From Auriscalpium vulgare (lineage: Eukaryota > Basidiomycota > Agaricomycetes > Russulales > Auriscalpiaceae): a stretch of DNA of 64,000 bases. Within the stretch, counting starts at the first letter, position 1. Each line of letters opens with the position of its first letter. Shown here piece after piece: positions 1 through 64,000 of the stretch. Where the stretch lies: positions 62,001 through 126,000 of the forward strand of contig JAHBBC010000039.1 in NCBI GenBank assembly GCA_019915015.1, in the 5' to 3' direction. The notes beneath the pieces are model-generated. The model was not told the origin of the DNA, made no database searches, and worked only from the letters and a program-made list of their open reading frames with translations. The position numbers and the translations under genes are program-made.

Positions 1-3000
1 ACAACGCCGATTTTCGTCCCCGTGTACATGTCATTGTCGACCCCGGGCCTCCTGTCGCTGCATCCCCTGTGTATACACTGCTACATGCTACACCCCACCC
101 GCCAGCACGCCGGTCCCCCGTCCGTACCCGTTACTATTCTCATTTGCCTCCGCGCGACCGTCGCGCTCGCCGCCTTCCTTTCTCTGTTCTTTCCTTCGAA
201 TGCATCCGAATAGCCCGCCGCCTCCTACCGTACCCACGGACCGCCCAGCGTAATGTTATCGCCCATCCCACTCTCCACTTTCATTTCGCTTCGTCTTGTT
301 TCGTTCTGTCCGTTCCGTGTCTTCTCCAGTGCGCCGCATACCATATTCTACTATATCCGTCGCAGGTCCCGCTTGCTCTCGCTTCGCTTCTGGAATCTGC
401 GGTGGGTGTGGTGCCGGTTGGTTGTACGTGATGCTGATTTTGTTCAAGTGGTCCCGGTACACAGGCTAGTATAGAGCATAGATGCACCTCGCGTGTACAT
501 AGTAATTCCCGCTGCAAATCGCGATTCTATACCCCTCGACGTGTCTCGGGCTCGGCGGGTAGGAGGAAGTTCGAGGCGCGGAGACTGGGCTGGTCCGCCG
601 CCCCTCTGCATAACTCGACCGATGCTCGTAAGTCCTCGGCTTGCCAATATTCCCTCTCCAGTCCAGCCATCCCAACGACCTTCCTATTCCGTTGCATACT
701 GTCCGACGCAGGCGGCGAGGGCTCGCCGAGGCGGGTGCGCGCGCACTCACGCTCTGCAGCCGCGAGACGTCGACGCAGCGGACGTTGCCACCGCGCCCGT
801 CCCCATCGCACCCGCCCGCCGTTAGAGTTCGCGCGGCCTTCTTCTCAGCGCGTCGCGGCCACCCTGAGAAGCGTGCGTGAATGAATGGATGCATGCATGA
901 AGGAATGAATGGCGTGGCATGTGCCGCCCGTGATGCCCTGCGCACCGGGGTGGGAACGTGCCTCGAATCGAAGCGAATCGGGCGTCGTCCTGGCGAGATA
1001 TTGGCTGTCTGCGTGGGCGATGGTGCACGGCGCCGGTGGGCGGATCGCGGGGTGCGAGCAGGTCTCAGTATCTCCATAATGTCGGCGGCTCCGCCTCAGC
1101 ACCGACACCCGAAGTCTAGGACAAACACCGGCCACACAGGAGCGCTGCCTGTGAGATCTGAGTACTGTACAGGAGCTCGCAGGACAGGATAGATTAAGCA
1201 GGGTCACGTCATGCGGGGCGGGGAGCAGCGCGTCAGGGGATAGCAGGATCAACAGTCGATAGCCGGCGCGCTTGGCAGAGTATCGTAGGGTCTCGTAAAG
1301 CGAGGGGCATCGTTCACTTCCGCGAGTTAAGCCTTTTGCGGGCACGCTTAGCCCGAGCAGGGTTTTCACGGGCCCAGTCCAATTCGGGCACAGCTAAGCT
1401 GGTTGACAGCGCTGAGCAGACTCGCCCGCCCGAGGGTCTCGCCCCCGGGGCGAGCGTCGCGCCTGCGCGGGATGACGCCAAGCTCTGCGCGCAGCCAATG
1501 ACAGTAGAGGCGCACGTACCGTGTACGACACAGGGCGGGCGCGCTGCAGCCGTACGTACGCACGGCGCGGCGTGGCACAGGACTGCAAGCGGCGGCACGC
1601 ACTGGCTGAGATCGCGATTGCATTCGCTCGCGTAGATCGCGCGCGCGCATTTGCGTTGTGTGCGACCCGCGCTAGGGGCGCCCTCGCGCGCCAGGTGCCA
1701 CCGATGCGTCGTGCCAATCTGCAGTGCGCGGTACGGCAGCGGTGGCGCGCGGGACGCCGTGCACCGTGCCCCGCGAGACGTGCTTCCCGCACCCCGTTTC
1801 AGGTCGACGAGGAGGGTGTCCGCGAAGGAGACGGTTGACAGGCGCAATTGCGCCACAAAATGCCGCGCGATGGAGGAGGCGGGCACAAATAGTATCGGGC
1901 GGCTTCGCCGTTGAGTTTCTGCGGGCCGGGCGGGCGGGGCAGTGCGATAGGGTTGCGCGGGGGCTGTCGGGTTGAATGGTAGATGGGACGTCGGGTCAGC
2001 TGTCGAGATCTTGGTGTTCGCCTTGGGAGACGAAGAGCCGTCGTCGAGGCGGAGCGGCACTTAGGTGCCCCGATGTATGTGCGCGAAGGAGAGGCAGGCG
2101 CATATAGATAGAGATGCAGCGCGTTCTTCACACCACGAACGGAAGCTGCGAGGGGGCCACGGGGCAGGAGATGAGGGTCACTGAGGCACCAGGGGACGTG
2201 GACGGACCACCCTGAAGGGACACATACAATCAGCGTGACATCTCGGAGAAGTTAAAATGCGAGGACACTTACTGGACACTTGCAATGTTTTCGTTATCAC
2301 TTTATTTCGAGTACAGAGAGGTACAGAGCAATGGTGTGGCGGGGATAAGTAAAGACGCCAGGGCATGCAGGGTGAAGTCGAAGTGTGCCTATACCTAATT
2401 GTTGGGAATGGAATTGGAGGAGCCGCGACGAACCGCATTTGCATCTGGTGTCCCAGCCGTCTGGTGAGCGCACGTATCAGTCAAGTTCGGGATGACAAGC
2501 GTTCTGCATTGCTCGAGAGGAAGACAGCGACGACTTGTACCGAAGCGAGAGTCTTGACTTGAGTGAGTCTGACGTTGCTGGTGGGGCAAGATCACGTGAG
2601 GGCAACCTCCTTGACGACGGAACTGACTTCGAGCCAGCGTTGCTGTCTTCGTCGCATCTTCGCTCTGTCAGACGGCTTTCTCTCTTGTTCCTGGGTTGTT
2701 ATGACTATAACTTTACTTCTGCGATGTCTTTCCAGGCTTGTCTCCGAACTCAGTCCGAACTCGTGGTCGATCTGGGAGTTGATGAAGGGGTCAAGAAGGC
2801 GTTCCTGATGAAGCGCGAGGCCACGTCCGCATAGCGGCACGGCGGTTCACAAGAGCATCGCTGGCAACTGCGACTGACCGTTCGCGAATATTTTATAGCT
2901 ACCCAACAGCTACCCGCTGCGGTGAAGACCAATGACGGTTCGTGACAATATTGACACATGGCGTACTCACTCGTCAGCGCCATGCCCAAGCCCGTGGCCG

Positions 3001-5380
3001 CATATGAGCTTCAGAACTAATGACCAAGTCCACTTCGAACAATCGGCATACCGCGTACAATGAATCCTAGTGGAGTAAAGGTATGTACGCCTTCCTGTCA
3101 CCTCCCATCTGCCTCATAATTCCAGGTACCGTTCCCAGGTTTAATGCTCCCGATTCCCTGTATCGAGCGACCAAAGTGCAGAAAATCCCAGTGTTATCCC
3201 GATCTCAGACTTGCTCCAGAGTCCAGACAATGGGATGCGGTAAGTGTGAGCCTGCGCCTGAGATTGCATCCGGCGATCGCACAAACCACACTCGGCAGCT
3301 GTCCCGCAGACTAGGCGCCGCGTCAGTGGCGACTTCGCTGCTCTGATTGTGCGGAGCAGTACCTGACCGTGGTGGCCAGCTTGACCAAGTACGGAAAATG
3401 GTGGCGTTCGGGGCGCCCGTTGGTGACCGCGTCCTCACGGCCGTGTTTCAGCACACAGGTGTGTTCCGCAGAGAGGCCGACGGTTCCAGCGCGCGAAGAG
3501 ACAAAGATAAGCTGACTGGCAAGCTGACTGTGCGTAGGAAATCGAAGCGCGATGGCGTATTTGGCAGCGATGCATCTCGTATAGCTGTGTGGCAGACGTC
3601 ACGGCTCCTATATCTAAGTTTGACAGGGTGTCGAGATGTCGCCTGACATGTGGGTATTACTTAGATCGCGGGGTTCTTGGGAGCCGGATCCTGGGAAAGA
3701 CGTTGGCAGAAGGAACGCAGTCAATGTGCGTGCTGTTGATTGATTGAATATGGGAGCTGGCTACTAGAGTCTGGAGGCCAGTGCGGTTGCATATGGGTAT
3801 GGCGCCTGGCCACGACTGTGAGGCCGAAGCGGTGCTTGTCTTGACGCTGTACCAGCACAGGGTGAGATAAGACACTATAAGAAAGCCTCCACAGCCAATG
3901 AACTCCAGCTCACAATTTTTCATGAAGGAAGCTTGAATGAACCCGACATGCTGTGCCGTAGAGACAGGCGCTTTTGCGACTGGGTATTGGAACAGACGGC
4001 GACCTTGATGGAGCAATCAAAGTGAATGGAAGAACTTCTCGGACGGCCTCTCGTACGCACTACACGGATGGCCCTCTCAATGTACATAAACGCAACCCCG
4101 GAGACGAGCGTGACTATATCAGAAAATTTCTCCAGATACAGTGAAGTCACAGCAGGCAACAAAGCTCCGGAGAAGGTGATCAAGGCACAGAGAAATGTGG
4201 CCCACTGTCACTTGTTCGCATTGCAGGAAAGATGCCGACATCATGAAGCGGTCGTCTACGAGGAGTCCAAGAAAGCACAGAAACAGATTTTCTGTAGACC
4301 GGCTTACGTGCTTCCTGCATGTATTTTATCTTCGTCTGCATGGTGCCATATCGCCGACACCCTCATTGCTGAACCTGGAGATGGTGATAGGCAGAAAACA
4401 ACTAGAGCGGGGCCGGGGTCAGCTTGAGGCAACCTTGGCAGACCGGCTTCTCGCCGAAAACCATCGAGACTATGGCACGACAACCATAAATTCTAGTGGC
4501 CAGGCCATCGTGATCAAGCAAGTCTGCAGACGCTGAAGGATTCGGTAGGCCACGCGGAGGTTGCCGTTGACAGTGACATACATCAGCAAAAGTGACGAAA
4601 TATCATGGTGTTTATATTGAGTTATACTGATATTGCCATGCAGATAAGGCAAGATAAGATATTCGGGCGCGGCCATTACTGCTGTCTGAGCAGGGTATAT
4701 GCACCCGATCTTTTTCACAAACACACAATCATACTGTCTGTATAACTCATGTGTAGTACTGGGACCTGTTGAGCTGGTCCTTTTTCCAGAATGGAGTCAT
4801 CGCTATTTGAAGGGAAGTAATATAACCTCATAAAATGTAATATAAGATTCTGGGGCTTTTGCTGATGTAGGTCCCCAGGCGACGATTGCCCTGGATGCTT
4901 TGCACAAGTTTGGAAATTGAAATGCTGCCTATGAAGTCAACGCCGTCGTCGTTGTAAATAAATCGGGAATTCGGCGGAAGAGCAGTCGCTGCGCGATGGG
5001 AGTCTAGGCTTTACAGACCAAGGAGCACGCTTTCAGGGTTTTGTAGTCAATTTCACCGCTTTGTGAGGAGCGGTACACCCATTCCACGATGAGGTCTTCG
5101 ACGTCAAGCATGTCGTCGTCTGCCAAAGGCTCTGCGATAAGACAGATGATGAGCTACGCCACATCACAAATGTAGCCGGCTGATGAAAAGTTGGGCGACC
5201 GATCGTACTCACATAGATGAGACCAAAAAGGTGGTCGATGTGGTACGATGGACTATTAACTGTCTTGAGTGGCTCAATCGGAATGCTAGCCACCGGGGTG
5301 AACACTGGCAGTAGTCACCGCGCCGCCTGCGCAATGGAATGGGACTATGAGCTCGCGCTTGCCATACGGCCAAGCAAGGT
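1..5380. other. No supportable gene
   Basis: About 5.4 kb, GC-rich up to about 2.1 kb and more balanced afterwards. Open frames exist on both strands (the longest is 248 codons on the minus strand, 1314-2060), but their translations are rich in Arg, Ala and Pro, look like GC-driven chance frames, and match no family I know. A hydrophobic minus-strand frame at 3920-4183 and a plus frame at 4026-4427 overlap each other, and neither has convincing splice context. I see no LTRs or terminal repeats here. Confidence 0.5.
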
Positions 5381-6309
5381 TACGATTCCCTGAGTTTACG
5401 AAGTTGAATCGTTTACTAGGGGGTTTTTCGGGGTTGTGCCTGCATCTATTCGGTCATGGTCGCCGGGTGCCGGTTTGATCCCCGGTTTGATTGCCGTTGC
5501 CTTTCGGATTTGCTCATCGACTCTATCTAATAATCTATCTCACACTTGGTTCATTCATCCTGACTTCCACCAGCACCAGCACACGTCCCGTCCCTTGTCT
5601 ATGCTCTGTTAATTGCAGTGACGAGCGAGCTGATGGGAAGTTTTCTGTGACGCACCTTCGGCATCTTCCGGTGGCCACACCCGGCCCGCTTGTTTGGCCC
5701 GCTGCCGATGCCTTGCCAACAGCTCGCGCGTCCCCTTCGAGTTGTCCCTCTCGCCCACGACTCGCGTCCACATCACTCCACATCCCATCCTCTCGACGTC
5801 TCGCGCACCTGCCATTAAGTCCCAGCGCATCACCATGCACTGCTGCAGTCTGCGCGCCGTCGACCAAGCATTCTGCGGCACAGCCATGATTGGCGCCCTG
5901 CGCACCATCGGGGGTGGGCGCGACAAACCAGCGGGCTGCGGGACACCCTCCTGCATCTGCTTGGGTCGGATTTGGTGCGTCATATTAGTGCGCAGTTGGC
6001 TGTGCAATCAAGCTTACGCTGCTCTAGCCTAGCCTCGCTGGACGCAGACAACGGGTCCGACCCGCTCGTCGACGCGTCCACTCTCGCCGCGCATCTGCGC
6101 TTCGTCTTCCACCCGACGCTCCAGCACTTGATACCCCTGCGCCTCCTTCCCCCGCAGCACGCGCTCCTCGCTAGCCTCCCCACCTGCGCGCACTGAGCTC
6201 ACAAACCGCGCGCTGTTGGACGATGCGTCATGCATCTGCGCAATCAGCACAGCGCGCGCCCTGTCCTCCGCGGCCGCGCGTGTTGGGAATTCCACATATC
6301 GTCTGTCAC

Positions 6310-6860
6310 TGGCAAGCGGTACACAGACACTGTGTCCATTGCTGGCTTGACCGTACGTTCGCAGCTCTTTGCTTGCTGAGAGTCTATCTGACGCATTGTT
6401 TTCTGCTGCAGGCCACGGGTCAGACCCTCGGCTCCGCGAAGACCTTTTCTATGGGCTTCGATAGCTCCCAGTTCCCTGCGGATGGGCTGCTCGGCATGAC
6501 ATTCCAGTCGCTCTCGGACTACAACACCAACCCGCTCTTCCAATTGCTCATCGCGGTGGGTATCGGCTGCGTCAACAACCAGCTGTACTCCGGAGACTTC
6601 ACCACCGTCGACGTCTCCACGGCGGTCAGTATTTCACCACACAATCGTGATCGTGATGCTGATGCTTATGCGGTCGCTGCGCAGGTACTGGCAGACGACC
6701 TTCGACAGCATCTCTGTCAACGGCCAGCAGGTCAAGGACAGCACCGCGGCCATCATCGACACCGGCACCACGCACTCCTCCACCGCCATCGCGGCACTCT
6801 GCGCGCAGATCAGCGCCGCCCAAGAGGATGACTCTCTCGGCACCTGCCTCTACAGCAGTG
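6310..6860 (+). pseudogene. Fragment of pepsin-type (A1) aspartic protease
   Basis: The middle of a secreted fungal aspartic protease of the polyporopepsin type. A first piece reads RYTDTVSIAGLT and is followed by an intron (GTACGT...CTGCAG, about 6351-6412). The next exon begins ATGQTLGSAKTF and runs to DGLLGM and NPLFQLL, a signature stretch of A1 proteases. A later exon reads YWQTTFDSISVNG and contains the second catalytic motif AIIDTGTT at about 6755-6775. The N-terminal signal/pro-region and first catalytic DTG are absent, as is the C-terminal third, so it cannot make an active enzyme. It lies inside element A, upstream of and parallel to the DUF2009 fragment, consistent with capture by that element. 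Confidence 0.75.
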
Positions 6861-7065
6861 CGTATTCCCCTCGTATGTGCGCCGCATTGTCGGTGACACC
6901 GCGTGCACAGTCCCGTGCTCGTTCAACACACATGCGGACCTGCGGGATGCGTCGGCGTGCGATGCGTGGCGCCGTGCGCACGTTCGCTTGGGACATGGGG
7001 GTGAGTTCTTCGTTCGTCTTGTGGGATATATCTTCTGATCCCAAGTCGACTAGGGTGTTTGCGGC

Positions 7066-7850
7066 TTGAGACGAGAGCTTGACTTGCTCATCGTGAAGGC
7101 GCCGGCCCCCCGTCCCAACCTTGAGCTCATCTCGCAGCCCAAGATCGGCACGGACCCGGGCAGGTGGTTCGTCCAATGCGCGCAGTACATCCCGACGCAC
7201 CTCACCCTCAGTGAGTGCAAGTTCCTGCGGCTGCTCGATGCGGCACTCCAGGTGTCCGAGTACCCAGACAAGATCGACACCATCGGACTCGGGCTGAGCA
7301 AGGCGAAGCGCGTCGTGTACCAGATTCGCGAACTGTGCGCGATTCTGTCGGGGCTTATGCTCGCGGCAGACTACAAGCAGGGCCAAGAGCTGTTTGTGGA
7401 GCGCGACGTCCAGGGGAACAAGGAGTTCTATCAATGGATATTCGAGCTAGGGCGGTGCTACAAGATCACGAACCCGGACAAGATGCGTATTACATATGGG
7501 AAGCTCATATACCTGCTGCAGGTGCGTCTACATCGACAGTCTCGTGCGGGCCGACGATATTGACGCACGCTGTAGGACAGTCAAACACCAGAAGTCAAGG
7601 ACATCCTCGGTTTCTCTTGCGTCGCCCCCATCAACACCGTCTACACGCTCCTCGACGCGCACAGAGCGCTGGACATGCTGCGCGACTCCCGCTCATCATT
7701 GTCGCAACGCAGGAACTCACCACGATCAACCGCGGCCAATGCGAGATCCAGCGCGACATCAAGGCGAAGGAGCGCGCGATCGAGACGCTCTCTTCATGTT
7801 GGGTGTCGGCGGACCTGTCCAAGGACACGGTGCAGCAGGCGCTGTACATG
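7066..7850 (+). pseudogene. Fragment of DUF2009 protein gene
   Basis: Matches the conserved DUF2009 family of fungi and plants (function unknown). The first exon (7066-7520) contains the diagnostic order LRLLDAALQVSEY, KAKRVVYQIREL, ILSGLMLAADYKQGQELF, YKITNPDKMR and TYGKLIYLLQ. An intron (GTGCGT...CTGTAG, about 7521-7575) joins to DSQTPEVKDILGFSC and INTVYTLLDAH. Near 7686 the frame shifts (one base missing) before IIVATQEL, and the reading continues to KAKERAIETL, DLSKDTVQQALY. The C-terminal third seen in full-length family members is not found downstream. Retained introns, the frameshift and the location within element A mark it as a captured, decayed copy of a host gene. Confidence 0.78.
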
Positions 7851-8855
7851 CCACATCACTCGCACGCACAGCTATTCCACCCTTCCCTTACGCCAAGTTG
7901 CCAATGCGCACCCTTCCGTACTCGCACCCAGTTCCACACCATGTCACCCCCGCGCTCGTCATCCCTACCCTTCCGCCCTTCGTGCGCCTTGTTACCTACC
8001 GCCCAGCCCGGCGCGACAACCATCCAACATCGACATTCCGCGCCCCCCAGCGTCTTCCCGGCCCCGACTCGCAGAGTGACAGTACCGCGGTAAGTTTAGC
8101 AGCTCGTCAGAGATCTGGCGCACGTCTCATGATCACCCCTCGCCCCCGTCAGCTCATCCTTCATTCACCCGCGGCGCTCGAACACTCCAGCCTCCACCTT
8201 GGACGCCACAGGCACGTTGCTCTTTGTGTCTATCAACACGCACCTCGTCAACCCCGCACGATGACCTTGAGTCACCCAACACACAGTGTCCGCACGCCGC
8301 ACACCGTCATTGCCACTTGCGAGCACGATGCCCGACAAGTCATCCACCAGCCCCGCACGCCGCACCTGCACGCCGCGCCTCGCCCTCGTCGTCCGACGTG
8401 CCGCAAAGTGCCGCGGGCCTTCACTACCGCCCCTCGCTCGCCAGCCTGCGCATTCGCCAATGCACAGCCACCCTCATCCTCAATACACTGCGAGTCTTGT
8501 TTGGCAGCTATTTGCTTGGAGTGTGTCTAACCAGGCACCACATGTGAATAGCTGCTCAGCAGTAAATGCTACTTCTTCGTATAGACTTGTAGAGTACATA
8601 CATATAAAATAAGTACAACAAATTCTGCAAAATCATAGTCCATACAATGACCAGTGTTTGAGGTCTCCCGCTTGAACACGTCTGAGTCTCCGGCGCGGAC
8701 CCGGGACCAAGCAGTGACTCTGGCCGTGAACGAGAAGGCCGTAAGCACCCAGTGGCAGGTGTCCCTCATTGTGCGCAACAGGTTGAATCTTCTCTCGGTG
8801 CCTATTCAGTCGGAATCGTACTGCCATGCTCAGCAATGGCTCTCTAAAAGCTAGT

Positions 8856-10155
8856 ATACATACAAAGTGTGACGGTCTCAATATACACCTCAAATATCTT
8901 GACTGACGTCTGCGGTCTGTCAGACAGCGATTAAGCTCTGTGGCATTGACACTGGATGAGACTTGAAGCTTGAAGCATGAAGAAGCTTGAACTTGCTTGA
9001 AGTGCAACGCACCGCAGCAAGCTTGATTAAACCGTCAGGTGCGATACTTGAGTTGTCCAGACAGCGAGTTAAGTACAGCATGGCGAAAGTCAGGCTGAGA
9101 GTTGACCATATGTATGTGGCTACGGGTGGCTTTTGCCCATCCGAACGGCAGAAGTCCGGCCGGTAGATGCCGGTCTGAGTCCGTGCACCATTGGACCGCG
9201 TCCCGCCTTCAACAGAAACTTGCTGCAGCACGCGGACCACCTCGACGCTCTCAGCTAGCTTCAAGCTTCATGTTGGGGACCGTGAACTGATGATAATAAT
9301 TATATAGGTTGAGTGCATTCCCATGGCATCAAAGGCCTCTGTTGGAATCTGTGCGAGGGGATGTAGACATTCTGGCGGGGTAGATTTCCAGGAACATCTC
9401 TTTCAGCCAGCCAGACGGACCACCACCGCACACAGCCCGTGAAGCCTCAATTCACGTCAACTCAGAGTCTCCGACAGCTCCAACCCCACCTACGTGTTGG
9501 TTCATCCTCGTCTTATGGACGTCTCACGCAAGACATATGGACACCGGGGCTCAACAAGTCGTCCTGTGTTCCTAATCAAGATGTCACGAGCTCAGTGGTG
9601 CAAATTGGTAGGTGTGCAGATCGGTTTCCTTGTAGCGTGGAGTGGACTGACGACCTGTCTTTTTAGTAACCGAAGACTGGCCAGGTCGATGGTACCGGTG
9701 CGCGCATGCTCCTCAAATGAGGCCAAGGACCGACGCACCGCACTAATAAGTTTGGATGAAACACCAGGAACTTAGGGCCAAGCGTGTACTGCAAAGCTGA
9801 TCCGGGCCAGGCATGCGCAAGGCAACACTAAGCGACTGCAAGTAGATCAACTTATCATCACGAAGCAGTGCCACACGTGCCGCCATACGTGCTGCCATAC
9901 CCTGAAGACATCCAGCATCAAATAAGCAGCACTCGCGAACGAAGTTGACCTCACCGGCTGCCTCGGCACACACAAAGTGCGTGCGACTTCATGGCCTGAC
10001 TGGGATAATGCTTGTGTTGCATCCCCGGAACAACGTACCAAATGTGTGCGAAACACACAGTGGTTGATGCAGTACAATCGTCCATGTGGAATTGTCCGAC
10101 ACGGAGAGCGCTGCGGGTACAATGAGTAACACGATGTCTGGCCAGGGGCACGGCG
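8856..10155. other. Intergenic, no gene seen
   Basis: Flank of element A through to the promoter of the small secreted protein gene. Frames on both strands are short and unconvincing. Confidence 0.5.
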
Positions 10156-10163
10156 TATAAATA
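10156..10163 (+). promoter_or_regulatory. TATA box of the small secreted protein gene
   Basis: TATAAATA, 57 nt before the start codon at 10220, with a pyrimidine/adenine-rich leader (CAACCCATCAGC, ATCCACCAACATG). The distance is normal for highly expressed basidiomycete genes. Confidence 0.65.
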
Positions 10164-10219
10164 TCCACTGCGACCCCCCAGATTCACCACCCTCCAACCC
10201 ATCAGCATAATCCACCAAC

Positions 10220-10441
10220 ATGAACGCACGCATCTTGTCCTGGTCCATCGTCATGCTGGCCCTTCAGCTCAGTGCCGTTCGCGCCGGTGTCATGCCCGAC
10301 AGTACGTCTCCAAGGCCGCGTCTCCTACAGAGCTGACCTGTGCCATGGTGTTCAGTCACCCCATGCGACAGTGGGCCCATTGAGGACCTCACATTGGTAC
10401 AGCGTGCCAACTGCTGCACGATAAATCCGAAGAATTGTTAG
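10220..10441 (+). CDS. Small secreted cysteine-containing protein, 55 aa, two exons
   Basis: Exon 1 is 10220-10301 and exon 2 is 10356-10441. The 54-nt intron has donor GTACGT, branch-like CTGAC (10332-10336) and acceptor TTCAG, and removing it keeps the frame to TAG. The product starts with a typical signal peptide: MNAR, a hydrophobic stretch of about 15 residues, and a likely cleavage after AVRA. The mature peptide is only about 33 residues with four Cys, in the order TPCDSGP, then NCC, then a C-terminal NC. The CDSGP...NCC pattern faintly recalls part of hydrophobin spacing, but a hydrophobin has eight Cys, so I do not call it one. A TATA box lies 57 nt upstream. It could be a secreted effector-like or signalling peptide; function is unknown. 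Both exons are too short to stand out as open frames. Confidence 0.72.
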
Positions 10442-11298
10442 TAAATTATAAACAGCGCAGTGGTGAGTTCTCAGGCTGGTGCGGGTCGACGGGAGCGCTA
10501 GACTGAGGAGTAGGTCTCCAGGGTTTTTTCAATAGTCGCTGGGGGTGCTAGAAGCGATTGTCAATGTAATGTCTCGTGTTGTGATAGTGTAGTGTTTGAT
10601 AGGGCTACAACACTGCTGCGTGCACCACGGTGAACGTCAAGAAAGCAATTACGCGACAACGTACCGCGACACCCTGAGGCCCGAAAAATATGGCGGGGCA
10701 TGGGAACTTGCTCCCTGCGCCTTTCTGGTCAACATGCCTCGCTGGCCGATGTCCCAACGCGCGAAGAGCGAAAAGTCAAGGTTGTAGTAAGAGAAACCGT
10801 TTGAGATGAAGTTCATCAAGAAAGAGCGCATCAACACCACTTGACAGGCTGTGCGATGACTCTGTGAGTCCTTCTGAAGCAGTTGGGCGACCTACGTACC
10901 TTGGGAGAATATGGCTTGGTCGTCCTGTACGGTACCAAAGTAAGCGAGAGCACAGCGAGTTCTCGTGATTGTACTATTGGGGGCCTAGATGCGCGGGTAG
11001 CGGGTGTTGACCGCGAAGATGTGCTACCATGCAAGGCATGGCACGGCCCTAAACTGGGTCGCGCCATTAAATAAGTGTGGGCTATAAAGAAGCCATGGAT
11101 GTTCTGCACATAAAGTGTTGTCTTCGAAGAGGCTGCGGCCACGGCCGGGAATGTGATGAAGGCAGGACGTGACTGGGTGACCGTGACCGTGATGGTGGCC
11201 GGGCCGGCTCCGTCTTCCGTCTTCCGTCTTCCCACCTGCGAGGGCTGGCATGAGGCCTACCAAAGCCTTCTCACCGCCGCACGCGGACGTCAGGCAGC
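10442..11298. other. Intergenic, no gene seen
   Basis: About 850 bp between the small secreted protein gene and the DUF2235 relic. I found no convincing exon pair or repeat. Confidence 0.5.
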
Positions 11299-14018
11299 TT
11301 GAATGTCACGTCTTCCATACATCCTCAACAGTGTCTGCTGCACTGCAGCTCATACACATGTTGTGCGGTCTGCCCCTCGTTTCTGCATCCCTCCTGCGAC
11401 TCTAGCCTCTGTGCATCAACGCCCAGCTTTTCCTCCTTGAAAAGGCTTTTCAGAAAACAGCAAGATCGGCCACCTAATGCTGCAACAGAAGGTGCTGCCG
11501 CCCCGTCAACTCAGCGTTCGCCAGTAGCCGAAGAAAAGCCTGAATGTCGACAGGATGATGTTATTCCATCCACCTCCGCCAGGTACGGGGATGGTCCCGA
11601 GGCCCAAGGAGTAGAAACCAGCGGGTCTTGCAAGTGCTACCCACATCCGAAAGGTGGGCCCGGCAGGAATCTTTTCGTGTGCATCAACGGCACGTCCAAC
11701 CAGTTCAGCGAAAAGGTGTGCTCTTGTTCTTCTCTCCTTCTCACCCGCCTTACGCGTCTGCAGAACACGAACATTGTCGAGCTGTATAAGAGCCTCATCA
11801 AGGATGACAATCAGCTCACATACTACGATAGCGGAATCGGCACTTACGTATCCGAGGACGCGAATTGGTTTTCTCACTGGAAGCAGGCCGCGAAACACAA
11901 GGGTGATATGATGTTCGCATGTTTAATGATCTGTCTAGCCATTTTTTATGGCTAACTCTCCGGAAGGAGCTTCAAGGAAAATGTCCTCAACGCATATTAG
12001 TGGCTGTCGCGGTGGGTTGTCCCGATTTTGTGTGCTCACCTCCAAGACACGCTTCTCCCGGGGAGCATATCAAGTTCGTGTCATCGCAGGCATGATGTAA
12101 GCCTACAGCTTACAGCATGGTCAGGAAATGCTACATATATAGTGCTGGTTGGCAGAGAATATAACTTCTCTGTTAAACTGCCTTTTGGAGTAACAATTAT
12201 GACGCAGCACGTCTTGCCGCTTACACTAACAGAGAAGTTACGGCTTGCAGGTCCTGGGTTCAATCCCTGGTCCGGGCAAGTTGCAATGGGTAATACCATT
12301 GGGGCGGCATATATGTCTCTTCACATATCAGAAATCCCAAGGGAAACCTGTATAGGCCCGGGTCTCGAACCAGCCATATGGGGGGTTCTGTTCTGAAAAT
12401 GGGGAAGAGTGTAAGCCTACAGCTTACAGCATGGTCGGGAAATGCTACATATATAGCGCTGGTTGGCAGAGAATATAACTTCTCTGTTAAACTGCCTTTT
12501 GGAGTAACGGTTATGACGCAGCACGTCTTGCCGCTTACACATGATAGAGAAGGTGCGGCCCCGAGGCTGGTTTAACCTGACGATGTACGCAAATGCCGCC
12601 AATATAGGTTGGCCTCCTGCACAAGGACAATAACAACCAGATCCAGTTGTACGTCATTCTCTTGTATGCTCTCTCCTTAATCAGAGACATCAACTATTGC
12701 AGTGCGTACGAACTCTATCTATCGACGACGTCAAAACAACTGCGGCCAAACTGCGGCCAGACACGGAGCAGAATTCGAAGACGAGAAAAGAACATAATCC
12801 TACGACTACAAAGAAACAAGACGATCTATGTGCTCAGTTTAAAGAAACGCTGTCGCGGGAAAAAGTCAGGGTTCATTTTGTGGGCGCATGGTGAGTACAA
12901 TACAATTTATTCGTAGCACTACCTCTCATAGTCTTATTGCAGGGATACCGTCTCGTCAATCGGGCTTGCGAGAGGGCCGAGCCTTCCAGAGACAACAACA
13001 GTCATGACGCATGTTTGCTTCTTTCGTTATGGTCTCGCGCTCGATGAAAAGCGGGGCAAGTTTCTGCCCGAACTTGCTAACGGAGGTGACAGCCCCCTTA
13101 CCGTTGAAGACATCGCAGTCTCACACTCTGGCGTGTACGCACCAGACCTACAGTTGCTCTGCTTTGCACTGCACTAACTACCTTAGGGGCGATGCTGGTC
13201 TCGCTACCAAGGTCGTCAGTGGAAGCGCCGGCATTAATGAACGCACCGTCAATCTCGAAGGTGGCGGTGCTGGAGGCGGCATCAAAGTCAAAGGCAACGT
13301 CAAAGAGGTTTGGTTTGCGGGGTCACATTCCGACATGTAAGTGCCACAGTCGTGATCCTCAGCTTTGCGCGGCACTGACTACTTGCTTAGTGGCGGCGGA
13401 CATGTCCTTAACCCCGATGCCAATCACTTTGGACCTGTGCTACGCTGGATGAAATACGAGGGCATGACGAATGGGCTCCAAGTGAAGCCACAGAAAGACC
13501 AATGAGAACCGCTCCAGCTCAATCTCTCTGTCGGACGGTTCTACAAATTCATCGATGTACTGCCTTATCGCCGACTGTTGTACACGGACCGGGATAGAAC
13601 AGTACGCTGGTTTGTCGCCTGCCTCAGGTGGTTCTATATTGATGAGTCCTGACATCTGGGTAGGCCTCCTCATCGTGGCGCCGCACGTCAAGTGAAGCCG
13701 GGGCAGAAGATCCATCAGTTGGTGTTTGAGAGCATGGGGATCAACACGGAAAGTGCGAATGTGGGGAGCGCAAAACGCACGAAGGGTACGGGGTACTGGC
13801 CCTTGGCTCATTTGCCTGACGGTTCTTCTTGGGAAACCCCTCAGGCACTCCTTGAGCCCAACCCGTACCTTTCAGCTGTCGCCACCATCTCTCAGCTCAA
13901 CGAAGCGGCCGCTCCAGGGAAGAAGACATCACTCTCTGGGGCACACCGAGAGGTCCTGGAAGGGTTGGTTCTTTCAGGTGACATTTCCTCTTCAACACTC
14001 GCGGCTAGGGATTACTGA
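11299..14018 (+). pseudogene. DUF2235 alpha/beta-hydrolase gene, disrupted
   Basis: DUF2235 proteins have an alpha/beta-hydrolase fold with a GxSxG nucleophile and are related to bacterial Tle1-type phospholipases; fungal members are cytosolic proteins of uncertain substrate. Visible pieces in order: GRNLFVCINGTSNQFSEK (ends 11715), intron, NTNIVELYKSLI, QLTYYDSGIGTY (from 11764), ENVLNAY-stop-WLS, FSRGAYQVRVIAGM (nucleophile Ser, ~12050-12095), VGLLHKDNNNQIQ (12608 on), FAYELY, VHFVGAWDTVSSIG, HVCFFRYGLALDE, EVWFAGSHSD, GGGHVLNPDANHFGP, then RQVKPGQKIHQ and AHLPDGSSWETPQALLEP, to a stop at 14018. Damage: a TRIM retrotransposon inserted in the codon after AGM, an in-frame TAG in ENVLNAY, and a TGA (~13503) where family members appear to have Trp. 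A further open frame (13726-14271) overlaps the end and may be a frameshifted tail. Confidence 0.82.
12096..12539. mobile_element. TRIM-type LTR element (444 bp) inserted in a DUF2235 exon
   Basis: Two 130-bp direct repeats (12096-12225 and 12410-12539) each begin TGTAAGC and end GCTTACA, a perfect 7-bp terminal inverted repeat of the TG...CA kind. They differ at about four transitions (~97% identical). They are flanked by a perfect 5-bp duplication CATGA (12091-12095 and 12540-12544). A purine tract GAAAATGGGGAAGAG lies directly before the right repeat and works as a polypurine tract. The 184-bp interior has no coding capacity, so this is a terminal-repeat retrotransposon in miniature. Removing one CATGA plus the element restores the exon reading GMIEK followed by a normal intron (GTGCGG...ATATAG). 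The interior contains GGTTCAATCC, a B-box-like string, but the LTR structure explains the element better than a SINE does. Confidence 0.88.
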
Positions 14019-15799
14019 GACTTGCACAGAACTCGGCCAAGTTTCGCTTGCGACTATCCCCGGCGCCGGAAAATTGTTACTCGAAACTCTTGAAAATTCC
14101 CAGGACAATGTCATCTCCTGCCGAGTATTGGCTACGGCAATTATGGCTGTCGGCCCAGATGCCTACCTGGATTATCCAGGACCACGACCTCGGAGGCTCG
14201 TTTTCCCGCTAGCGCAGATTACCGCTGCTGCCACAGTCTACAAGGACTTCATCAATATGTTCTGCCGTTAGTTTCCCAAGCATTTCATATCTGCGCGCCG
14301 TTGATGGGCGTCCAACTGGTAGTGAGGCGGATATATATTGATGTCCAATCCTCAGAGCGCAGTAGTGAACGTATCGAGTTGAGGGAGTGCAGTCAGGGTC
14401 CCGAGACTACGCACGGCAAATCCTGCTCGGAGTACGAGTAGGACACAGTGACTAGGACTTGGATCGGTGTGCGCGAGAGGCTGGGGGAGAGGACGATAGT
14501 GCGAGAGCTAGACACGGCACGGATCACCGAAATGATACAGTGCTGGAGACGCGACGGGCGAGCTCCCAAGAATGTGTCACGGAAGCTAGGAATGTCGGAG
14601 GGGACGCGAGGACTATTTCGAGAGTCGAAGGGGATTTACGCAGCGGTGGCAATGGTCGAGGGAATATATCGAGGGAGAGCGGGACGGAGTATGAGGCGGT
14701 GACGAAGGAACAGAGGGGCGTATATAGGCCTGATCTCTGCGTTGAAGGTGCGGGGTGTCGAGGGGGAGAGTAGCGAGGCGTAGGGAGATTTCGAAGGGCA
14801 AGAGGAGATTTGTCGAGGGTCGTGGTATTGGTATTCGTATTGATATTGCGGCGTGGTATTGGTGTCGAAGTTTCGTGCGTCTAAGAGCTAGAGCGACGGG
14901 TTGTGGTGAAGTCAGACCACTTCAGGCGCTCTTTCGAGATCCTGAGTACGAGGGGGAATAGTAACTTGTTATTCCGTCTGTCTAGCGACTCAGAACTATT
15001 TGTACGACAAGCGAGTCGGAAATCCGTATCGTACGGACGTGACATAGTGAAGACAAATACGATCCAAAACGCGGGAGACGTGGGTCAGATATCACGAGGT
15101 GTACGACGTGGACGCGGGGGAGTGAGTATACGAGGGATGTGGCAAGAGAGGATCGTTGAATTACGGACGGTTTAGGTTTAGTTCCGACTTACGATCGCCG
15201 CTAGGGGGCGGAGTGCGTATTAGCGCGCTAGCGCTTATATCGTAAGGCGCTGGTGGTGTATCGTAAAGTCAAGCGGGGTATCCGATGTATTCCGAATGTA
15301 AATTGAAGGGAGGGACGTACGACGGGCGGTCTTGGCTCGTTGTGTAGCGCTCCTGCCTATCTTGGACGGCTGTGGATTAACGTAGACGGGACTATATTGT
15401 GGATCGAGATGTGGGGAATATCGAGGAATCGGGGGACGCAGAAGGGAAGTATGATTGACAGCGGCGCATCACGGCGGGGAAGGATTGTGGCGTGTGGCTC
15501 CGAGTCAGATAGCCGCTGGGTGACTGTTTGTGCGGGGCCGTAGGATTGTGGCGTGTGGCTCGGGGCGCTTGGTGGGGCGTGTAGGCTATTTCGAGTGCGT
15601 TTGGGGCGCTTTTCGATAGACGCTGCGGGGTGGTAGTGAAACCTGATGGTGCGGACCGAGGCCGGCAGGCCGAGGTCACGTGATTTCGGAAGATGCCGAA
15701 AATGCCAAAATTCGGGTGTTTCTCCGCTAGACGGCTGGGCAGGCGTATCACCGTTTTGCTGACCCAAGCGGCTCTCAGAAATTGAGTTGTGTCGTGGAC
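14019..15799. other. Intergenic, purine-rich top strand, no gene recognised
   Basis: About 1.8 kb. The top strand of 14380-15180 is strongly G/A-rich with many CGA and GAG triplets, and it contains a TATA-like GCGTATATAGG near 14717. It might be a decayed LTR or a promoter region, but I could not find a second copy or terminal repeats. No NACHT or other N-terminal domain belonging to the downstream WD40 block was found here. Confidence 0.4.
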
Positions 15800-16582
15800 A
15801 TGAAGACGACGTCAACTCCGAATGACAACTCGGTAGCGTTCTCCTCCAATGGAAGTCGCATTGCTTCGGGCTCGGACGACCACACGATCCGGTTATGGGA
15901 TGCACAGACGGGGGAGATTGTGAAAGGGCCGTTCACGGGGCACACAGATCGGGTCTGGTCCGTCGCCTTCTCCCCCGGTGGCACGCATGTTGTTTCCGGC
16001 TCGGCCGACCAGACGATTTATCTCCGGGATACCGGTGCGGGGAAGACGGTGGCAGGGCCATTCACGGGGCACACGCATTGGGTCCGGTCCATTGCCTTCT
16101 CCCCCGATGGCATGCACGTCGTCTCGGGCTCAGTGGACACGACAATTCGAGTGTGGGATGTCCAGACGGGGGAGACAGTGGGAGGGCCTTTCACGGGGCA
16201 CACAGGCTCCGTTCTGTCCGTCGTGTTCTCCCCCGATGGCGCGCGCTTCGTCTCGGGCTCGAACGACAACACGATTCGCGTCCGGGATGCCCAGACGGGG
16301 GAGACGGTGGCAGGGCCGTTCACGGAGCACACGGATGATGTTCGGTCTGTCGCGTTCTCCCCTTCGGATGGCACGCGCGTTGTCTCGGGCTCGTACGACA
16401 GGACCGTCCGTATTTGGGATGCCCAGACGGGGAAAAAGGTGGCGGGCACATTGACTGGGCACACGAGTTGGGTTTGGTCTGTAGCATATTCGCCTGATGG
16501 TAAGCTTCAAGTTGCGTCGGGCTCGGAGGATGAAACAGTACGCATATGGGATGCAGAGGTGGATGAAGAACCTGAAAAGTGA
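15800..16582 (+). CDS. WD40-repeat protein, six repeats, probably a 5'-truncated NLR tail
   Basis: A single open frame of about 260 codons consists of six WD40 units of 43 residues (129 bp), each of the form SVAFSPDG, VSGS-D-TIR-WD, AQTGETV, GPFTGHT. WD40 repeats form beta-propeller recognition surfaces; a full propeller usually needs seven blades. The units are unusually alike in DNA sequence, as in the WD40 domains of fungal NACHT-WD40 (NLR-like) allorecognition proteins, where repeats evolve in concert. The ATG at 15800 opens only eight residues before the first blade, and no NACHT or effector domain is visible upstream, so this looks like a severed C-terminal part. Two blades have RD in place of the terminal WD (YLRD, IRVRD). 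It ends DEEPEK-stop and is parallel to nothing nearby. Whether it is expressed is unknown. Confidence 0.75.
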   Translation: MKTTSTPNDNSVAFSSNGSRIASGSDDHTIRLWDAQTGEIVKGPFTGHTDRVWSVAFSPGGTHVVSGSADQTIYLRDTGAGKTVAGPFTGHTHWVRSIAFSPDGMHVVSGSVDTTIRVWDVQTGETVGGPFTGHTGSVLSVVFSPDGARFVSGSNDNTIRVRDAQTGETVAGPFTEHTDDVRSVAFSPSDGTRVVSGSYDRTVRIWDAQTGKKVAGTLTGHTSWVWSVAYSPDGKLQVASGSEDETVRIWDAEVDEEPEK

Positions 16583-17045
16583 GGTTTGTCTACTTCTGTC
16601 TGGGCGAGTATTGAACCCTCATTCTGCCGCAGGTCACTGACCGTAGCCGCCTATCAACGAGTCGACCCTCTGGCAGGCATTCAATCAAGTTGATTCAGCA
16701 ACGGACTCGCGTGATTTGAAGCACGACGTTATTGCTGCGCTTACAACTCCCGCTTCTTCCACTCGGCTTACCCATGCGGCGCAGCTGCTCTTTCTCCCAG
16801 GCGTCGCTCATATGTCTCATATGTATACGTTCACACAGTCGATATATCAGAGTCATACGCTTATCAATGACTATCGTACAATTGCTTGGCTGGAGCACGC
16901 CACTCGCGGTCCCATACTGGCGCCGACGTTCCCGTCATTCGCACGCAAAGCAGGGCCATGCCGTCAATTGCAACCCACGCAGACGGGGGATCAACCCACT
17001 GCACATGCAGTTGAGGTCCGACTGCAAGTTCGGTGGGTCGCGGTG
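16583..17045. other. Short intergenic gap
   Basis: 463 bp between the convergent WD40 block and the GH1 gene. It probably holds both 3' UTRs. No gene seen. Confidence 0.5.
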
Positions 17046-21130
<4,085 letters not shown>

Positions 21131-23210
21131 ATGTCACCTCAGCCTCAGGGAGACAAGCTTGAACTGCCTTACCACCCTTTGACTCTATCTTCCGCCATGG
21201 ATTATGAGCTTCTGTCTTCTACTGAAGACGCCGAACTCGCTGACCTCGATGTACAAGCTCAACTTCATGAAGCAGTCTACAGGCGATTCTCGCTCGGCCG
21301 AAAGAGGGCGATCGTCGCGCTGGTGTCTGGAGCGGGATTGGTTCCTAGTACGCATCATTTTTCTGCCATACTTACGCAGTTGGACTGATCGTGAGCCAGT
21401 GTTTACGGCCGGGTCCTTTGTGCCCTCTATACCTCAGATCGCAAAGGACTTTGATTCCACAGGCCCCGTAATCAAGTACGCGCCCACACTCTTGCTTGAC
21501 TTGTCTATCTGCACCCTGACTCTCGATTAAGCCTAGCCGTGAGCTTGTCTCTACTCTCAGGCTCTGTTGGCACGATGACATGGGCCACATATTCAGGCTT
21601 CTGTGCGCTTCATTATATTTTCTCCCTTTCCGAGTCCTTCCTCACGTCGTCACTTCGACAGACGGGCGACGGCCAATATACCTCGTATCCCTCCCAATTC
21701 TGGCTTTAGCGTCACTGGGCGTCGCCTGCTCTCGAAGCGTGCCGGAGCTGATGCTCTGGCGCGTTCTGCAAGCGTTTGGTGCCGGCGGCGGGTTGTCCGT
21801 CGGGGCAGGTGCGATTGGCGACATATATAAGCTTGAGGAGCGTGGCTCTGCAATGGGGGTATTTTTCGCGGTGAGTTCCCATCCCGTATTTCTTACTGGG
21901 TGCCTGATTTATGTGCTTTGCGAATAACAGGCGTGTTTGCTCGGCCCTGCCCTCGCGCCGTTCGCAGGGGTGCAGCCGCGCACTACGCGTCGTGGCGCAT
22001 TATGCAGCTCGCGCTTGGCACAGGGGGCGTGCTGATGTTCGCGCTGATGTTCGCATTCATGCCCGAGACGAGCCAGCCTGGTGCGCGGGGGATTGACATA
22101 TATATTGATACTAAGCAGGGGTGGCGGTGGGTGTGGTTGAACCCGTTCAAGCCCATCGGCCTGCTGAAGAGTCCGAACGTCGTAGCGGTGGTGCGTTGCC
22201 CAGTCATTGATATTCTCGATTATATGTCTCATGAAGGTCGGATAGTGTATGTTAGGAGCGTCAACTTTGATTACGAACTTCAGTGAGGCAGACGTGCTGT
22301 CGTATCGCATCTGTTCTGACAATCTTCTAGTGCTGCTAGTTCCTCTATCCTACACCATTGTAAGGCGTTCGTCTGTACGGTGACAGTGTGTTTACTAATT
22401 TCTCACACACGGTCCAGGGAGAGCGCTATAACATTCGCAACGAAGCCATCATCGGCGCCATGTTCCTCCCTTCCGGACTGGGCAACATCAGTGCGTCTTT
22501 CACCATCACCTGCTTCTCTACCACTCACCGCTCACCGCGCACAGTTGGTGCTCCCCTTGCCGGGCGTATCTCCGACCACGTCGTTGTATCATGGCGCAAG
22601 CGGCGAGGCGGTGCCTGGGTACCCGAAGACCGCCTGCGCGCCGCCTTTGCCAGCGCGCTGTTGCTTGTCCCATTGTCAGTGCTCCTCGCGGGTGCGGTGA
22701 TGCAGTTTGTCGAGGCGAGGGTAGGAGCTGTGCTGGTCATGATATGCTTGTTCCTGAACGGCCTTGGGGTGCGCCTTTCTTCTTTGGCTTTGTTCTTGCC
22801 CATTGACCTCTGTATATAGGTAGACTTGACCCTGACACCCTGTTCGGCGTACTATGTCGATATCATGCACTCCCGTAGTGCGGAAATAGTGTCCGTGACC
22901 AAGTACGTCTCGTTTTCTCCCTTCATCGCCCGCGCGCAGTCTGCTCACTCGTAATAGTGCCCTGCGAGGAGCGATCACTGCCCTCGCCTGCGCAGGAGTC
23001 CTCCCGTCGATACACGGTATCGGCGTGTTCCCCACGAATGCGATGTCTGCCGCTTTTGCATGGCTCGGAGCTGGGTACGCTTCTTTCCTTACGCTTGTTG
23101 ATTTGGATAATAACGATAGATATCAAAGGCTCCTGTGGATAACGATACAGTATGGGTACAGGATGCGAGCATGGGTGGACATTGGATATTCGACCGTCGC
23201 GAATAACTGA
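21131..23210 (+). pseudogene. MFS drug:H+ antiporter-type transporter, 12 exons, one frameshift
   Basis: A 12-TM plasma-membrane exporter of the DHA1 type. Exons: 21131-21347, 21400-21475, 21532-21602, 21662-21870, 21931-22190, 22246-22282, 22331-22359, 22418-22490, 22545-22768, 22820-22902, 22958-23074, 23129-23210. Introns are about 48-62 nt except one of 135 nt (22283-22330 is 48; 22903-22957 is 55) and all are GT-AG. Landmarks: FTAGSFVPSIPQIAKDF (TM1 loop), WATYSGFYGRRP (MFS motif A), LWRVLQAFGAGGG and GDIY, LLGPALAPFAG (motif C), FMPETSQPG, GVDLTLTPCSAYYVD, and a final amphipathic end RMRAWVDIGYS. Exon 5 is 260 nt where 261 is required: the G-run at about 21967-21970 has four G, and five would keep the frame between PALAPFAG and AAAHYASWR. 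With one base restored the product would be about 492 aa. Either a recent pseudogene or an assembly indel; everything else is intact. Confidence 0.85.
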
Positions 23211-23389
23211 ATGCTCGGCAGATAGACGCATCCTGTCATGATGTTGATCACGAGTTCAAGCTTCTGCCATTCGTTGCAGGGCACATTACGGCGCGTGCAG
23301 GAAGGAAAGGGTCCATGAGCGCGAGTGTGCGAGGATCAAATGCGGAAAAAAAGATATATCAATCCTACAGGTGCAGCTGTTGTAAAGGG

Positions 23390-23610
23390 AGGAAAAGAAG
23401 TCGAAGGTCCATACCAGGCGGGCCGATCTGCGAGTTGATGGAGGTTGCGCACCGTCGGGCGCGGAGAGGCAGGCGCGGAGGGGCTCGACAGCCGGATGGC
23501 TCATATGTAACGGAGAACGATGGGGACGTAGTAAGGCCCACGAGTAGCGGAAGATACACACGAGAACGTTACCCTGAGAGTGTAGAGCACAGCGGTGCGT
23601 CAATGACAGC
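23390..23610. repeat. Copy of a dispersed gene-fragment family
   Basis: Roughly 75% similar to 59735-59960 in the same orientation (shared block CATACCAGGCGGG, then TGCGAG...GATGG, then GAGAGGCAGG/CAGAGGCAGG) and to 31080-31240 in inverted orientation. In the sense direction (minus here) it seems to be an exon/intron piece of a protein-coding family that I cannot name. It lies just downstream of the MFS gene. Confidence 0.5.
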
Positions 23611-24237
23611 TGCTATGCTACCTACTAGTCATACAAAGGCGGTGAGGTGAGGTAATTTGAATTAGAGCGAGCTAGCCGGCAAAGGCCCGGAACTCGCAAT
23701 GGTCGACCAGCAAGCAGAAGCGCCTGCGCGGGTACAGTACCAGAAAGCGTCAATCATGCACGGAGTCCCATAGTCCAGATGGGTGTATACGCGCTCGTCC
23801 CCCCCAAAAAAAAGAAAAAAAGGCGTCAATAGTAGGGCGAAGCTGAGGCAATGGGCGTAGTGTTGCCAGGATGTTCGAAGGCGAATCATAGCGGCGGACG
23901 CCCTGCTAGTGGCCTGATACAACCAAAGGAGTGCACCAGCAGCGACTTGTCTCGCTGCGACTCTCGCAGGTGCTGTGCAGTTCGATGCACGATCCGTAGC
24001 CTGCGTTTTCCCTGATATTATTACGTGTACGACAATACCATGGACTCGGATGCGAACTTGTCACACAAAGGCCGTGCACGCCTGCACAGCCTTCGTCGTA
24101 CGTCCGCTACGTGTCGGACACCACCGCCGCCGCTAGTGCCCGTAGCACGTCAAAAATCACGAGCGAGACGAGCCCAACCTGCCGGCGCTTTAAGTGAGTC
24201 CTCACTCAGATGATGTAGGAGGGCGGCGCGGACCTAC

Positions 24238-24760
24238 CATGGTGATGTGTGCGAGGCTCCGCGTGGACGCGCGGAAGAGTCGCACGAGCGCGACGCCGAC
24301 CTCGCCCAGCTGCTGCAGAACGCCCTGCGCGGTGCAGAACAGGCCGGTGTGCACCAAGCTCCAGTGGATCCACTTCACGTCGAACACGCCGCCCAGTGCT
24401 TGGATGAGATCGAAGATGTATAGCGCAAGCTGCGGAGAGCGGAGTTGTTGGTTGAGCTGCGGAGAAGTGGGAATGTACTACACACCATGTAGGTATCTAT
24501 GGGCTCCCGCAGCAGGCCCCACGTCCCCGGAGCCCATGCTCGTCGGTAGAGCATCACATTCCGCTAGAGCGCATTGTCAGTTTACAGTAGACTACACTGC
24601 AGGGAAAAGCACACACTGCGATGAGCGCGAAGAGCACCGTGACGAGCACCAGTAGTAGTACCGACACTATGCTGACGAATCCCGCCTCCGCTGTGAGCTG
24701 CGCACGTCGTCAGCCTGCCATCCATTAGTTCCACACGAAAGCACGCACCGTCAACCCCAT
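24238..24760 (-). pseudogene. 5' half of a fungal 7TM (GPCR-like) receptor gene
   Basis: Exons on the minus strand: 24760-24749 (MGLT), 24697-24617, 24563-24486, 24429-24238. Introns are GT-AG and phase 0. Exon 2 encodes TM1 (AGFVSIVSVLLLVLVTVLFA), exon 3 the first cytoplasmic loop (VMLYRRAW, REPIDTYM), and exon 4 TM2 and TM3 with the characteristic fungal receptor string ALGGVFDVKWIH, HTGLFCTAQGVLQQLGEVGVAL. This resembles the cAMP-receptor/Git3-like 7TM proteins abundant in basidiomycetes. After exon 4 a donor GTAGGT is followed by one more possible hydrophobic exon ending in a stop near 24108, but TM4-TM7 and the usual extracellular Trp/Cys segment are not found down to 23650. It is therefore a truncated or decayed gene. 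Family assignment is by motif pattern only. Confidence 0.62.
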
Positions 24761-26438
24761 GCTCTGCTCACTCGTCAGACGGACCGATGTGCGTTTCTGG
24801 TCCCTTTCATCGCTCGATGTGCATTTCGCCCGGTATCCGTCGTAGGACATCGTCACCGCGCTCCGCGAGTGTGCGCGGAGTAGGGAAGTGTTCAGGCTGC
24901 AGAGCACGTACAGAGAAACAGCCTGTTGCCTGGGCCAGACATCCACGGCGCTTCGAGTTCGTATGCGATATGCGGTGACAGTAGGCACGATGCGTTTGGC
25001 TCCGATGTAAGCGCCTCAGTGCTCTGCACAGCCAGCCGTCTGGGCAGCCCTTGCGTCTCAATGGGAGGACGGAGGAAAAGTCTATGTGCTTGTTAACGGA
25101 TATCGACTGCAGGCTGTGACCATGCTGAGCGCTATAGGTGGCGTTGGAGGCCTCTTTGTTTGGCAAGCCAAACAAGTAGGTACCGCGTCTCGGGCCTTGC
25201 GCACAAAAATCCATTTCTCGTATCCAACCTCATCGCCTCAGCATGTTGCCTCTGCATACTCAGACTGACCCTATGATGAACTTCCGGGCGATATTGACAT
25301 CCAAAGTGCCACGGCAGCCCTGACGCCAAACGGCAATAGAGCCTCATCGAGGTGGCGGCGGAGGCCTTAGGCGTATCTGATGAGGTTCCGGGACATCAGG
25401 TGCGTCCCAGAGACTTGCGTCCGCTGTCGGTTTCTTTCTATTGTGTTTTATAGGGATAAGATCATGCGCTGCAGGTCGCATCCGCTGGATATGTATCGCA
25501 GGCGCTATCGTCCGCCTCCGTGCCCACCTCCTCCTCCGCTTCGACATCCAGAGACGCCACTTGGACGCCAGAGACGGTGACTGACAGCGTCACCTCGCTC
25601 GACATACGCCTCTGCTGCGTCCACATTTGCCTCCGCCGCCGGCCCCTCCCCGAGCACCATGCACTTGCCGACTCATTTGCCTCGCACGACTCTTCATTGC
25701 GCCGGATGGTGCTGGCACCACGGGCCCTTTGCACGAGGAGGCCCCACGCACGGACTTGCGGCGGGGGAGGGTCCTGGAGAGGCGGCCGCGATCGCATCGG
25801 AGAAGGACGCGCGCTGCAGACGAATGCCGATGTCGTGACGTTGAGCCAACACGAGAAGATCTCGAATGCGCCATCTAACTGGCATCAGTAGGAACGGCAT
25901 GCGAAGGAGGGAGGGTTGGAGGCCCGCCTTCGCGGCGAGGAAAGTGGCGGTGCTGGTTCAGGATAACGAGCAGTTGGAAGGTGACGTAGGATGCTCTAGA
26001 TACGTCCATTGTTATGTCCGCGTCCTGGTCTCTGATTTGCCTCTTCAGCTCCACGATTGCTCACCTGGGATATGTCCTGGACGCCCCAAGGATGCCCTTT
26101 TTCACATCCAGCAGTAGTTTATGGGGAGTGCAAGACTCGCAGTCCCGCTCATCGTGTCTTCACCCCGATACTGACCGCATCGCCCGCTTCGCTTCCCATA
26201 GGCTCTGCAGAACACGCAGAAGATGAGTTCACAGCTGTTCACAAACCGGTGTCAATCTACACGTGCACAGTGCATGGCGCTCCTCGGGGTCGAGCGCGCT
26301 GCCGTCCTTGCGGGCTACCCTGCATGTATACTTACAGCTTCAATCTGAACAGCGCCTTCTACCCGAGATATGGACCAACTGAACCGGGCGCAGTACTATT
26401 ATTAGGTGACGTCCTGCAGGCATCTATGGATGTCGTAG
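24761..26438. other. Intergenic, no gene recognised
   Basis: 1.7 kb. Several overlapping GC-driven frames (for example 25520-25891 on plus) lack recognisable motifs. Nothing supportable. Confidence 0.45.
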
Positions 26439-29392
26439 TCAATAACAATCTATAGCCAATGGCATGGTCGTCTGAGTGTCGGGGCCTGTAGTAAATGATG
26501 TAAATGTCATCTGCCTCCCTCCTATTTCCTCAGTCCATGTTTCTTCATTCTCTTGTGGAATGATATCCTCCTCTGGTGGAATGATATTGATAATGGGCCA
26601 TGGGATCTCAAGTTGTACAAGTTCATATCTACCACCCATAATAACATGAGTGGATGCAATGTTAGAAACCAACTAGGGAGCAACTTACGCAGGATTTGAC
26701 TCTTCCACCAAGGTGAGTGACATGTTATATATTCCACACCACAGGGCATCAGATGGGAGAACTAGCTGGGCGTTCATCCTGCTTGTTGCTGGGTCTACTG
26801 TGACAACAAGCTTGAACTCCAGCTCTTCAAATTGCTGTCTGCATCCAGACTCAGAGTTTCTGCCAATTTGACTTGTTGAGCAATCAAGCCAGTACCAAGG
26901 TGTGCTGAACATCATGCAAACTAGAGACACCAACTTGTTGAGTAAAGATCTGGGAGTGAGAGATATGAAGTCACCTTGACTTGGAATGGCATCAATGCCC
27001 AGGTTTGAGCAGTGGTTTATCCACATACAACTATCAGTGGAAAATTTTTTGAGACGACACAAACAGAACAGGGTCAGAAGCCTTCTGGAACCAGCACCAT
27101 GTGGAGGTGTGATAGATATTTGGCAGGAATATCTATGGTAAGAAGTCATCAGCCTGTCATACAAAAGTTGAACTTTTCAATCAGATTCACTGACTTGTAT
27201 TTCAATGAGTCAAAGCAGTACAAATCTTGACTGTACCCTCGCTCAAATATAGGAGAGGCAATGTTGTTCAAGTCAAGAGCATTTTCACTCAATGACATGG
27301 ATGCCCTAACATCATATATGGCATCGGGGTATTTTTCAAGATGATTGCCAATTATGCAAAATTGAGAAGGGCTTGAGGTTGTGAAATAACCAACATCTGC
27401 TAGTTTGTAGTCCGATGGGAACTCCAGTATGAGATCTTCAGGTGGCAAAAGGATGTCGAAGTCTTTTGCGCGAGTTGAAGCCTTAACTAGATGCTCTGAA
27501 ATAACAATAAATACTTAGAAGATGTGTGTACAAAGAGTTTGACCATACCTTCTAAGTAAGCTGATGCCCAGAACCCAATATGATAGATGGATTCTTCAGA
27601 CAGATATTGATAACTTCCTGTTCTAGTTTTACTCTGAAGCTATAAATTTGGTGAGTAAAAGTGCTCAGGCTCTTAGTGGCAACTTACAGCTCCAATCATA
27701 CATTTTTGGACAATGCCATACAATGTAGATCCCGCAATCACTGGAAGTAACATGGCTCCTTCTTGTTTTGATGGCAAGCCAATAACAAGTTTGTTGCCAT
27801 TCATAGTGAAAGTGCTATTCTGATTGTCATGTGTTAGAACTTCAAGAACATGTTTAAACATAGAGATTGTTTTACCAGAAGGAACAGGCAAAGTTGATCA
27901 TCATTCAATGCCAAGGTATTCTTAATGAATGAAGCAGCAGGCTGCATGCTTTTAGACTCTGGGATTGGAGATGATGGCCATAAACACCACTGACATAGAC
28001 ACTTGAATTCTGCACAAATTTATCAAGTCACTACATGAAAGTCTTGTGCAATATCATCAAGTAACATACCACAAAGCCAGCCTTCTTTATGACAAAACAC
28101 AGCTCCTCAGCTTGAGCAGAGTCATATATGTATGATGCGTAGTCATATGCTTCAACTGTGAAAAGCAATATTAGCATATCTTTGGGAAAGCCAGATTGAT
28201 AGAATCTCACCATTTCTAAGCAAGATGAAAGGAATTGGTGCATCCTCATCAGAGTATCCAGCTAATGGGGCAGGTTTGCATGCCTTCAATTGGATCAGGA
28301 TTATATCAAGATGAGATTTGGAATCTGCACACATGAATCTCTGCAGAATTTTCACTTCTTCTGCCCATTGCTTCTAAATTCACACACAAATTAGAAAGAG
28401 ATAACATCCAGATTAGGCTTGAAAATACCTTGGCTGCTGTACTGTTATATGTCTTTACTAAGACCTTCTGTCCCTCGACAAGGCCTTCTGCTGTACCAGA
28501 TAACCAACCACTTGTCTGATGGTGCATTTTCTGCATCAGAACATCAGATTGATGATATCTGCGGAACTAGATGACGGTCAGCACAGAGAGCACACTATTA
28601 CAAAAGGACACATACCCCCAAGGCATCCTTTGATACCGAGACATAATTATTCTGAGTAGAAAGGACAACTTGCCGTATATCCGACAGCTGCGCCGACTGC
28701 AGGTGGAGCGCATACCGTACAGCAACCATTGAGGTAAGCTGCAGTTTCATAATTAGCGCAATCTGAAGACATCCAATTCAGTCATCAGTCTCACTGGAAG
28801 GACACCTGCGTATCCTGCAAACGGCGCTCGTGGTCATCGAGGAGCTCTGAGAATTTCGACCCGGACAAAAGGCGCCGGGCGAAGCTGGCGCCAGCAATCT
28901 GCTCCATGGTATCGCGCATAGAAAGGAGCATACTACAGACAGTCAGTCCGGAGAACACTGACAGCAGTGCGCAGACGTACAGCTCGAACTTAGCGATGCT
29001 ATCGAGCAACTCTTGAGGCGCATCGTCCCACTTGTCTTCCATTGTTCCCTCGAGCTCGCACAGGACCGAGACAGCGCGCTGCGCGAGACGGAGACAGCGA
29101 TCGCGATGGGCTTGGACGCGCTGGACCACGGGTGACGACTGAGCGCTAGTCCACGGGTTCGGACGTGTCGAAGACGTACCGTGTATGCGTCCAAGACGCT
29201 TATGAGAGCCGTCGCGGCGGCCGACACTGCAGGAATCGGCGCCAGCGTCGCGACCTGCGCGATCAGGCTCGTCAGCGACACCGCGGCGTCCAGCACGGGC
29301 GACGCGGCAGGGCGTCGGATCCTCCGCACGGAGAACGTCGTAGCTGAGGCTTGCTGAGCGATAGCAGTCGAACCGCGTATAGAGAGAGGCAT
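26439..29392 (-). CDS. MLKL-like protein: 4-helix-bundle domain plus pseudokinase-like region
   Basis: Multi-exon gene on the minus strand. Exons I can join in phase: 29392-29180, 29120-28981, 28932-28806, 28762-28616, 28566-28429, 28373-28211, then further exons to TGA at 26439. Residues ~55-180 form a helical bundle (VQAHRDRCLRLAQRAVSVL, WDDAPQELLDSIAKFEL, FARRLLSGSKFSELLDDHER) like the HeLo/MLKL-type membrane-active domain found at the N-terminus of many Agaricomycete immune-type proteins. Next comes a degenerate kinase-like part: WLSGTAEGLVEGQ, VLVKTY (possible beta-3 Lys), KQWAEEVKILQRF, AGYSDEDAPIPFILLRNG, FIKNTLALNDDQL, NKLVIGLPSKQEGAM. No HRD or DFG was seen. Later exons (LLPPEDLILEF, LADVGYF, 27149-27448) belong to a C-terminal region I cannot name. 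From 28.7 kb downward the gene is much more AT-rich than its 5' exons. Exact joins between 28200 and 26440 are uncertain. A role in cell-death signalling is inference from the domain type. Confidence 0.65.
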
Positions 29393-31280
29393 GGGGTAGT
29401 GGGAGCTGTTCGGGGACAATGTTTTGTGTAGGTAGCTGGTGGGCGCAGAGAAGAGGAAGCAGGCGAGGATGCGGGGATGGGGACTTATGGGGACTTGTGG
29501 ATGCGTATGGGCGACATATGGGCCCTTGTGGACGCTTATGGGCGACAACTTACAAGGCATCAGCGCTTAGCATGCGCGTACCTGTCATTAGCCGCAGGCG
29601 CCCGTCGCATTGTGACGAAAAGCGTACGTGCCGGGAAATGCTTGCCCTGAGGTCGCGTACGACCTGCGAAGCCTCGGCTCTGGCAGCACAGCGGTGGTTT
29701 TCGCACATTTGCTTCGAGGGGCTGCGGCTTGTGACAAGCGTGTGCGCAAGGAGGAGCGAAGTGAGGTGGAACGCGCAAGAAATATCGTTGTCGCAGTGCG
29801 TACAAAGATCGATTGAGTAAGGTTACACGTCTTGTTGTCAAGACGAACATTAGAAAGCGAAAGGCGGTACAAGGGCAACGACGTACCATGCTTATGAATG
29901 TTCCACGATGCACTCGTCCCATCGGCCTTGTGCAACGCTCTGCTATACCGTTGCCCGAACCACTCTCGTCCACTCGCAACACGCGATTCTTCGTCGACGG
30001 GACCAGTGTTTCCGTGCCAAGCGAGATCGCGCGGTAAGTCTTGCCCAGCCTGCCGCAGAGCCCTGTCTTCACGCGAGTCGCCAGTGGACCGATCTTCAGA
30101 AGGGTTCGAAAGCGACAGGCATAGCAGCCCACCTACATCCGCTCAATGCTCAATTGCGGTCCTCTAGTTTCGTTGCGAGGGATCACAGCGTATGCATGTG
30201 GCTTCGGCAACTTTGCGAGGATACACACGCGTTGCCGAATGGCAAGACGATCTTCAGGAAAATTGCAAACAATGAATCGGGGAGAGCTCGGTCTCAAGCT
30301 CGCGGGGTCGTTCAAACGTCGAAGGGAGTGAAAATCTATGCAAGTCGTCAGTGAGCGCAGAGTCAAAACCGGGAGAACGACGCACCCCAAGTTCTGCGCA
30401 TCCGACACACCGACCTACTCAGCGGATCATCATCTCCAAGTTGTTAATCTCGATGTCTTGGGGAGGTGGTACGGCTGCCTGTCGTTGTGCGTCGTGTTTG
30501 AAGCAGTGCTTGTCTGTCGACAGATATCGGCGTATCGCGCGAAGGTGCGAAGGTAAGATCCACTGTAACAGGCTATGGATGGATGGACTTACCACTGATG
30601 TTCTGGGCCGAGACCGATCCCATCCTAACAGACGTGTACCAGAAGACAGAGTCCGGTAGATGTGTAGTCGGTTGTGGGCTCTGTCACGAAGGTGCGACCG
30701 TGCCGTCACCCGTGCGACCTGGTCGCCGAATCAAACCGATCCTCTTGCTTCATCCACCATCCGCAGGACAACCGCCTCGTGTTATGCGTTCAGCTCCGTT
30801 GGCAGAGTGACTCATCTGACTTCTGTAGCTCCTCAAAGTTCCGTCTGTCCACCTTCGAGGTAGTTTCAATCGAGCAACAACCGCGAGCCGCCAGCAGCTG
30901 GCCATGATTCGCCTTCGAATTCATCCTGACAGCACCCTAGCAACTGCGCTCGACCATCGACACTGTCCTGGTACCCGCACAGGAGCATCTGCTTGATCTG
31001 CTCATGCCATCGTGAGTCGTGTCTTCCCCGGCTGCCTTGCTCTACCTCACCGTCTTTGTTTGCAGCGCATGTTCATCGACGTCATCCGTGCGCTTCCCGC
31101 TGCTCGTGCGTCCTGCGATGCCTCCACCATTCCCCGCTGCGAGCCATACCCTCCGCGCCGCCTCTACCTGCCTCTGCGCGTTTGAGGGTGAAGGAACTCC
31201 ATCAACACGCTGAGCAGCACGTAAGGTATGTGCCTATCGACTTTCTGTACTTCCCTCTCTAACACTACACCGTAAGGATC
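29393..31280. repeat. Left arm of an inverted pair with 59721-61619
   Basis: The region upstream of the MLKL-like gene recurs in inverted orientation at 59721-61619. Anchors: the sequence just before the ATG (29393-29437 versus 61548-61593, about 85% alike, including CCCCGAACAGCT); 29588-29935 versus 61079-61408, whose translations share YAFRHNATGA and RLDNKTC; 30425-30540 versus 60470-60590 (GGCAGCCGTACCACCTCC); and 31224-31280 versus 59716-59755 plus 33478-33499. Overall similarity is perhaps 75-80%, so it is an old duplication. It contains promoter sequence and fragments of unidentified coding sequence on the minus strand. Confidence 0.7.
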
Positions 31281-31605
31281 GATATTTGGGAACACGCACG
31301 CCCATCTCCCAGTCGCACCCCTCTCCCCGTACTCGATCCGGCTTCGCAACACTACGCCGACCTCGCAGCGCGCAATTCGCCCGGCAGGGCCTTGACCACC
31401 ACGCTAATTTGCCGGGTCCTCAAACGGTAAACGCAAGAGGGTTGCGCATCCACCCGGATCGCGCGGCGACACCGAGCTGGAGTATGTGATTCGCGCGTGC
31501 GTCACGATTATGGTGGGCGAGGAGCAGATTGGGCGATGCAGCACGGTGGAGGCGACGGCACGGGCTGCGTCGAAGCGCTCCGGTGCGCTGGTCTAGACGT
31601 TTCAC
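30900..31605 (+). pseudogene. Fragment of an unidentified protein gene
   Basis: Protein-like segments on the plus strand: TIDTVLVPAQEHLLDLL, an intron (GTGAGT...TTGCAG, 31014-31067), MFIDVIRALPAARASC, YPPRRLYLPLR, an in-frame TGA, KELHQHAEQHV, an intron-like GTATGT stretch, RIDIWEHARPSPSRTPLP, HYADLAARNSPGRAL, and finally GDTELEYVIRACVTIMVGEE to a stop near 31596. The pieces read like one protein but are broken by a stop, and I do not recognise the family. Related fragments occur at 59735-59960 and 23390-23610. Confidence 0.42.
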
Positions 31606-32728
31606 ACAGGTGCGTCGTGATGTTTGTGTCCTTTCGGGCGACTGATATTGATGTTAGCCACCTTGCAGCCGGTGTTGAATACTGTGCGCACTGCGCACAG
31701 GGTACACAGACAACCGTCGAAGATTATGTTTTTGAAGGCAATGAGCAGACACATGCCGCGCCGGTATGAGCCACAACATGCTGATGTTATGGTATGGTTT
31801 ACTCTTCATGTAGCAATGCAGCCCAATGACTTGCTCTTAACAGGAAGATAACAGGAAGATAGAGGATGTACGAACGCACGGTCGCGGGGGCTCACCACGA
31901 CGTTAGTTGACGCAAACGACAGGTACCAGGACTATTAGGGACGTGCTCATGCCGGACGCTACGTGCCTCGAGGGTGCGGAATCGTGAGGCAGGGTCGGCG
32001 TGTACATATGTATACAATCCATAACCGCAGAATTCACCCGTCAGCACAACGTGGTCAAGCCAGCCCGAGCGCATGACCGAGAGAGGCAAGATGGATTGCG
32101 ACAAAGAGAATGTGGCATACATGGATAGGAAATAGATCAAGATGCACAAATCGGAGGATAACTACTATGCAGCCAGAGGAGGCCGGAAAGCTGAGCTGCG
32201 TATGCGACAGGCTGAGCTGCGTGAGCGGGCATCGTGGTTCGGGGAAGGTGGCAACGGAGGCCGAGGTGGACGCAGGCGTGGCTGTCGGTGGCGAGGCGGC
32301 AAGTACTTGTCAGATCCTTTCGAATCGCGTTGAAGAAGGCGCCTTTCTGAACCACAGTCCAAGCTCGGCGGGCATGCAGACAGTCCAATATCGCCGGCGT
32401 GTCGACAGCTCAAGCGCTCATCGACACCTCGGTCCCAGAGCTTGTTCTGCCCTTCGCGTGCACCCGCATTTGTGCTAGAGTTTTGTCGCTCCAACTCCTT
32501 GCAGTACGCCAGCGATAAAACCTAGACCATCGCTCGCTGGCTCACGCAGTGCATATATGCCCCGCATCCTCGAAGTATGTAACGTCCTACACGAGCGCGG
32601 CCGTCTCGTCTTGCCCGTGGTCCCATCGATGGCCTGCCAGAGCGAACCGCGGGTTGGGGAGGTAGGAAGGCGTCCCATAGGTCCGCATCGGGGCAGTTGC
32701 AAGGTCGGGGTAGAATTGGGCGTGTGTG
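31606..32728. other. Intergenic, no gene recognised
   Basis: About 1.1 kb between the gene fragment and the TIR element. Overlapping frames at 32110-32500 have no family signature. The part near 32700 (GGGCGTGTGTG) continues the inverted-pair alignment up to the TIR element insertion. Confidence 0.4.
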
Positions 32729-32730
32729 TA

Positions 32731-33456
32731 CTGTACTTTTTCGACCATAAGTTCAAATGAATTTTGCGTGACCCGTGACCAATCTGGAAGTTCGCCGGGG
32801 TCACGGTTCCAATTGGGTTCGGACGCGTGACCGGAGTTCCGAGCGCGTGTAGCCATGGCCGGCGCGTGCAGCCTTGGCCGTGCTGCAACAATCGACCATG
32901 GCTGTCAACAACCATGGTCGTCGTTTCTATCTGCATTGTTCTCTGTACTCTTATAAGACATGATCTTTTCCGCTGCTATAGCTCGACTTTCCGTCACTTT
33001 CACTGTCTCCGATGTCTCTCTCAGGCTCTCCTTCTCCTCTTCATGAGTTTGAAGACATCTTGTTGAGCTTCAAAGCCCCGAAGCGCTATGTGCGTCTCAT
33101 TCCCGACGCCGAGATGCCTATCACTGAATTTCTTGGCTTGACACTTCCCACTGTTGATCTCGTCTCTGCAGAGAGCAGTCATGTCTTCTGTCACACTCAT
33201 CCTTCATCGGGGCTACTCCCACTCATGGAAATCCCAATTCCCTCCCCTTTCATTGTCAAGGCACTCAAGGATGCTGCAAACACACGGTACGAAGCGTACG
33301 AGGCTCATTAGAAGCGATTCATACACTCTACATAGTCTGTACAATATGTCACGTATTTAAGTTCTTCCTACTGCGTGCGTGCGTGACCCGAGGAGCCCGA
33401 AGTTCACGACGGGGGCCAAGGGGACGCGTGACGAACTTATGGTCGAAAAAGTACAG
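32731..33456. mobile_element. TIR transposon (726 bp) with TA target duplication
   Basis: Perfect 24-bp terminal inverted repeats at 32731-32754 and 33433-33456 (outermost bases CTGTACTTTTTCG) are flanked by TA (32729-32730 and 33457-33458). TA duplication and short perfect TIRs fit the Tc1/mariner group. There is no transposase, so this is a MITE-like non-autonomous copy. It carries its own TATA-like box and a 99-codon ORF. The flanks show it inserted into the right arm of the inverted pair, about 40 bp outside the outer retrotransposon. Confidence 0.82.
33012..33311 (+). CDS. ORF carried inside the TIR element, 99 aa, unknown
   Basis: Starts MSLSGSPSPLHEFEDIL and ends YEAYEAH-stop. A TATA-like CTTATAAGA sits about 60 nt upstream (around 32951), followed by a CT-rich leader, which looks like a functional basidiomycete promoter. 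It is not a transposase and matches no family I know. The composition is balanced and the translation protein-like (RYVRLIPDAEMPITEFLGL). It could be the first exon of a captured host gene or an element-specific gene. Confidence 0.45.
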   Translation: MSLSGSPSPLHEFEDILLSFKAPKRYVRLIPDAEMPITEFLGLTLPTVDLVSAESSHVFCHTHPSSGLLPLMEIPIPSPFIVKALKDAANTRYEAYEAH

Positions 33457-33499
33457 TAGTATCCACTGGAGCATGTCGATCCTTGTGGTGCAGTGTTAG

Positions 33500-33798
33500 T
33501 GTAACGTCGATACCCTTGTACTCAGGTGGTCACGCCTGTAGAATCGTACCCACGTATATCGACGTGGGCTGAGTATGATTCGATGGGGCGCGAGTAGTGA
33601 AAGTACAAAAGATGTCCTCTCCCAAGGAGAGGACGGATATATATATGCTACTCTTACATAATCCCATCCCATCAATGATCCGAGGCTGTTCCCCAGGAAC
33701 AGCCACTTCACCTCAGCCCAGCTCCGAACGTTACCTGGAACCCGCGGTTCCGCATATGTTGGTCGTCCAAGTAGGACGACCGGTCCGAATACACTACA
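33500..33798 (-). repeat. 3' LTR of the outer element
   Basis: 299 bp, plus-strand ends TGTA...TACA. Contains five perfect short hairpins: 33549-33568 (7-bp stem), 33614-33634 (9), 33684-33704 (9), 33737-33751 (6) and 33761-33781 (8). On the coding (minus) strand a TATATATAT stretch (about 33636-33644) lies just before the GTCCTCTCC hairpin, a plausible core promoter. Confidence 0.95.
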
Positions 33799-33812
33799 CC
33801 CTCCCCCTGGGG
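33799..33812 (-). other. Polypurine tract of the outer element
   Basis: On the minus strand CCAGGGGGAGGG abuts the 3' LTR start (TGTAGTG). This is the usual position of the plus-strand primer in Ty3/Gypsy elements. Confidence 0.75.
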
Positions 33813-33910
33813 ATCGATAACGATCCTCCAGCTGGTTATGGGCCCAACTTCTGCATGATGATAATCTTGTAGGCGACCGCCGTGTCCCTCCCCCTGTTCC
33901 GAGTCCACAC

Positions 33911-36556
33911 TCACTCCCCCTTGGGTTCGCCCATGGGTGAGGGGGAGTCGGGCTGCACAGCATCGACCGCAATGTCGTCTTCATTGCTGGTGGACGCAGG
34001 CATCATCCCCGTAGTGTGTTCAACACTAGCGGGGGCCGACTCCGCGCCCTCTGGTATGTCGTCGACAACGACGTCCATGGGAGCGGGGTTGCTCGTGGAT
34101 GGATCGGCGGAGGATGGGGTGGTAGCGGTGCCCACCGGCGCAGTACCTCCCGCCGGCAGAGGTGCAGTAGCCAGGTCCACCCGGCTGGATGGAGTCGTCC
34201 GTGCCGGGGATGGGAAGCGGAATAGCGTACCGTGGAGTGCGAGCATCTCACCTACGGTGGGATACTCGGTCCACTCGGACTCATCCTGCGGGTCCCGCTC
34301 GCTAGCACGGTTGCGCTTCGCACGGGCGAAGCGCTCCATCGCGCGGATCTGCTGGACAGAGTATCCGGCGTTAGCGATGTGGGCCGCAATGTCCTCGAAC
34401 GTCAGGTTGTGGGTGTCGCCTGTAAAGGCGATCCCAGTGCCGCCGGGGCCCGAGAACTCGATCGTAGACCCCAGGTCATGGATGAGATGCTCGGTGAGAT
34501 GCGGGATGGACAGCATCTGCGTTGCGGCATGCATAAAGCGCAGTCGCGCGTTGCGCTGGTCCTCTGAGTTCCCAGCTGGAGCGAGCCGCCTGTAGTCCAA
34601 GAACGCCTGCACGTAGAACAGTGCAGGCTGCTCATGGGGCTCGACTCCAGAGGGAGTCTGACTGGGATGCGCCCTCCAGAACTCCAACCAGCGTGGCGCT
34701 GGTTCATCAAGGTGTGGCGGACCAACACGTTGTGGCACCGGCGGTGGGTAGATGGAGGCGCTCAGGTCATCGGGGACCAAGTCGTGTACGCTGGCGAATC
34801 CGTCCAATGGGACGGCATCGTCCGCGTTGTTAGCGCGGCGCGCCTTTTTCTTCTTGCGCTTCTTCTTCTTGTCGCTCATCTCGACGTCTGCGTCGGGTTG
34901 AGTTGTCTGTGCGGAGGCGTCGCCACGCTGTGCTACGGCGGCGGCTGTGCCTCCGCGTGCTGGCGGCTGCCCAGTGCGTTTAGTCCCCGGGACTGTAGCA
35001 CTTGGTGCACTCGTTCTCGTCGGCCACTGTGCATTGTTGTTGGGTGGCGCGCTCGTGCTTGCGGTCCTCGGGACCGTGGTGTTTGCGCTTGACCATCCCA
35101 TGGCCATGCCTCTCGTCGGTGGGCCCGCGTTTGTTGTCCTTGGGACAATGGCGGGCCTGTTCGGTGCACCCCTCCCCCTTGGCGCGGGTTGGGGTCCGAA
35201 CCGTGCCAAATTGCGCTGTGTGGCCGTGAGCACACGCGGAGGTCGAAGGAAGTAGTGCCGCTGCGAGTATTGCTGCAGCACGTACATCGCGAGCGGCGTG
35301 CGGTTGGCGGGGCTGGCGTCGTTGATGACGCGTAGCCAGTCGCGTATCGTCTCGGCCGCGTCATCGTCTGCGATGCCGCGGTTGAACTGATCATCGACTT
35401 GTGCGCGGGCGTGCCCCTGCCCTTGCGACACTAGTATGCCCGTGAACGGGTCGTACGGTCGTTCTGCAGGCGGCACGGGGAGCGACACGCCAACGCCCGC
35501 GCCCGCGGCAGGCCAGGAACTTCCCCACGGCTGGGGCGGTCCCCAGCTCTCCGATGTCGCGGTGGGCTGAGACGTGGCGGTTCCCCAGCCGTCCGGCACG
35601 GCGGCGGGCTGGGACGCGGGGGATCCCCAACTGTTTGACGTCGAGGTAGGCTGGGACACAGCGGATCTGGTCCATTGGGACGATCCGGTAGGTCCCCAGC
35701 TTCCCGTCGTCGAAGTGGGTTGTGATGATGCGGACGGGGAGAGCGCGGGCGGTGCGCGCGAGTTACTTTTCTTTTCGCGCTCGCGCGCCTTCTTCTCCCG
35801 ACGGAGCTTCAGGGTGTACTCCCTGTCGGCCGCCTTCTTCTCGCGTTCACGGATATCTTCCTCGTCCTCGTCGTCCGAGTAATCGTCGTCGTCGTACACG
35901 TGCTCGCTGCGAGCACGTTTCTGTCCGGCAGGCGCACTCGTGGACGGGGTGGCAGTCGGCTGCGACTGCACGACGGATGGTACCGGGAGCGGTGCGCTGG
36001 TCGGGACTGTAGCCGGCGTCGACTGCGACGCTGGGACAGTACTGGCGACGAGCGCTACCGGGGGACGGGGTTCTTGTGGCGCGGCGGGGCGCTCGTCGAG
36101 TTGGCGGCGGAGCTCCCGAGCCTCGTTGCGCGATTCGTTGCGCTCCCGACGCAGTCGGTCGGACTCGGTCTGCCAGCGCTCGATAGCGAGTTCGGCCTCG
36201 CGCAGACGAACCTCCTCGTACGCCCTGGCCGCGTCCAGTGCGCGCATCAGGTCCTCCTGGTCGGCCGTGAACGCGGCATCGTAGTGCTGGCCGTACAAGG
36301 TGTCACAGTCGCAGGGACGGTGACGCACCATGCGTGTGACCGGGTCGTAAGCCCAGCTGGCACCAGAGAAGAAGCCTCTGGCGGCTGGGGTGGCAGTCGG
36401 TTGGCCCTCCGTCGCTGCGGCGGGCTGCGTCGCGGTGGCGGTGGGCGGCGGGTCTGTCACCATAGGTGACTGCCCGCTATCCAGAGGGGACGAGGGAGCA
36501 GGGGTGTGGTGTTGGTAGGCAGGGGGATCGCTGTTGCGTCGCGGTGTGGGTGTCAT
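33911..36556 (-). CDS. Additional ORF of the outer chromovirus, 881 aa
   Basis: Lies 146 nt after the pol stop on the same strand and about 110 nt before the 3' LTR. ATG at 36556 (MTPTPRRN). Domain order: a Pro/Thr-rich start; a motif RHRPCDC with DQEDLMRAL (around residues 75-110); a long charged coiled coil (EVRLREAELAIERWQ, SDRLRRERNESRNEARELRR); an Asp/Glu cluster with Lys/Arg repeats (EKKAADREY); a Gln/Ser/Trp-rich repeat region (SQPTSTSNSWG units, about residues 290-350); a basic patch KKKKRKKKKARR (likely NLS); and a helical C-terminal domain (WLEFWRAHP, MHAATQMLSIPHL, FEDIAAHIANAGYS). It has no transmembrane segment and so is not a classical env. A related ORF occurs in the element at 61.6 kb. 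Function unknown. Confidence 0.85.
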   Translation of the reverse strand: MTPTPRRNSDPPAYQHHTPAPSSPLDSGQSPMVTDPPPTATATQPAAATEGQPTATPAARGFFSGASWAYDPVTRMVRHRPCDCDTLYGQHYDAAFTADQEDLMRALDAARAYEEVRLREAELAIERWQTESDRLRRERNESRNEARELRRQLDERPAAPQEPRPPVALVASTVPASQSTPATVPTSAPLPVPSVVQSQPTATPSTSAPAGQKRARSEHVYDDDDYSDDEDEEDIREREKKAADREYTLKLRREKKAREREKKSNSRAPPALSPSASSQPTSTTGSWGPTGSSQWTRSAVSQPTSTSNSWGSPASQPAAVPDGWGTATSQPTATSESWGPPQPWGSSWPAAGAGVGVSLPVPPAERPYDPFTGILVSQGQGHARAQVDDQFNRGIADDDAAETIRDWLRVINDASPANRTPLAMYVLQQYSQRHYFLRPPRVLTATQRNLARFGPQPAPRGRGAPNRPAIVPRTTNAGPPTRGMAMGWSSANTTVPRTASTSAPPNNNAQWPTRTSAPSATVPGTKRTGQPPARGGTAAAVAQRGDASAQTTQPDADVEMSDKKKKRKKKKARRANNADDAVPLDGFASVHDLVPDDLSASIYPPPVPQRVGPPHLDEPAPRWLEFWRAHPSQTPSGVEPHEQPALFYVQAFLDYRRLAPAGNSEDQRNARLRFMHAATQMLSIPHLTEHLIHDLGSTIEFSGPGGTGIAFTGDTHNLTFEDIAAHIANAGYSVQQIRAMERFARAKRNRASERDPQDESEWTEYPTVGEMLALHGTLFRFPSPARTTPSSRVDLATAPLPAGGTAPVGTATTPSSADPSTSNPAPMDVVVDDIPEGAESAPASVEHTTGMMPASTSNEDDIAVDAVQPDSPSPMGEPKGE

Positions 36557-36702
36557 TTTAGTATGAGATGGGCGAGGGACGGAGAAGTCGAAAGCGCCCG
36601 TAGGGCGTCTTTAAGCTTTCCGCGCCCTGCTTATCTCATCTGATATGACAGTCCATCGGGATCGCGATCTATGATCCCTGATGGTACCTCGCTATGCTAA
36701 CT

Positions 36703-39700
36703 CTATTCCTGACGATCCCCGGGATCGCCTCTTTGCCTTCCGCCACTCTGCCTGCGTGGCAGCGACCTAGGGTCGCTGACACCGCGTAGCTGGAGGTACT
36801 CCTCCAGTGCCTCTAGCTCGTCGCAGGTCTCGATCGCCTCCCAGGTGTGCTCTCCAAGAGACCACCTGACCTGGAGTTCGAGGTGATCACCGACCCATCG
36901 ATGGCCGGTGATCTCGTCGACAAACCACTCGTCGTCGTCGGGCTGTCCGAAGTCGTAGAATCGTTTCGATTCACGATTTGGGAACAACCGATCGTCGCTC
37001 GGGTGGTGTCGGCGGAGCAGTGACGCGTGGAACGTCGGGTGGATACGACGCACACGCAACTCCGTGGGCAGCTCGATCGTGTATACCGACTTGTCCGGGT
37101 TCGCGGCCACGACTCGATATGGCCCCACGTATTTCGGGAGCAGTTTGTGTGCCCGGCCCTTCGGGAGATTGAGGTTCTTGGTGCTGAGATACACCAAGTC
37201 GTCGACCTTAATCTCCTCGTCCAAGCGTCGATGCTTATTTGCCTGCGCGGTCTGCAAGACCCTACACTCGATTATCGCATCATGCGCCAGTTCCAGGTGT
37301 AGCTGGGCCTTCGCAGCGAAGTCCCGGACACCTGAGAACGTGGTCTGCGGTATCGTCGGGCCAAACATGCGCGGCATGTAGCCATAGTTGAGCTCGAACG
37401 GGGCGTGCCCCGTAGTTGCACTCGCACTCGAGTTCAACGCGAACTCAACTAGCGGCAGTTTATCCCGCCAGTCACGCTGGTCGGGCGCGACCAGGCTCCT
37501 GAGCATTTGCCCGATCGTGCGGATAGCTCGTTCCGTGACTCCATCAGTCTGGGGATGGAATGCGGTGGACATCAGGAGCTTGGTGCCCAACAGCCGGTGC
37601 AGTTCGCGCCAGAACGCCGACGTGAATTTCACGTCGCGATCAGACACGATTGACGCGGGAACTCCATGCAGCCGGACTATCTCTTTGAGATATAAGTCGG
37701 CGAGTTGAGCTGCCGTTGTCGTGGTGCGCATAGGGACTAGGTGCACCATGGACGTAAGACGGCAGATGACTACCCATAGGTAGTCATAGCCGTCTTGCTC
37801 GGGGAATGGTCCGGTGAAGTCCATCCCGATCGACTCCCAAGGTTGTGCCGGGATGGGGAGCGTGTGCAGTAGTCCAGCCGGGGCCTGGTTACCTGGCTTG
37901 GATGTCTGACAAGTCCCGCAGGACTTACAGAACTGCTCGATCTCGATGCCCATTCGTGGCCACCAGAACCACCGCCTGATGTACTCAGACGTTTTGTGGG
38001 CCCCCAGATGGCCGAGCGTGCGGTGAGCTGTGTCCGTGATAATTTCGCGGACTTTTCGCTTCCGCAGTAGGGCGTCAGGGACACAGAGTACCGTATTCCC
38101 AACTCGCGACTGCGAGTACCACTTGTCCTCCTTATTAGTGAAGCTAGCGAATTCCTCAGGGGACTTCACTATTTTCGCAAAGAAGGGGTCGGTGGGGTAT
38201 GCGGCCTGTATCGCAGATTCCCAGCCAGGCGACATCTCCATCTGCCTAGGCAATGATGGTCCATCGGTGAATGCGTCTTTCACTCGTACCTCAGGTGCGA
38301 GTGATGAGGATGGCTCTGCCCGGGCGGTGCTCCCCGGCGCGGTCGATTCGGGCGGTACCTCCGCCGCGATTGGTCGGGCGGGTAGTGCCACCTGGGCCTG
38401 GCTATCGTCGCGCGGGGCCTTAGCGCGATTTTTGGCAGGTTTAGCGGGCGGCTTGGTGATTGGGGCAGCATACTGTCTCAATTCCCTAGCCGCTCGATTC
38501 CTTTCAGAGTCTCGATTGCGCATGGTCATCGCGCGTAACTCGAGTACGCGCTCCGGGGATAGGTCGTCCATATCGGGGTCCAGTTGGACGTCGATGGTGA
38601 CTATCTCGGTGCCGGGCATGTCCGGAGGGACGGAGGCATAGTAGCGGGACATAGCGTCCGCTACTTTGTTGGCCTTGCCTTCAACGTACCGGATCTGCAT
38701 GTCGTATTTGGCTAGGAATTCCGCCCATCGAGCTTGTCGAGGCGACAAGTTCCTTTGCTGGTGGAAGAATTCCAATGCCTTATGGTCCGTGACTACAGTA
38801 AATCAACGACCGATTAACTTGTCCGACCACTTCGACAATGCTTCAAGTATCGCAATCGTCTCGTGCTCAAACGTACGATAATTGCGTTGCGCATCCGTAA
38901 AACGTTTCGACATCAGTCCCGCAGGACGACATGTCTCCCACGTGCTACCCTGCCCATACATCGCGCCGACTCCCCATGTGGAGGCGTCACAGATAACCCA
39001 TATCGTTTCTCCTGTGCGAGGATCGATCGGTTTTAGTATGGGCACTTTGCAGGCTATCGCCTTGATGGTCTCGAAGCACGACGTATGGATGGCTCTCCAC
39101 TGAAAGGAGCGTCCATTCTTCGTCATGCCAGATAGCACGGACGTATAGGCGGATACGTCGGGCATAAATTGAGCGAGGTATTGGACCAGCCCGAGAAACT
39201 GTAACACCTCATTGGTGTTAGTGGGTTGTGGCCAGTTCCGCACTTTAGACATTTTGTCCATATCGGCGTGCAGCCCTTGGTCATCGATGCGATGTCCGAG
39301 GCATTCCATGTCCTTTGAATATAGATCACATTTCTCCTTGCTGAGGAATAAGTGATTCTTTCTAAGGATGGCGAATACGGCGCGCAAATGTTCCTCATGG
39401 TCTTCGACCGTGTCGGAGAATATAAATATATCGTCGAGATATACATGCACGCAGATTCCGATGTGATCTCGAAAGATCACCGTCATGAGCCGCTGGAATG
39501 TAGCGGGAGCATTGCAATCTCCCTGTTGCATAACGTGGCTCACCAATGTGCCATATATCGTGGCGAACGCCGTTTTCCAGATATCATCGGGCTCGATGCG
39601 TATCTGTTCGTAGGCGTCGCTCATGTCGATCTTGGATCGGAACCTCGCGCGAGCGACGTCCATCCGAATCTGATCCTGATCGGGAAACGGCGTGACGTCC

Positions 39701-41264
39701 TTGTGCGTGTTGTCATTGCGCTTTCGCGCATCAACCACCGTACGTAGCTTCCCCGATTTCTTTGGTATACAAGGCAACGGGGCGGCCTGCGGAGCGGTGC
39801 ACATTTCCCACCATCCCGCCTCAACATAGCGCTTTATTTTCAACATGAGTTGAGGTTTTAGCGAGTCAGGGCATCGGGGAAGGTGGTACAAGCTGCGTAG
39901 CTTCTCATCGATTAGGTTAATGCGATGATTGACTTCTCTAAACGGTGGCAGCTCCGGGGGTACTGGACACATTAGGTCCGCCTCGGAGTCCATCCACCGC
40001 TGCCTCAGCTGGGCCCACTGATCCTCAGGATCAGCGGGTGTTGTGAGTCCCTCTGGGACTCCGCCCATTCCTTCTTCCTTCATACGCGCATGGTGCTTGG
40101 TGTGGACTTCCCTCATGGGAGGAGCCACCGAGGTGGCAGGCTCTACTTTCGTAGATCCCGCCGCGCGGCCTCATTCTTGCGCGGGGCGCGCTGCGTTGAT
40201 GCGCGCCGTCGTCATCGGTGCGCGAGCGCGTCTCCAGTGTCGTCGCGATCGTTGGGCTTCCTCCTGAGGAGTGAGCGCAACTATGCGTTGACCGTTGATG
40301 TTGATCGAGAGGTCGCCGAAGTCGAGGGCGACTCGGTTGCCATGGAGGAACGGGGTGCCCAGTATTATGTCGTAGTGGTCTATATTGGCCACATCGAGAT
40401 AGCACGCGACCTCCTGGCCATTCACCCCAACTATGCATCTCGTCCCATAGTTTATTTTGGACTTCGACCCTACAACACCCAGTTGGAGTGTCATGGGGTC
40501 GGTCAGCTCGAATATCCCTACGCGGGATACCGTGGCTGCCTCAGGGCTTATGCCGTTTGTAGTGCTCCCACTGTCAAACAGCGCAAATAGCGTCTCGCCA
40601 TTGATGTTCATATCAGCGGCGAGCACTATGTGCCTTGCCGTATCGCGGGTCGGCTGTTCCTCAGAGGGAACGTTGCGCCTGAGGTTGGCACTGTATACCC
40701 AGCGGGGTACTTCGGGCGTTATGGCGGGCAAGTTGGTATGCATTGCGCGCATGGCAAACAGCATGCTCGTGGTGCGTCGCGACAGTGCGTCTACGTACGC
40801 CGGGGGCGCTACGTATGTGGGTGCCGGCGGTGCTACGTCCGCTGCTGCGTCCCCTCCCCCTGCATGATGTGGCCATGCGTTGTCTGCGTCGTCACCGCGA
40901 GAGAACGTCGGCCCTCGGGGTCGGCGGCGCTCGAGTGCTGCTACGATGTTGAACGCGTTGCGCATCCCAGCGTTGTACGCAACTTCTTGCCGGGCCTCAG
41001 ACTGCTCGGTGCGCGAGAAGTGCATGATGGCTCGGGCGGCGGTGGCCAACCCAGCGTTGTAGCCGGCGTCGTATCGGTCATTCCGCAGGGACTGTCCGAT
41101 TTCCTCCGCAGCGTCGAGTGTGCCGTCTCCGCGCCGTGCATTGCGCCGGTGGTTTACGAACACCAGGCAGATAAAGCACTCGGCCGCGTGGATGGGGCCG
41201 AACTCCGGGTCGAACATCCACATATGTTCGAGTACAATGTTCATTCCAAGGGATAGGGCGGCGG
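36703..41264 (-). pseudogene. Outer element protease-RT-RNase H-integrase-chromodomain
   Basis: One minus-strand reading frame that continues from gag. The retropepsin has LFDSGSTTNGIS (about 40560). RT has ARFRSKIDMSDAYEQI and the active site VYLDDIFIFS. RNase H has VICDAS, FEHETIAILEAL and TVVTDHKALEFF. The integrase zinc domain shows HRTLGHLGAHKT and CKSCGTCQ, and the catalytic triad lies in GMDFTGPF, VSDRDVKFTS and HPQTDGVTERAIRT. A C-terminal chromodomain (VGDHLELQVRW, HTWEAIETCDELEALEEY) places it among chromoviruses. Two in-frame TGA codons break it: 40171-40173 (between protease and RT, ...AQE-TGA-GR) and 38803-38805 (LIGR-TGA-FTVV). Both fit CGA to TGA transitions. All catalytic residues are otherwise present. 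Confidence 0.92.
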
Positions 41265-41921
41265 TGATAGGTTCAGGCCGCGGGCAAGCGTGTAGCGAGA
41301 CGTCGCGAGACGGGGAAGCAGCATGCGAGGCGCAGGGTCGCGGGAGCGGGGGTGATGGGAACGTGGTCCGGCGACCCAGGAGCAACCGGGACTGGCGACG
41401 GAACGGATCACCGGAACGGGCTAGATCGGGAGGGCTTAGCGACGTAGGTAGAGCCACTACTTAGGGAGCTGCGCGAGACGTAGCAACCCAATCAACCTGT
41501 GGGCGGCGCAAGCCACCCACACCCTTTACCTCACAGAAACTGTAGCCTGAGGCGCTACCAGACTTAGGAAGGAAGGACCCCACCGATGTGGGAACAGGTA
41601 GGCAGGCGGACAGGCAAGAGGGGGTGCGACGGCCCATAGGCGGACGCTTCGCACACGGGTGCGAAGCACTCGGAGGAGGATCCCGCAGAGGGCATCCCCA
41701 GGCAGGTGAGTGTTTAGTTTGGTGTTTAGGCGGTAGGAGGTGGCCCCGCACGACCGCGGGGAGGGCACGAAGCGCAACAGCGACACGAACACCTTCCCCC
41801 CTCAGCAAGACTAGTCACCCGGACTGGATCGCGACGTATAGGAGGCAGTGTTGGTGGTTGTTGTCCTGTGAGGCACTCGCCGCACGCCCCGCTAGGGTCC
41901 GTCCCGGGTGAAAGCATATCA
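41265..41921 (+). repeat. 5' LTR of the inner element
   Basis: 657 bp, TGATA...TATCA. Includes a perfect 9-bp hairpin (GCTTCGCAC/GTGCGAAGC, about 41645-41666). Confidence 0.95.
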
Positions 41922-41924
41922 TTT

Positions 41925-41941
41925 TGGAGCCCACCGCGAGG
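41925..41941 (+). other. Probable primer binding site of the inner element
   Basis: TGGAGCCCACCGCGAGG starts 3 nt after the 5' LTR and begins with TGG, complementary to the CCA end of a tRNA. Which tRNA cannot be said from here. Confidence 0.5.
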
Positions 41942-42011
41942 GGTATGGTGATGACGATCGTGTTCGAGCTTTAAAATCAGCCTCGTAGACGGCACCCGGT
42001 CGCTGATCAAC

Positions 42012-44313
42012 ATGGCGCCGAAACCCAAGATAGCCCACCTCCCAACGCGAACACAGCCGCAGAGGACCACGAGGGCGGACGCTCGCAATACGTCGCGACA
42101 GGCGGCCATAGAGGCAGAAATCGAGGAACCACAAGACGAACAGGGGGAAGTCTCATCGCTATCAAGTCTGCCATCAGAAGAAGAGGATCCGCATGGACCG
42201 ACCCTCAGTAGGGAGATCCGACGCGCCGGAGAGGACCCTAGGTCCCTGATCACAGGAGGGGATCGCGTCACGATCGAGGGACTAGAAGGTTTGCTTCTGA
42301 ATTCTGATGGTGGCGATAGCGACCATCACACACGGCATGATCCGGAAGGGGAATGCTCGAGGAACGAACGGGTCAGTCCGGGATGGGGACGGGCCGTTTC
42401 CTTACAAGATAGGACTTCGCAAAACGTCGCGGAAGCTAGCAACAATCCCCAAGAAGCTCCATCAAGCCGTTCGAACCCCAGCAACCCAAAGTCGCCAACA
42501 CAGTCAGGAATGAGTACACAGCAACAAGGAACAGGAACAGGTGGAGGAGGCGGCGGCGGAGGCGGAGGCGGTGGAGGAGGGGGAGGCGGCGGACAACAGG
42601 CAATACCGCCTCAGCCCAACGTCGCGCCAGTCGCAATGCCTACCCGCGGGGACCGCAACGCACCGTCTTTCAATCAGAAGGCCCGCGAGTTACCGCGTTA
42701 CTTCGACGAGCTGAACCATCTCTTTGCCCGGGCTCAACTAGCGGATGATACGGCGAAGAAGGGCCATGCAGTGCGTTACCTAGACGTCGCGACGGCTGAG
42801 GAGTGGGAAGCGAGGCCGGAGTTTAAGGATCCCACCAAGACCTACCAAGACTTTCAGGACGCCATTGTTAAACTGTACCCGGGAGCCGATGAGGACCGCA
42901 AGTATACCATCGCGGACATGGACGCGCTCGTAGGCAGTCGGTACCGTCTGGGCATTGCGTCCGGCGGCGAGCTCAGCGAATTCTATCGGCAGTTCTTCGC
43001 GATCACCGACTTCCTGGTTAAGAAAAGCAGGATCTCGACCCGTGAGCGCGATATCGCGTTCCTTCGCGCTTTCCAGGACAGCCTCATGAACAGGGTGGCG
43101 ACGAGACTGCAGATCAAATTGCCGGACCACGATAAAGAAACACCGTACCCCATGGCCGACGTGCTAGAGGCAGGAGAGTACGAGCTGAGGGGCACTCCCT
43201 CAATCGTACCAGCGGTCAGCGCAGGACCGGCAGTGGCGGTTGCAACGACGGAGCCTGTAATCAAAATAGAACAGTTTCAAGAAGCAATCAAAGCCGCGGT
43301 TGCCGAACAGTTCGCGCGGATGCTCGTCAACCAGGGGAACGGCGGAGGTCAGAGGGGTTATGGGGGTACCTCGGGAACTCAACAGCCGCGCGCCACGCAA
43401 GGAAATCAAGGCGGACAGGGAGGGCCGTCAGGATGCCTTTTCTGCGGCCAAACGGGGCACTTCGTCAGGGAATGTATGGTGGTCCAGGACTACATCGCGA
43501 CGGGTCGCGTATCTAGGGACCACAACAACCGGGTCGTTCTGAAGGGTGGAGGACTTATCCCGCTAGGAGAAGGCCCGCTGAAGCAGCGTGTGGATGCGTA
43601 CTACGCCGGGAATCAACACGGACAGTCAGAAGCCATGATGCTGACGACGATGGACTACGAGCCAGTGCCGGCCAAAGTGCAGACGGTCGCCGGCCTAATC
43701 CAACTGACGCCGCAATTGACCGACGAAGACAGAATGACGGAGCTCCAGCAGGAGATGGCAGTGCTCCTGACGGCCCGAGCGGAAAGGCAAGCTCAGAAGG
43801 AACGCCGGCAGGCCGCACTGGACGCGGGCGAGTTTCCCCAGGCAATAGGGCTGCTGCCTGGCGAGCGCGAAAGATCGCGACGAATTCCAGAGGTGGTCAT
43901 TCCGAAGAGGAAGCCGTTTACGCAAGCCAAGAAGCAGGTTTCCTTCGAGCCGGAGGCCGTCGACCGACCAGGGGAGACTGGGGATAGCGCAGACAAACAA
44001 AGGCAGGCCGACGAAGACACCACAGCGGGTGAGGAGCCGTTAACACCTCCGATCCACCCTTTCGCGAAGGTGCCCGACGCGACGTACATAGGGCCGGCAA
44101 GTTACCAACGAAGCGCGGGGCAGCGCAAGGCGGACCCAGCATACAATAAGGTCGCCCCGGTCCGCGACCCCGTAATAGCAAGTAAGGTTTATGAGAGGGC
44201 CATGAATGCGGAGGTCACCTTGACACAGAGGGAGCTCATGTCCATTGCCCCGGAAGTACGCGCTCAAGTTCGCAACGTGGTGACCCCTAAGCGGGTCCCA
44301 AACGAGGCAAGAG
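42012..44313 (+). pseudogene. Inner element gag, cut by element D
   Basis: ATG at 42012 (MAPKPKIAHLP). Gag capsid-like region with LPRYFDELNHLFARAQ, AVRYLDVATAEEWEA, LIRYRLG-like SRYRLGIASGGELSEFYRQF and RDIAFLRAFQDSL. A CCHC zinc knuckle CLFCGQTGHFVREC lies around 43435-43476. A GGAGGC microsatellite (42541-42594) encodes about 19 glycines, an unusual flexible insert. The frame runs towards protease (EPLTPPIHPFAKV, PKRVPNEARV) but is broken at 44314/44315 by insertion of element D; the same frame resumes at 48460. The few codons after 44314 up to the stop at 44366 belong to element D. Confidence 0.9.
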
Positions 44314-44349
44314 TTACGATTACTCTTAATCGTTTCTTTCTTCAACCAA

Positions 44350-45270
44350 GTCAGGCCAAAACGTGAACACATTATAAGTCGCTTTAGGAAATAGATCCCA
44401 CGGTCAAGTCGCGTCGTCCCAACTGCCTTTTTCAGTAATTCTTAGCTAAGCAGGTCCTGCCGCACCTTGCAGGATCCTCACACTTCAACTATAGCACTAG
44501 CATGGTTCTCATGACGAGTACTCTTCATTATGATTCCTCCTAATCATTTATTTCCTTCATCAGTCAGGCAAAATGCATGCATTAGAAAGATTGCTCTAGG
44601 AGATATGTCCCAAAGCTTGGACTAAAGTCAAGTCGTGTCATCCCACCTGCCTAATTCTGTAATTCTTAGCTAAGTAGCTACTGCCTGCCCTGTGATTTAC
44701 ACACCTTTGCACTGCAAAGACACTCGTGTCTGCGAGTATTTTGCATTTTCCAAGCTAATTAGCATTGATATACACATGATACCAATTGTTCTCAAGTCAG
44801 AAGAGAAGGCCTTCTAACTTCCCTTTTTGGTAACATGTTCCCACGGGGTGACAATGGTGAGGTTGGCAATTGGGAGGGCTCTAGTTGCTAACTACCATGC
44901 ATTATATATACCAGAAGTGTTGAAAGGATGTTGATCATGTGAATAGCCAATAATATAATTCCTCAACAAGCGTGGGAAAATGACGCAGTTGAATCAGGCA
45001 GACTGGGATTTTTGCCGGTCAATGAGTCATTGCTTACTAATCCCGGGGATAAAGTACCCGGTTACCCGGTAATTGAGCAATTTTTAGCTAAGTAGCTCCT
45101 GCCCAATGTTTTTCAACACCTTCTCACTTCCAAAGACACTCATGTCTGCAAGTATTTTGCGTTTTGCAAGCTAACCAGCAACAATATGAACATGTTTTCA
45201 ATTGTTCTCGAGTCAGCAGAAAATACTGCACGATTTCCATTTTAGGTAATATTTCCCCACGGGTAGGCCA
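44350..45270. repeat. Three diverged copies of a ~300-420 bp unit
   Basis: Starts near 44352, 44566 and 44994 (TCAGGC...). Shared strings: TTAGCTAAGTAGCT or near, followed by CTGCC; CAAAGACACTC-TGTCTGC-AGTATTTTGC in copies 2 and 3; CAATTGTTCTC-AGTCAG; and GGTAA-ATGTTCCCACGGG or near. The copies are heavily diverged and non-coding. They form the left part of element D. Confidence 0.65.
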
Positions 45271-45392
45271 AACACGCAACCATGACGCATCAACCGGCAC
45301 TTTCAACTGTGTGCAGGTTTAAACGCGTCATGGTGCACAACCCGGCTACTACAATACCCGGGCTGAATAATTATATTATTAAAAAGTCGCAC

Positions 45393-45466
45393 AGAGGGAG
45401 AATTGAACCTACAACCTCTTGGTTCTTTATATCAACCAATAGTATTGACCACTACACTACAAGGCC
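45393..45466 (-). ncRNA. tRNA-derived sequence with Pol III terminator
   Basis: On the minus strand the sequence has a D-arm/A-box (TAGTGTAGTGGTCAATAC), an anticodon-stem-like hairpin (TTGGTT/AACCAA) and a T-arm/B-box (AGGTTCAATTCTCC), correctly ordered and spaced over about 74 nt. TTTTT follows 7 nt after (45381-45385). The 5' and 3' acceptor strands do not pair, so it is not a functional tRNA but a tRNA pseudogene or SINE head. It lies in element D. Confidence 0.6.
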
Positions 45467-45587
45467 ATTCAGCTTTGTAGGATATGTACAGTACTTGTTG
45501 ACCTTCTATCTTCTCCTGCCCTACAAGACAATTTGCTCTTTGCATCAATTTCTTTTCCCTTCTGTGGTACTTTGGGAAAAGATATAT

Positions 45588-47165
45588 TACGATTCCCTGA
45601 GTTTACGAAGTTGAATCGTTTACTAGGGGGTTTTTCGAGGTTGTGCCTGCATCTATTCGGTCATGGTCGCCGGGTGCCGGTTTGATCCCCGGTTTGATCT
45701 CCGGTTCCTTTCCGTCCGGCCGGCCCGACCTCGCACCCACGCGTTGTCCCGCCTTGTCCCGCCACGGCGCTGTCCAGTGTCCTCGCCAAGGTCCTCGCAT
45801 GCCCACCGTCCTTGCACGTCGCACTCCCTCCTCGTCACGCTCGTCAACGTGCACCCAGGCAAGGTGAGTTTGTGTATAGTAGCTACTACGAGATTGCGCT
45901 GCCTCTAACCGCGCCCGCAGCACCACCGTCCCCAGCTCGTGCGGCGCCGCCCCAGCTCGCCCACGCCGCTCCAGCTCACCCGCCGCCGCTGCCACACCCT
46001 CCGCACCCTCCCAGCGCGTGCGCTGCTGCACCACCGGCCCCCCAGCGCGCCCGCCGCTGCACCACTGTCCCCCCAGCGTGCGCGCTGTCGCCCTAGCAAC
46101 GGCCGCGGCGCCCAGCTCGCCCGCCCCGCTCCAGCTCGCCCGCCGCCGCTGCCACACCCTCCGCAACCTCCCAGCGCGCCCGCTGCTGCACCACCGTCCC
46201 CCTAGCGTGCGCGCCGTCGCCCTAGCAACGCCCACGCCGCCCAAGCTCGCCCGCGCCGCTCCAGCTCGCCCGCCGCCGCCACAACCTCCCAGCGCGCCCG
46301 CTGCACCCCCGGGGCTGCACAGGTGTCAGCGCGGTGCAGCGGCGGGGCCAAGTGTTCGGTGGCGGTCTGGGCGCACGCACAAGCAGGGTGCGAGACAAGT
46401 CGGTCGTCAGCCTCGCTGCCATCGCACTGCGCTGACAACTGCTCACCTCGACCTGTCGAGGAAGCCCAACGCGCGCCTCAGAGGCGACCTGGAAGCGGCG
46501 CCACGTAGGATCGTCGAGGGATCGCGGACCGCGACGATGCGCCAGTGCGTGGGGTACGCTGCCACCCTTCTGTGGCTACGCGTCCGTGGCCACGCGCCGC
46601 GCGCTGGCGTTGGACGGGCAGGCACAAGGTGAGGGCGTGGGGAAGATGCCGAGCGTGTTGCACGGGCGACGTCCGCGCTGCGCGCACAGCAGCATATGAG
46701 AGTGAGGTGAACATATTGACAGCCTCGCTGGCGTTTTGTCACACTGACAGCTACACACCTCTCAGGGCCCAATTTCAGCGGCACACGGGCGTGCTGTGGG
46801 AAGGCGGTCGCCATGGCGATCCGGTGGCGTTGAAGGACCAGTGAGCGCGGAAGGCCGAAGCTCAGCCCGCAGAGGAGCGCACGCGCGAATTATGCGGCCT
46901 GTTCATTCCGTAGTACGCTCGGCTCATTTCAGAATGTATTGTCTTTCAGCCCGTAAACTAGTATCAAAATATAAAACCATGCAGAGCTGGGAGATCGGGG
47001 CCTGCAGTCGTCGACGCATCCATCAATTTGGTGTTAATTCTCAAAGATTCATTTCGGCCATGCACCAACAGCACCACAATCACTTGCCTTACATGCTGTA
47101 ACCACATGTACATAATGTACAGGAATCGTATCGCCATGCTGAGCAGTGGCTCTCTAAAAGCTAGT
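45588..47165 (+). mobile_element. Element B: helentron-like element nested in element D
   Basis: Same 5' ~110 bp as element A (TACGATTCCCTGAG..., one mismatch over the first ~100 bp). 3' part: GGAATCGTA (47122-47130), hairpin GCCATGC/GCA-g-TGGC (47133-47150), then the identical 14 nt TCTCTAAAAGCTAG (47151-47164) and T. A and B are thus one family with the same ends and unrelated cargo. The interior is very GC-rich, with Pro/Ala/Arg-type frames and tandem repeats but no recognisable host gene. It is inserted in element D, which is in the inner retrotransposon, which is in the outer one. Confidence 0.78.
45940..46310. repeat. GC-rich tandem repeat (~170 bp unit, about 2.3 copies)
   Basis: Repeated blocks CAGCTCGCCCGCC, CCGCTGCCACACCCTCCGC, CCCAGCGCG and GTCGCCCTAGCAACG recur in order from about 45940, 46110 and 46235. 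They encode Pro/Ala-rich chance frames. They lie inside element B. Confidence 0.65.
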
Positions 47166-47339
47166 ATATATAAAGCTACAATTATTGTGATTTGCAAAAT
47201 GGATGAGATTCACTGAAAAAAAGAGTTCAGAGGTCTTCGACCCGTGGGCTGCGGCGCCACCAGGTGCCGTGGCTTTGCTCTTGACTCCAACGCTTACACA
47301 TCACCGCTGCTTCCCACAACATGTGACGTGTTGTCGCTG

Positions 47340-47685
47340 TCGTGCTGACGTGCCATGAGACATCGACAACATGTATCTCAGCTTCTACTGCACCTGTGGA
47401 GGTGGTTCTGGGCTCAATCGAGATAGTGATGTATACTATCATGACTGATTCACATATACATGCAATTCTATGGTGCTACTGTGGATAGAAATTACATACA
47501 TGTGAAAATGAAATACAACTCTTTTGCCGTGAAATACAGCATCAGATAAACTCTTGGGCATCTTAGGAATACATGACATCCAAGCCCTTGATTGAGCCTG
47601 GAACCGCCTCCATAGGCGTAGTGGAAGCCAAGATACACATTGTCGATGTCGTGTGGCACGTCAGCACAACGGTGACGGCACTGAT
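47340..47685. repeat. Inverted pair of related peptide-like segments
   Basis: 47340-47430 and 47595-47685 are inverted copies, about 80% identical over ~85 bp. Read outward-in, both encode the same pattern (IEP-T-S-G-VEA-IH-VDV-WHVSTT; minus strand for the left arm, plus for the right). Most differences are transitions, many of them synonymous. The origin is unknown. They lie in the right part of element D. Confidence 0.6.
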
Positions 47686-48459
47686 ACACATCGCTCCATG
47701 CCGCGAGGCGATCATTACAGAATTTTCGCACTTTCATCAAGTCGACAGACACACAATTCTGAAGATCGCAGCATCGCACAGCAGTGCTCCGACCACCTGA
47801 TTAGTTCTTCCAACCGCTCGCAAGATTGGAGTCTTGCAGAGCAGTCACGCAATCGGAATCATACCTTGAACACCACACTCGCGCCAGCGACGCTGTCGCA
47901 CGCAGCACACACAGTCATCCGACCACTTGCTCGTTGTTCCAACTGCCACCATGTGACCTCGAGCACAGCACCTCCCACAGCTGTCACAATGCGTCGGAAT
48001 TCCATCAGACATGTTTACTGTTGAGATTGGCATCAGAATGTATGCACGATGCCACTCCAGTCACTGTGACATCTGTATTCCTCTGCAGTCGCACTATTGT
48101 CCTCTGACCATTGTTCACCTCAGTTCTTGTACTCACACTGCATCGTTCTGATCCCGATTGTTTTGTATTTTTATCAGCGTCCCGATTATTGCCTCAGGAT
48201 TCTGACCACCATTCCGGAGCATTCTTACCGGAAGAATAATCACAACGTCACAACATTGCAACACTCACCTCCGACCACCTAGTGCATCGGAGCATGCAGG
48301 ATGTTGAGCTACCACCCAGTGATAGAGACAATCCCCAAGCCTAGACTGTCAGCAATTTTGCTTGGGTATATTTAATGGCCAAGCCCCTCTCCCCCCTGCC
48401 CCCTAAATGATTAAGAGTAATTGTACTGCCATGCTTGCACTGGCCATTTCCCACCAAGT

Positions 48460-51400
48460 ACCAGTAGTCCAGGCGATGGTGGAAAGCGAACCAGAGCTCT
48501 TTCCGTTCGACTTTGACCAGGACGAAGGGGCAGGAGAGGACGAGAAGGTGGTGAGGGGATTCGCGGACCATATGCCCGAAACCTTTCTGCAAGCCCTGGG
48601 ACACCAGCCAACGGAGTTGCCCGAGGGGACGCGTGTAGGAGAAGTCATTGTGGAGGTTCTGATGGGAGATCTAGGAGAAGCAGGAGAAGGGGAACCAGAC
48701 CCTGAGCCGTTGGAAGTCGCCAAGGAATCGCTGGCCCTCCGTTCGATCTTGCCACTAGTCGACAACCAAGCGCACATTGAGGCAGTCGTGGATCCCGGGT
48801 CGCAGATTATTTCCATGTCCGAGGATGTATGCCATTACCTCGGGCTGCATTACGATCCGAACGTTCGCCTGGATATGATATCGGCCAACAAAAGTCGCGA
48901 TAGGTCGCTAGGCCTGGCTAGAAACGTCCCGATGAAGATTGGGGGTATAACGCTGTACGTACAGGTGCATATCATCCGCAACCCGGCGTACGACATGCTC
49001 CTGGGGAGGCCCTTTGACGTTCTCACGGGAAGTACCGTGCAAAACTTTGCAGACGAGAGGCAGACAATCACGATCACGGACCCAAACACAGGAGTCATGG
49101 CGTCAATCCCCACTATTCCACGCGGCCGCAAGCGCATCTCGCGAACCCAGAAGCAGGGGGTGGAGGGTTTTCGCGACTAGAGGATTTGTTGGAGGACCAG
49201 GAGGAGGTAGGGCTGGTCGTGGGGTTCGAGCCCGATAAGCCTGATACTCTTAGAATGGAATCCCTGGTGTACCTCGAATCCTCGCCTACAATCGAAGATG
49301 TGCAGTCAGCTTATTTGTCAGTGTGCGACCTACCGGAGGAATACGCGGGAGTGTTCGCGAAGCGAGCGGAAGAAGGAGAGGAAGAGGAGGAACGAGCAAG
49401 AGCAGGGACGTTTATTTGGACGGCGGCAGACTGGGGAGACGGCGAGAGTGGGAGAGAAAGAGAGGAGGAAACGGACAGAGGTGAGCTACAGCCGACCGCG
49501 ATGCAGCGCGAAGTCTTTGCGGCCACGAAGAAGCGTTACAAGCCAGCACACCTCAAGGTAAAGCCCATTCGTACGGACCTGCCGGAGCACTTCCGGATCC
49601 TCAGAGAGATCAGAGGGGACCCCCTGGCGGATATGCCGCCGCTCCCAGAGAAGCCACCGGACTTCGTACCCACGGGAAGGTATACCGCGGAACGTCGCGA
49701 ACAATTTGACCGAGTCCACGACGGAGATTTCCTATGGCCGGAAGAAAGGAAGCTCATGCATGCATTTATGTGCGCACAAAACGAGGCATTTGCCTGGGAC
49801 GACTCGGAGCGGGGCCGCTTCCGAGAAGACTTCTTCCCCCCCGTCACAATACCAGTAGTTCCGCATCGGCCGTGGGTTCAGCGAAATATTCCGATTCCGC
49901 CAGGGATATACGACAAGGTCATGGCGCTCATCAAGACCAAGATCGCCGCGGGAGTCTACGAGGACTCAAACTCGTCGTACCGCTCTAGGTGGTTCTGTGT
50001 GGTTAAGAAGGACGGGACCAGCCTCCGTATAGTCCATAGTCTGGAACCCCTGAATGCGGTGACCATCGCGCACTCAGGAGTACCCCCCTTCCCAGATCAT
50101 TTGGCGGAGCAGTTTGCGGGGCGGCCGTGCGGGGGAATTCTGGACCTCTACGTGGGCTATGACGAAAGGAGACTAGATGAAGCCTCAAGGGACCTCACGA
50201 CTTTCCAGACGCCGTACGGCGCAAAACGGCTGGTGACCCTGCCTATGGGGTGGACGAATTCCGTCCTGATCTTCCACGACGACGTGACCTTTATTCTCCA
50301 ACCGGAAATCCCACATATTACGGTGCCTTTTATAGACAACGTCCCCCTGAAGGGGCCGGACTCGGACTACAGGACGGAAGGCGGAGGATACGAAACGATC
50401 CCCGGCAACAACGGCATAAGGCGGTTCGTATGGGAACACTTTAACAACGTTAACAGGGTAGTCCAACGAATGCGCTACTGTCATGGCACGTTCTCAGGAT
50501 GGAAATCACAGCTGTGCGTACCAGAATTCTACGTGGTAGGGCATCGCTGCACACCGCAAGGAAGGATGGCAGACGAAGAAAAGGTCGCGAAGATTCGCAA
50601 TTGGGGGCCGTGCACGGACCTCTCAGACGTACGGGCTTTCTTGGGGACAGTTGGAGTCCTGCGCATCTTTATCCGTAACTTTGCGCACCGAGCCCATGCC
50701 TTGACACACCTGACGAGGAAGGACGTCCCGTTCGAATGGGGACCCGAACAGTCGCGAGCTATGGAGGACCTCAAGGAGGCAGTCCTCGCATCACCAGCGC
50801 TCCTACCGATTGATTACACGTCGGAGGCCCCCGTGATCCTAGCGGTAGACACCTCGTACATCGCGGTGGGTTTCCTATTGAGTCAGGCGGACCCCAACGT
50901 TCCCCAAGACAGGAAGAGACGCCGATATTCTCGATTTGGTAGCATCGCGCTAAACGATCGCGAAGCGCGGTTCTCGCAGCCCAAGCTGGAGCTCTATGGT
51001 CTTTTTCGAGCCCTGCGGGCCCTTAAAAGTCTACCTGATAGGGGTGAGGAACCTGACCATTGAGGTCGACGCCAGGTATATCAAAGGCATGCTGGAAAAT
51101 CCTGACCTCGAGCCATCGGCCAGTATGAACAGGTGGATTATAGGCATCCTGATGTTCCATTTTGAGCTAGTGCACGTGCCGGGACTCTTCCACGGGCCCG
51201 ACGGCCTATCCAGGAGGCGTAGGCAACCAGGAGACGCTCTGGAACAGGAAGACGACTTTGACGACTGGGTTGATGCGGTGTATGGTTTCGCACATATCGT
51301 AAACATGGTAGTCCCGAAGACAGCGCAAGAGAGAGCCTCGCGACGGCAAGATGGATGGACGGGGCCAGGAAGCATACCAGACGAACATGGGGCTGGTTCA

Positions 51401-51845
51401 AGCCAGGACGCGATACGTCGCGAGGAGGCCCGGCGCTCCCACGATGAACCGGCCGACGTCTGGGCAACTACGGTCCAAATGCAACCCGCACCAGTACAGG
51501 ACGCGACGTATCGCGATGTTCCCAGATCAGACAAGGCTCATGAAGCTGACAAGCGGCTGGAACTAGTCAGGGACTGGTTAGGGACCCTGGCGCGGCCGGC
51601 GGACTTGACCGACGAACAGTTCGCTCGTTTCGCTCGATACGCGCTCCAGTTCTTCAAGGATGGGGACCGCCTTTTCAAAAGGCACCACCAAGGCAGGCAC
51701 CAACTCGTGCTGGGAGGAGACCGACGTATCGCGGTCCTCAAAGCAGCTCATGACGATGTCGGACACAAAGGCGTCTACGCGACGCGGATGATGCTGTTGG
51801 AGCGTTTCTGGTGGCCATACGTGAACGCAGACATGGCCAGGGAAG
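48460..51845 (+). pseudogene. Inner element protease-RT-RNase H-partial integrase
   Basis: Continues gag after element D. The protease region has AVVDPGSQIISM (DPG where DSG/DTG is usual) and MLLGRPFDVL. A frame-0 stop at 49178-49180 is preceded by a -1 slip site (49165-49171). RT follows in the -1 frame: WFCVVKKDGTSLRIVHSL, TLPMGWTNS and the active-site position VPFIDNVPLKGP (FIDN where YLDD/FADD-type motifs are usual). RNase H shows LAVDTSYIAVGFLLS. One extra A in the run at about 51026-51029 shifts the frame again; reading continues as VYLIGVRNLTIEVDARYIKG. The integrase zinc domain gives AHDDVGHKGVYATRMMLLERFWWP and then stops at MAREGGR; the Cys pair, the catalytic core and any chromodomain are missing. 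The copy is non-autonomous. Confidence 0.85.
49165..49171 (+). other. Candidate -1 ribosomal frameshift heptamer
   Basis: G GGT TTT in the protease reading frame matches the X XXY YYZ slippery rule. It lies three codons before the frame-0 TAG (49178-49180), and the RT frame is open in -1 from exactly this point. It would join gag-protease to RT. Confidence 0.55.
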
Positions 51846-52113
51846 GGGGGAGATAGGGAGAGGTGAGGGGAGGAAAGAGAGAGACGGAGAGGTCGAGGCG
51901 CAACGCGTCGCGTTAAAACGGGGCGCCGCGCCAGCGTGTGGGTTTTTGCTTCCGACGTGGAAGCAGAGCGGGCCCGCCGGGCCGCGACAGGTGCGGCGCT
52001 TACCTTCACACGGCTTAGCGAGCGTTCGCGCGCGAGTCAAGAAGAAGGGATAGGGAACGGAATGGCATTACTGGGCCCTAAGGGCGCCTTGGGCAAATTA
52101 CAGGAATCGCTCG

Positions 52114-53022
52114 CTACGCGGGCGCACCGGACCCAGACGCACCATTGGGCGCGGGAGTCCGGGCGCGGTTACCCCCATTCCTACGACCAGCCCGTCGACT
52201 CAGGGCATCAGGAGGCCTCGGGCCCACGACCTCAACAAGGTTGGGGACCCCCCACGAGAACGCGATAGAGCCGCGGCGGATGACTCGGTGAGTAAGCGGC
52301 GGGAAGGGAAGGGCGGTAAGCATACGGCGCATAGGACCGGCACCGGCGAGGTGGTCGAGGACCGCGGCAACTTCGCAGGCATCGTACAGCAGCTTTCCCG
52401 CGGTGCCTTCGAGGCGAGTGACGGCGTGGCGCAGGTGGCTGGCGTTCAATTGGTCCGCCCAAACGAAGTCGCGAAGCTCCGCGACCAACTTGAGGCCGGG
52501 AACGAGATAGTCGGCGGCTTCACGGACGTTCGCACGATGGGCAGCCTGCAACGAGGGACTCGCGGCCGCAAGGAAGTCGAGGACGCCAATGTCGCGGGGG
52601 TGGGTCATTCCGATCACGGCGCGGTTCAAGGGGAGCATGAGGGCCCCGACCAGCCCGTCGGCGTGGTCGAGGTCGTCACTCAAACGATCGAGGTCGCGAA
52701 GGAATAACTCGGCAACACGGGTGGCAAGGCCGTCGGGACGGGGGGCAAACTCGGGGCCGAACAGCGCTGCCAAGTTGACCTCGAAAGTTGCCCGGCCGTG
52801 AAGTTGGTGACGGTACAGCAACCAAACGGAGCGCTCCACCAGGTGGGCCAAGGAGTCCACATGGACCACGTGAGGAAGCAGAGCGACGCTGGGTGGCTGC
52901 CCCGGGGCGTTGTCCCCTCCGAACGGAATATTTCCTACGATATTCGCGCGAATGGGGGCGGTTTGTTCGAACGTTTCGGGAAAGCGCTCCGCTAGGTAGG
53001 AGAGCGTCGAGACGACGGTCAT
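52114..53022 (-). CDS. Antisense gene Y in the inner element, unknown
   Basis: A 302-codon minus-strand frame beginning MTVVSTLSYLAERFPETF. It is mostly helical and hydrophobic-balanced (HVVHVDSLAHLVERSVWLLY, AELFLRDLDRLSDDLDHADGLVGAL, NVREAADYLVPGLKLVAELR) and ends in a basic, Gly/Ala-rich tail. The frame is open upstream to a likely acceptor (CCCCTTTTCAG near 53060). Further upstream, coding-like stretches (53101-53615: SWAHAGGSVWVAICRDN, DYLLHMQAVLLRAF, AWLQEISDLLVRRP) suggest X and Y could be one long gene broken by a one-base shift in a C-run near 53325. No homology recognised. It sits where the integrase core should be. Confidence 0.55.
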   Translation of the reverse strand: MTVVSTLSYLAERFPETFEQTAPIRANIVGNIPFGGDNAPGQPPSVALLPHVVHVDSLAHLVERSVWLLYRHQLHGRATFEVNLAALFGPEFAPRPDGLATRVAELFLRDLDRLSDDLDHADGLVGALMLPLNRAVIGMTHPRDIGVLDFLAAASPSLQAAHRANVREAADYLVPGLKLVAELRDFVWADQLNASHLRHAVTRLEGTAGKLLYDACEVAAVLDHLAGAGPMRRMLTALPFPPLTHRVIRRGSIAFSWGVPNLVEVVGPRPPDALSRRAGRRNGGNRARTPAPNGASGSGAPA

Positions 53023-53605
53023 GGACGCGAGGGCCGGTAGGGTAAAATGCGACGTCTCGCGATGGTCCTGCTGAAAAGGGGGGAAGAAGCGAAGACAACG
53101 TCAGTACGAGGCCGGGATGAGGGAAAAGAGGGCCGCGGGACGACGCACCAATAGGTCGGAGATCTCCTGAAGCCAGGCAACGGCGGCCGCGGGAAATGAG
53201 GAAGTGTCGGCACCAGGCAAGGGCACCTCAACCGGATGTATCAACAGCTGGTACAGCCGGAAACGCGAAAACGCGCGGAGAAGGACGGCCTGCATGTGGA
53301 GGAGGTAGTCGGACGGACTGGGGCGTTGAGGGTTTTGGAAAAGGCCATCGTCGCAGCCCCCTCATATAGGCGGCGCGAGTAGGGAAAGAGGCACACCATC
53401 GCGGCGTCGCGATACAGCGCGAAGACCAAAACACGAGGGTCTCGCCGGAGTTCCGGCCAACGTGGGTTATCGCGACAGATCGCGACCCAGACGGAGCCTC
53501 CGGCATGGGCCCAGGAGCTTATCGCAAGGCATCGCGAAACGTGGCACAGGGACAGGGGGAAGCCGCACATGGCTCCTGGTTCCATTTCAATAGCTATGGA
53601 ACATT

Positions 53606-55437
53606 CTACAGACATTGGCCCGGGAATATACCTATTCCTCGCGCTCCATCAGAAGCTCGATCACCTCCCCTCCTCGACTTCTTCCGAGCTGGCAATGGGC
53701 GGCGGTATCTCCCCGCGTAGGTAGGAGACGCGGAGGGGGCCGTCGGCGCTGGTACCGTGGGGTGCGCGGGGAAGGGAAGAGGGCCCGGCTGGTCCGAGGG
53801 ATGGACTATGGCATCGAAGCCTAGGGGTATCTCAGCTATGGCTTGGGAGGAGGAGATGTGCGAGAGGCGCGCAGAACTGATCTGCTCGATGGCGCGAATC
53901 GAGGCCACGCTGATATCCTGGACCAGGAAGTCTGCGGGCTGGAGGTTGGCCAGGAGGCGGGACCCTAATCCCCATGCGTCCAGCATCCCGCCCATACAGG
54001 TTGCCATTGCGGCCCAGCGCATGTCGAGGCGATCCAACACCAGTGGCCAGTCCGCCCAAATATCGCGAAACGTGTCGAAGGCCTCGGAAATGGTGGTAAA
54101 GTCCCGTAACATATCCACCGAGTCCTCCGCGAGGCCCCCCAATAGGTAGTACACCACGCCCGTGGTGAGGCGGCCCGCGTAGGCACGAGAGTGGGGGGAG
54201 CTGGAGGCACCACGGACGTGGTAGGCCAGGGCGCGGCACACGGCGTCTTCGCGGGTAATAACAAACATCCCATGGACGGCCCGGGTGTCGAAATCACGTA
54301 GGAGCCAGCTCTGCATCCCCTGAGGACGCAGGGTGGGGAAGGCGCCATGCAACTCCGTGATTTCATGGAGGTAGGATTCGACAGAACCGTCTCCGAAGTA
54401 GTACACGGTCCAGAGCCCAGCCTCCACGATGGTGATCAAGACGTGGAGTTCCGCGTCGGTAGCGTCGGCAGGGAAAGGGGAGAACATCTGGGACCACCGC
54501 GGGCTGGCGCGCGCTGAGTCGGGGAGGGTACGCATGAGGGTGCCCTCGAAGCGCTGGGCGAGAGGGGCGGACGCTGGAACGAGCTTCACCATGAACTCGA
54601 GGATCGGCGAGGTGAAGTGGAAGGCAAGATCGCGCAGGCTGCGGGACGCGCGGATTGAAGAAAGGGTCTGGAATTGAGTTCATCATCAGCCAAGCCGGGA
54701 AAAGACGCGGTTACGATTCCTATGAATCGTTGCTTATGTCATCTACATACAGCATTTTTTCGACCCATGCAACGACAGTCTGTGTCGCCTTTTTTGGGAA
54801 TTTACTCCCACGCTATGTCTACTCACGCTTTACCCCTCCTCACTTTCGCTCCACAAAACATACACAAATGATTGCCTACATACACCATTTATTAGACCAT
54901 GCAGCACATACAGAAGTTGCAGAACAGTGATGTTGGAAGAACTAAGCAGCACCAGATAACGCAGGCAGAAATACGATGACATCACTCCGGGGTTTTGAAT
55001 TACATTTAGAACCCGGAATGATGTCATCACCCTTGATCCCACAATGACCACCTCAGGCTGCAACTGCACAATTTCATGCCCTCCGGTGTCGCCCAATGGT
55101 GCACATTAATGCCCACCGTTGTTTGGTACCCCTAGGGCCACCCAGTTGTGTTTTAGTGTCCAATTATGTCTCAATGCTATTATTTAATGTATATATTTGA
55201 TTATGTAACCAGAAACCACTTTGAGCGGAATCGTACTGCCGCGCTACACGTCGGCCCACTCCCAGCAAGTCGGGGACCAGCACGCACCACGAGCTGGTTG
55301 ACTTTGTCGGCCCACTCTAGACGTAGCGCAACCTCCCGTTCGGCATCCCCAAGGTCAAAACCAGCGAAGGGGGCCTGCGTCAACAGGCGGAGGAGGTCGA
55401 GGTTGTTGGCGGTGGCAGACGCTGCGGGGAGGGACAT
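53606..55437 (-). CDS. Antisense gene X in the inner element, 403 aa, spliced, unknown
   Basis: Exon 1 55437-55288 (MSLPAASATANN to ADKVNQLV, 50 codons), exon 2 54667-53606 (TLSSIRASRSLRDLAFHF to FPGQCL-stop). The phase-0 intron is 61 nt after removal of element C, with donor GTGCGT, branch CTGATG and acceptor TTCCAG. The protein is alpha-helical without recognised motifs (VLITIVEAGLWTVYYFGDGS, YYLLGGLAEDSVDMLRDF, RWAAMATCMGGMLDAW) and ends in a basic patch PARKKSRRGGDR. A TATA box lies 60-70 nt upstream of the ATG. Its stop overlaps the ATG at 53615 by 10 nt; alternatively a 38-nt GT-AG intron there (GTATAT...CATAG) would fuse it in frame to the next segment. It is oriented opposite to gag-pol. 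Captured host gene or element-specific antisense ORF: undecided. Confidence 0.6.
54712..55270 (+). mobile_element. Element C: small helentron-like element in an intron
   Basis: 559 bp. 5' end TACGATTCCTATGAATCG, with an immediate hairpin ACGATTC/GAATCGT. 3' part: GGAATCGTA (55227-55235), CT, bulged hairpin GCCGCG/CG-t-CGGC (55238-55255), then exactly 14 nt (55256-55269, CCACTCCCAGCAAG) and T. AT-rich, no coding. Removing it leaves a normal 61-nt intron of antisense gene X, so splicing could tolerate it. Its 3' end resembles element D more than A/B. Confidence 0.72.
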
Positions 55438-55496
55438 CGCGGGACAGAAATCGGCAAAGGGATGCTACAAGCGACGTTATCGCGAAAGGTCGCGAG

Positions 55497-55508
55497 CCCT
55501 TATATGCC
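55497..55508 (-). promoter_or_regulatory. TATA box of antisense gene X
   Basis: On the minus strand GGCATATAAGGG lies about 60-70 nt before the ATG at 55437, between the gene and the 3' LTR. Confidence 0.5.
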
Positions 55509-55553
55509 GCTTCCGCACGGTTCCTGGCAACTGGGGACAGTTGCAGTTTCAGT

Positions 55554-55565
55554 TGGGGGGAGAAA
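55554..55565 (+). other. Polypurine tract of the inner element
   Basis: GGGGGGAGAAA directly abuts the 3' LTR start TGATA. Confidence 0.8.
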
Positions 55566-56223
55566 TGATAGGTTCAGGCCGCGGGCAAGCGTGTAGCGAG
55601 ACGTCGCGAGACGGGGAAGCAGCATGCGAGGCGCAGGGTCGCGGGAGCGGGGGTGATGGGAACATGGTCCGGCGACCCAGGAGCAACCGGGACTGGCGAC
55701 GGAACGGATCACCGGAACGGGCTAGATCGGGAGGGCTTAGCGACGTAGGTAGAGCCACTACTTAGGGAGCTGCGCGAGACGTAGCAACCCAATCAACCTG
55801 TGGGCGGCGCAAGCCACCCACACCCTTTACCTCACAGAAACTGTAGCCTGAGGCGCTACCAGACTTAGGAAGGAAGGACCCCACCGATGTGGGAACAGGT
55901 AGGCAGGCGGACAGGCAAGAGGGGGTGCGACGGCCCATAGGCGGACGCTTCGCACACGGGTGCGAAGCACTCGGAGGAGGATCCCGCAGAGGGCATCCCC
56001 AGGCAGGTGAGTGTTTAGTTTGGTGTTTAGGCGGTAGGAGGTGGCCCCGCACGACCGCGGGGAGGGCACGAAGCGCAACAGCGACACGAACACCTTCCCC
56101 CCCTCAGCAAGACTAGTCACCCGGACTGGATCGCGACGTATAGGAGGCAGTGTTGGTGGTTGTTGTCCTGTGAGGCACTCGCCGCACGCCCCGCTAGGGT
56201 CCGTCCCGGGTGAAAGCGTATCA
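55566..56223 (+). repeat. 3' LTR of the inner element
   Basis: 658 bp, about 99.5% identical to 41265-41921. Differences are G/A at 55671 or nearby, A/G five bases before the end, and one extra C near 56102. Confidence 0.95.
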
Positions 56224-56227
56224 GCGG

Positions 56228-59200
56228 TTACGCGGTCCTCTACGTACTGCCGCCTCGTCTCCTCAGTCTGATTGTACCACCAAACTATGGCGTGTACGTT
56301 GATTGTCTCAATATCGCCGAGTTCGAAGTCGCGCAACAGATAAGCATCCGTAGGGACGCTATCTGCGAATTCCTCGTCGAACATCAGGCGAGCGGGGAAG
56401 TGCCCATCATTCGTGATGGGGTGAGGTATTCCAGGGCGCATTGGGAGCCCCGTACCTCGCCAGCGTCGCAACCCGTCCGCCTGGTGCTGAGCGTACGTGA
56501 ACCCGTACTCCCTGGGGTAACCGGCGAACTCGTTGCCATCAACGACTCCCGGCAGCGTAGTCTGTGGGTTTGGGCCCGGTGCGTGACCGAGCGAAAGCGC
56601 GGCTCGCACCATGCTTTTGATCCCAGTTCCCGGGGAGTCAGGCGGGGAGTATGATCTTGGGGGCGCGACTCTGTTGACGCGGGATGGCCCTGGTATTGGG
56701 CGCGAGGGGCCTGGTACAGAGTATGCAGGACCGGGCAATCCGATTGGGATCATCCGCTGCAGGTACCGTACGGCGTCCTCCCCCAATAGCCGTCCCAGGT
56801 CGACAGCCTGCTGTGTGGGGGCTGGCCCCAGCTCTACCAGTCCAGGCATGTCGTCAAAGTCCGAGCCCGAGGTTGCGTTGTCCTCCTCATCGCTTGCGGG
56901 TGTGGCTCTCATCGAGAACATGCGCATGCTTGCGAGACGGAGTGGGGGCCCCTCGTCATCCTCTGACGGGGGGTCTAGATATTCCATATCTTCGACGTAG
57001 TCGTCTGACGACGCCCAGCGCTCCTCAGGAGTCTCTTTGTCGTCGTCGGCACGCTCATCGTCCCCAGGGGATGACTCGTTGCCCTGCGTCTCAGGTTCCC
57101 CCGATTGGTCGTCCTCCGAGTTGTCATCGACTACTCTAGAGGCAAACATGCGGGGTTTGCCGAATTGCGGGCAAGTGGGGTCACTTGAGTAGTGTCCCGT
57201 CTGTCCGCATCCAAAACACGTTACAGGTTTACCATCCTTGCCTACCGCGGCACGGGGCTGTCCACCGGGACGGCCCTGTAGCTTCTGCGGGTGGGGGGTA
57301 CTGTCGGGACGAGGTCTCTCTGGGCCACTTCCCGTGCGTGTCCGAGATGAGGATTGGCCGACCCGGGCGGTCTGAGTCTGTCCTCGGGACGGCCTCACCC
57401 GCCGCGCAGTTGCACTCGAGGTCGCGGTCGACTTCCGGGTGTGTTCCACTGATTTATCAGTGGTGCGCGCGGGCGCCGTGCTCTGTCGCGAGTCGCGGAA
57501 CTTGCTCATAATCTTGCTGCCTTCCTCGATTTCGAGTGAGGCTTCAAGGAGCGCGTTCATATCAGAGTATTCGGCCGACAGCCCGCGCACTCGCAGCAGT
57601 ACATCGTTGTACTCCTCCGGAAGTCCGCTGAGGAACAGTCGTTTGAATGTATATTCATCCGGCTGTTCCACCATGCGTGAGGCTCGCTCCTTCAGTTCAC
57701 TGAAGAATCCCGCAATGCCTTTGCTTCGGGAAAAGCGTGACACCATAAACCGGGACGCAGCCGTCTGTGCTGAGGCACGGTGGATGAATCGGGAGTACAT
57801 CGCGGCGATGATGTCCTCGAATGTCCAGGCACGGTGTGCTCGGGTGGGGGCTTCCACCTCTTGGGTGTACCATCGGGCCGCTTCCCCTTCAAGGAAGGAC
57901 CCGAGCAGAGCTACGCGTTCCGCATCATGGTCTGGCCCTGTGACGTGGTACAGTCTCATCCACCGCAATACTTTCCCAAGCCAGAGCTCCAACGTGTCGA
58001 TGTCATCGACGCCGTTGTACGAACCGGGCATGGGTAGCTTGTAAGCTTTGGCCACTTGCGCGAGCAGAGCGGATGTCGGCTCGCCCACTTGTTCACGTAT
58101 GAGTGCAGCCAAACGCTCTAGTGTATATACAGTGGCATTGCGGAGCCGTGGGGCTTCGACGCGGTTAGTGGTAGTGTCCTTAGGACGCAGATCCGCGGCG
58201 CCGTGACTGTGGTGTCCTACGCGTCGCGCAATGTGGTCGCTGCGAACACTCTGCGGCTCTAAGCTCGCGTAGCGCGTGGACTGTGCAGTCATTGCGCTGA
58301 TTGGTTCGTCGCGCGTGTATGATGGACCGTCTCCGTAGTGAGAATCATGGTCATCGCTGTCATCCTCCTCAGGAGAATGGCGGTCCGCGAATTGTATACG
58401 CCGACGAGGAGTGTCTTTCCGCAATTGCGGTAGGAAGTGCTCGTGCACTCTCTGGCGGTGTCGATTAAGGCGGGCGGCCGCGCGAGTGCGCATGTCGAAA
58501 TCGACTGCCGTCTCGCCGTCCTCACGGACCGGCCTGGTCCATCCACTGGATGGCATTTCCGCATCGTCCGCCGTAGTGTCGTACTTCAATCCCGCGCCTC
58601 GATTGGCAGCGGGGGGTTTCTCCTCAGGAGTAGTGCCCTGCATTTTTGACTCGATGGCGGCGAGCGACCTGTATGCGTTACTGATGCTGGTGGATGTCTC
58701 CTGCATGACCCCACGGGTCGCTTGCCAGAGTTCCTCCATCTGTTTCACGAACATCTCACTGCCCTGCAGCTGGTCGCGTACGTTGCCCATGAGCCTGTCC
58801 ATCTCGAATGTATACGGGATGTCCGCGCGGACCGGGCGGATCGTGTCCTCGACTTCCCGCTCGGAACGGGTCACTGATCCGCCTGATGGTGTTGGTCCGG
58901 CCGGTCCTCTCGCTCGCGAGGGACTGCCCAACCGCGCGTATGGGTTGCTGAAGTCATTCAGCGAATTGCGGGTGGCCCGGAGGATATCGTCGTCGAATGG
59001 GGCGACGTCAAAGTCCTCCTCCTCAGCCTGCCCTGAATCCTCAGATTCATTTTCGGGGGTAATCGCACGTCCTTTGCCTTTATCGGGCGGACGTGGCAAT
59101 GTCTCGGATTCTTCCCGGGGATCACGGTGATCCGCGGGATCAGGGAGTGCATCCGGAGGTATCGCCTCGGGCAGTACCGCGGGGGCAGAGCCACTCGTCG

Positions 59201-59366
59201 CCATTGGCATCGAGTTGCTCGTCGCCACAGGCGCAGAGCTGCTCGTAGCGGGGCCTCCAGACCGACTTCCCCTTCCCTCGGTATGCGAGGTAGAGGTACC
59301 AGAGACCCTTGCCACTCGAGACGAGCGGCGAGGTTCTCCGGTGGGTGTGGGTTTCTTGGGTCCCAT
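56228..59366 (-). pseudogene. Outer element gag, cut by the inner element
   Basis: ATG at 59366 (MGPKKPTPTGEPRRS). Ser/Pro/charged N-terminal third; then a capsid-like region: LWLGKVLRWMRLYHVTG, LLGSFLEGEAARWYTQEV, AWTFEDIIAAMYSRFIH, ASRFMVSRFSRSKGIAGF, YTFKRLFLSGLPEEY. A CCHC-like knuckle follows, CFGCGQTGHYSSDPTC (about 57215), with six residues between His and the last Cys where four is usual. After an acidic linker (ESSPGDDERADDDKETPEE) the frame reaches DRVTA and meets the inner element; it resumes at 41264. Within the inserted LTR the frame stays open by chance. Confidence 0.9.
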
Positions 59367-59416
59367 GTTCGAAGGGTCGATATATTCGCTTTTAAATCCG
59401 GTGGGATTCAAAAAAG

Positions 59417-59715
59417 TGTAACGTCGATACCCTTGTACTCAGGTGGTCACGCCTGTAGAATCGTACCCACGTATATCGACGTGGGCTGAGTATGATTCGA
59501 TGGGGCGCGAGTAGTGAAAGTACAAAAGATGTCCTCTCCCAAGGAGAGGACAGATATATATATGCTACTCTTACATAATCCCATCCCATCAATGATCCGA
59601 GGCTGTTCCCCAGGAACAGCCACTTCACCTCAGCCCAGCTCCGAACGTTACCTGGAACCCGCGGTTCCGCATATGTTGGTCGTCCAAGTAGGACGACCGG
59701 TCCGAATACACTACA
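59417..59715 (-). repeat. 5' LTR of the outer element
   Basis: 299 bp, one substitution relative to 33500-33798 (GGACAGATATA versus GGACGGATATA). Same five hairpins. Followed on plus by the target duplication GTTAG (59716-59720). Confidence 0.95.
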
Positions 59716-59720
59716 GTTAG

Positions 59721-61619
59721 AGAGAGAATGACAGAAAGTCGATAGCAACATACCAGGCGGGTCATTTTGCGAGCCGATGGGGTTGGCCGCCGTTGAGCGT
59801 GCAGAGGCAGGTACATAGAGGCGGGCGGCACGGAGGGAAGTTGCCAGGCCGCACCACGTATGAATCGACAACAAGATGACGCGGTCGTCGCAGGGGGCGG
59901 GTAGACACCGGGAAGACGTACGAGCGACGTCAACATGGGACGATAGAACACGGCGAGGTGCTACATACCAAGACAGTGAGAGAGGGCAAGATAGCCGACA
60001 AACTCACAGACTCACGATGGTCAGTCAGCACGCAGACTCTTGCGGGGTGATGGCACTCCGCAGTTGCCTCCATGGGCCACGGGGCTGTCAGGACGTTCGT
60101 ATGCGAATCATGGCGGGGGTGCGCGGCGGCTCTCAGGCTCGATTGAATCTGCCCGCGAAGGTCTCGGTGTATGAGAGCAGACAGCCGGAATTTTGAAGTG
60201 CGACGTGCAATAAAAGATTGGACAACGCCAACAGAGTGAGAGCATCGTCGAAGGTGCTGCCATGGTTGGCGGATGGTGGACGGAGGTACATAAGATCTCG
60301 GATCGACCAAGTCGCGCGGTCGCAACTTGGTCTTCATGTTCACGTCCGCAATTATCTACTGAAATCTGACTTCTGGCCAGCCTGCGTCACAATGGCATCA
60401 GTCTCGGCACGTATGAGATAGCTGGTACGTTCATCTAGTCATATGCCTGATTCAATCAGACTTACCTTCCCGCTATGTCTGTCGACAAGCGCTGCTTCAA
60501 GCAACGCTGGGCAGCCGTACCACCTCCTCAAGACATCAACATGAACACCTAGGAGATGACGATCTGCCGAGTAATATTGGTGTGTTGGATTGCATAGAAT
60601 TTTCACTCCCTTCGACGGTTAAACTACTCCGCGAGCTTGAGCCTGAGCCCTCCCCGATTATCTCTTCGCGATTTTCCTGAAGATCATCTCGCCACCCTGC
60701 GCGTATCCTCACGCATGGCCGATCCCAAATGAACACGCGGTCCTCTGGGTTTCGTTGCGAGGCATCACAACAATCGATGCTTGAGCGGTTTATAGGTAAG
60801 TTGCTGCGCCTGTCATTTTCAGCCATGTACTCACTGACTCCCCGCGCAGGTTGCCACTCTCGTATCACTGCTCGCTCCAAGACCCCCATTTGAAGGTCGA
60901 ATCACTAGCAAGTCGCGTGAAGGCAGGGCTCTCCGGCCGGCTGGGCAAGACCTCAAGTACGGCACGATCTCGCTTGATACCGAAACGCGACACCGAAACA
61001 CTGGTCCCGTTGGCGAAGAATGCGCAGGATGCGCATGTTGCGAGTGGATGAGAGTGGGACGGGCAGTAGAGCAGGGCGATGCACGAGGCCGATGCGACTA
61101 CGGTGATCCATGAGAATGGTAGGTCGTTGCCCTTAGACCGCCTTTCAATTTCTCATGCGCGTCTTGATAACAAGACGTGTGTAACTTTATTTGGTTGTTC
61201 TTTGTACGAATTGCAACAACGACATTTCCTGCACCTTCCACCTCACTTTACTCTAGTCTTGAAATTCAGACGTCAAAGCAAATGTCCGAAAGTTACCGCT
61301 GTGCTGCCTGAGCTGAGGTCTCGCAGGCTGTACTCGACGACTTCCAGACATACAACATTTCCCGACATGTACGCTTTTCGTCACAATGCAACGGGCGCCG
61401 GCGGCTAATGCACAGGTGGGCAGAAGTGGCCTCGCCCCGCGTACCCGTGCCGCTCAAGCCATCGCCATAAGCGTCCACAAAGGGATTTGCGCCGGGTCCC
61501 CATCCACGCCACCCCGCCTGCTTCCTCTTCTCTACGCCCACCAGCTACCTGCTTCACACAAACATCGTCCCCGAACAGCTTCCACTACCAACATGCCACT
61601 TTCTATACGTGAATCGACT
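59721..61619. repeat. Right arm of the inverted pair; 5' end of a second MLKL-like gene
   Basis: Inverted, diverged copy of 29393-31280. At 61594 it contains ATG CCA CTT TCT ATA CGT, reading MPLSIREST, matching the first codons of the MLKL-like gene (MPLSIRGST) with the same leader sequence. The match stops at 61619/61620, where a third LTR element begins. Fragments of unidentified coding sequence similar to the left arm occur at 60851-61050 and 61079-61408. The rest of this paralogue would lie beyond the window. Confidence 0.68.
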
Positions 61620-61699
61620 GTGTAAGACCCTTAATCACGCTGTCGCATAAACCAGACCCAGATAGGATTTCTGAGAGTGATACAACGTAGTGATAAAAG

Positions 61700-61739
61700 G
61701 TGAGCCCCTCGAGCGCCACCCGGGCGCTCGAGTGCTCAC
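61700..61739. repeat. Long imperfect hairpin in the third LTR
   Basis: Arms GTGAGC + CTCGAGCGC and GCGCTCGAG + GCTCAC, with a 2-nt/1-nt internal bulge and a 7-nt loop: 15 paired bases, very GC-rich. Parallels the hairpins in the outer element's LTR. Confidence 0.85.
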
Positions 61740-61912
61740 ACCAAACTCCCACGCTTCAGCCACCTATACAGCTCATATCTCGTTTACCCACGCTCTCGCC
61801 TGCCTCACACCCTCCCCCACCAGCGAGGCCACACACCTGTGAGTAAGAGTAGTGAATAAATAATAGTGAGTGTGGCATACTCGCGACCAGCACGAGTCGG
61901 CAGAGCGGAGAC

Positions 61913-63682
61913 TCAGAAACGCGGGGATGGCGCGTCACCCGGCGGGCCGGGCTCGTCGTCACCTGACCGAGTCGCGTCGGGACTGGAAGGAAGGGAAGGA
62001 GGCAGCGGGGACCGCATACGACCCACGGAGATCTCGTGGTCATCCGGGAAGCCCTCGAGGGTCGGCGGCAGGTGAGGGGTAGACTTCATAGCGTTGTACG
62101 CGACACGAGCCGGGTGCATTGCAGAGGGTTGTACATCGATGATGTACGTGGCGATGAACTCTTGACCCCAAGCCCAGTAGTCGTCTGCCTCGGCGAGCGT
62201 GAGGCCGTTCTTCGCGAAGTGTGCGGCCACCTCCTCGGCCGAGGGGTCGTAGTCAATCGCCATGGCCGTGTCGTGGCGCTCATTAGCTATCGTCTCGCCG
62301 ATGTCCTCGAGCGTCTCTCGATACGCTTGAGGAACTCCAAGTAGCGCCGCTGCGCGGAGCATGTACATGCTCTTAGCCTTGCCCCGAGGCGGGGCCAATC
62401 GTATCACGGCGACGTAGCCCCGTACGTTCCGTATGGGGAACTCGTCGCTGGTTCCTACGCCTCGTGTATGCTGTCGAAGGTGCTTCGTATCGGGGTGGGT
62501 GAGCAGCCACTGTCGCCATACTGTCGGAGGCTCTTTAGCTGTCGGGCGTTCTGCTCCCCGCGTCTTCGACGGGGAAGCATCGGCTGCTGTTGTGCTCGGG
62601 CCTGCGCTCGAGTTACCTTGCGGCGCGTGTTCCACGGCCGTTTGCGTTGTCCACGTCGCTAGTGCGTGCTCGTGTACCGTGGTCCGGTGTTCCACCGGTG
62701 TGAGCGCGACGCGCTGCATGAAGTACCGGGCCTTCGTTGCTGCGGGGCTCAACGGGTAGGCTCGCGCTCGCGCGAATAGTGAGTCTATCGCCGCGACGGT
62801 GCATGGGTCCGTGTCGGCCAGGTACGCGTCCTTCCCCCCCACAGGCGTGAGCCCCATGGGCGGGGGCAAGCCGACAGAGATGTTGTAGCGGGCCTGGCTG
62901 GACTGTAGCATGTGTGCTGGTAGGTACGTGCGGCGCATCTGGCCGTCTTCGTCCGGTGTGAGCAGCGTGTGCCCCGAGGTGGGCGTGATGCGGTAAGCGA
63001 GCGGCACTCGCGGCATACGTTCTGCGAGCGGGACTGGCGCGGGTGCCGGGGCGTCGGACGACGGCGGCGAGACCTTGCGCCGGCGTTCGCGATGTGCGTC
63101 CTCTTCTGCGTCGCGCAGCTTGCTGCGCAGGGCGTCGACGCTGTCGTGGAGATCCTCCACATCGCGACGCAGTCCTGTGTTCTCCTCGATCAGGGCGCCA
63201 GACTTGGCGTGTATGTCGTCGTTGTCGTCGCGGAGGCCGTCCGCCTCCGCGCGCAGACGGTCGTTTGCGTCTGCGAGGTCGTTGTTGTCCTGCCGTGCGT
63301 CCTCCAACTCGCGCTGGAGGGACGCAATCAGCTTGCCCGTGTCTGCTTGCTTGATGATCGCCGCGTCGCGTGCCGCAAACGCGCGGACCAGAGATTGGTC
63401 GCCCGAAAACATGTGCTGCATGACATGTTTGGCGTATCGGGCGCAGGGGTTGCACACGCACGTTTCGTGGTGCACCACCCCTGACGTCGGTTCTGGCCGC
63501 CAGTCTTCGGGCCCTAAGTGCTCATGGAGCCTGCCGTCGGGCCGCACTGCTTGCGTGGGCCCGTGGGTAGGCGGCTCATGGGAGCCGTGCGTACGGCGCG
63601 TTGTCGTCGACGAGCCGGTGGAATGACGACGCGCGCTGTGGCTCGTGCTGTCGGTGTCCTCGCCCTGGTCCATTTCGGACAT
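61913..63682 (-). CDS. Additional ORF of the third chromovirus-like element, ~590 aa
   Basis: ATG at 63682 (MSEMDQGEDTDS); the frame is also open further upstream to 63856. Same plan as the 881-aa ORF at 33911-36556: a motif HHETCVCNPCARY with DQSLVRAFAARDAA, then a long coiled coil (LIASLQRELEDARQDNNDLADANDRL...), a middle region (RYNISVGLPPPMG, ATKARYFMQRVAL), and a C-terminal domain (VWRQWLLTHPD, MLRAAALLGVPQAYRETLEDIGETI, VAAHFAKNGLTLAEA). The C-terminal block aligns with MHAATQMLSIPHLTEHLIHDLGSTI and IAAHIANAGYSVQQ of the other protein. No transmembrane segment or zinc knuckle. Function unknown; likely shared by a chromovirus lineage in this genome. Confidence 0.78.
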   Translation of the reverse strand: MSEMDQGEDTDSTSHSARRHSTGSSTTTRRTHGSHEPPTHGPTQAVRPDGRLHEHLGPEDWRPEPTSGVVHHETCVCNPCARYAKHVMQHMFSGDQSLVRAFAARDAAIIKQADTGKLIASLQRELEDARQDNNDLADANDRLRAEADGLRDDNDDIHAKSGALIEENTGLRRDVEDLHDSVDALRSKLRDAEEDAHRERRRKVSPPSSDAPAPAPVPLAERMPRVPLAYRITPTSGHTLLTPDEDGQMRRTYLPAHMLQSSQARYNISVGLPPPMGLTPVGGKDAYLADTDPCTVAAIDSLFARARAYPLSPAATKARYFMQRVALTPVEHRTTVHEHALATWTTQTAVEHAPQGNSSAGPSTTAADASPSKTRGAERPTAKEPPTVWRQWLLTHPDTKHLRQHTRGVGTSDEFPIRNVRGYVAVIRLAPPRGKAKSMYMLRAAALLGVPQAYRETLEDIGETIANERHDTAMAIDYDPSAEEVAAHFAKNGLTLAEADDYWAWGQEFIATYIIDVQPSAMHPARVAYNAMKSTPHLPPTLEGFPDDHEISVGRMRSPLPPSLPSSPDATRSGDDEPGPPGDAPSPRF

Positions 63683-64000
63683 GGCGCGGGATCGTATGTG
63701 TGTCACGCAGTATCTGTAGCAATGTAGTATTATGCGGAGTGGGGCGCGTAGGGGCTGGAGTCCAGAACCTGCGCGCACCGTGGACGTGATAGTGGGGGAA
63801 AGGAGACGATGGAGGGAGTGCTCGAGCGGGGGATGAACTCTTTTGATAGCCATCAATTTTAAAGTTCTAACTCCTCTGACGGCCGCACCGGTCGCCGAGA
63901 GGAAATATACTTCCGCTGCGTAGCCTCCCGCCGCGAGTCACGGTGTTGCCACCGGCATTGTCCGAGACAGCTCCTGCCACCGCTGCACGTCCTGCACTTT

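Follow-up and report, generated by a model that had tools for sequence, protein, structure and literature searches.

Rolling-circle transposons are believed to move by the copying of a single strand, which runs from a signal at the 5' end to a hairpin at the 3' end. Among the elements attributed to this mechanism, the Helitron2 group shows the architecture found here. In the accessible part of its description (Bao and Jurka 2013, PMC3627910), Helitron2 is given short asymmetric terminal inverted repeats (ATIRs), a Rep-helicase protein (RepHel) and a 5' T; the 5' hairpin includes the 5' repeat, whereas the 3' repeat, placed about 20–30 nt from the end, directly precedes the 3' hairpin, and the hairpins show compensatory changes. 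The Chlamydomonas families of Helitron2 insert between TTTT and either T or C, a trait outside the two defining features of those authors. For fungi, the excerpts consulted describe FoHeli elements of Fusarium oxysporum, of about 5–11 kb, which begin TCAG or TGCCT and end ATTTT or CTCCTGT (PMC5148889), and HELPO of Pleurotus ostreatus, with T[C/G] and CTRR ends, an AT target, a RepHel of about 1,400 aa and sizes up to 13.7 kb (PMC4289320). The sections of a 2019 review at hand give maximum Helitron sizes of 14 kb in fungi and 39 kb for the gene-capturing Helitrons of maize (PMC6431247).

In the window, a 64-kb stretch of DNA from an apparently mushroom-type fungus, its fungal origin judged by gene content, four elements on the forward strand begin with TACGATT at the positions given in a preliminary description of the sequence, which had included the flanking T in each element, so that we place the ends one base earlier. 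Element A (5381..8854; 3,474 bp, ends read directly) is non-autonomous and Helitron2-like; element B (45588..47164; 1,577 bp) is nested in element D (44315..48458; 4,144 bp with B and 2,567 bp without it), which is itself inserted in the ORF of a Ty3-like retrotransposon; and element C (54712..55269) has 558 bp. A and B share the same first ~110 bp, and their last 14 nt are identical. The 3' arrangement described for the four elements, consisting of an inverted copy of the start, two bases, a bulged GCC..GGC hairpin, 14 nt ending in AG and a T, is exact in all of them. The hairpin has 18 nt in A (8823..8840, tail 8841–8854), B (47133..47150, tail 47151–47164) and C (55238..55255, tail 55256–55269), and 17 nt in D (48428..48444, tail 48445–48458). 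The inverted repeats are longer than originally noted, with 9 bp in A–C (3' ATIR of A, 8812..8820) and 16/17 complementary bp in D (3' ATIR, 48409..48425). In addition, a 5' terminal hairpin had been overlooked, which is formed by the 5' ATIR in D (44315..44334; DNA fold −4.6 kcal/mol, z −4.17), and is also present in C (54712..54731; −5.7 kcal/mol, z −6.10) and, with a longer loop, in A (5381..5413; z −2.94), the same sequence being found in B at 45588. Each 3' hairpin is weak by itself, as shuffled sequences folded equally well in 61 (D), 25 (A), 10 (B) and 6 (C) of 200 cases each.

In the genome-wide search proposed in the preliminary description, the 3' pattern AATYGTAYYGCCNNGC has 353 matches, with none for the backwards pattern, and the 5' pattern TACGATTN6AATCGT also has 353, versus 4 for its reversed control. 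Both end patterns are far above chance. A mis-spaced 3' pattern had no match. In the fetched DNA we compared 38 distinct 3' ends, excluding those too near a locus edge (L108 among them). The tail is 14 nt in 37 of these and 13 nt in one, in a fit that tried 14 nt first; the hairpin has 18 nt in 22 ends, 17 nt in 15 and 16 nt in one, and a T directly follows the element in every case. The hairpin begins 2 nt past the ATIR in all 38, partly by construction of the search, since most loci were fetched with a pattern that fixes the repeat and the first GCC, while the second GGC, the tail and the T are independent of it. In A–D the 3' ATIR copy is subterminal, 33–34 nt before the element end. Two pairs of the 3' stem covary: among the 37 ends that fitted the parser, the fourth pair is A-T in 24, G-C in 13 and never broken, and the fifth is T-A in 28, C-G in 6, T-G in 2 and broken in 1, counts that come from related copies and do not represent independent events. 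At the other side, T flanks 33 of 34 distinct 5' ends, and the sole non-T match (L010) begins in a target reading TACGATT.

Empty sites, which the preliminary description had called for, confirmed its termini to within one nucleotide. A single T is present in the one empty site of A (C1:954792-955009, 86% over the whole join), in those of C (40 copies listed, of which 16 have the top score across 219 bp and the remainder 99–100%) and in those of D (40 listed copies at 99–100%, 10 of these at the top score). The same was observed for a C-type element nested in one of the large C4 loci described below and missing from their C1 and C23 counterparts, and for a D-type insertion (L010/L063), for which the window itself provides the unoccupied site. 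For B, empty sites occur at at least 40 places (best listed, 98%), where the junction sits in a TA run of varying length, and the three copies read show no TT. The neighbours of the target T vary among empty sites. A TT target was rejected on the evidence of A, C, D and the two further insertions.

Of the earlier assignment to "Helitron2/helentron" elements, the first half holds, as the ends are of the Helitron2 type. Strict helentrons, with a TT target and an AP endonuclease in the RepHel, would fit the T on both sides of the ends; however, the empty sites contain one T, and the RepHel pieces of the C4 copy (663 and 1,794 aa; see below) gave no Pfam match to AP endonuclease or OTU at E 0.01, on which grounds we rejected this very improbable reading. 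The last 251 aa of this protein had no AP endonuclease match at E 5 and no significant Pfam match. Transposition by cut and paste, through a DDE transposase acting on imprecise terminal repeats, could likewise leave a T on either side if one target base were duplicated, but the asymmetric inverted repeats, the 3' hairpin and the position of the Rep gene, which ends next to the same terminus, make it extremely unlikely. A–D are best explained as Helitron2-type transposons that move by the rolling-circle route and are non-autonomous.

Element A carries captured gene fragments on its forward strand, one from an aspartyl protease (6409..6591; PF00026, E 5.4e-5, 23.2 bits with a cut-off of 19.9) and another from a DUF2009 (non-canonical E2) gene, a captured exon of which (7180..7521) accounts for the family score (PF09418, E 1.1e-38). 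Between this exon and a second, putative DUF2009 exon there is an apparent retained intron (7522..7575, GT..AG), called from the reading frame, which has two stops if unspliced and stays open if spliced; this points to capture from DNA and not from spliced RNA. No tRNA was detected in the window (ARAGORN, bacterial code), and a search of viral contigs with the retrotransposon gag returned no relative.

A Rep-helicase partner had been predicted for these elements, and we found one that shares its 3' tail with A and B. In the C4 copy a frame with Rep and Pif1-type helicase domains adjoins an A/B-type 3' terminus, and DUF6570, PF14214 and PF05970 fall within one 2,458-aa frame. The open frame at Rep has 2,482 aa in the first C4 copy, C9 and C23, 2,439 aa in C1 and 1,591 aa in a second C4 copy, whose RepHel may be broken elsewhere (the Pif1 part was identified in the first C4 copy only). 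Compared with the Helitron1 protein Helraiser, the C4 RepHel scores 39.9 bits, in the helicase part only, versus 686.6 bits for a C18 protein that is close to canonical Helraiser and apart from the A/B family; the A/B-type RepHel is thus not close to Helitron1. A protein search gave 753 relatives, the best 120 of which have 37–45% identity and nearly all combine DUF6570, Rep and Pif1, so that the A/B RepHel belongs to a large protein family.

A plain autonomous A/B element of 10 kb was rejected, as the DNA read has no A/B 5' end within a few kb upstream of Rep. Instead, the nearest A/B 5' ends on the same strand are 48–72 kb from Rep, in a consistent order. At five loci (C1:149908-210420, C4:20764-80973, C23:441171-495022, C9:335865-413502 and C4:1899297-1968457), hereafter the giants, an A/B 5' end and an A/B 3' end just behind the Rep gene are 53.9–77.6 kb apart. 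These loci were compared through two 200-bp samples, both ends and the Rep locus, together with 2.3 kb upstream of Rep in C4, C1 and C23. One sample, 20 kb upstream of the C1 Rep, occurs at five places in all (99–100%), and the other, 3.5–6.2 kb from the 5' end, at the same five places (100%), with one 76% relative elsewhere; in all five giants the 5' end, the samples, Rep and the 3' end are on the same strand and in the same order. The first 200 bp are identical in four giants, C9 differing by one base, and the last 76 bp, which cover the final part of the Rep frame, are identical in all five; the Rep stop codon lies 10 bp upstream of AATCGTA. Clustering at 85% identity of 30 Rep loci, from 50 matches, placed these five, and no other, in one cluster. 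Seven of 41 A/B 5' ends have a same-strand Rep 48–72 kb downstream, versus 0.76 expected for 40–80 kb, a range picked after the five giants had been seen and applied to 48 of the 50 Rep matches; besides the giants, the Reps at C4:755957 and C9:838701 have A/B 5' ends 65 and 62 kb upstream and are candidates for further giants.

Segmental duplications holding an ordinary-sized Helitron and a separate A/B-type 5' end, with no giant transposition, would also give 99–100% identity over long stretches if recent, and our comparison rests on samples. Against this, in all five the homology is bounded by TACGATT at one terminus and ceases after CTAG at the opposite one, and the DNA beyond both termini is unrelated among the five. 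Moreover, the 77.6-kb C9 giant splits a retrotransposon Pol domain: its flanks, joined with one T, form an uninterrupted 65-aa frame that matches Pol_BBD across the joint (residues 3–58, E 4.2e-6), at a score of 27.4 that is barely above the cut-off of 27.0. A genome search for an intact empty copy of this site returned its own flanks alone, and the joined flanks of the other four giants have open frames with no domain evidence. In the two giants checked for inner 3' ends of the searched pattern, there are none in C1 and only the nested C-type element in the first C4 copy, among the matches listed. We therefore regard duplication as improbable.

The possibility that two adjacent Helitrons, one without a 3' end and the other without a 5' end, were co-mobilised once and then copied as a unit is a tentative one, less likely than not to be the explanation. 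In the portions of the literature consulted, bypass of the 3' end is the prevailing explanation for capture (PMC6431247), and multiple 5' termini arise by self-insertion in FoHeli elements (PMC5148889); here too, several 5' termini occur in one element (L005, L012). Such a tandem composite would be a possible origin of the giants and would not compete as an account of what moves at present, since five insertions that share their outer ends point to the composite as the mobile unit.

Across the giants, the interval between the two samples ranges from 14.7 to 28.8 kb, and that from sample to Rep from 17.0 to 53.3 kb, differences that nested elements explain only in part. The DNA between the ends contains one BTB-like gene, other DNA and nested younger elements. 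Retrotransposon pieces in C1, the second C4 copy and C9 differ in place or orientation, and therefore probably arrived later. The unit that moved is probably a core of about 41 kb, the sum of the shortest intervals, or more, the rest being nested, and each giant may have jumped at a length close to 41 kb and not at 54–78 kb.

Judging from the sequences, A and B look like short partners of the giants, sharing their ends. In our view it is very likely that A–D are non-autonomous elements of the Helitron2 kind and that the five giants are the Rep-bearing members of the A/B family. Following the literature for the nick, circle and strand steps, the Rep domain would nick one strand of the donor next to the 5' hairpin and the Pif1-like helicase would unwind the donor DNA, displacing a strand up to the 3' repeat and bulged hairpin, which would act as the stop signal. 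The displaced strand, or a circle, would then be joined into a single T target, giving an insertion for which two notations are equivalent, TTACGATT..AG at N^T and TACGATT..AGT at T^N. A giant could have originated by read-through or composite insertion, and would have kept transposing since only the two ends and the RepHel matter.

Fixed spacing and a bulge alone, on which a new family had been proposed, would be routine, and the giants were not foreseen in the preliminary description. As found, at 54–78 kb, they exceed any Helitron in the open-licence papers searched; no paper on giant Helitrons was found in that literature, where absence is not proof. Five near-identical insertions, with a core of about 41 kb, suggest that a single Rep-helicase working with a single 3' stop can cope with about three times the size reported for fungi. 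Since the giants and short elements such as A and B (1.6–3.5 kb) have exact ends in common, one enzyme has natural substrates in both mini and giant form, on which processivity, termination and cargo capture can be tested directly.

In relation to known systems, the elements share with Helitron2 the asymmetric ATIRs, the 5' hairpin with its ATIR, the 3' hairpin after the 3' ATIR, the compensatory changes in hairpins, the 5' T and the RepHel, and differ in the single-T target, the one-base bulge of the 3' hairpin, the nearly fixed 14-nt tail and the present size, 54–78 kb, of the Rep-bearing A/B-type copies. The Chlamydomonas target, between TTTT and T or C, was not found here, where one T has varied neighbours, nor was the TT insertion of helentrons, the B site being ambiguous and without TT. 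The Helitron1 features (5' TC, 3' CTRR, no 5' hairpin, A^T target) do not describe these elements either, the 3' end being CTAG in A/B only and CAAG in C and D. Maize Helitrons have canonical Helitron1 ends. In the published passages available, they likewise carry host gene fragments (PMC6431247), at reported sizes below 54–78 kb, yet close to the 41-kb core. With HELPO, as far as its accessible account goes, the elements have in common basidiomycete Helitrons with captured genes and a CT[A/T]G 3' end, and differ in the ends, the AT target and the RepHel size (PMC4289320). With FoHeli, they share fungal Helitron2-like ends, multiple 5' termini, self-insertion and terminal T ambiguity at the target, according to the excerpts used (PMC5148889), and differ in the TACGATT start, the CTAG or CAAG end and the presence of giants. 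If confirmed, these giants could serve mushroom-type fungi as carriers of gene blocks. Starships, which the descriptions at hand place in Pezizomycotina, are also giant, cargo-bearing and mobile as a unit in fungal genomes; we know of none from mushroom-type fungi. The autonomous form of a Helitron2 lineage in this apparently mushroom-type fungus is probably a giant, about 41 kb long or longer, with non-transposon genes among its contents; a rolling-circle enzyme would copy and insert the entire element, making it a Rep-driven counterpart of Starships, which use a tyrosine recombinase in place of the Rep-helicase found here.

The four elements A (5381-8854), B (45588-47164), C (54712-55269) and D (44315-48458) were found on reading the sequence as the preliminary description had them, with the same terminal structure, except that their 3' ends are set one base earlier, the final T being target. 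B is nested within D, and D and C both lie within one Ty3-like retrotransposon (42012-55270). The ORFs of the window suggest a fungus, probably a mushroom-type basidiomycete. In the 51.6 Mb genome searched (96 contigs, with the window at C39:62001-126000), the 5' pattern TACGATT-6 nt-AATCGT gave 353 matches versus four for the pattern read backwards, and the 3' pattern AATYGTAYYGCCNNGC gave 353 versus none; both exceed chance. Among 38 distinct 3' ends, a sample of the 353 taken from fetched DNA with ends near a locus edge excluded, the closing GGC of the hairpin and the T next after the end are present in all, and the tail measures 14 nt in 37 and 13 nt in one, in agreement with the fixed spacing proposed earlier. 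The sole 13-nt tail is at C2:351290 (L079). In the 37 ends that could be parsed, the fourth stem pair is never broken, being A-T 24 times and G-C 13 times, and the fifth is T-A in 28, C-G in six, T-G in two and broken in one, which amounts to a few compensatory changes and not 37, because the copies are related. The 3' hairpins of single elements are weak (6 to 61 of 200 shuffles fold equally well), and the 5' hairpins, absent from the preliminary description, are strong (0 to 2 of 200). A, B and C have inverted repeats of 9 bp; those of D extend over 17 bp, with a single mismatch. At C1:10531 and C1:10621 (L053/L054), two 3' ends of the type seen in A and B lie about 90 bp apart in opposite orientation.

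A genome search with the Rep domain PF14214 gave 50 matches, and many of these fall in open frames of ~2,400-2,500 aa. The Rep-helicase partner that had been sought was identified in a copy on contig C4, whose 2,458-aa frame carries DUF6570, Rep and PIF1 helicase domains, with its stop codon 10 bp before the AATCGTA of its 3' end and a 14-nt tail identical to those of A and B. Against Helraiser, a solved Helitron1 protein, this enzyme scores 39.9 bits, in the helicase region alone, versus 686.6 bits for a Rep-Pif1 protein of the same genome (L021, C18:949340), and therefore it is not close to Helitron1. A protein search for its relatives returned 753 matches.

The first ~110-125 bp are common to A, B and the Rep-bearing copies, and the last ~45 bp to A, B and the C4 copy. 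A 5' end of this type was looked for close upstream of the Rep-bearing copies and was not found nearby; the genome has 41 such ends, and among them are five that each have a Rep copy 48-72 kb downstream on the same strand. The five intervals, each running from an A/B-type 5' end to an A/B-type 3' end behind the Rep gene, are C23:441171-495022 (53,852 bp), C4:20764-80973 (the copy described, 60,210 bp), C1:149908-210420 (60,513 bp), C4:1899297-1968457 (69,161 bp) and C9:335865-413502 (77,638 bp). A 200-bp sample at C1:175001, 20 kb upstream of the C1 Rep, occurs in five places, one per interval, at 99-100%, and a second, at C1:204001, recurs in all five intervals with a reported identity of 100%, at distances of 3.5-6.2 kb from the 5' end, and has one extra match elsewhere in the genome at 76%. 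Over the first 200 bp, C9 differs by one base from the other four giants, which are identical; over the last 76 bp, a stretch that takes in the end of the Rep frame, the five agree in every base. The DNA outside both termini is unrelated. The 3' ends stand at the predicted place, 5.43 kb past the point where the Rep match begins. Rep loci were fetched for 30 of the 50 matches, and in this set the five cluster at ≥85% identity without other members. Their Rep frames measure 2,482 aa (C4, C9, C23), 2,439 aa (C1) and 1,591 aa (second C4), the Pif1 domain being known from the first C4 copy alone.

Two further 5' ends, C4:820749 and C9:901170, have Rep on the same strand 65 and 62 kb downstream (C4:755957, C9:838701); these pairs are possible giants or chance, 0.76 being expected in all. 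Four Rep copies (C7:1374721, C9:838701, C13:1587586, C19:371893) have an identical score and a 2,397-aa frame, representing another, apparently recent, Helitron family, and the match at C58:37611 has an equal score. The Rep copy at C3:1035735 is of a second lineage, at 61% to those of the giants, and is followed after 4.9 kb by a 3' terminus of the D type (C3:1030841), so D may have an autonomous partner of its own.

Ty3-like copies were found inside the C9 and second C4 giants, a Ty3-like piece in C1 (from a 200-bp translation), and an element of the C type in the first C4 giant. As the Ty3-like pieces occupy different intervals, or differ in their orientation to the giant, each stems from an insertion of its own, probably a later one. 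Between landmarks, the shortest intervals sum to 41.0 kb, and nested DNA of this kind accounts for part of the length above that figure. The unit may have been near 41 kb when it jumped; the shortest intervals could also reflect deletions. The best single proof that a giant moves as a unit is the C9 copy, whose flanks, 77.6 kb apart, form a single open frame when joined with one T, with a Pol_BBD match across the joint that scores only just above the cut-off; a genome search found no second, empty copy of this site.

Rejoining the flanks with one T gave at least 40 genomic matches for D (99-100% over 219 bp, at least 10 at the top score) and at least 40 for C (99-100%, at least 16 at the top score), and the sites matching D and C lie ~9.55 kb apart in other copies of the retrotransposon, for example at C36:176874 and C36:186426. 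For A there is one empty copy, at 86% identity, again with a single T. The 2,072-bp element of the C type nested in the first C4 giant is absent, exactly and with a single T, from the C1 and C23 giants, and the empty site of a D-type element (L010/L063) was read, also exactly, in the window. The alignments suggested at the outset thus rejoin A, C and D with one T, and the target is therefore one T. The B site falls within a TA run of variable length, with no TT in the three copies read. The helentron part of the earlier assignment is not supported, since the empty sites have one T and do not follow the TT target rule. Ownership of the first T, ownership of the last T and copying of one T are indistinguishable from sequence, an ambiguity also noted in a passage on the FoHelis (PMC5148889).

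Near its 5' end the C9 giant carries a BTB-like gene (PF00651, E 4.4e-4, 20.9 bits against a cut-off of 20.5), and the second sample common to the five giants falls within the open stretch neighbouring this gene; the remaining cargo is known from samples alone. Fragments of two genes, one for an aspartyl protease and one of the DUF2009 family, lie in element A, and because the DUF2009 piece apparently retains an intron, A seems to have captured host DNA as DNA. An ORF at 15782-16582 encodes WD40-like repeats, judged by eye, that are very similar to one another. At C1:275922 (L005) and C1:3581276 (L012), a 19-nt 5' hairpin directly precedes a further 5' end; as the element in L005 is not followed on the 3' side by the remainder of an outer element (L058), a chimeric end seems likelier there than simple nesting. 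Pattern positions at C2:1617112/1617137 also suggest possible tandem 5' termini.

In the mechanism we propose, Rep would nick at the 5' hairpin and the Pif1-like helicase would drive strand displacement; the 3' repeat would pair with the 5' repeat, and the bulged hairpin and tail would position the second cut, a role that agrees with Bao and Jurka's proposal for Helitron2, as outlined in PMC3627910; the strand or circle would then insert at a T. If the stop were missed, the copy would run into neighbouring DNA until the next stop, and the giants likely originated in this way. Such bypass is given as the prevailing view of Helitron capture in a section of a 2019 review (PMC6431247).

The terminal anatomy of the A-D family is that of Helitron2, of which it is a further member, and the multiple 5' termini described for FoHelis in part of PMC5148889 occur likewise at L005 and L012. 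On size, the 2019 review (PMC6431247) gives 14 kb as the upper figure for fungal Helitrons and 39 kb as that for maize, and we found no report of giant Helitrons of 54-78 kb in the open-licence papers searched. We thus regard the giants as a new variant, new in size and known in terminal anatomy.
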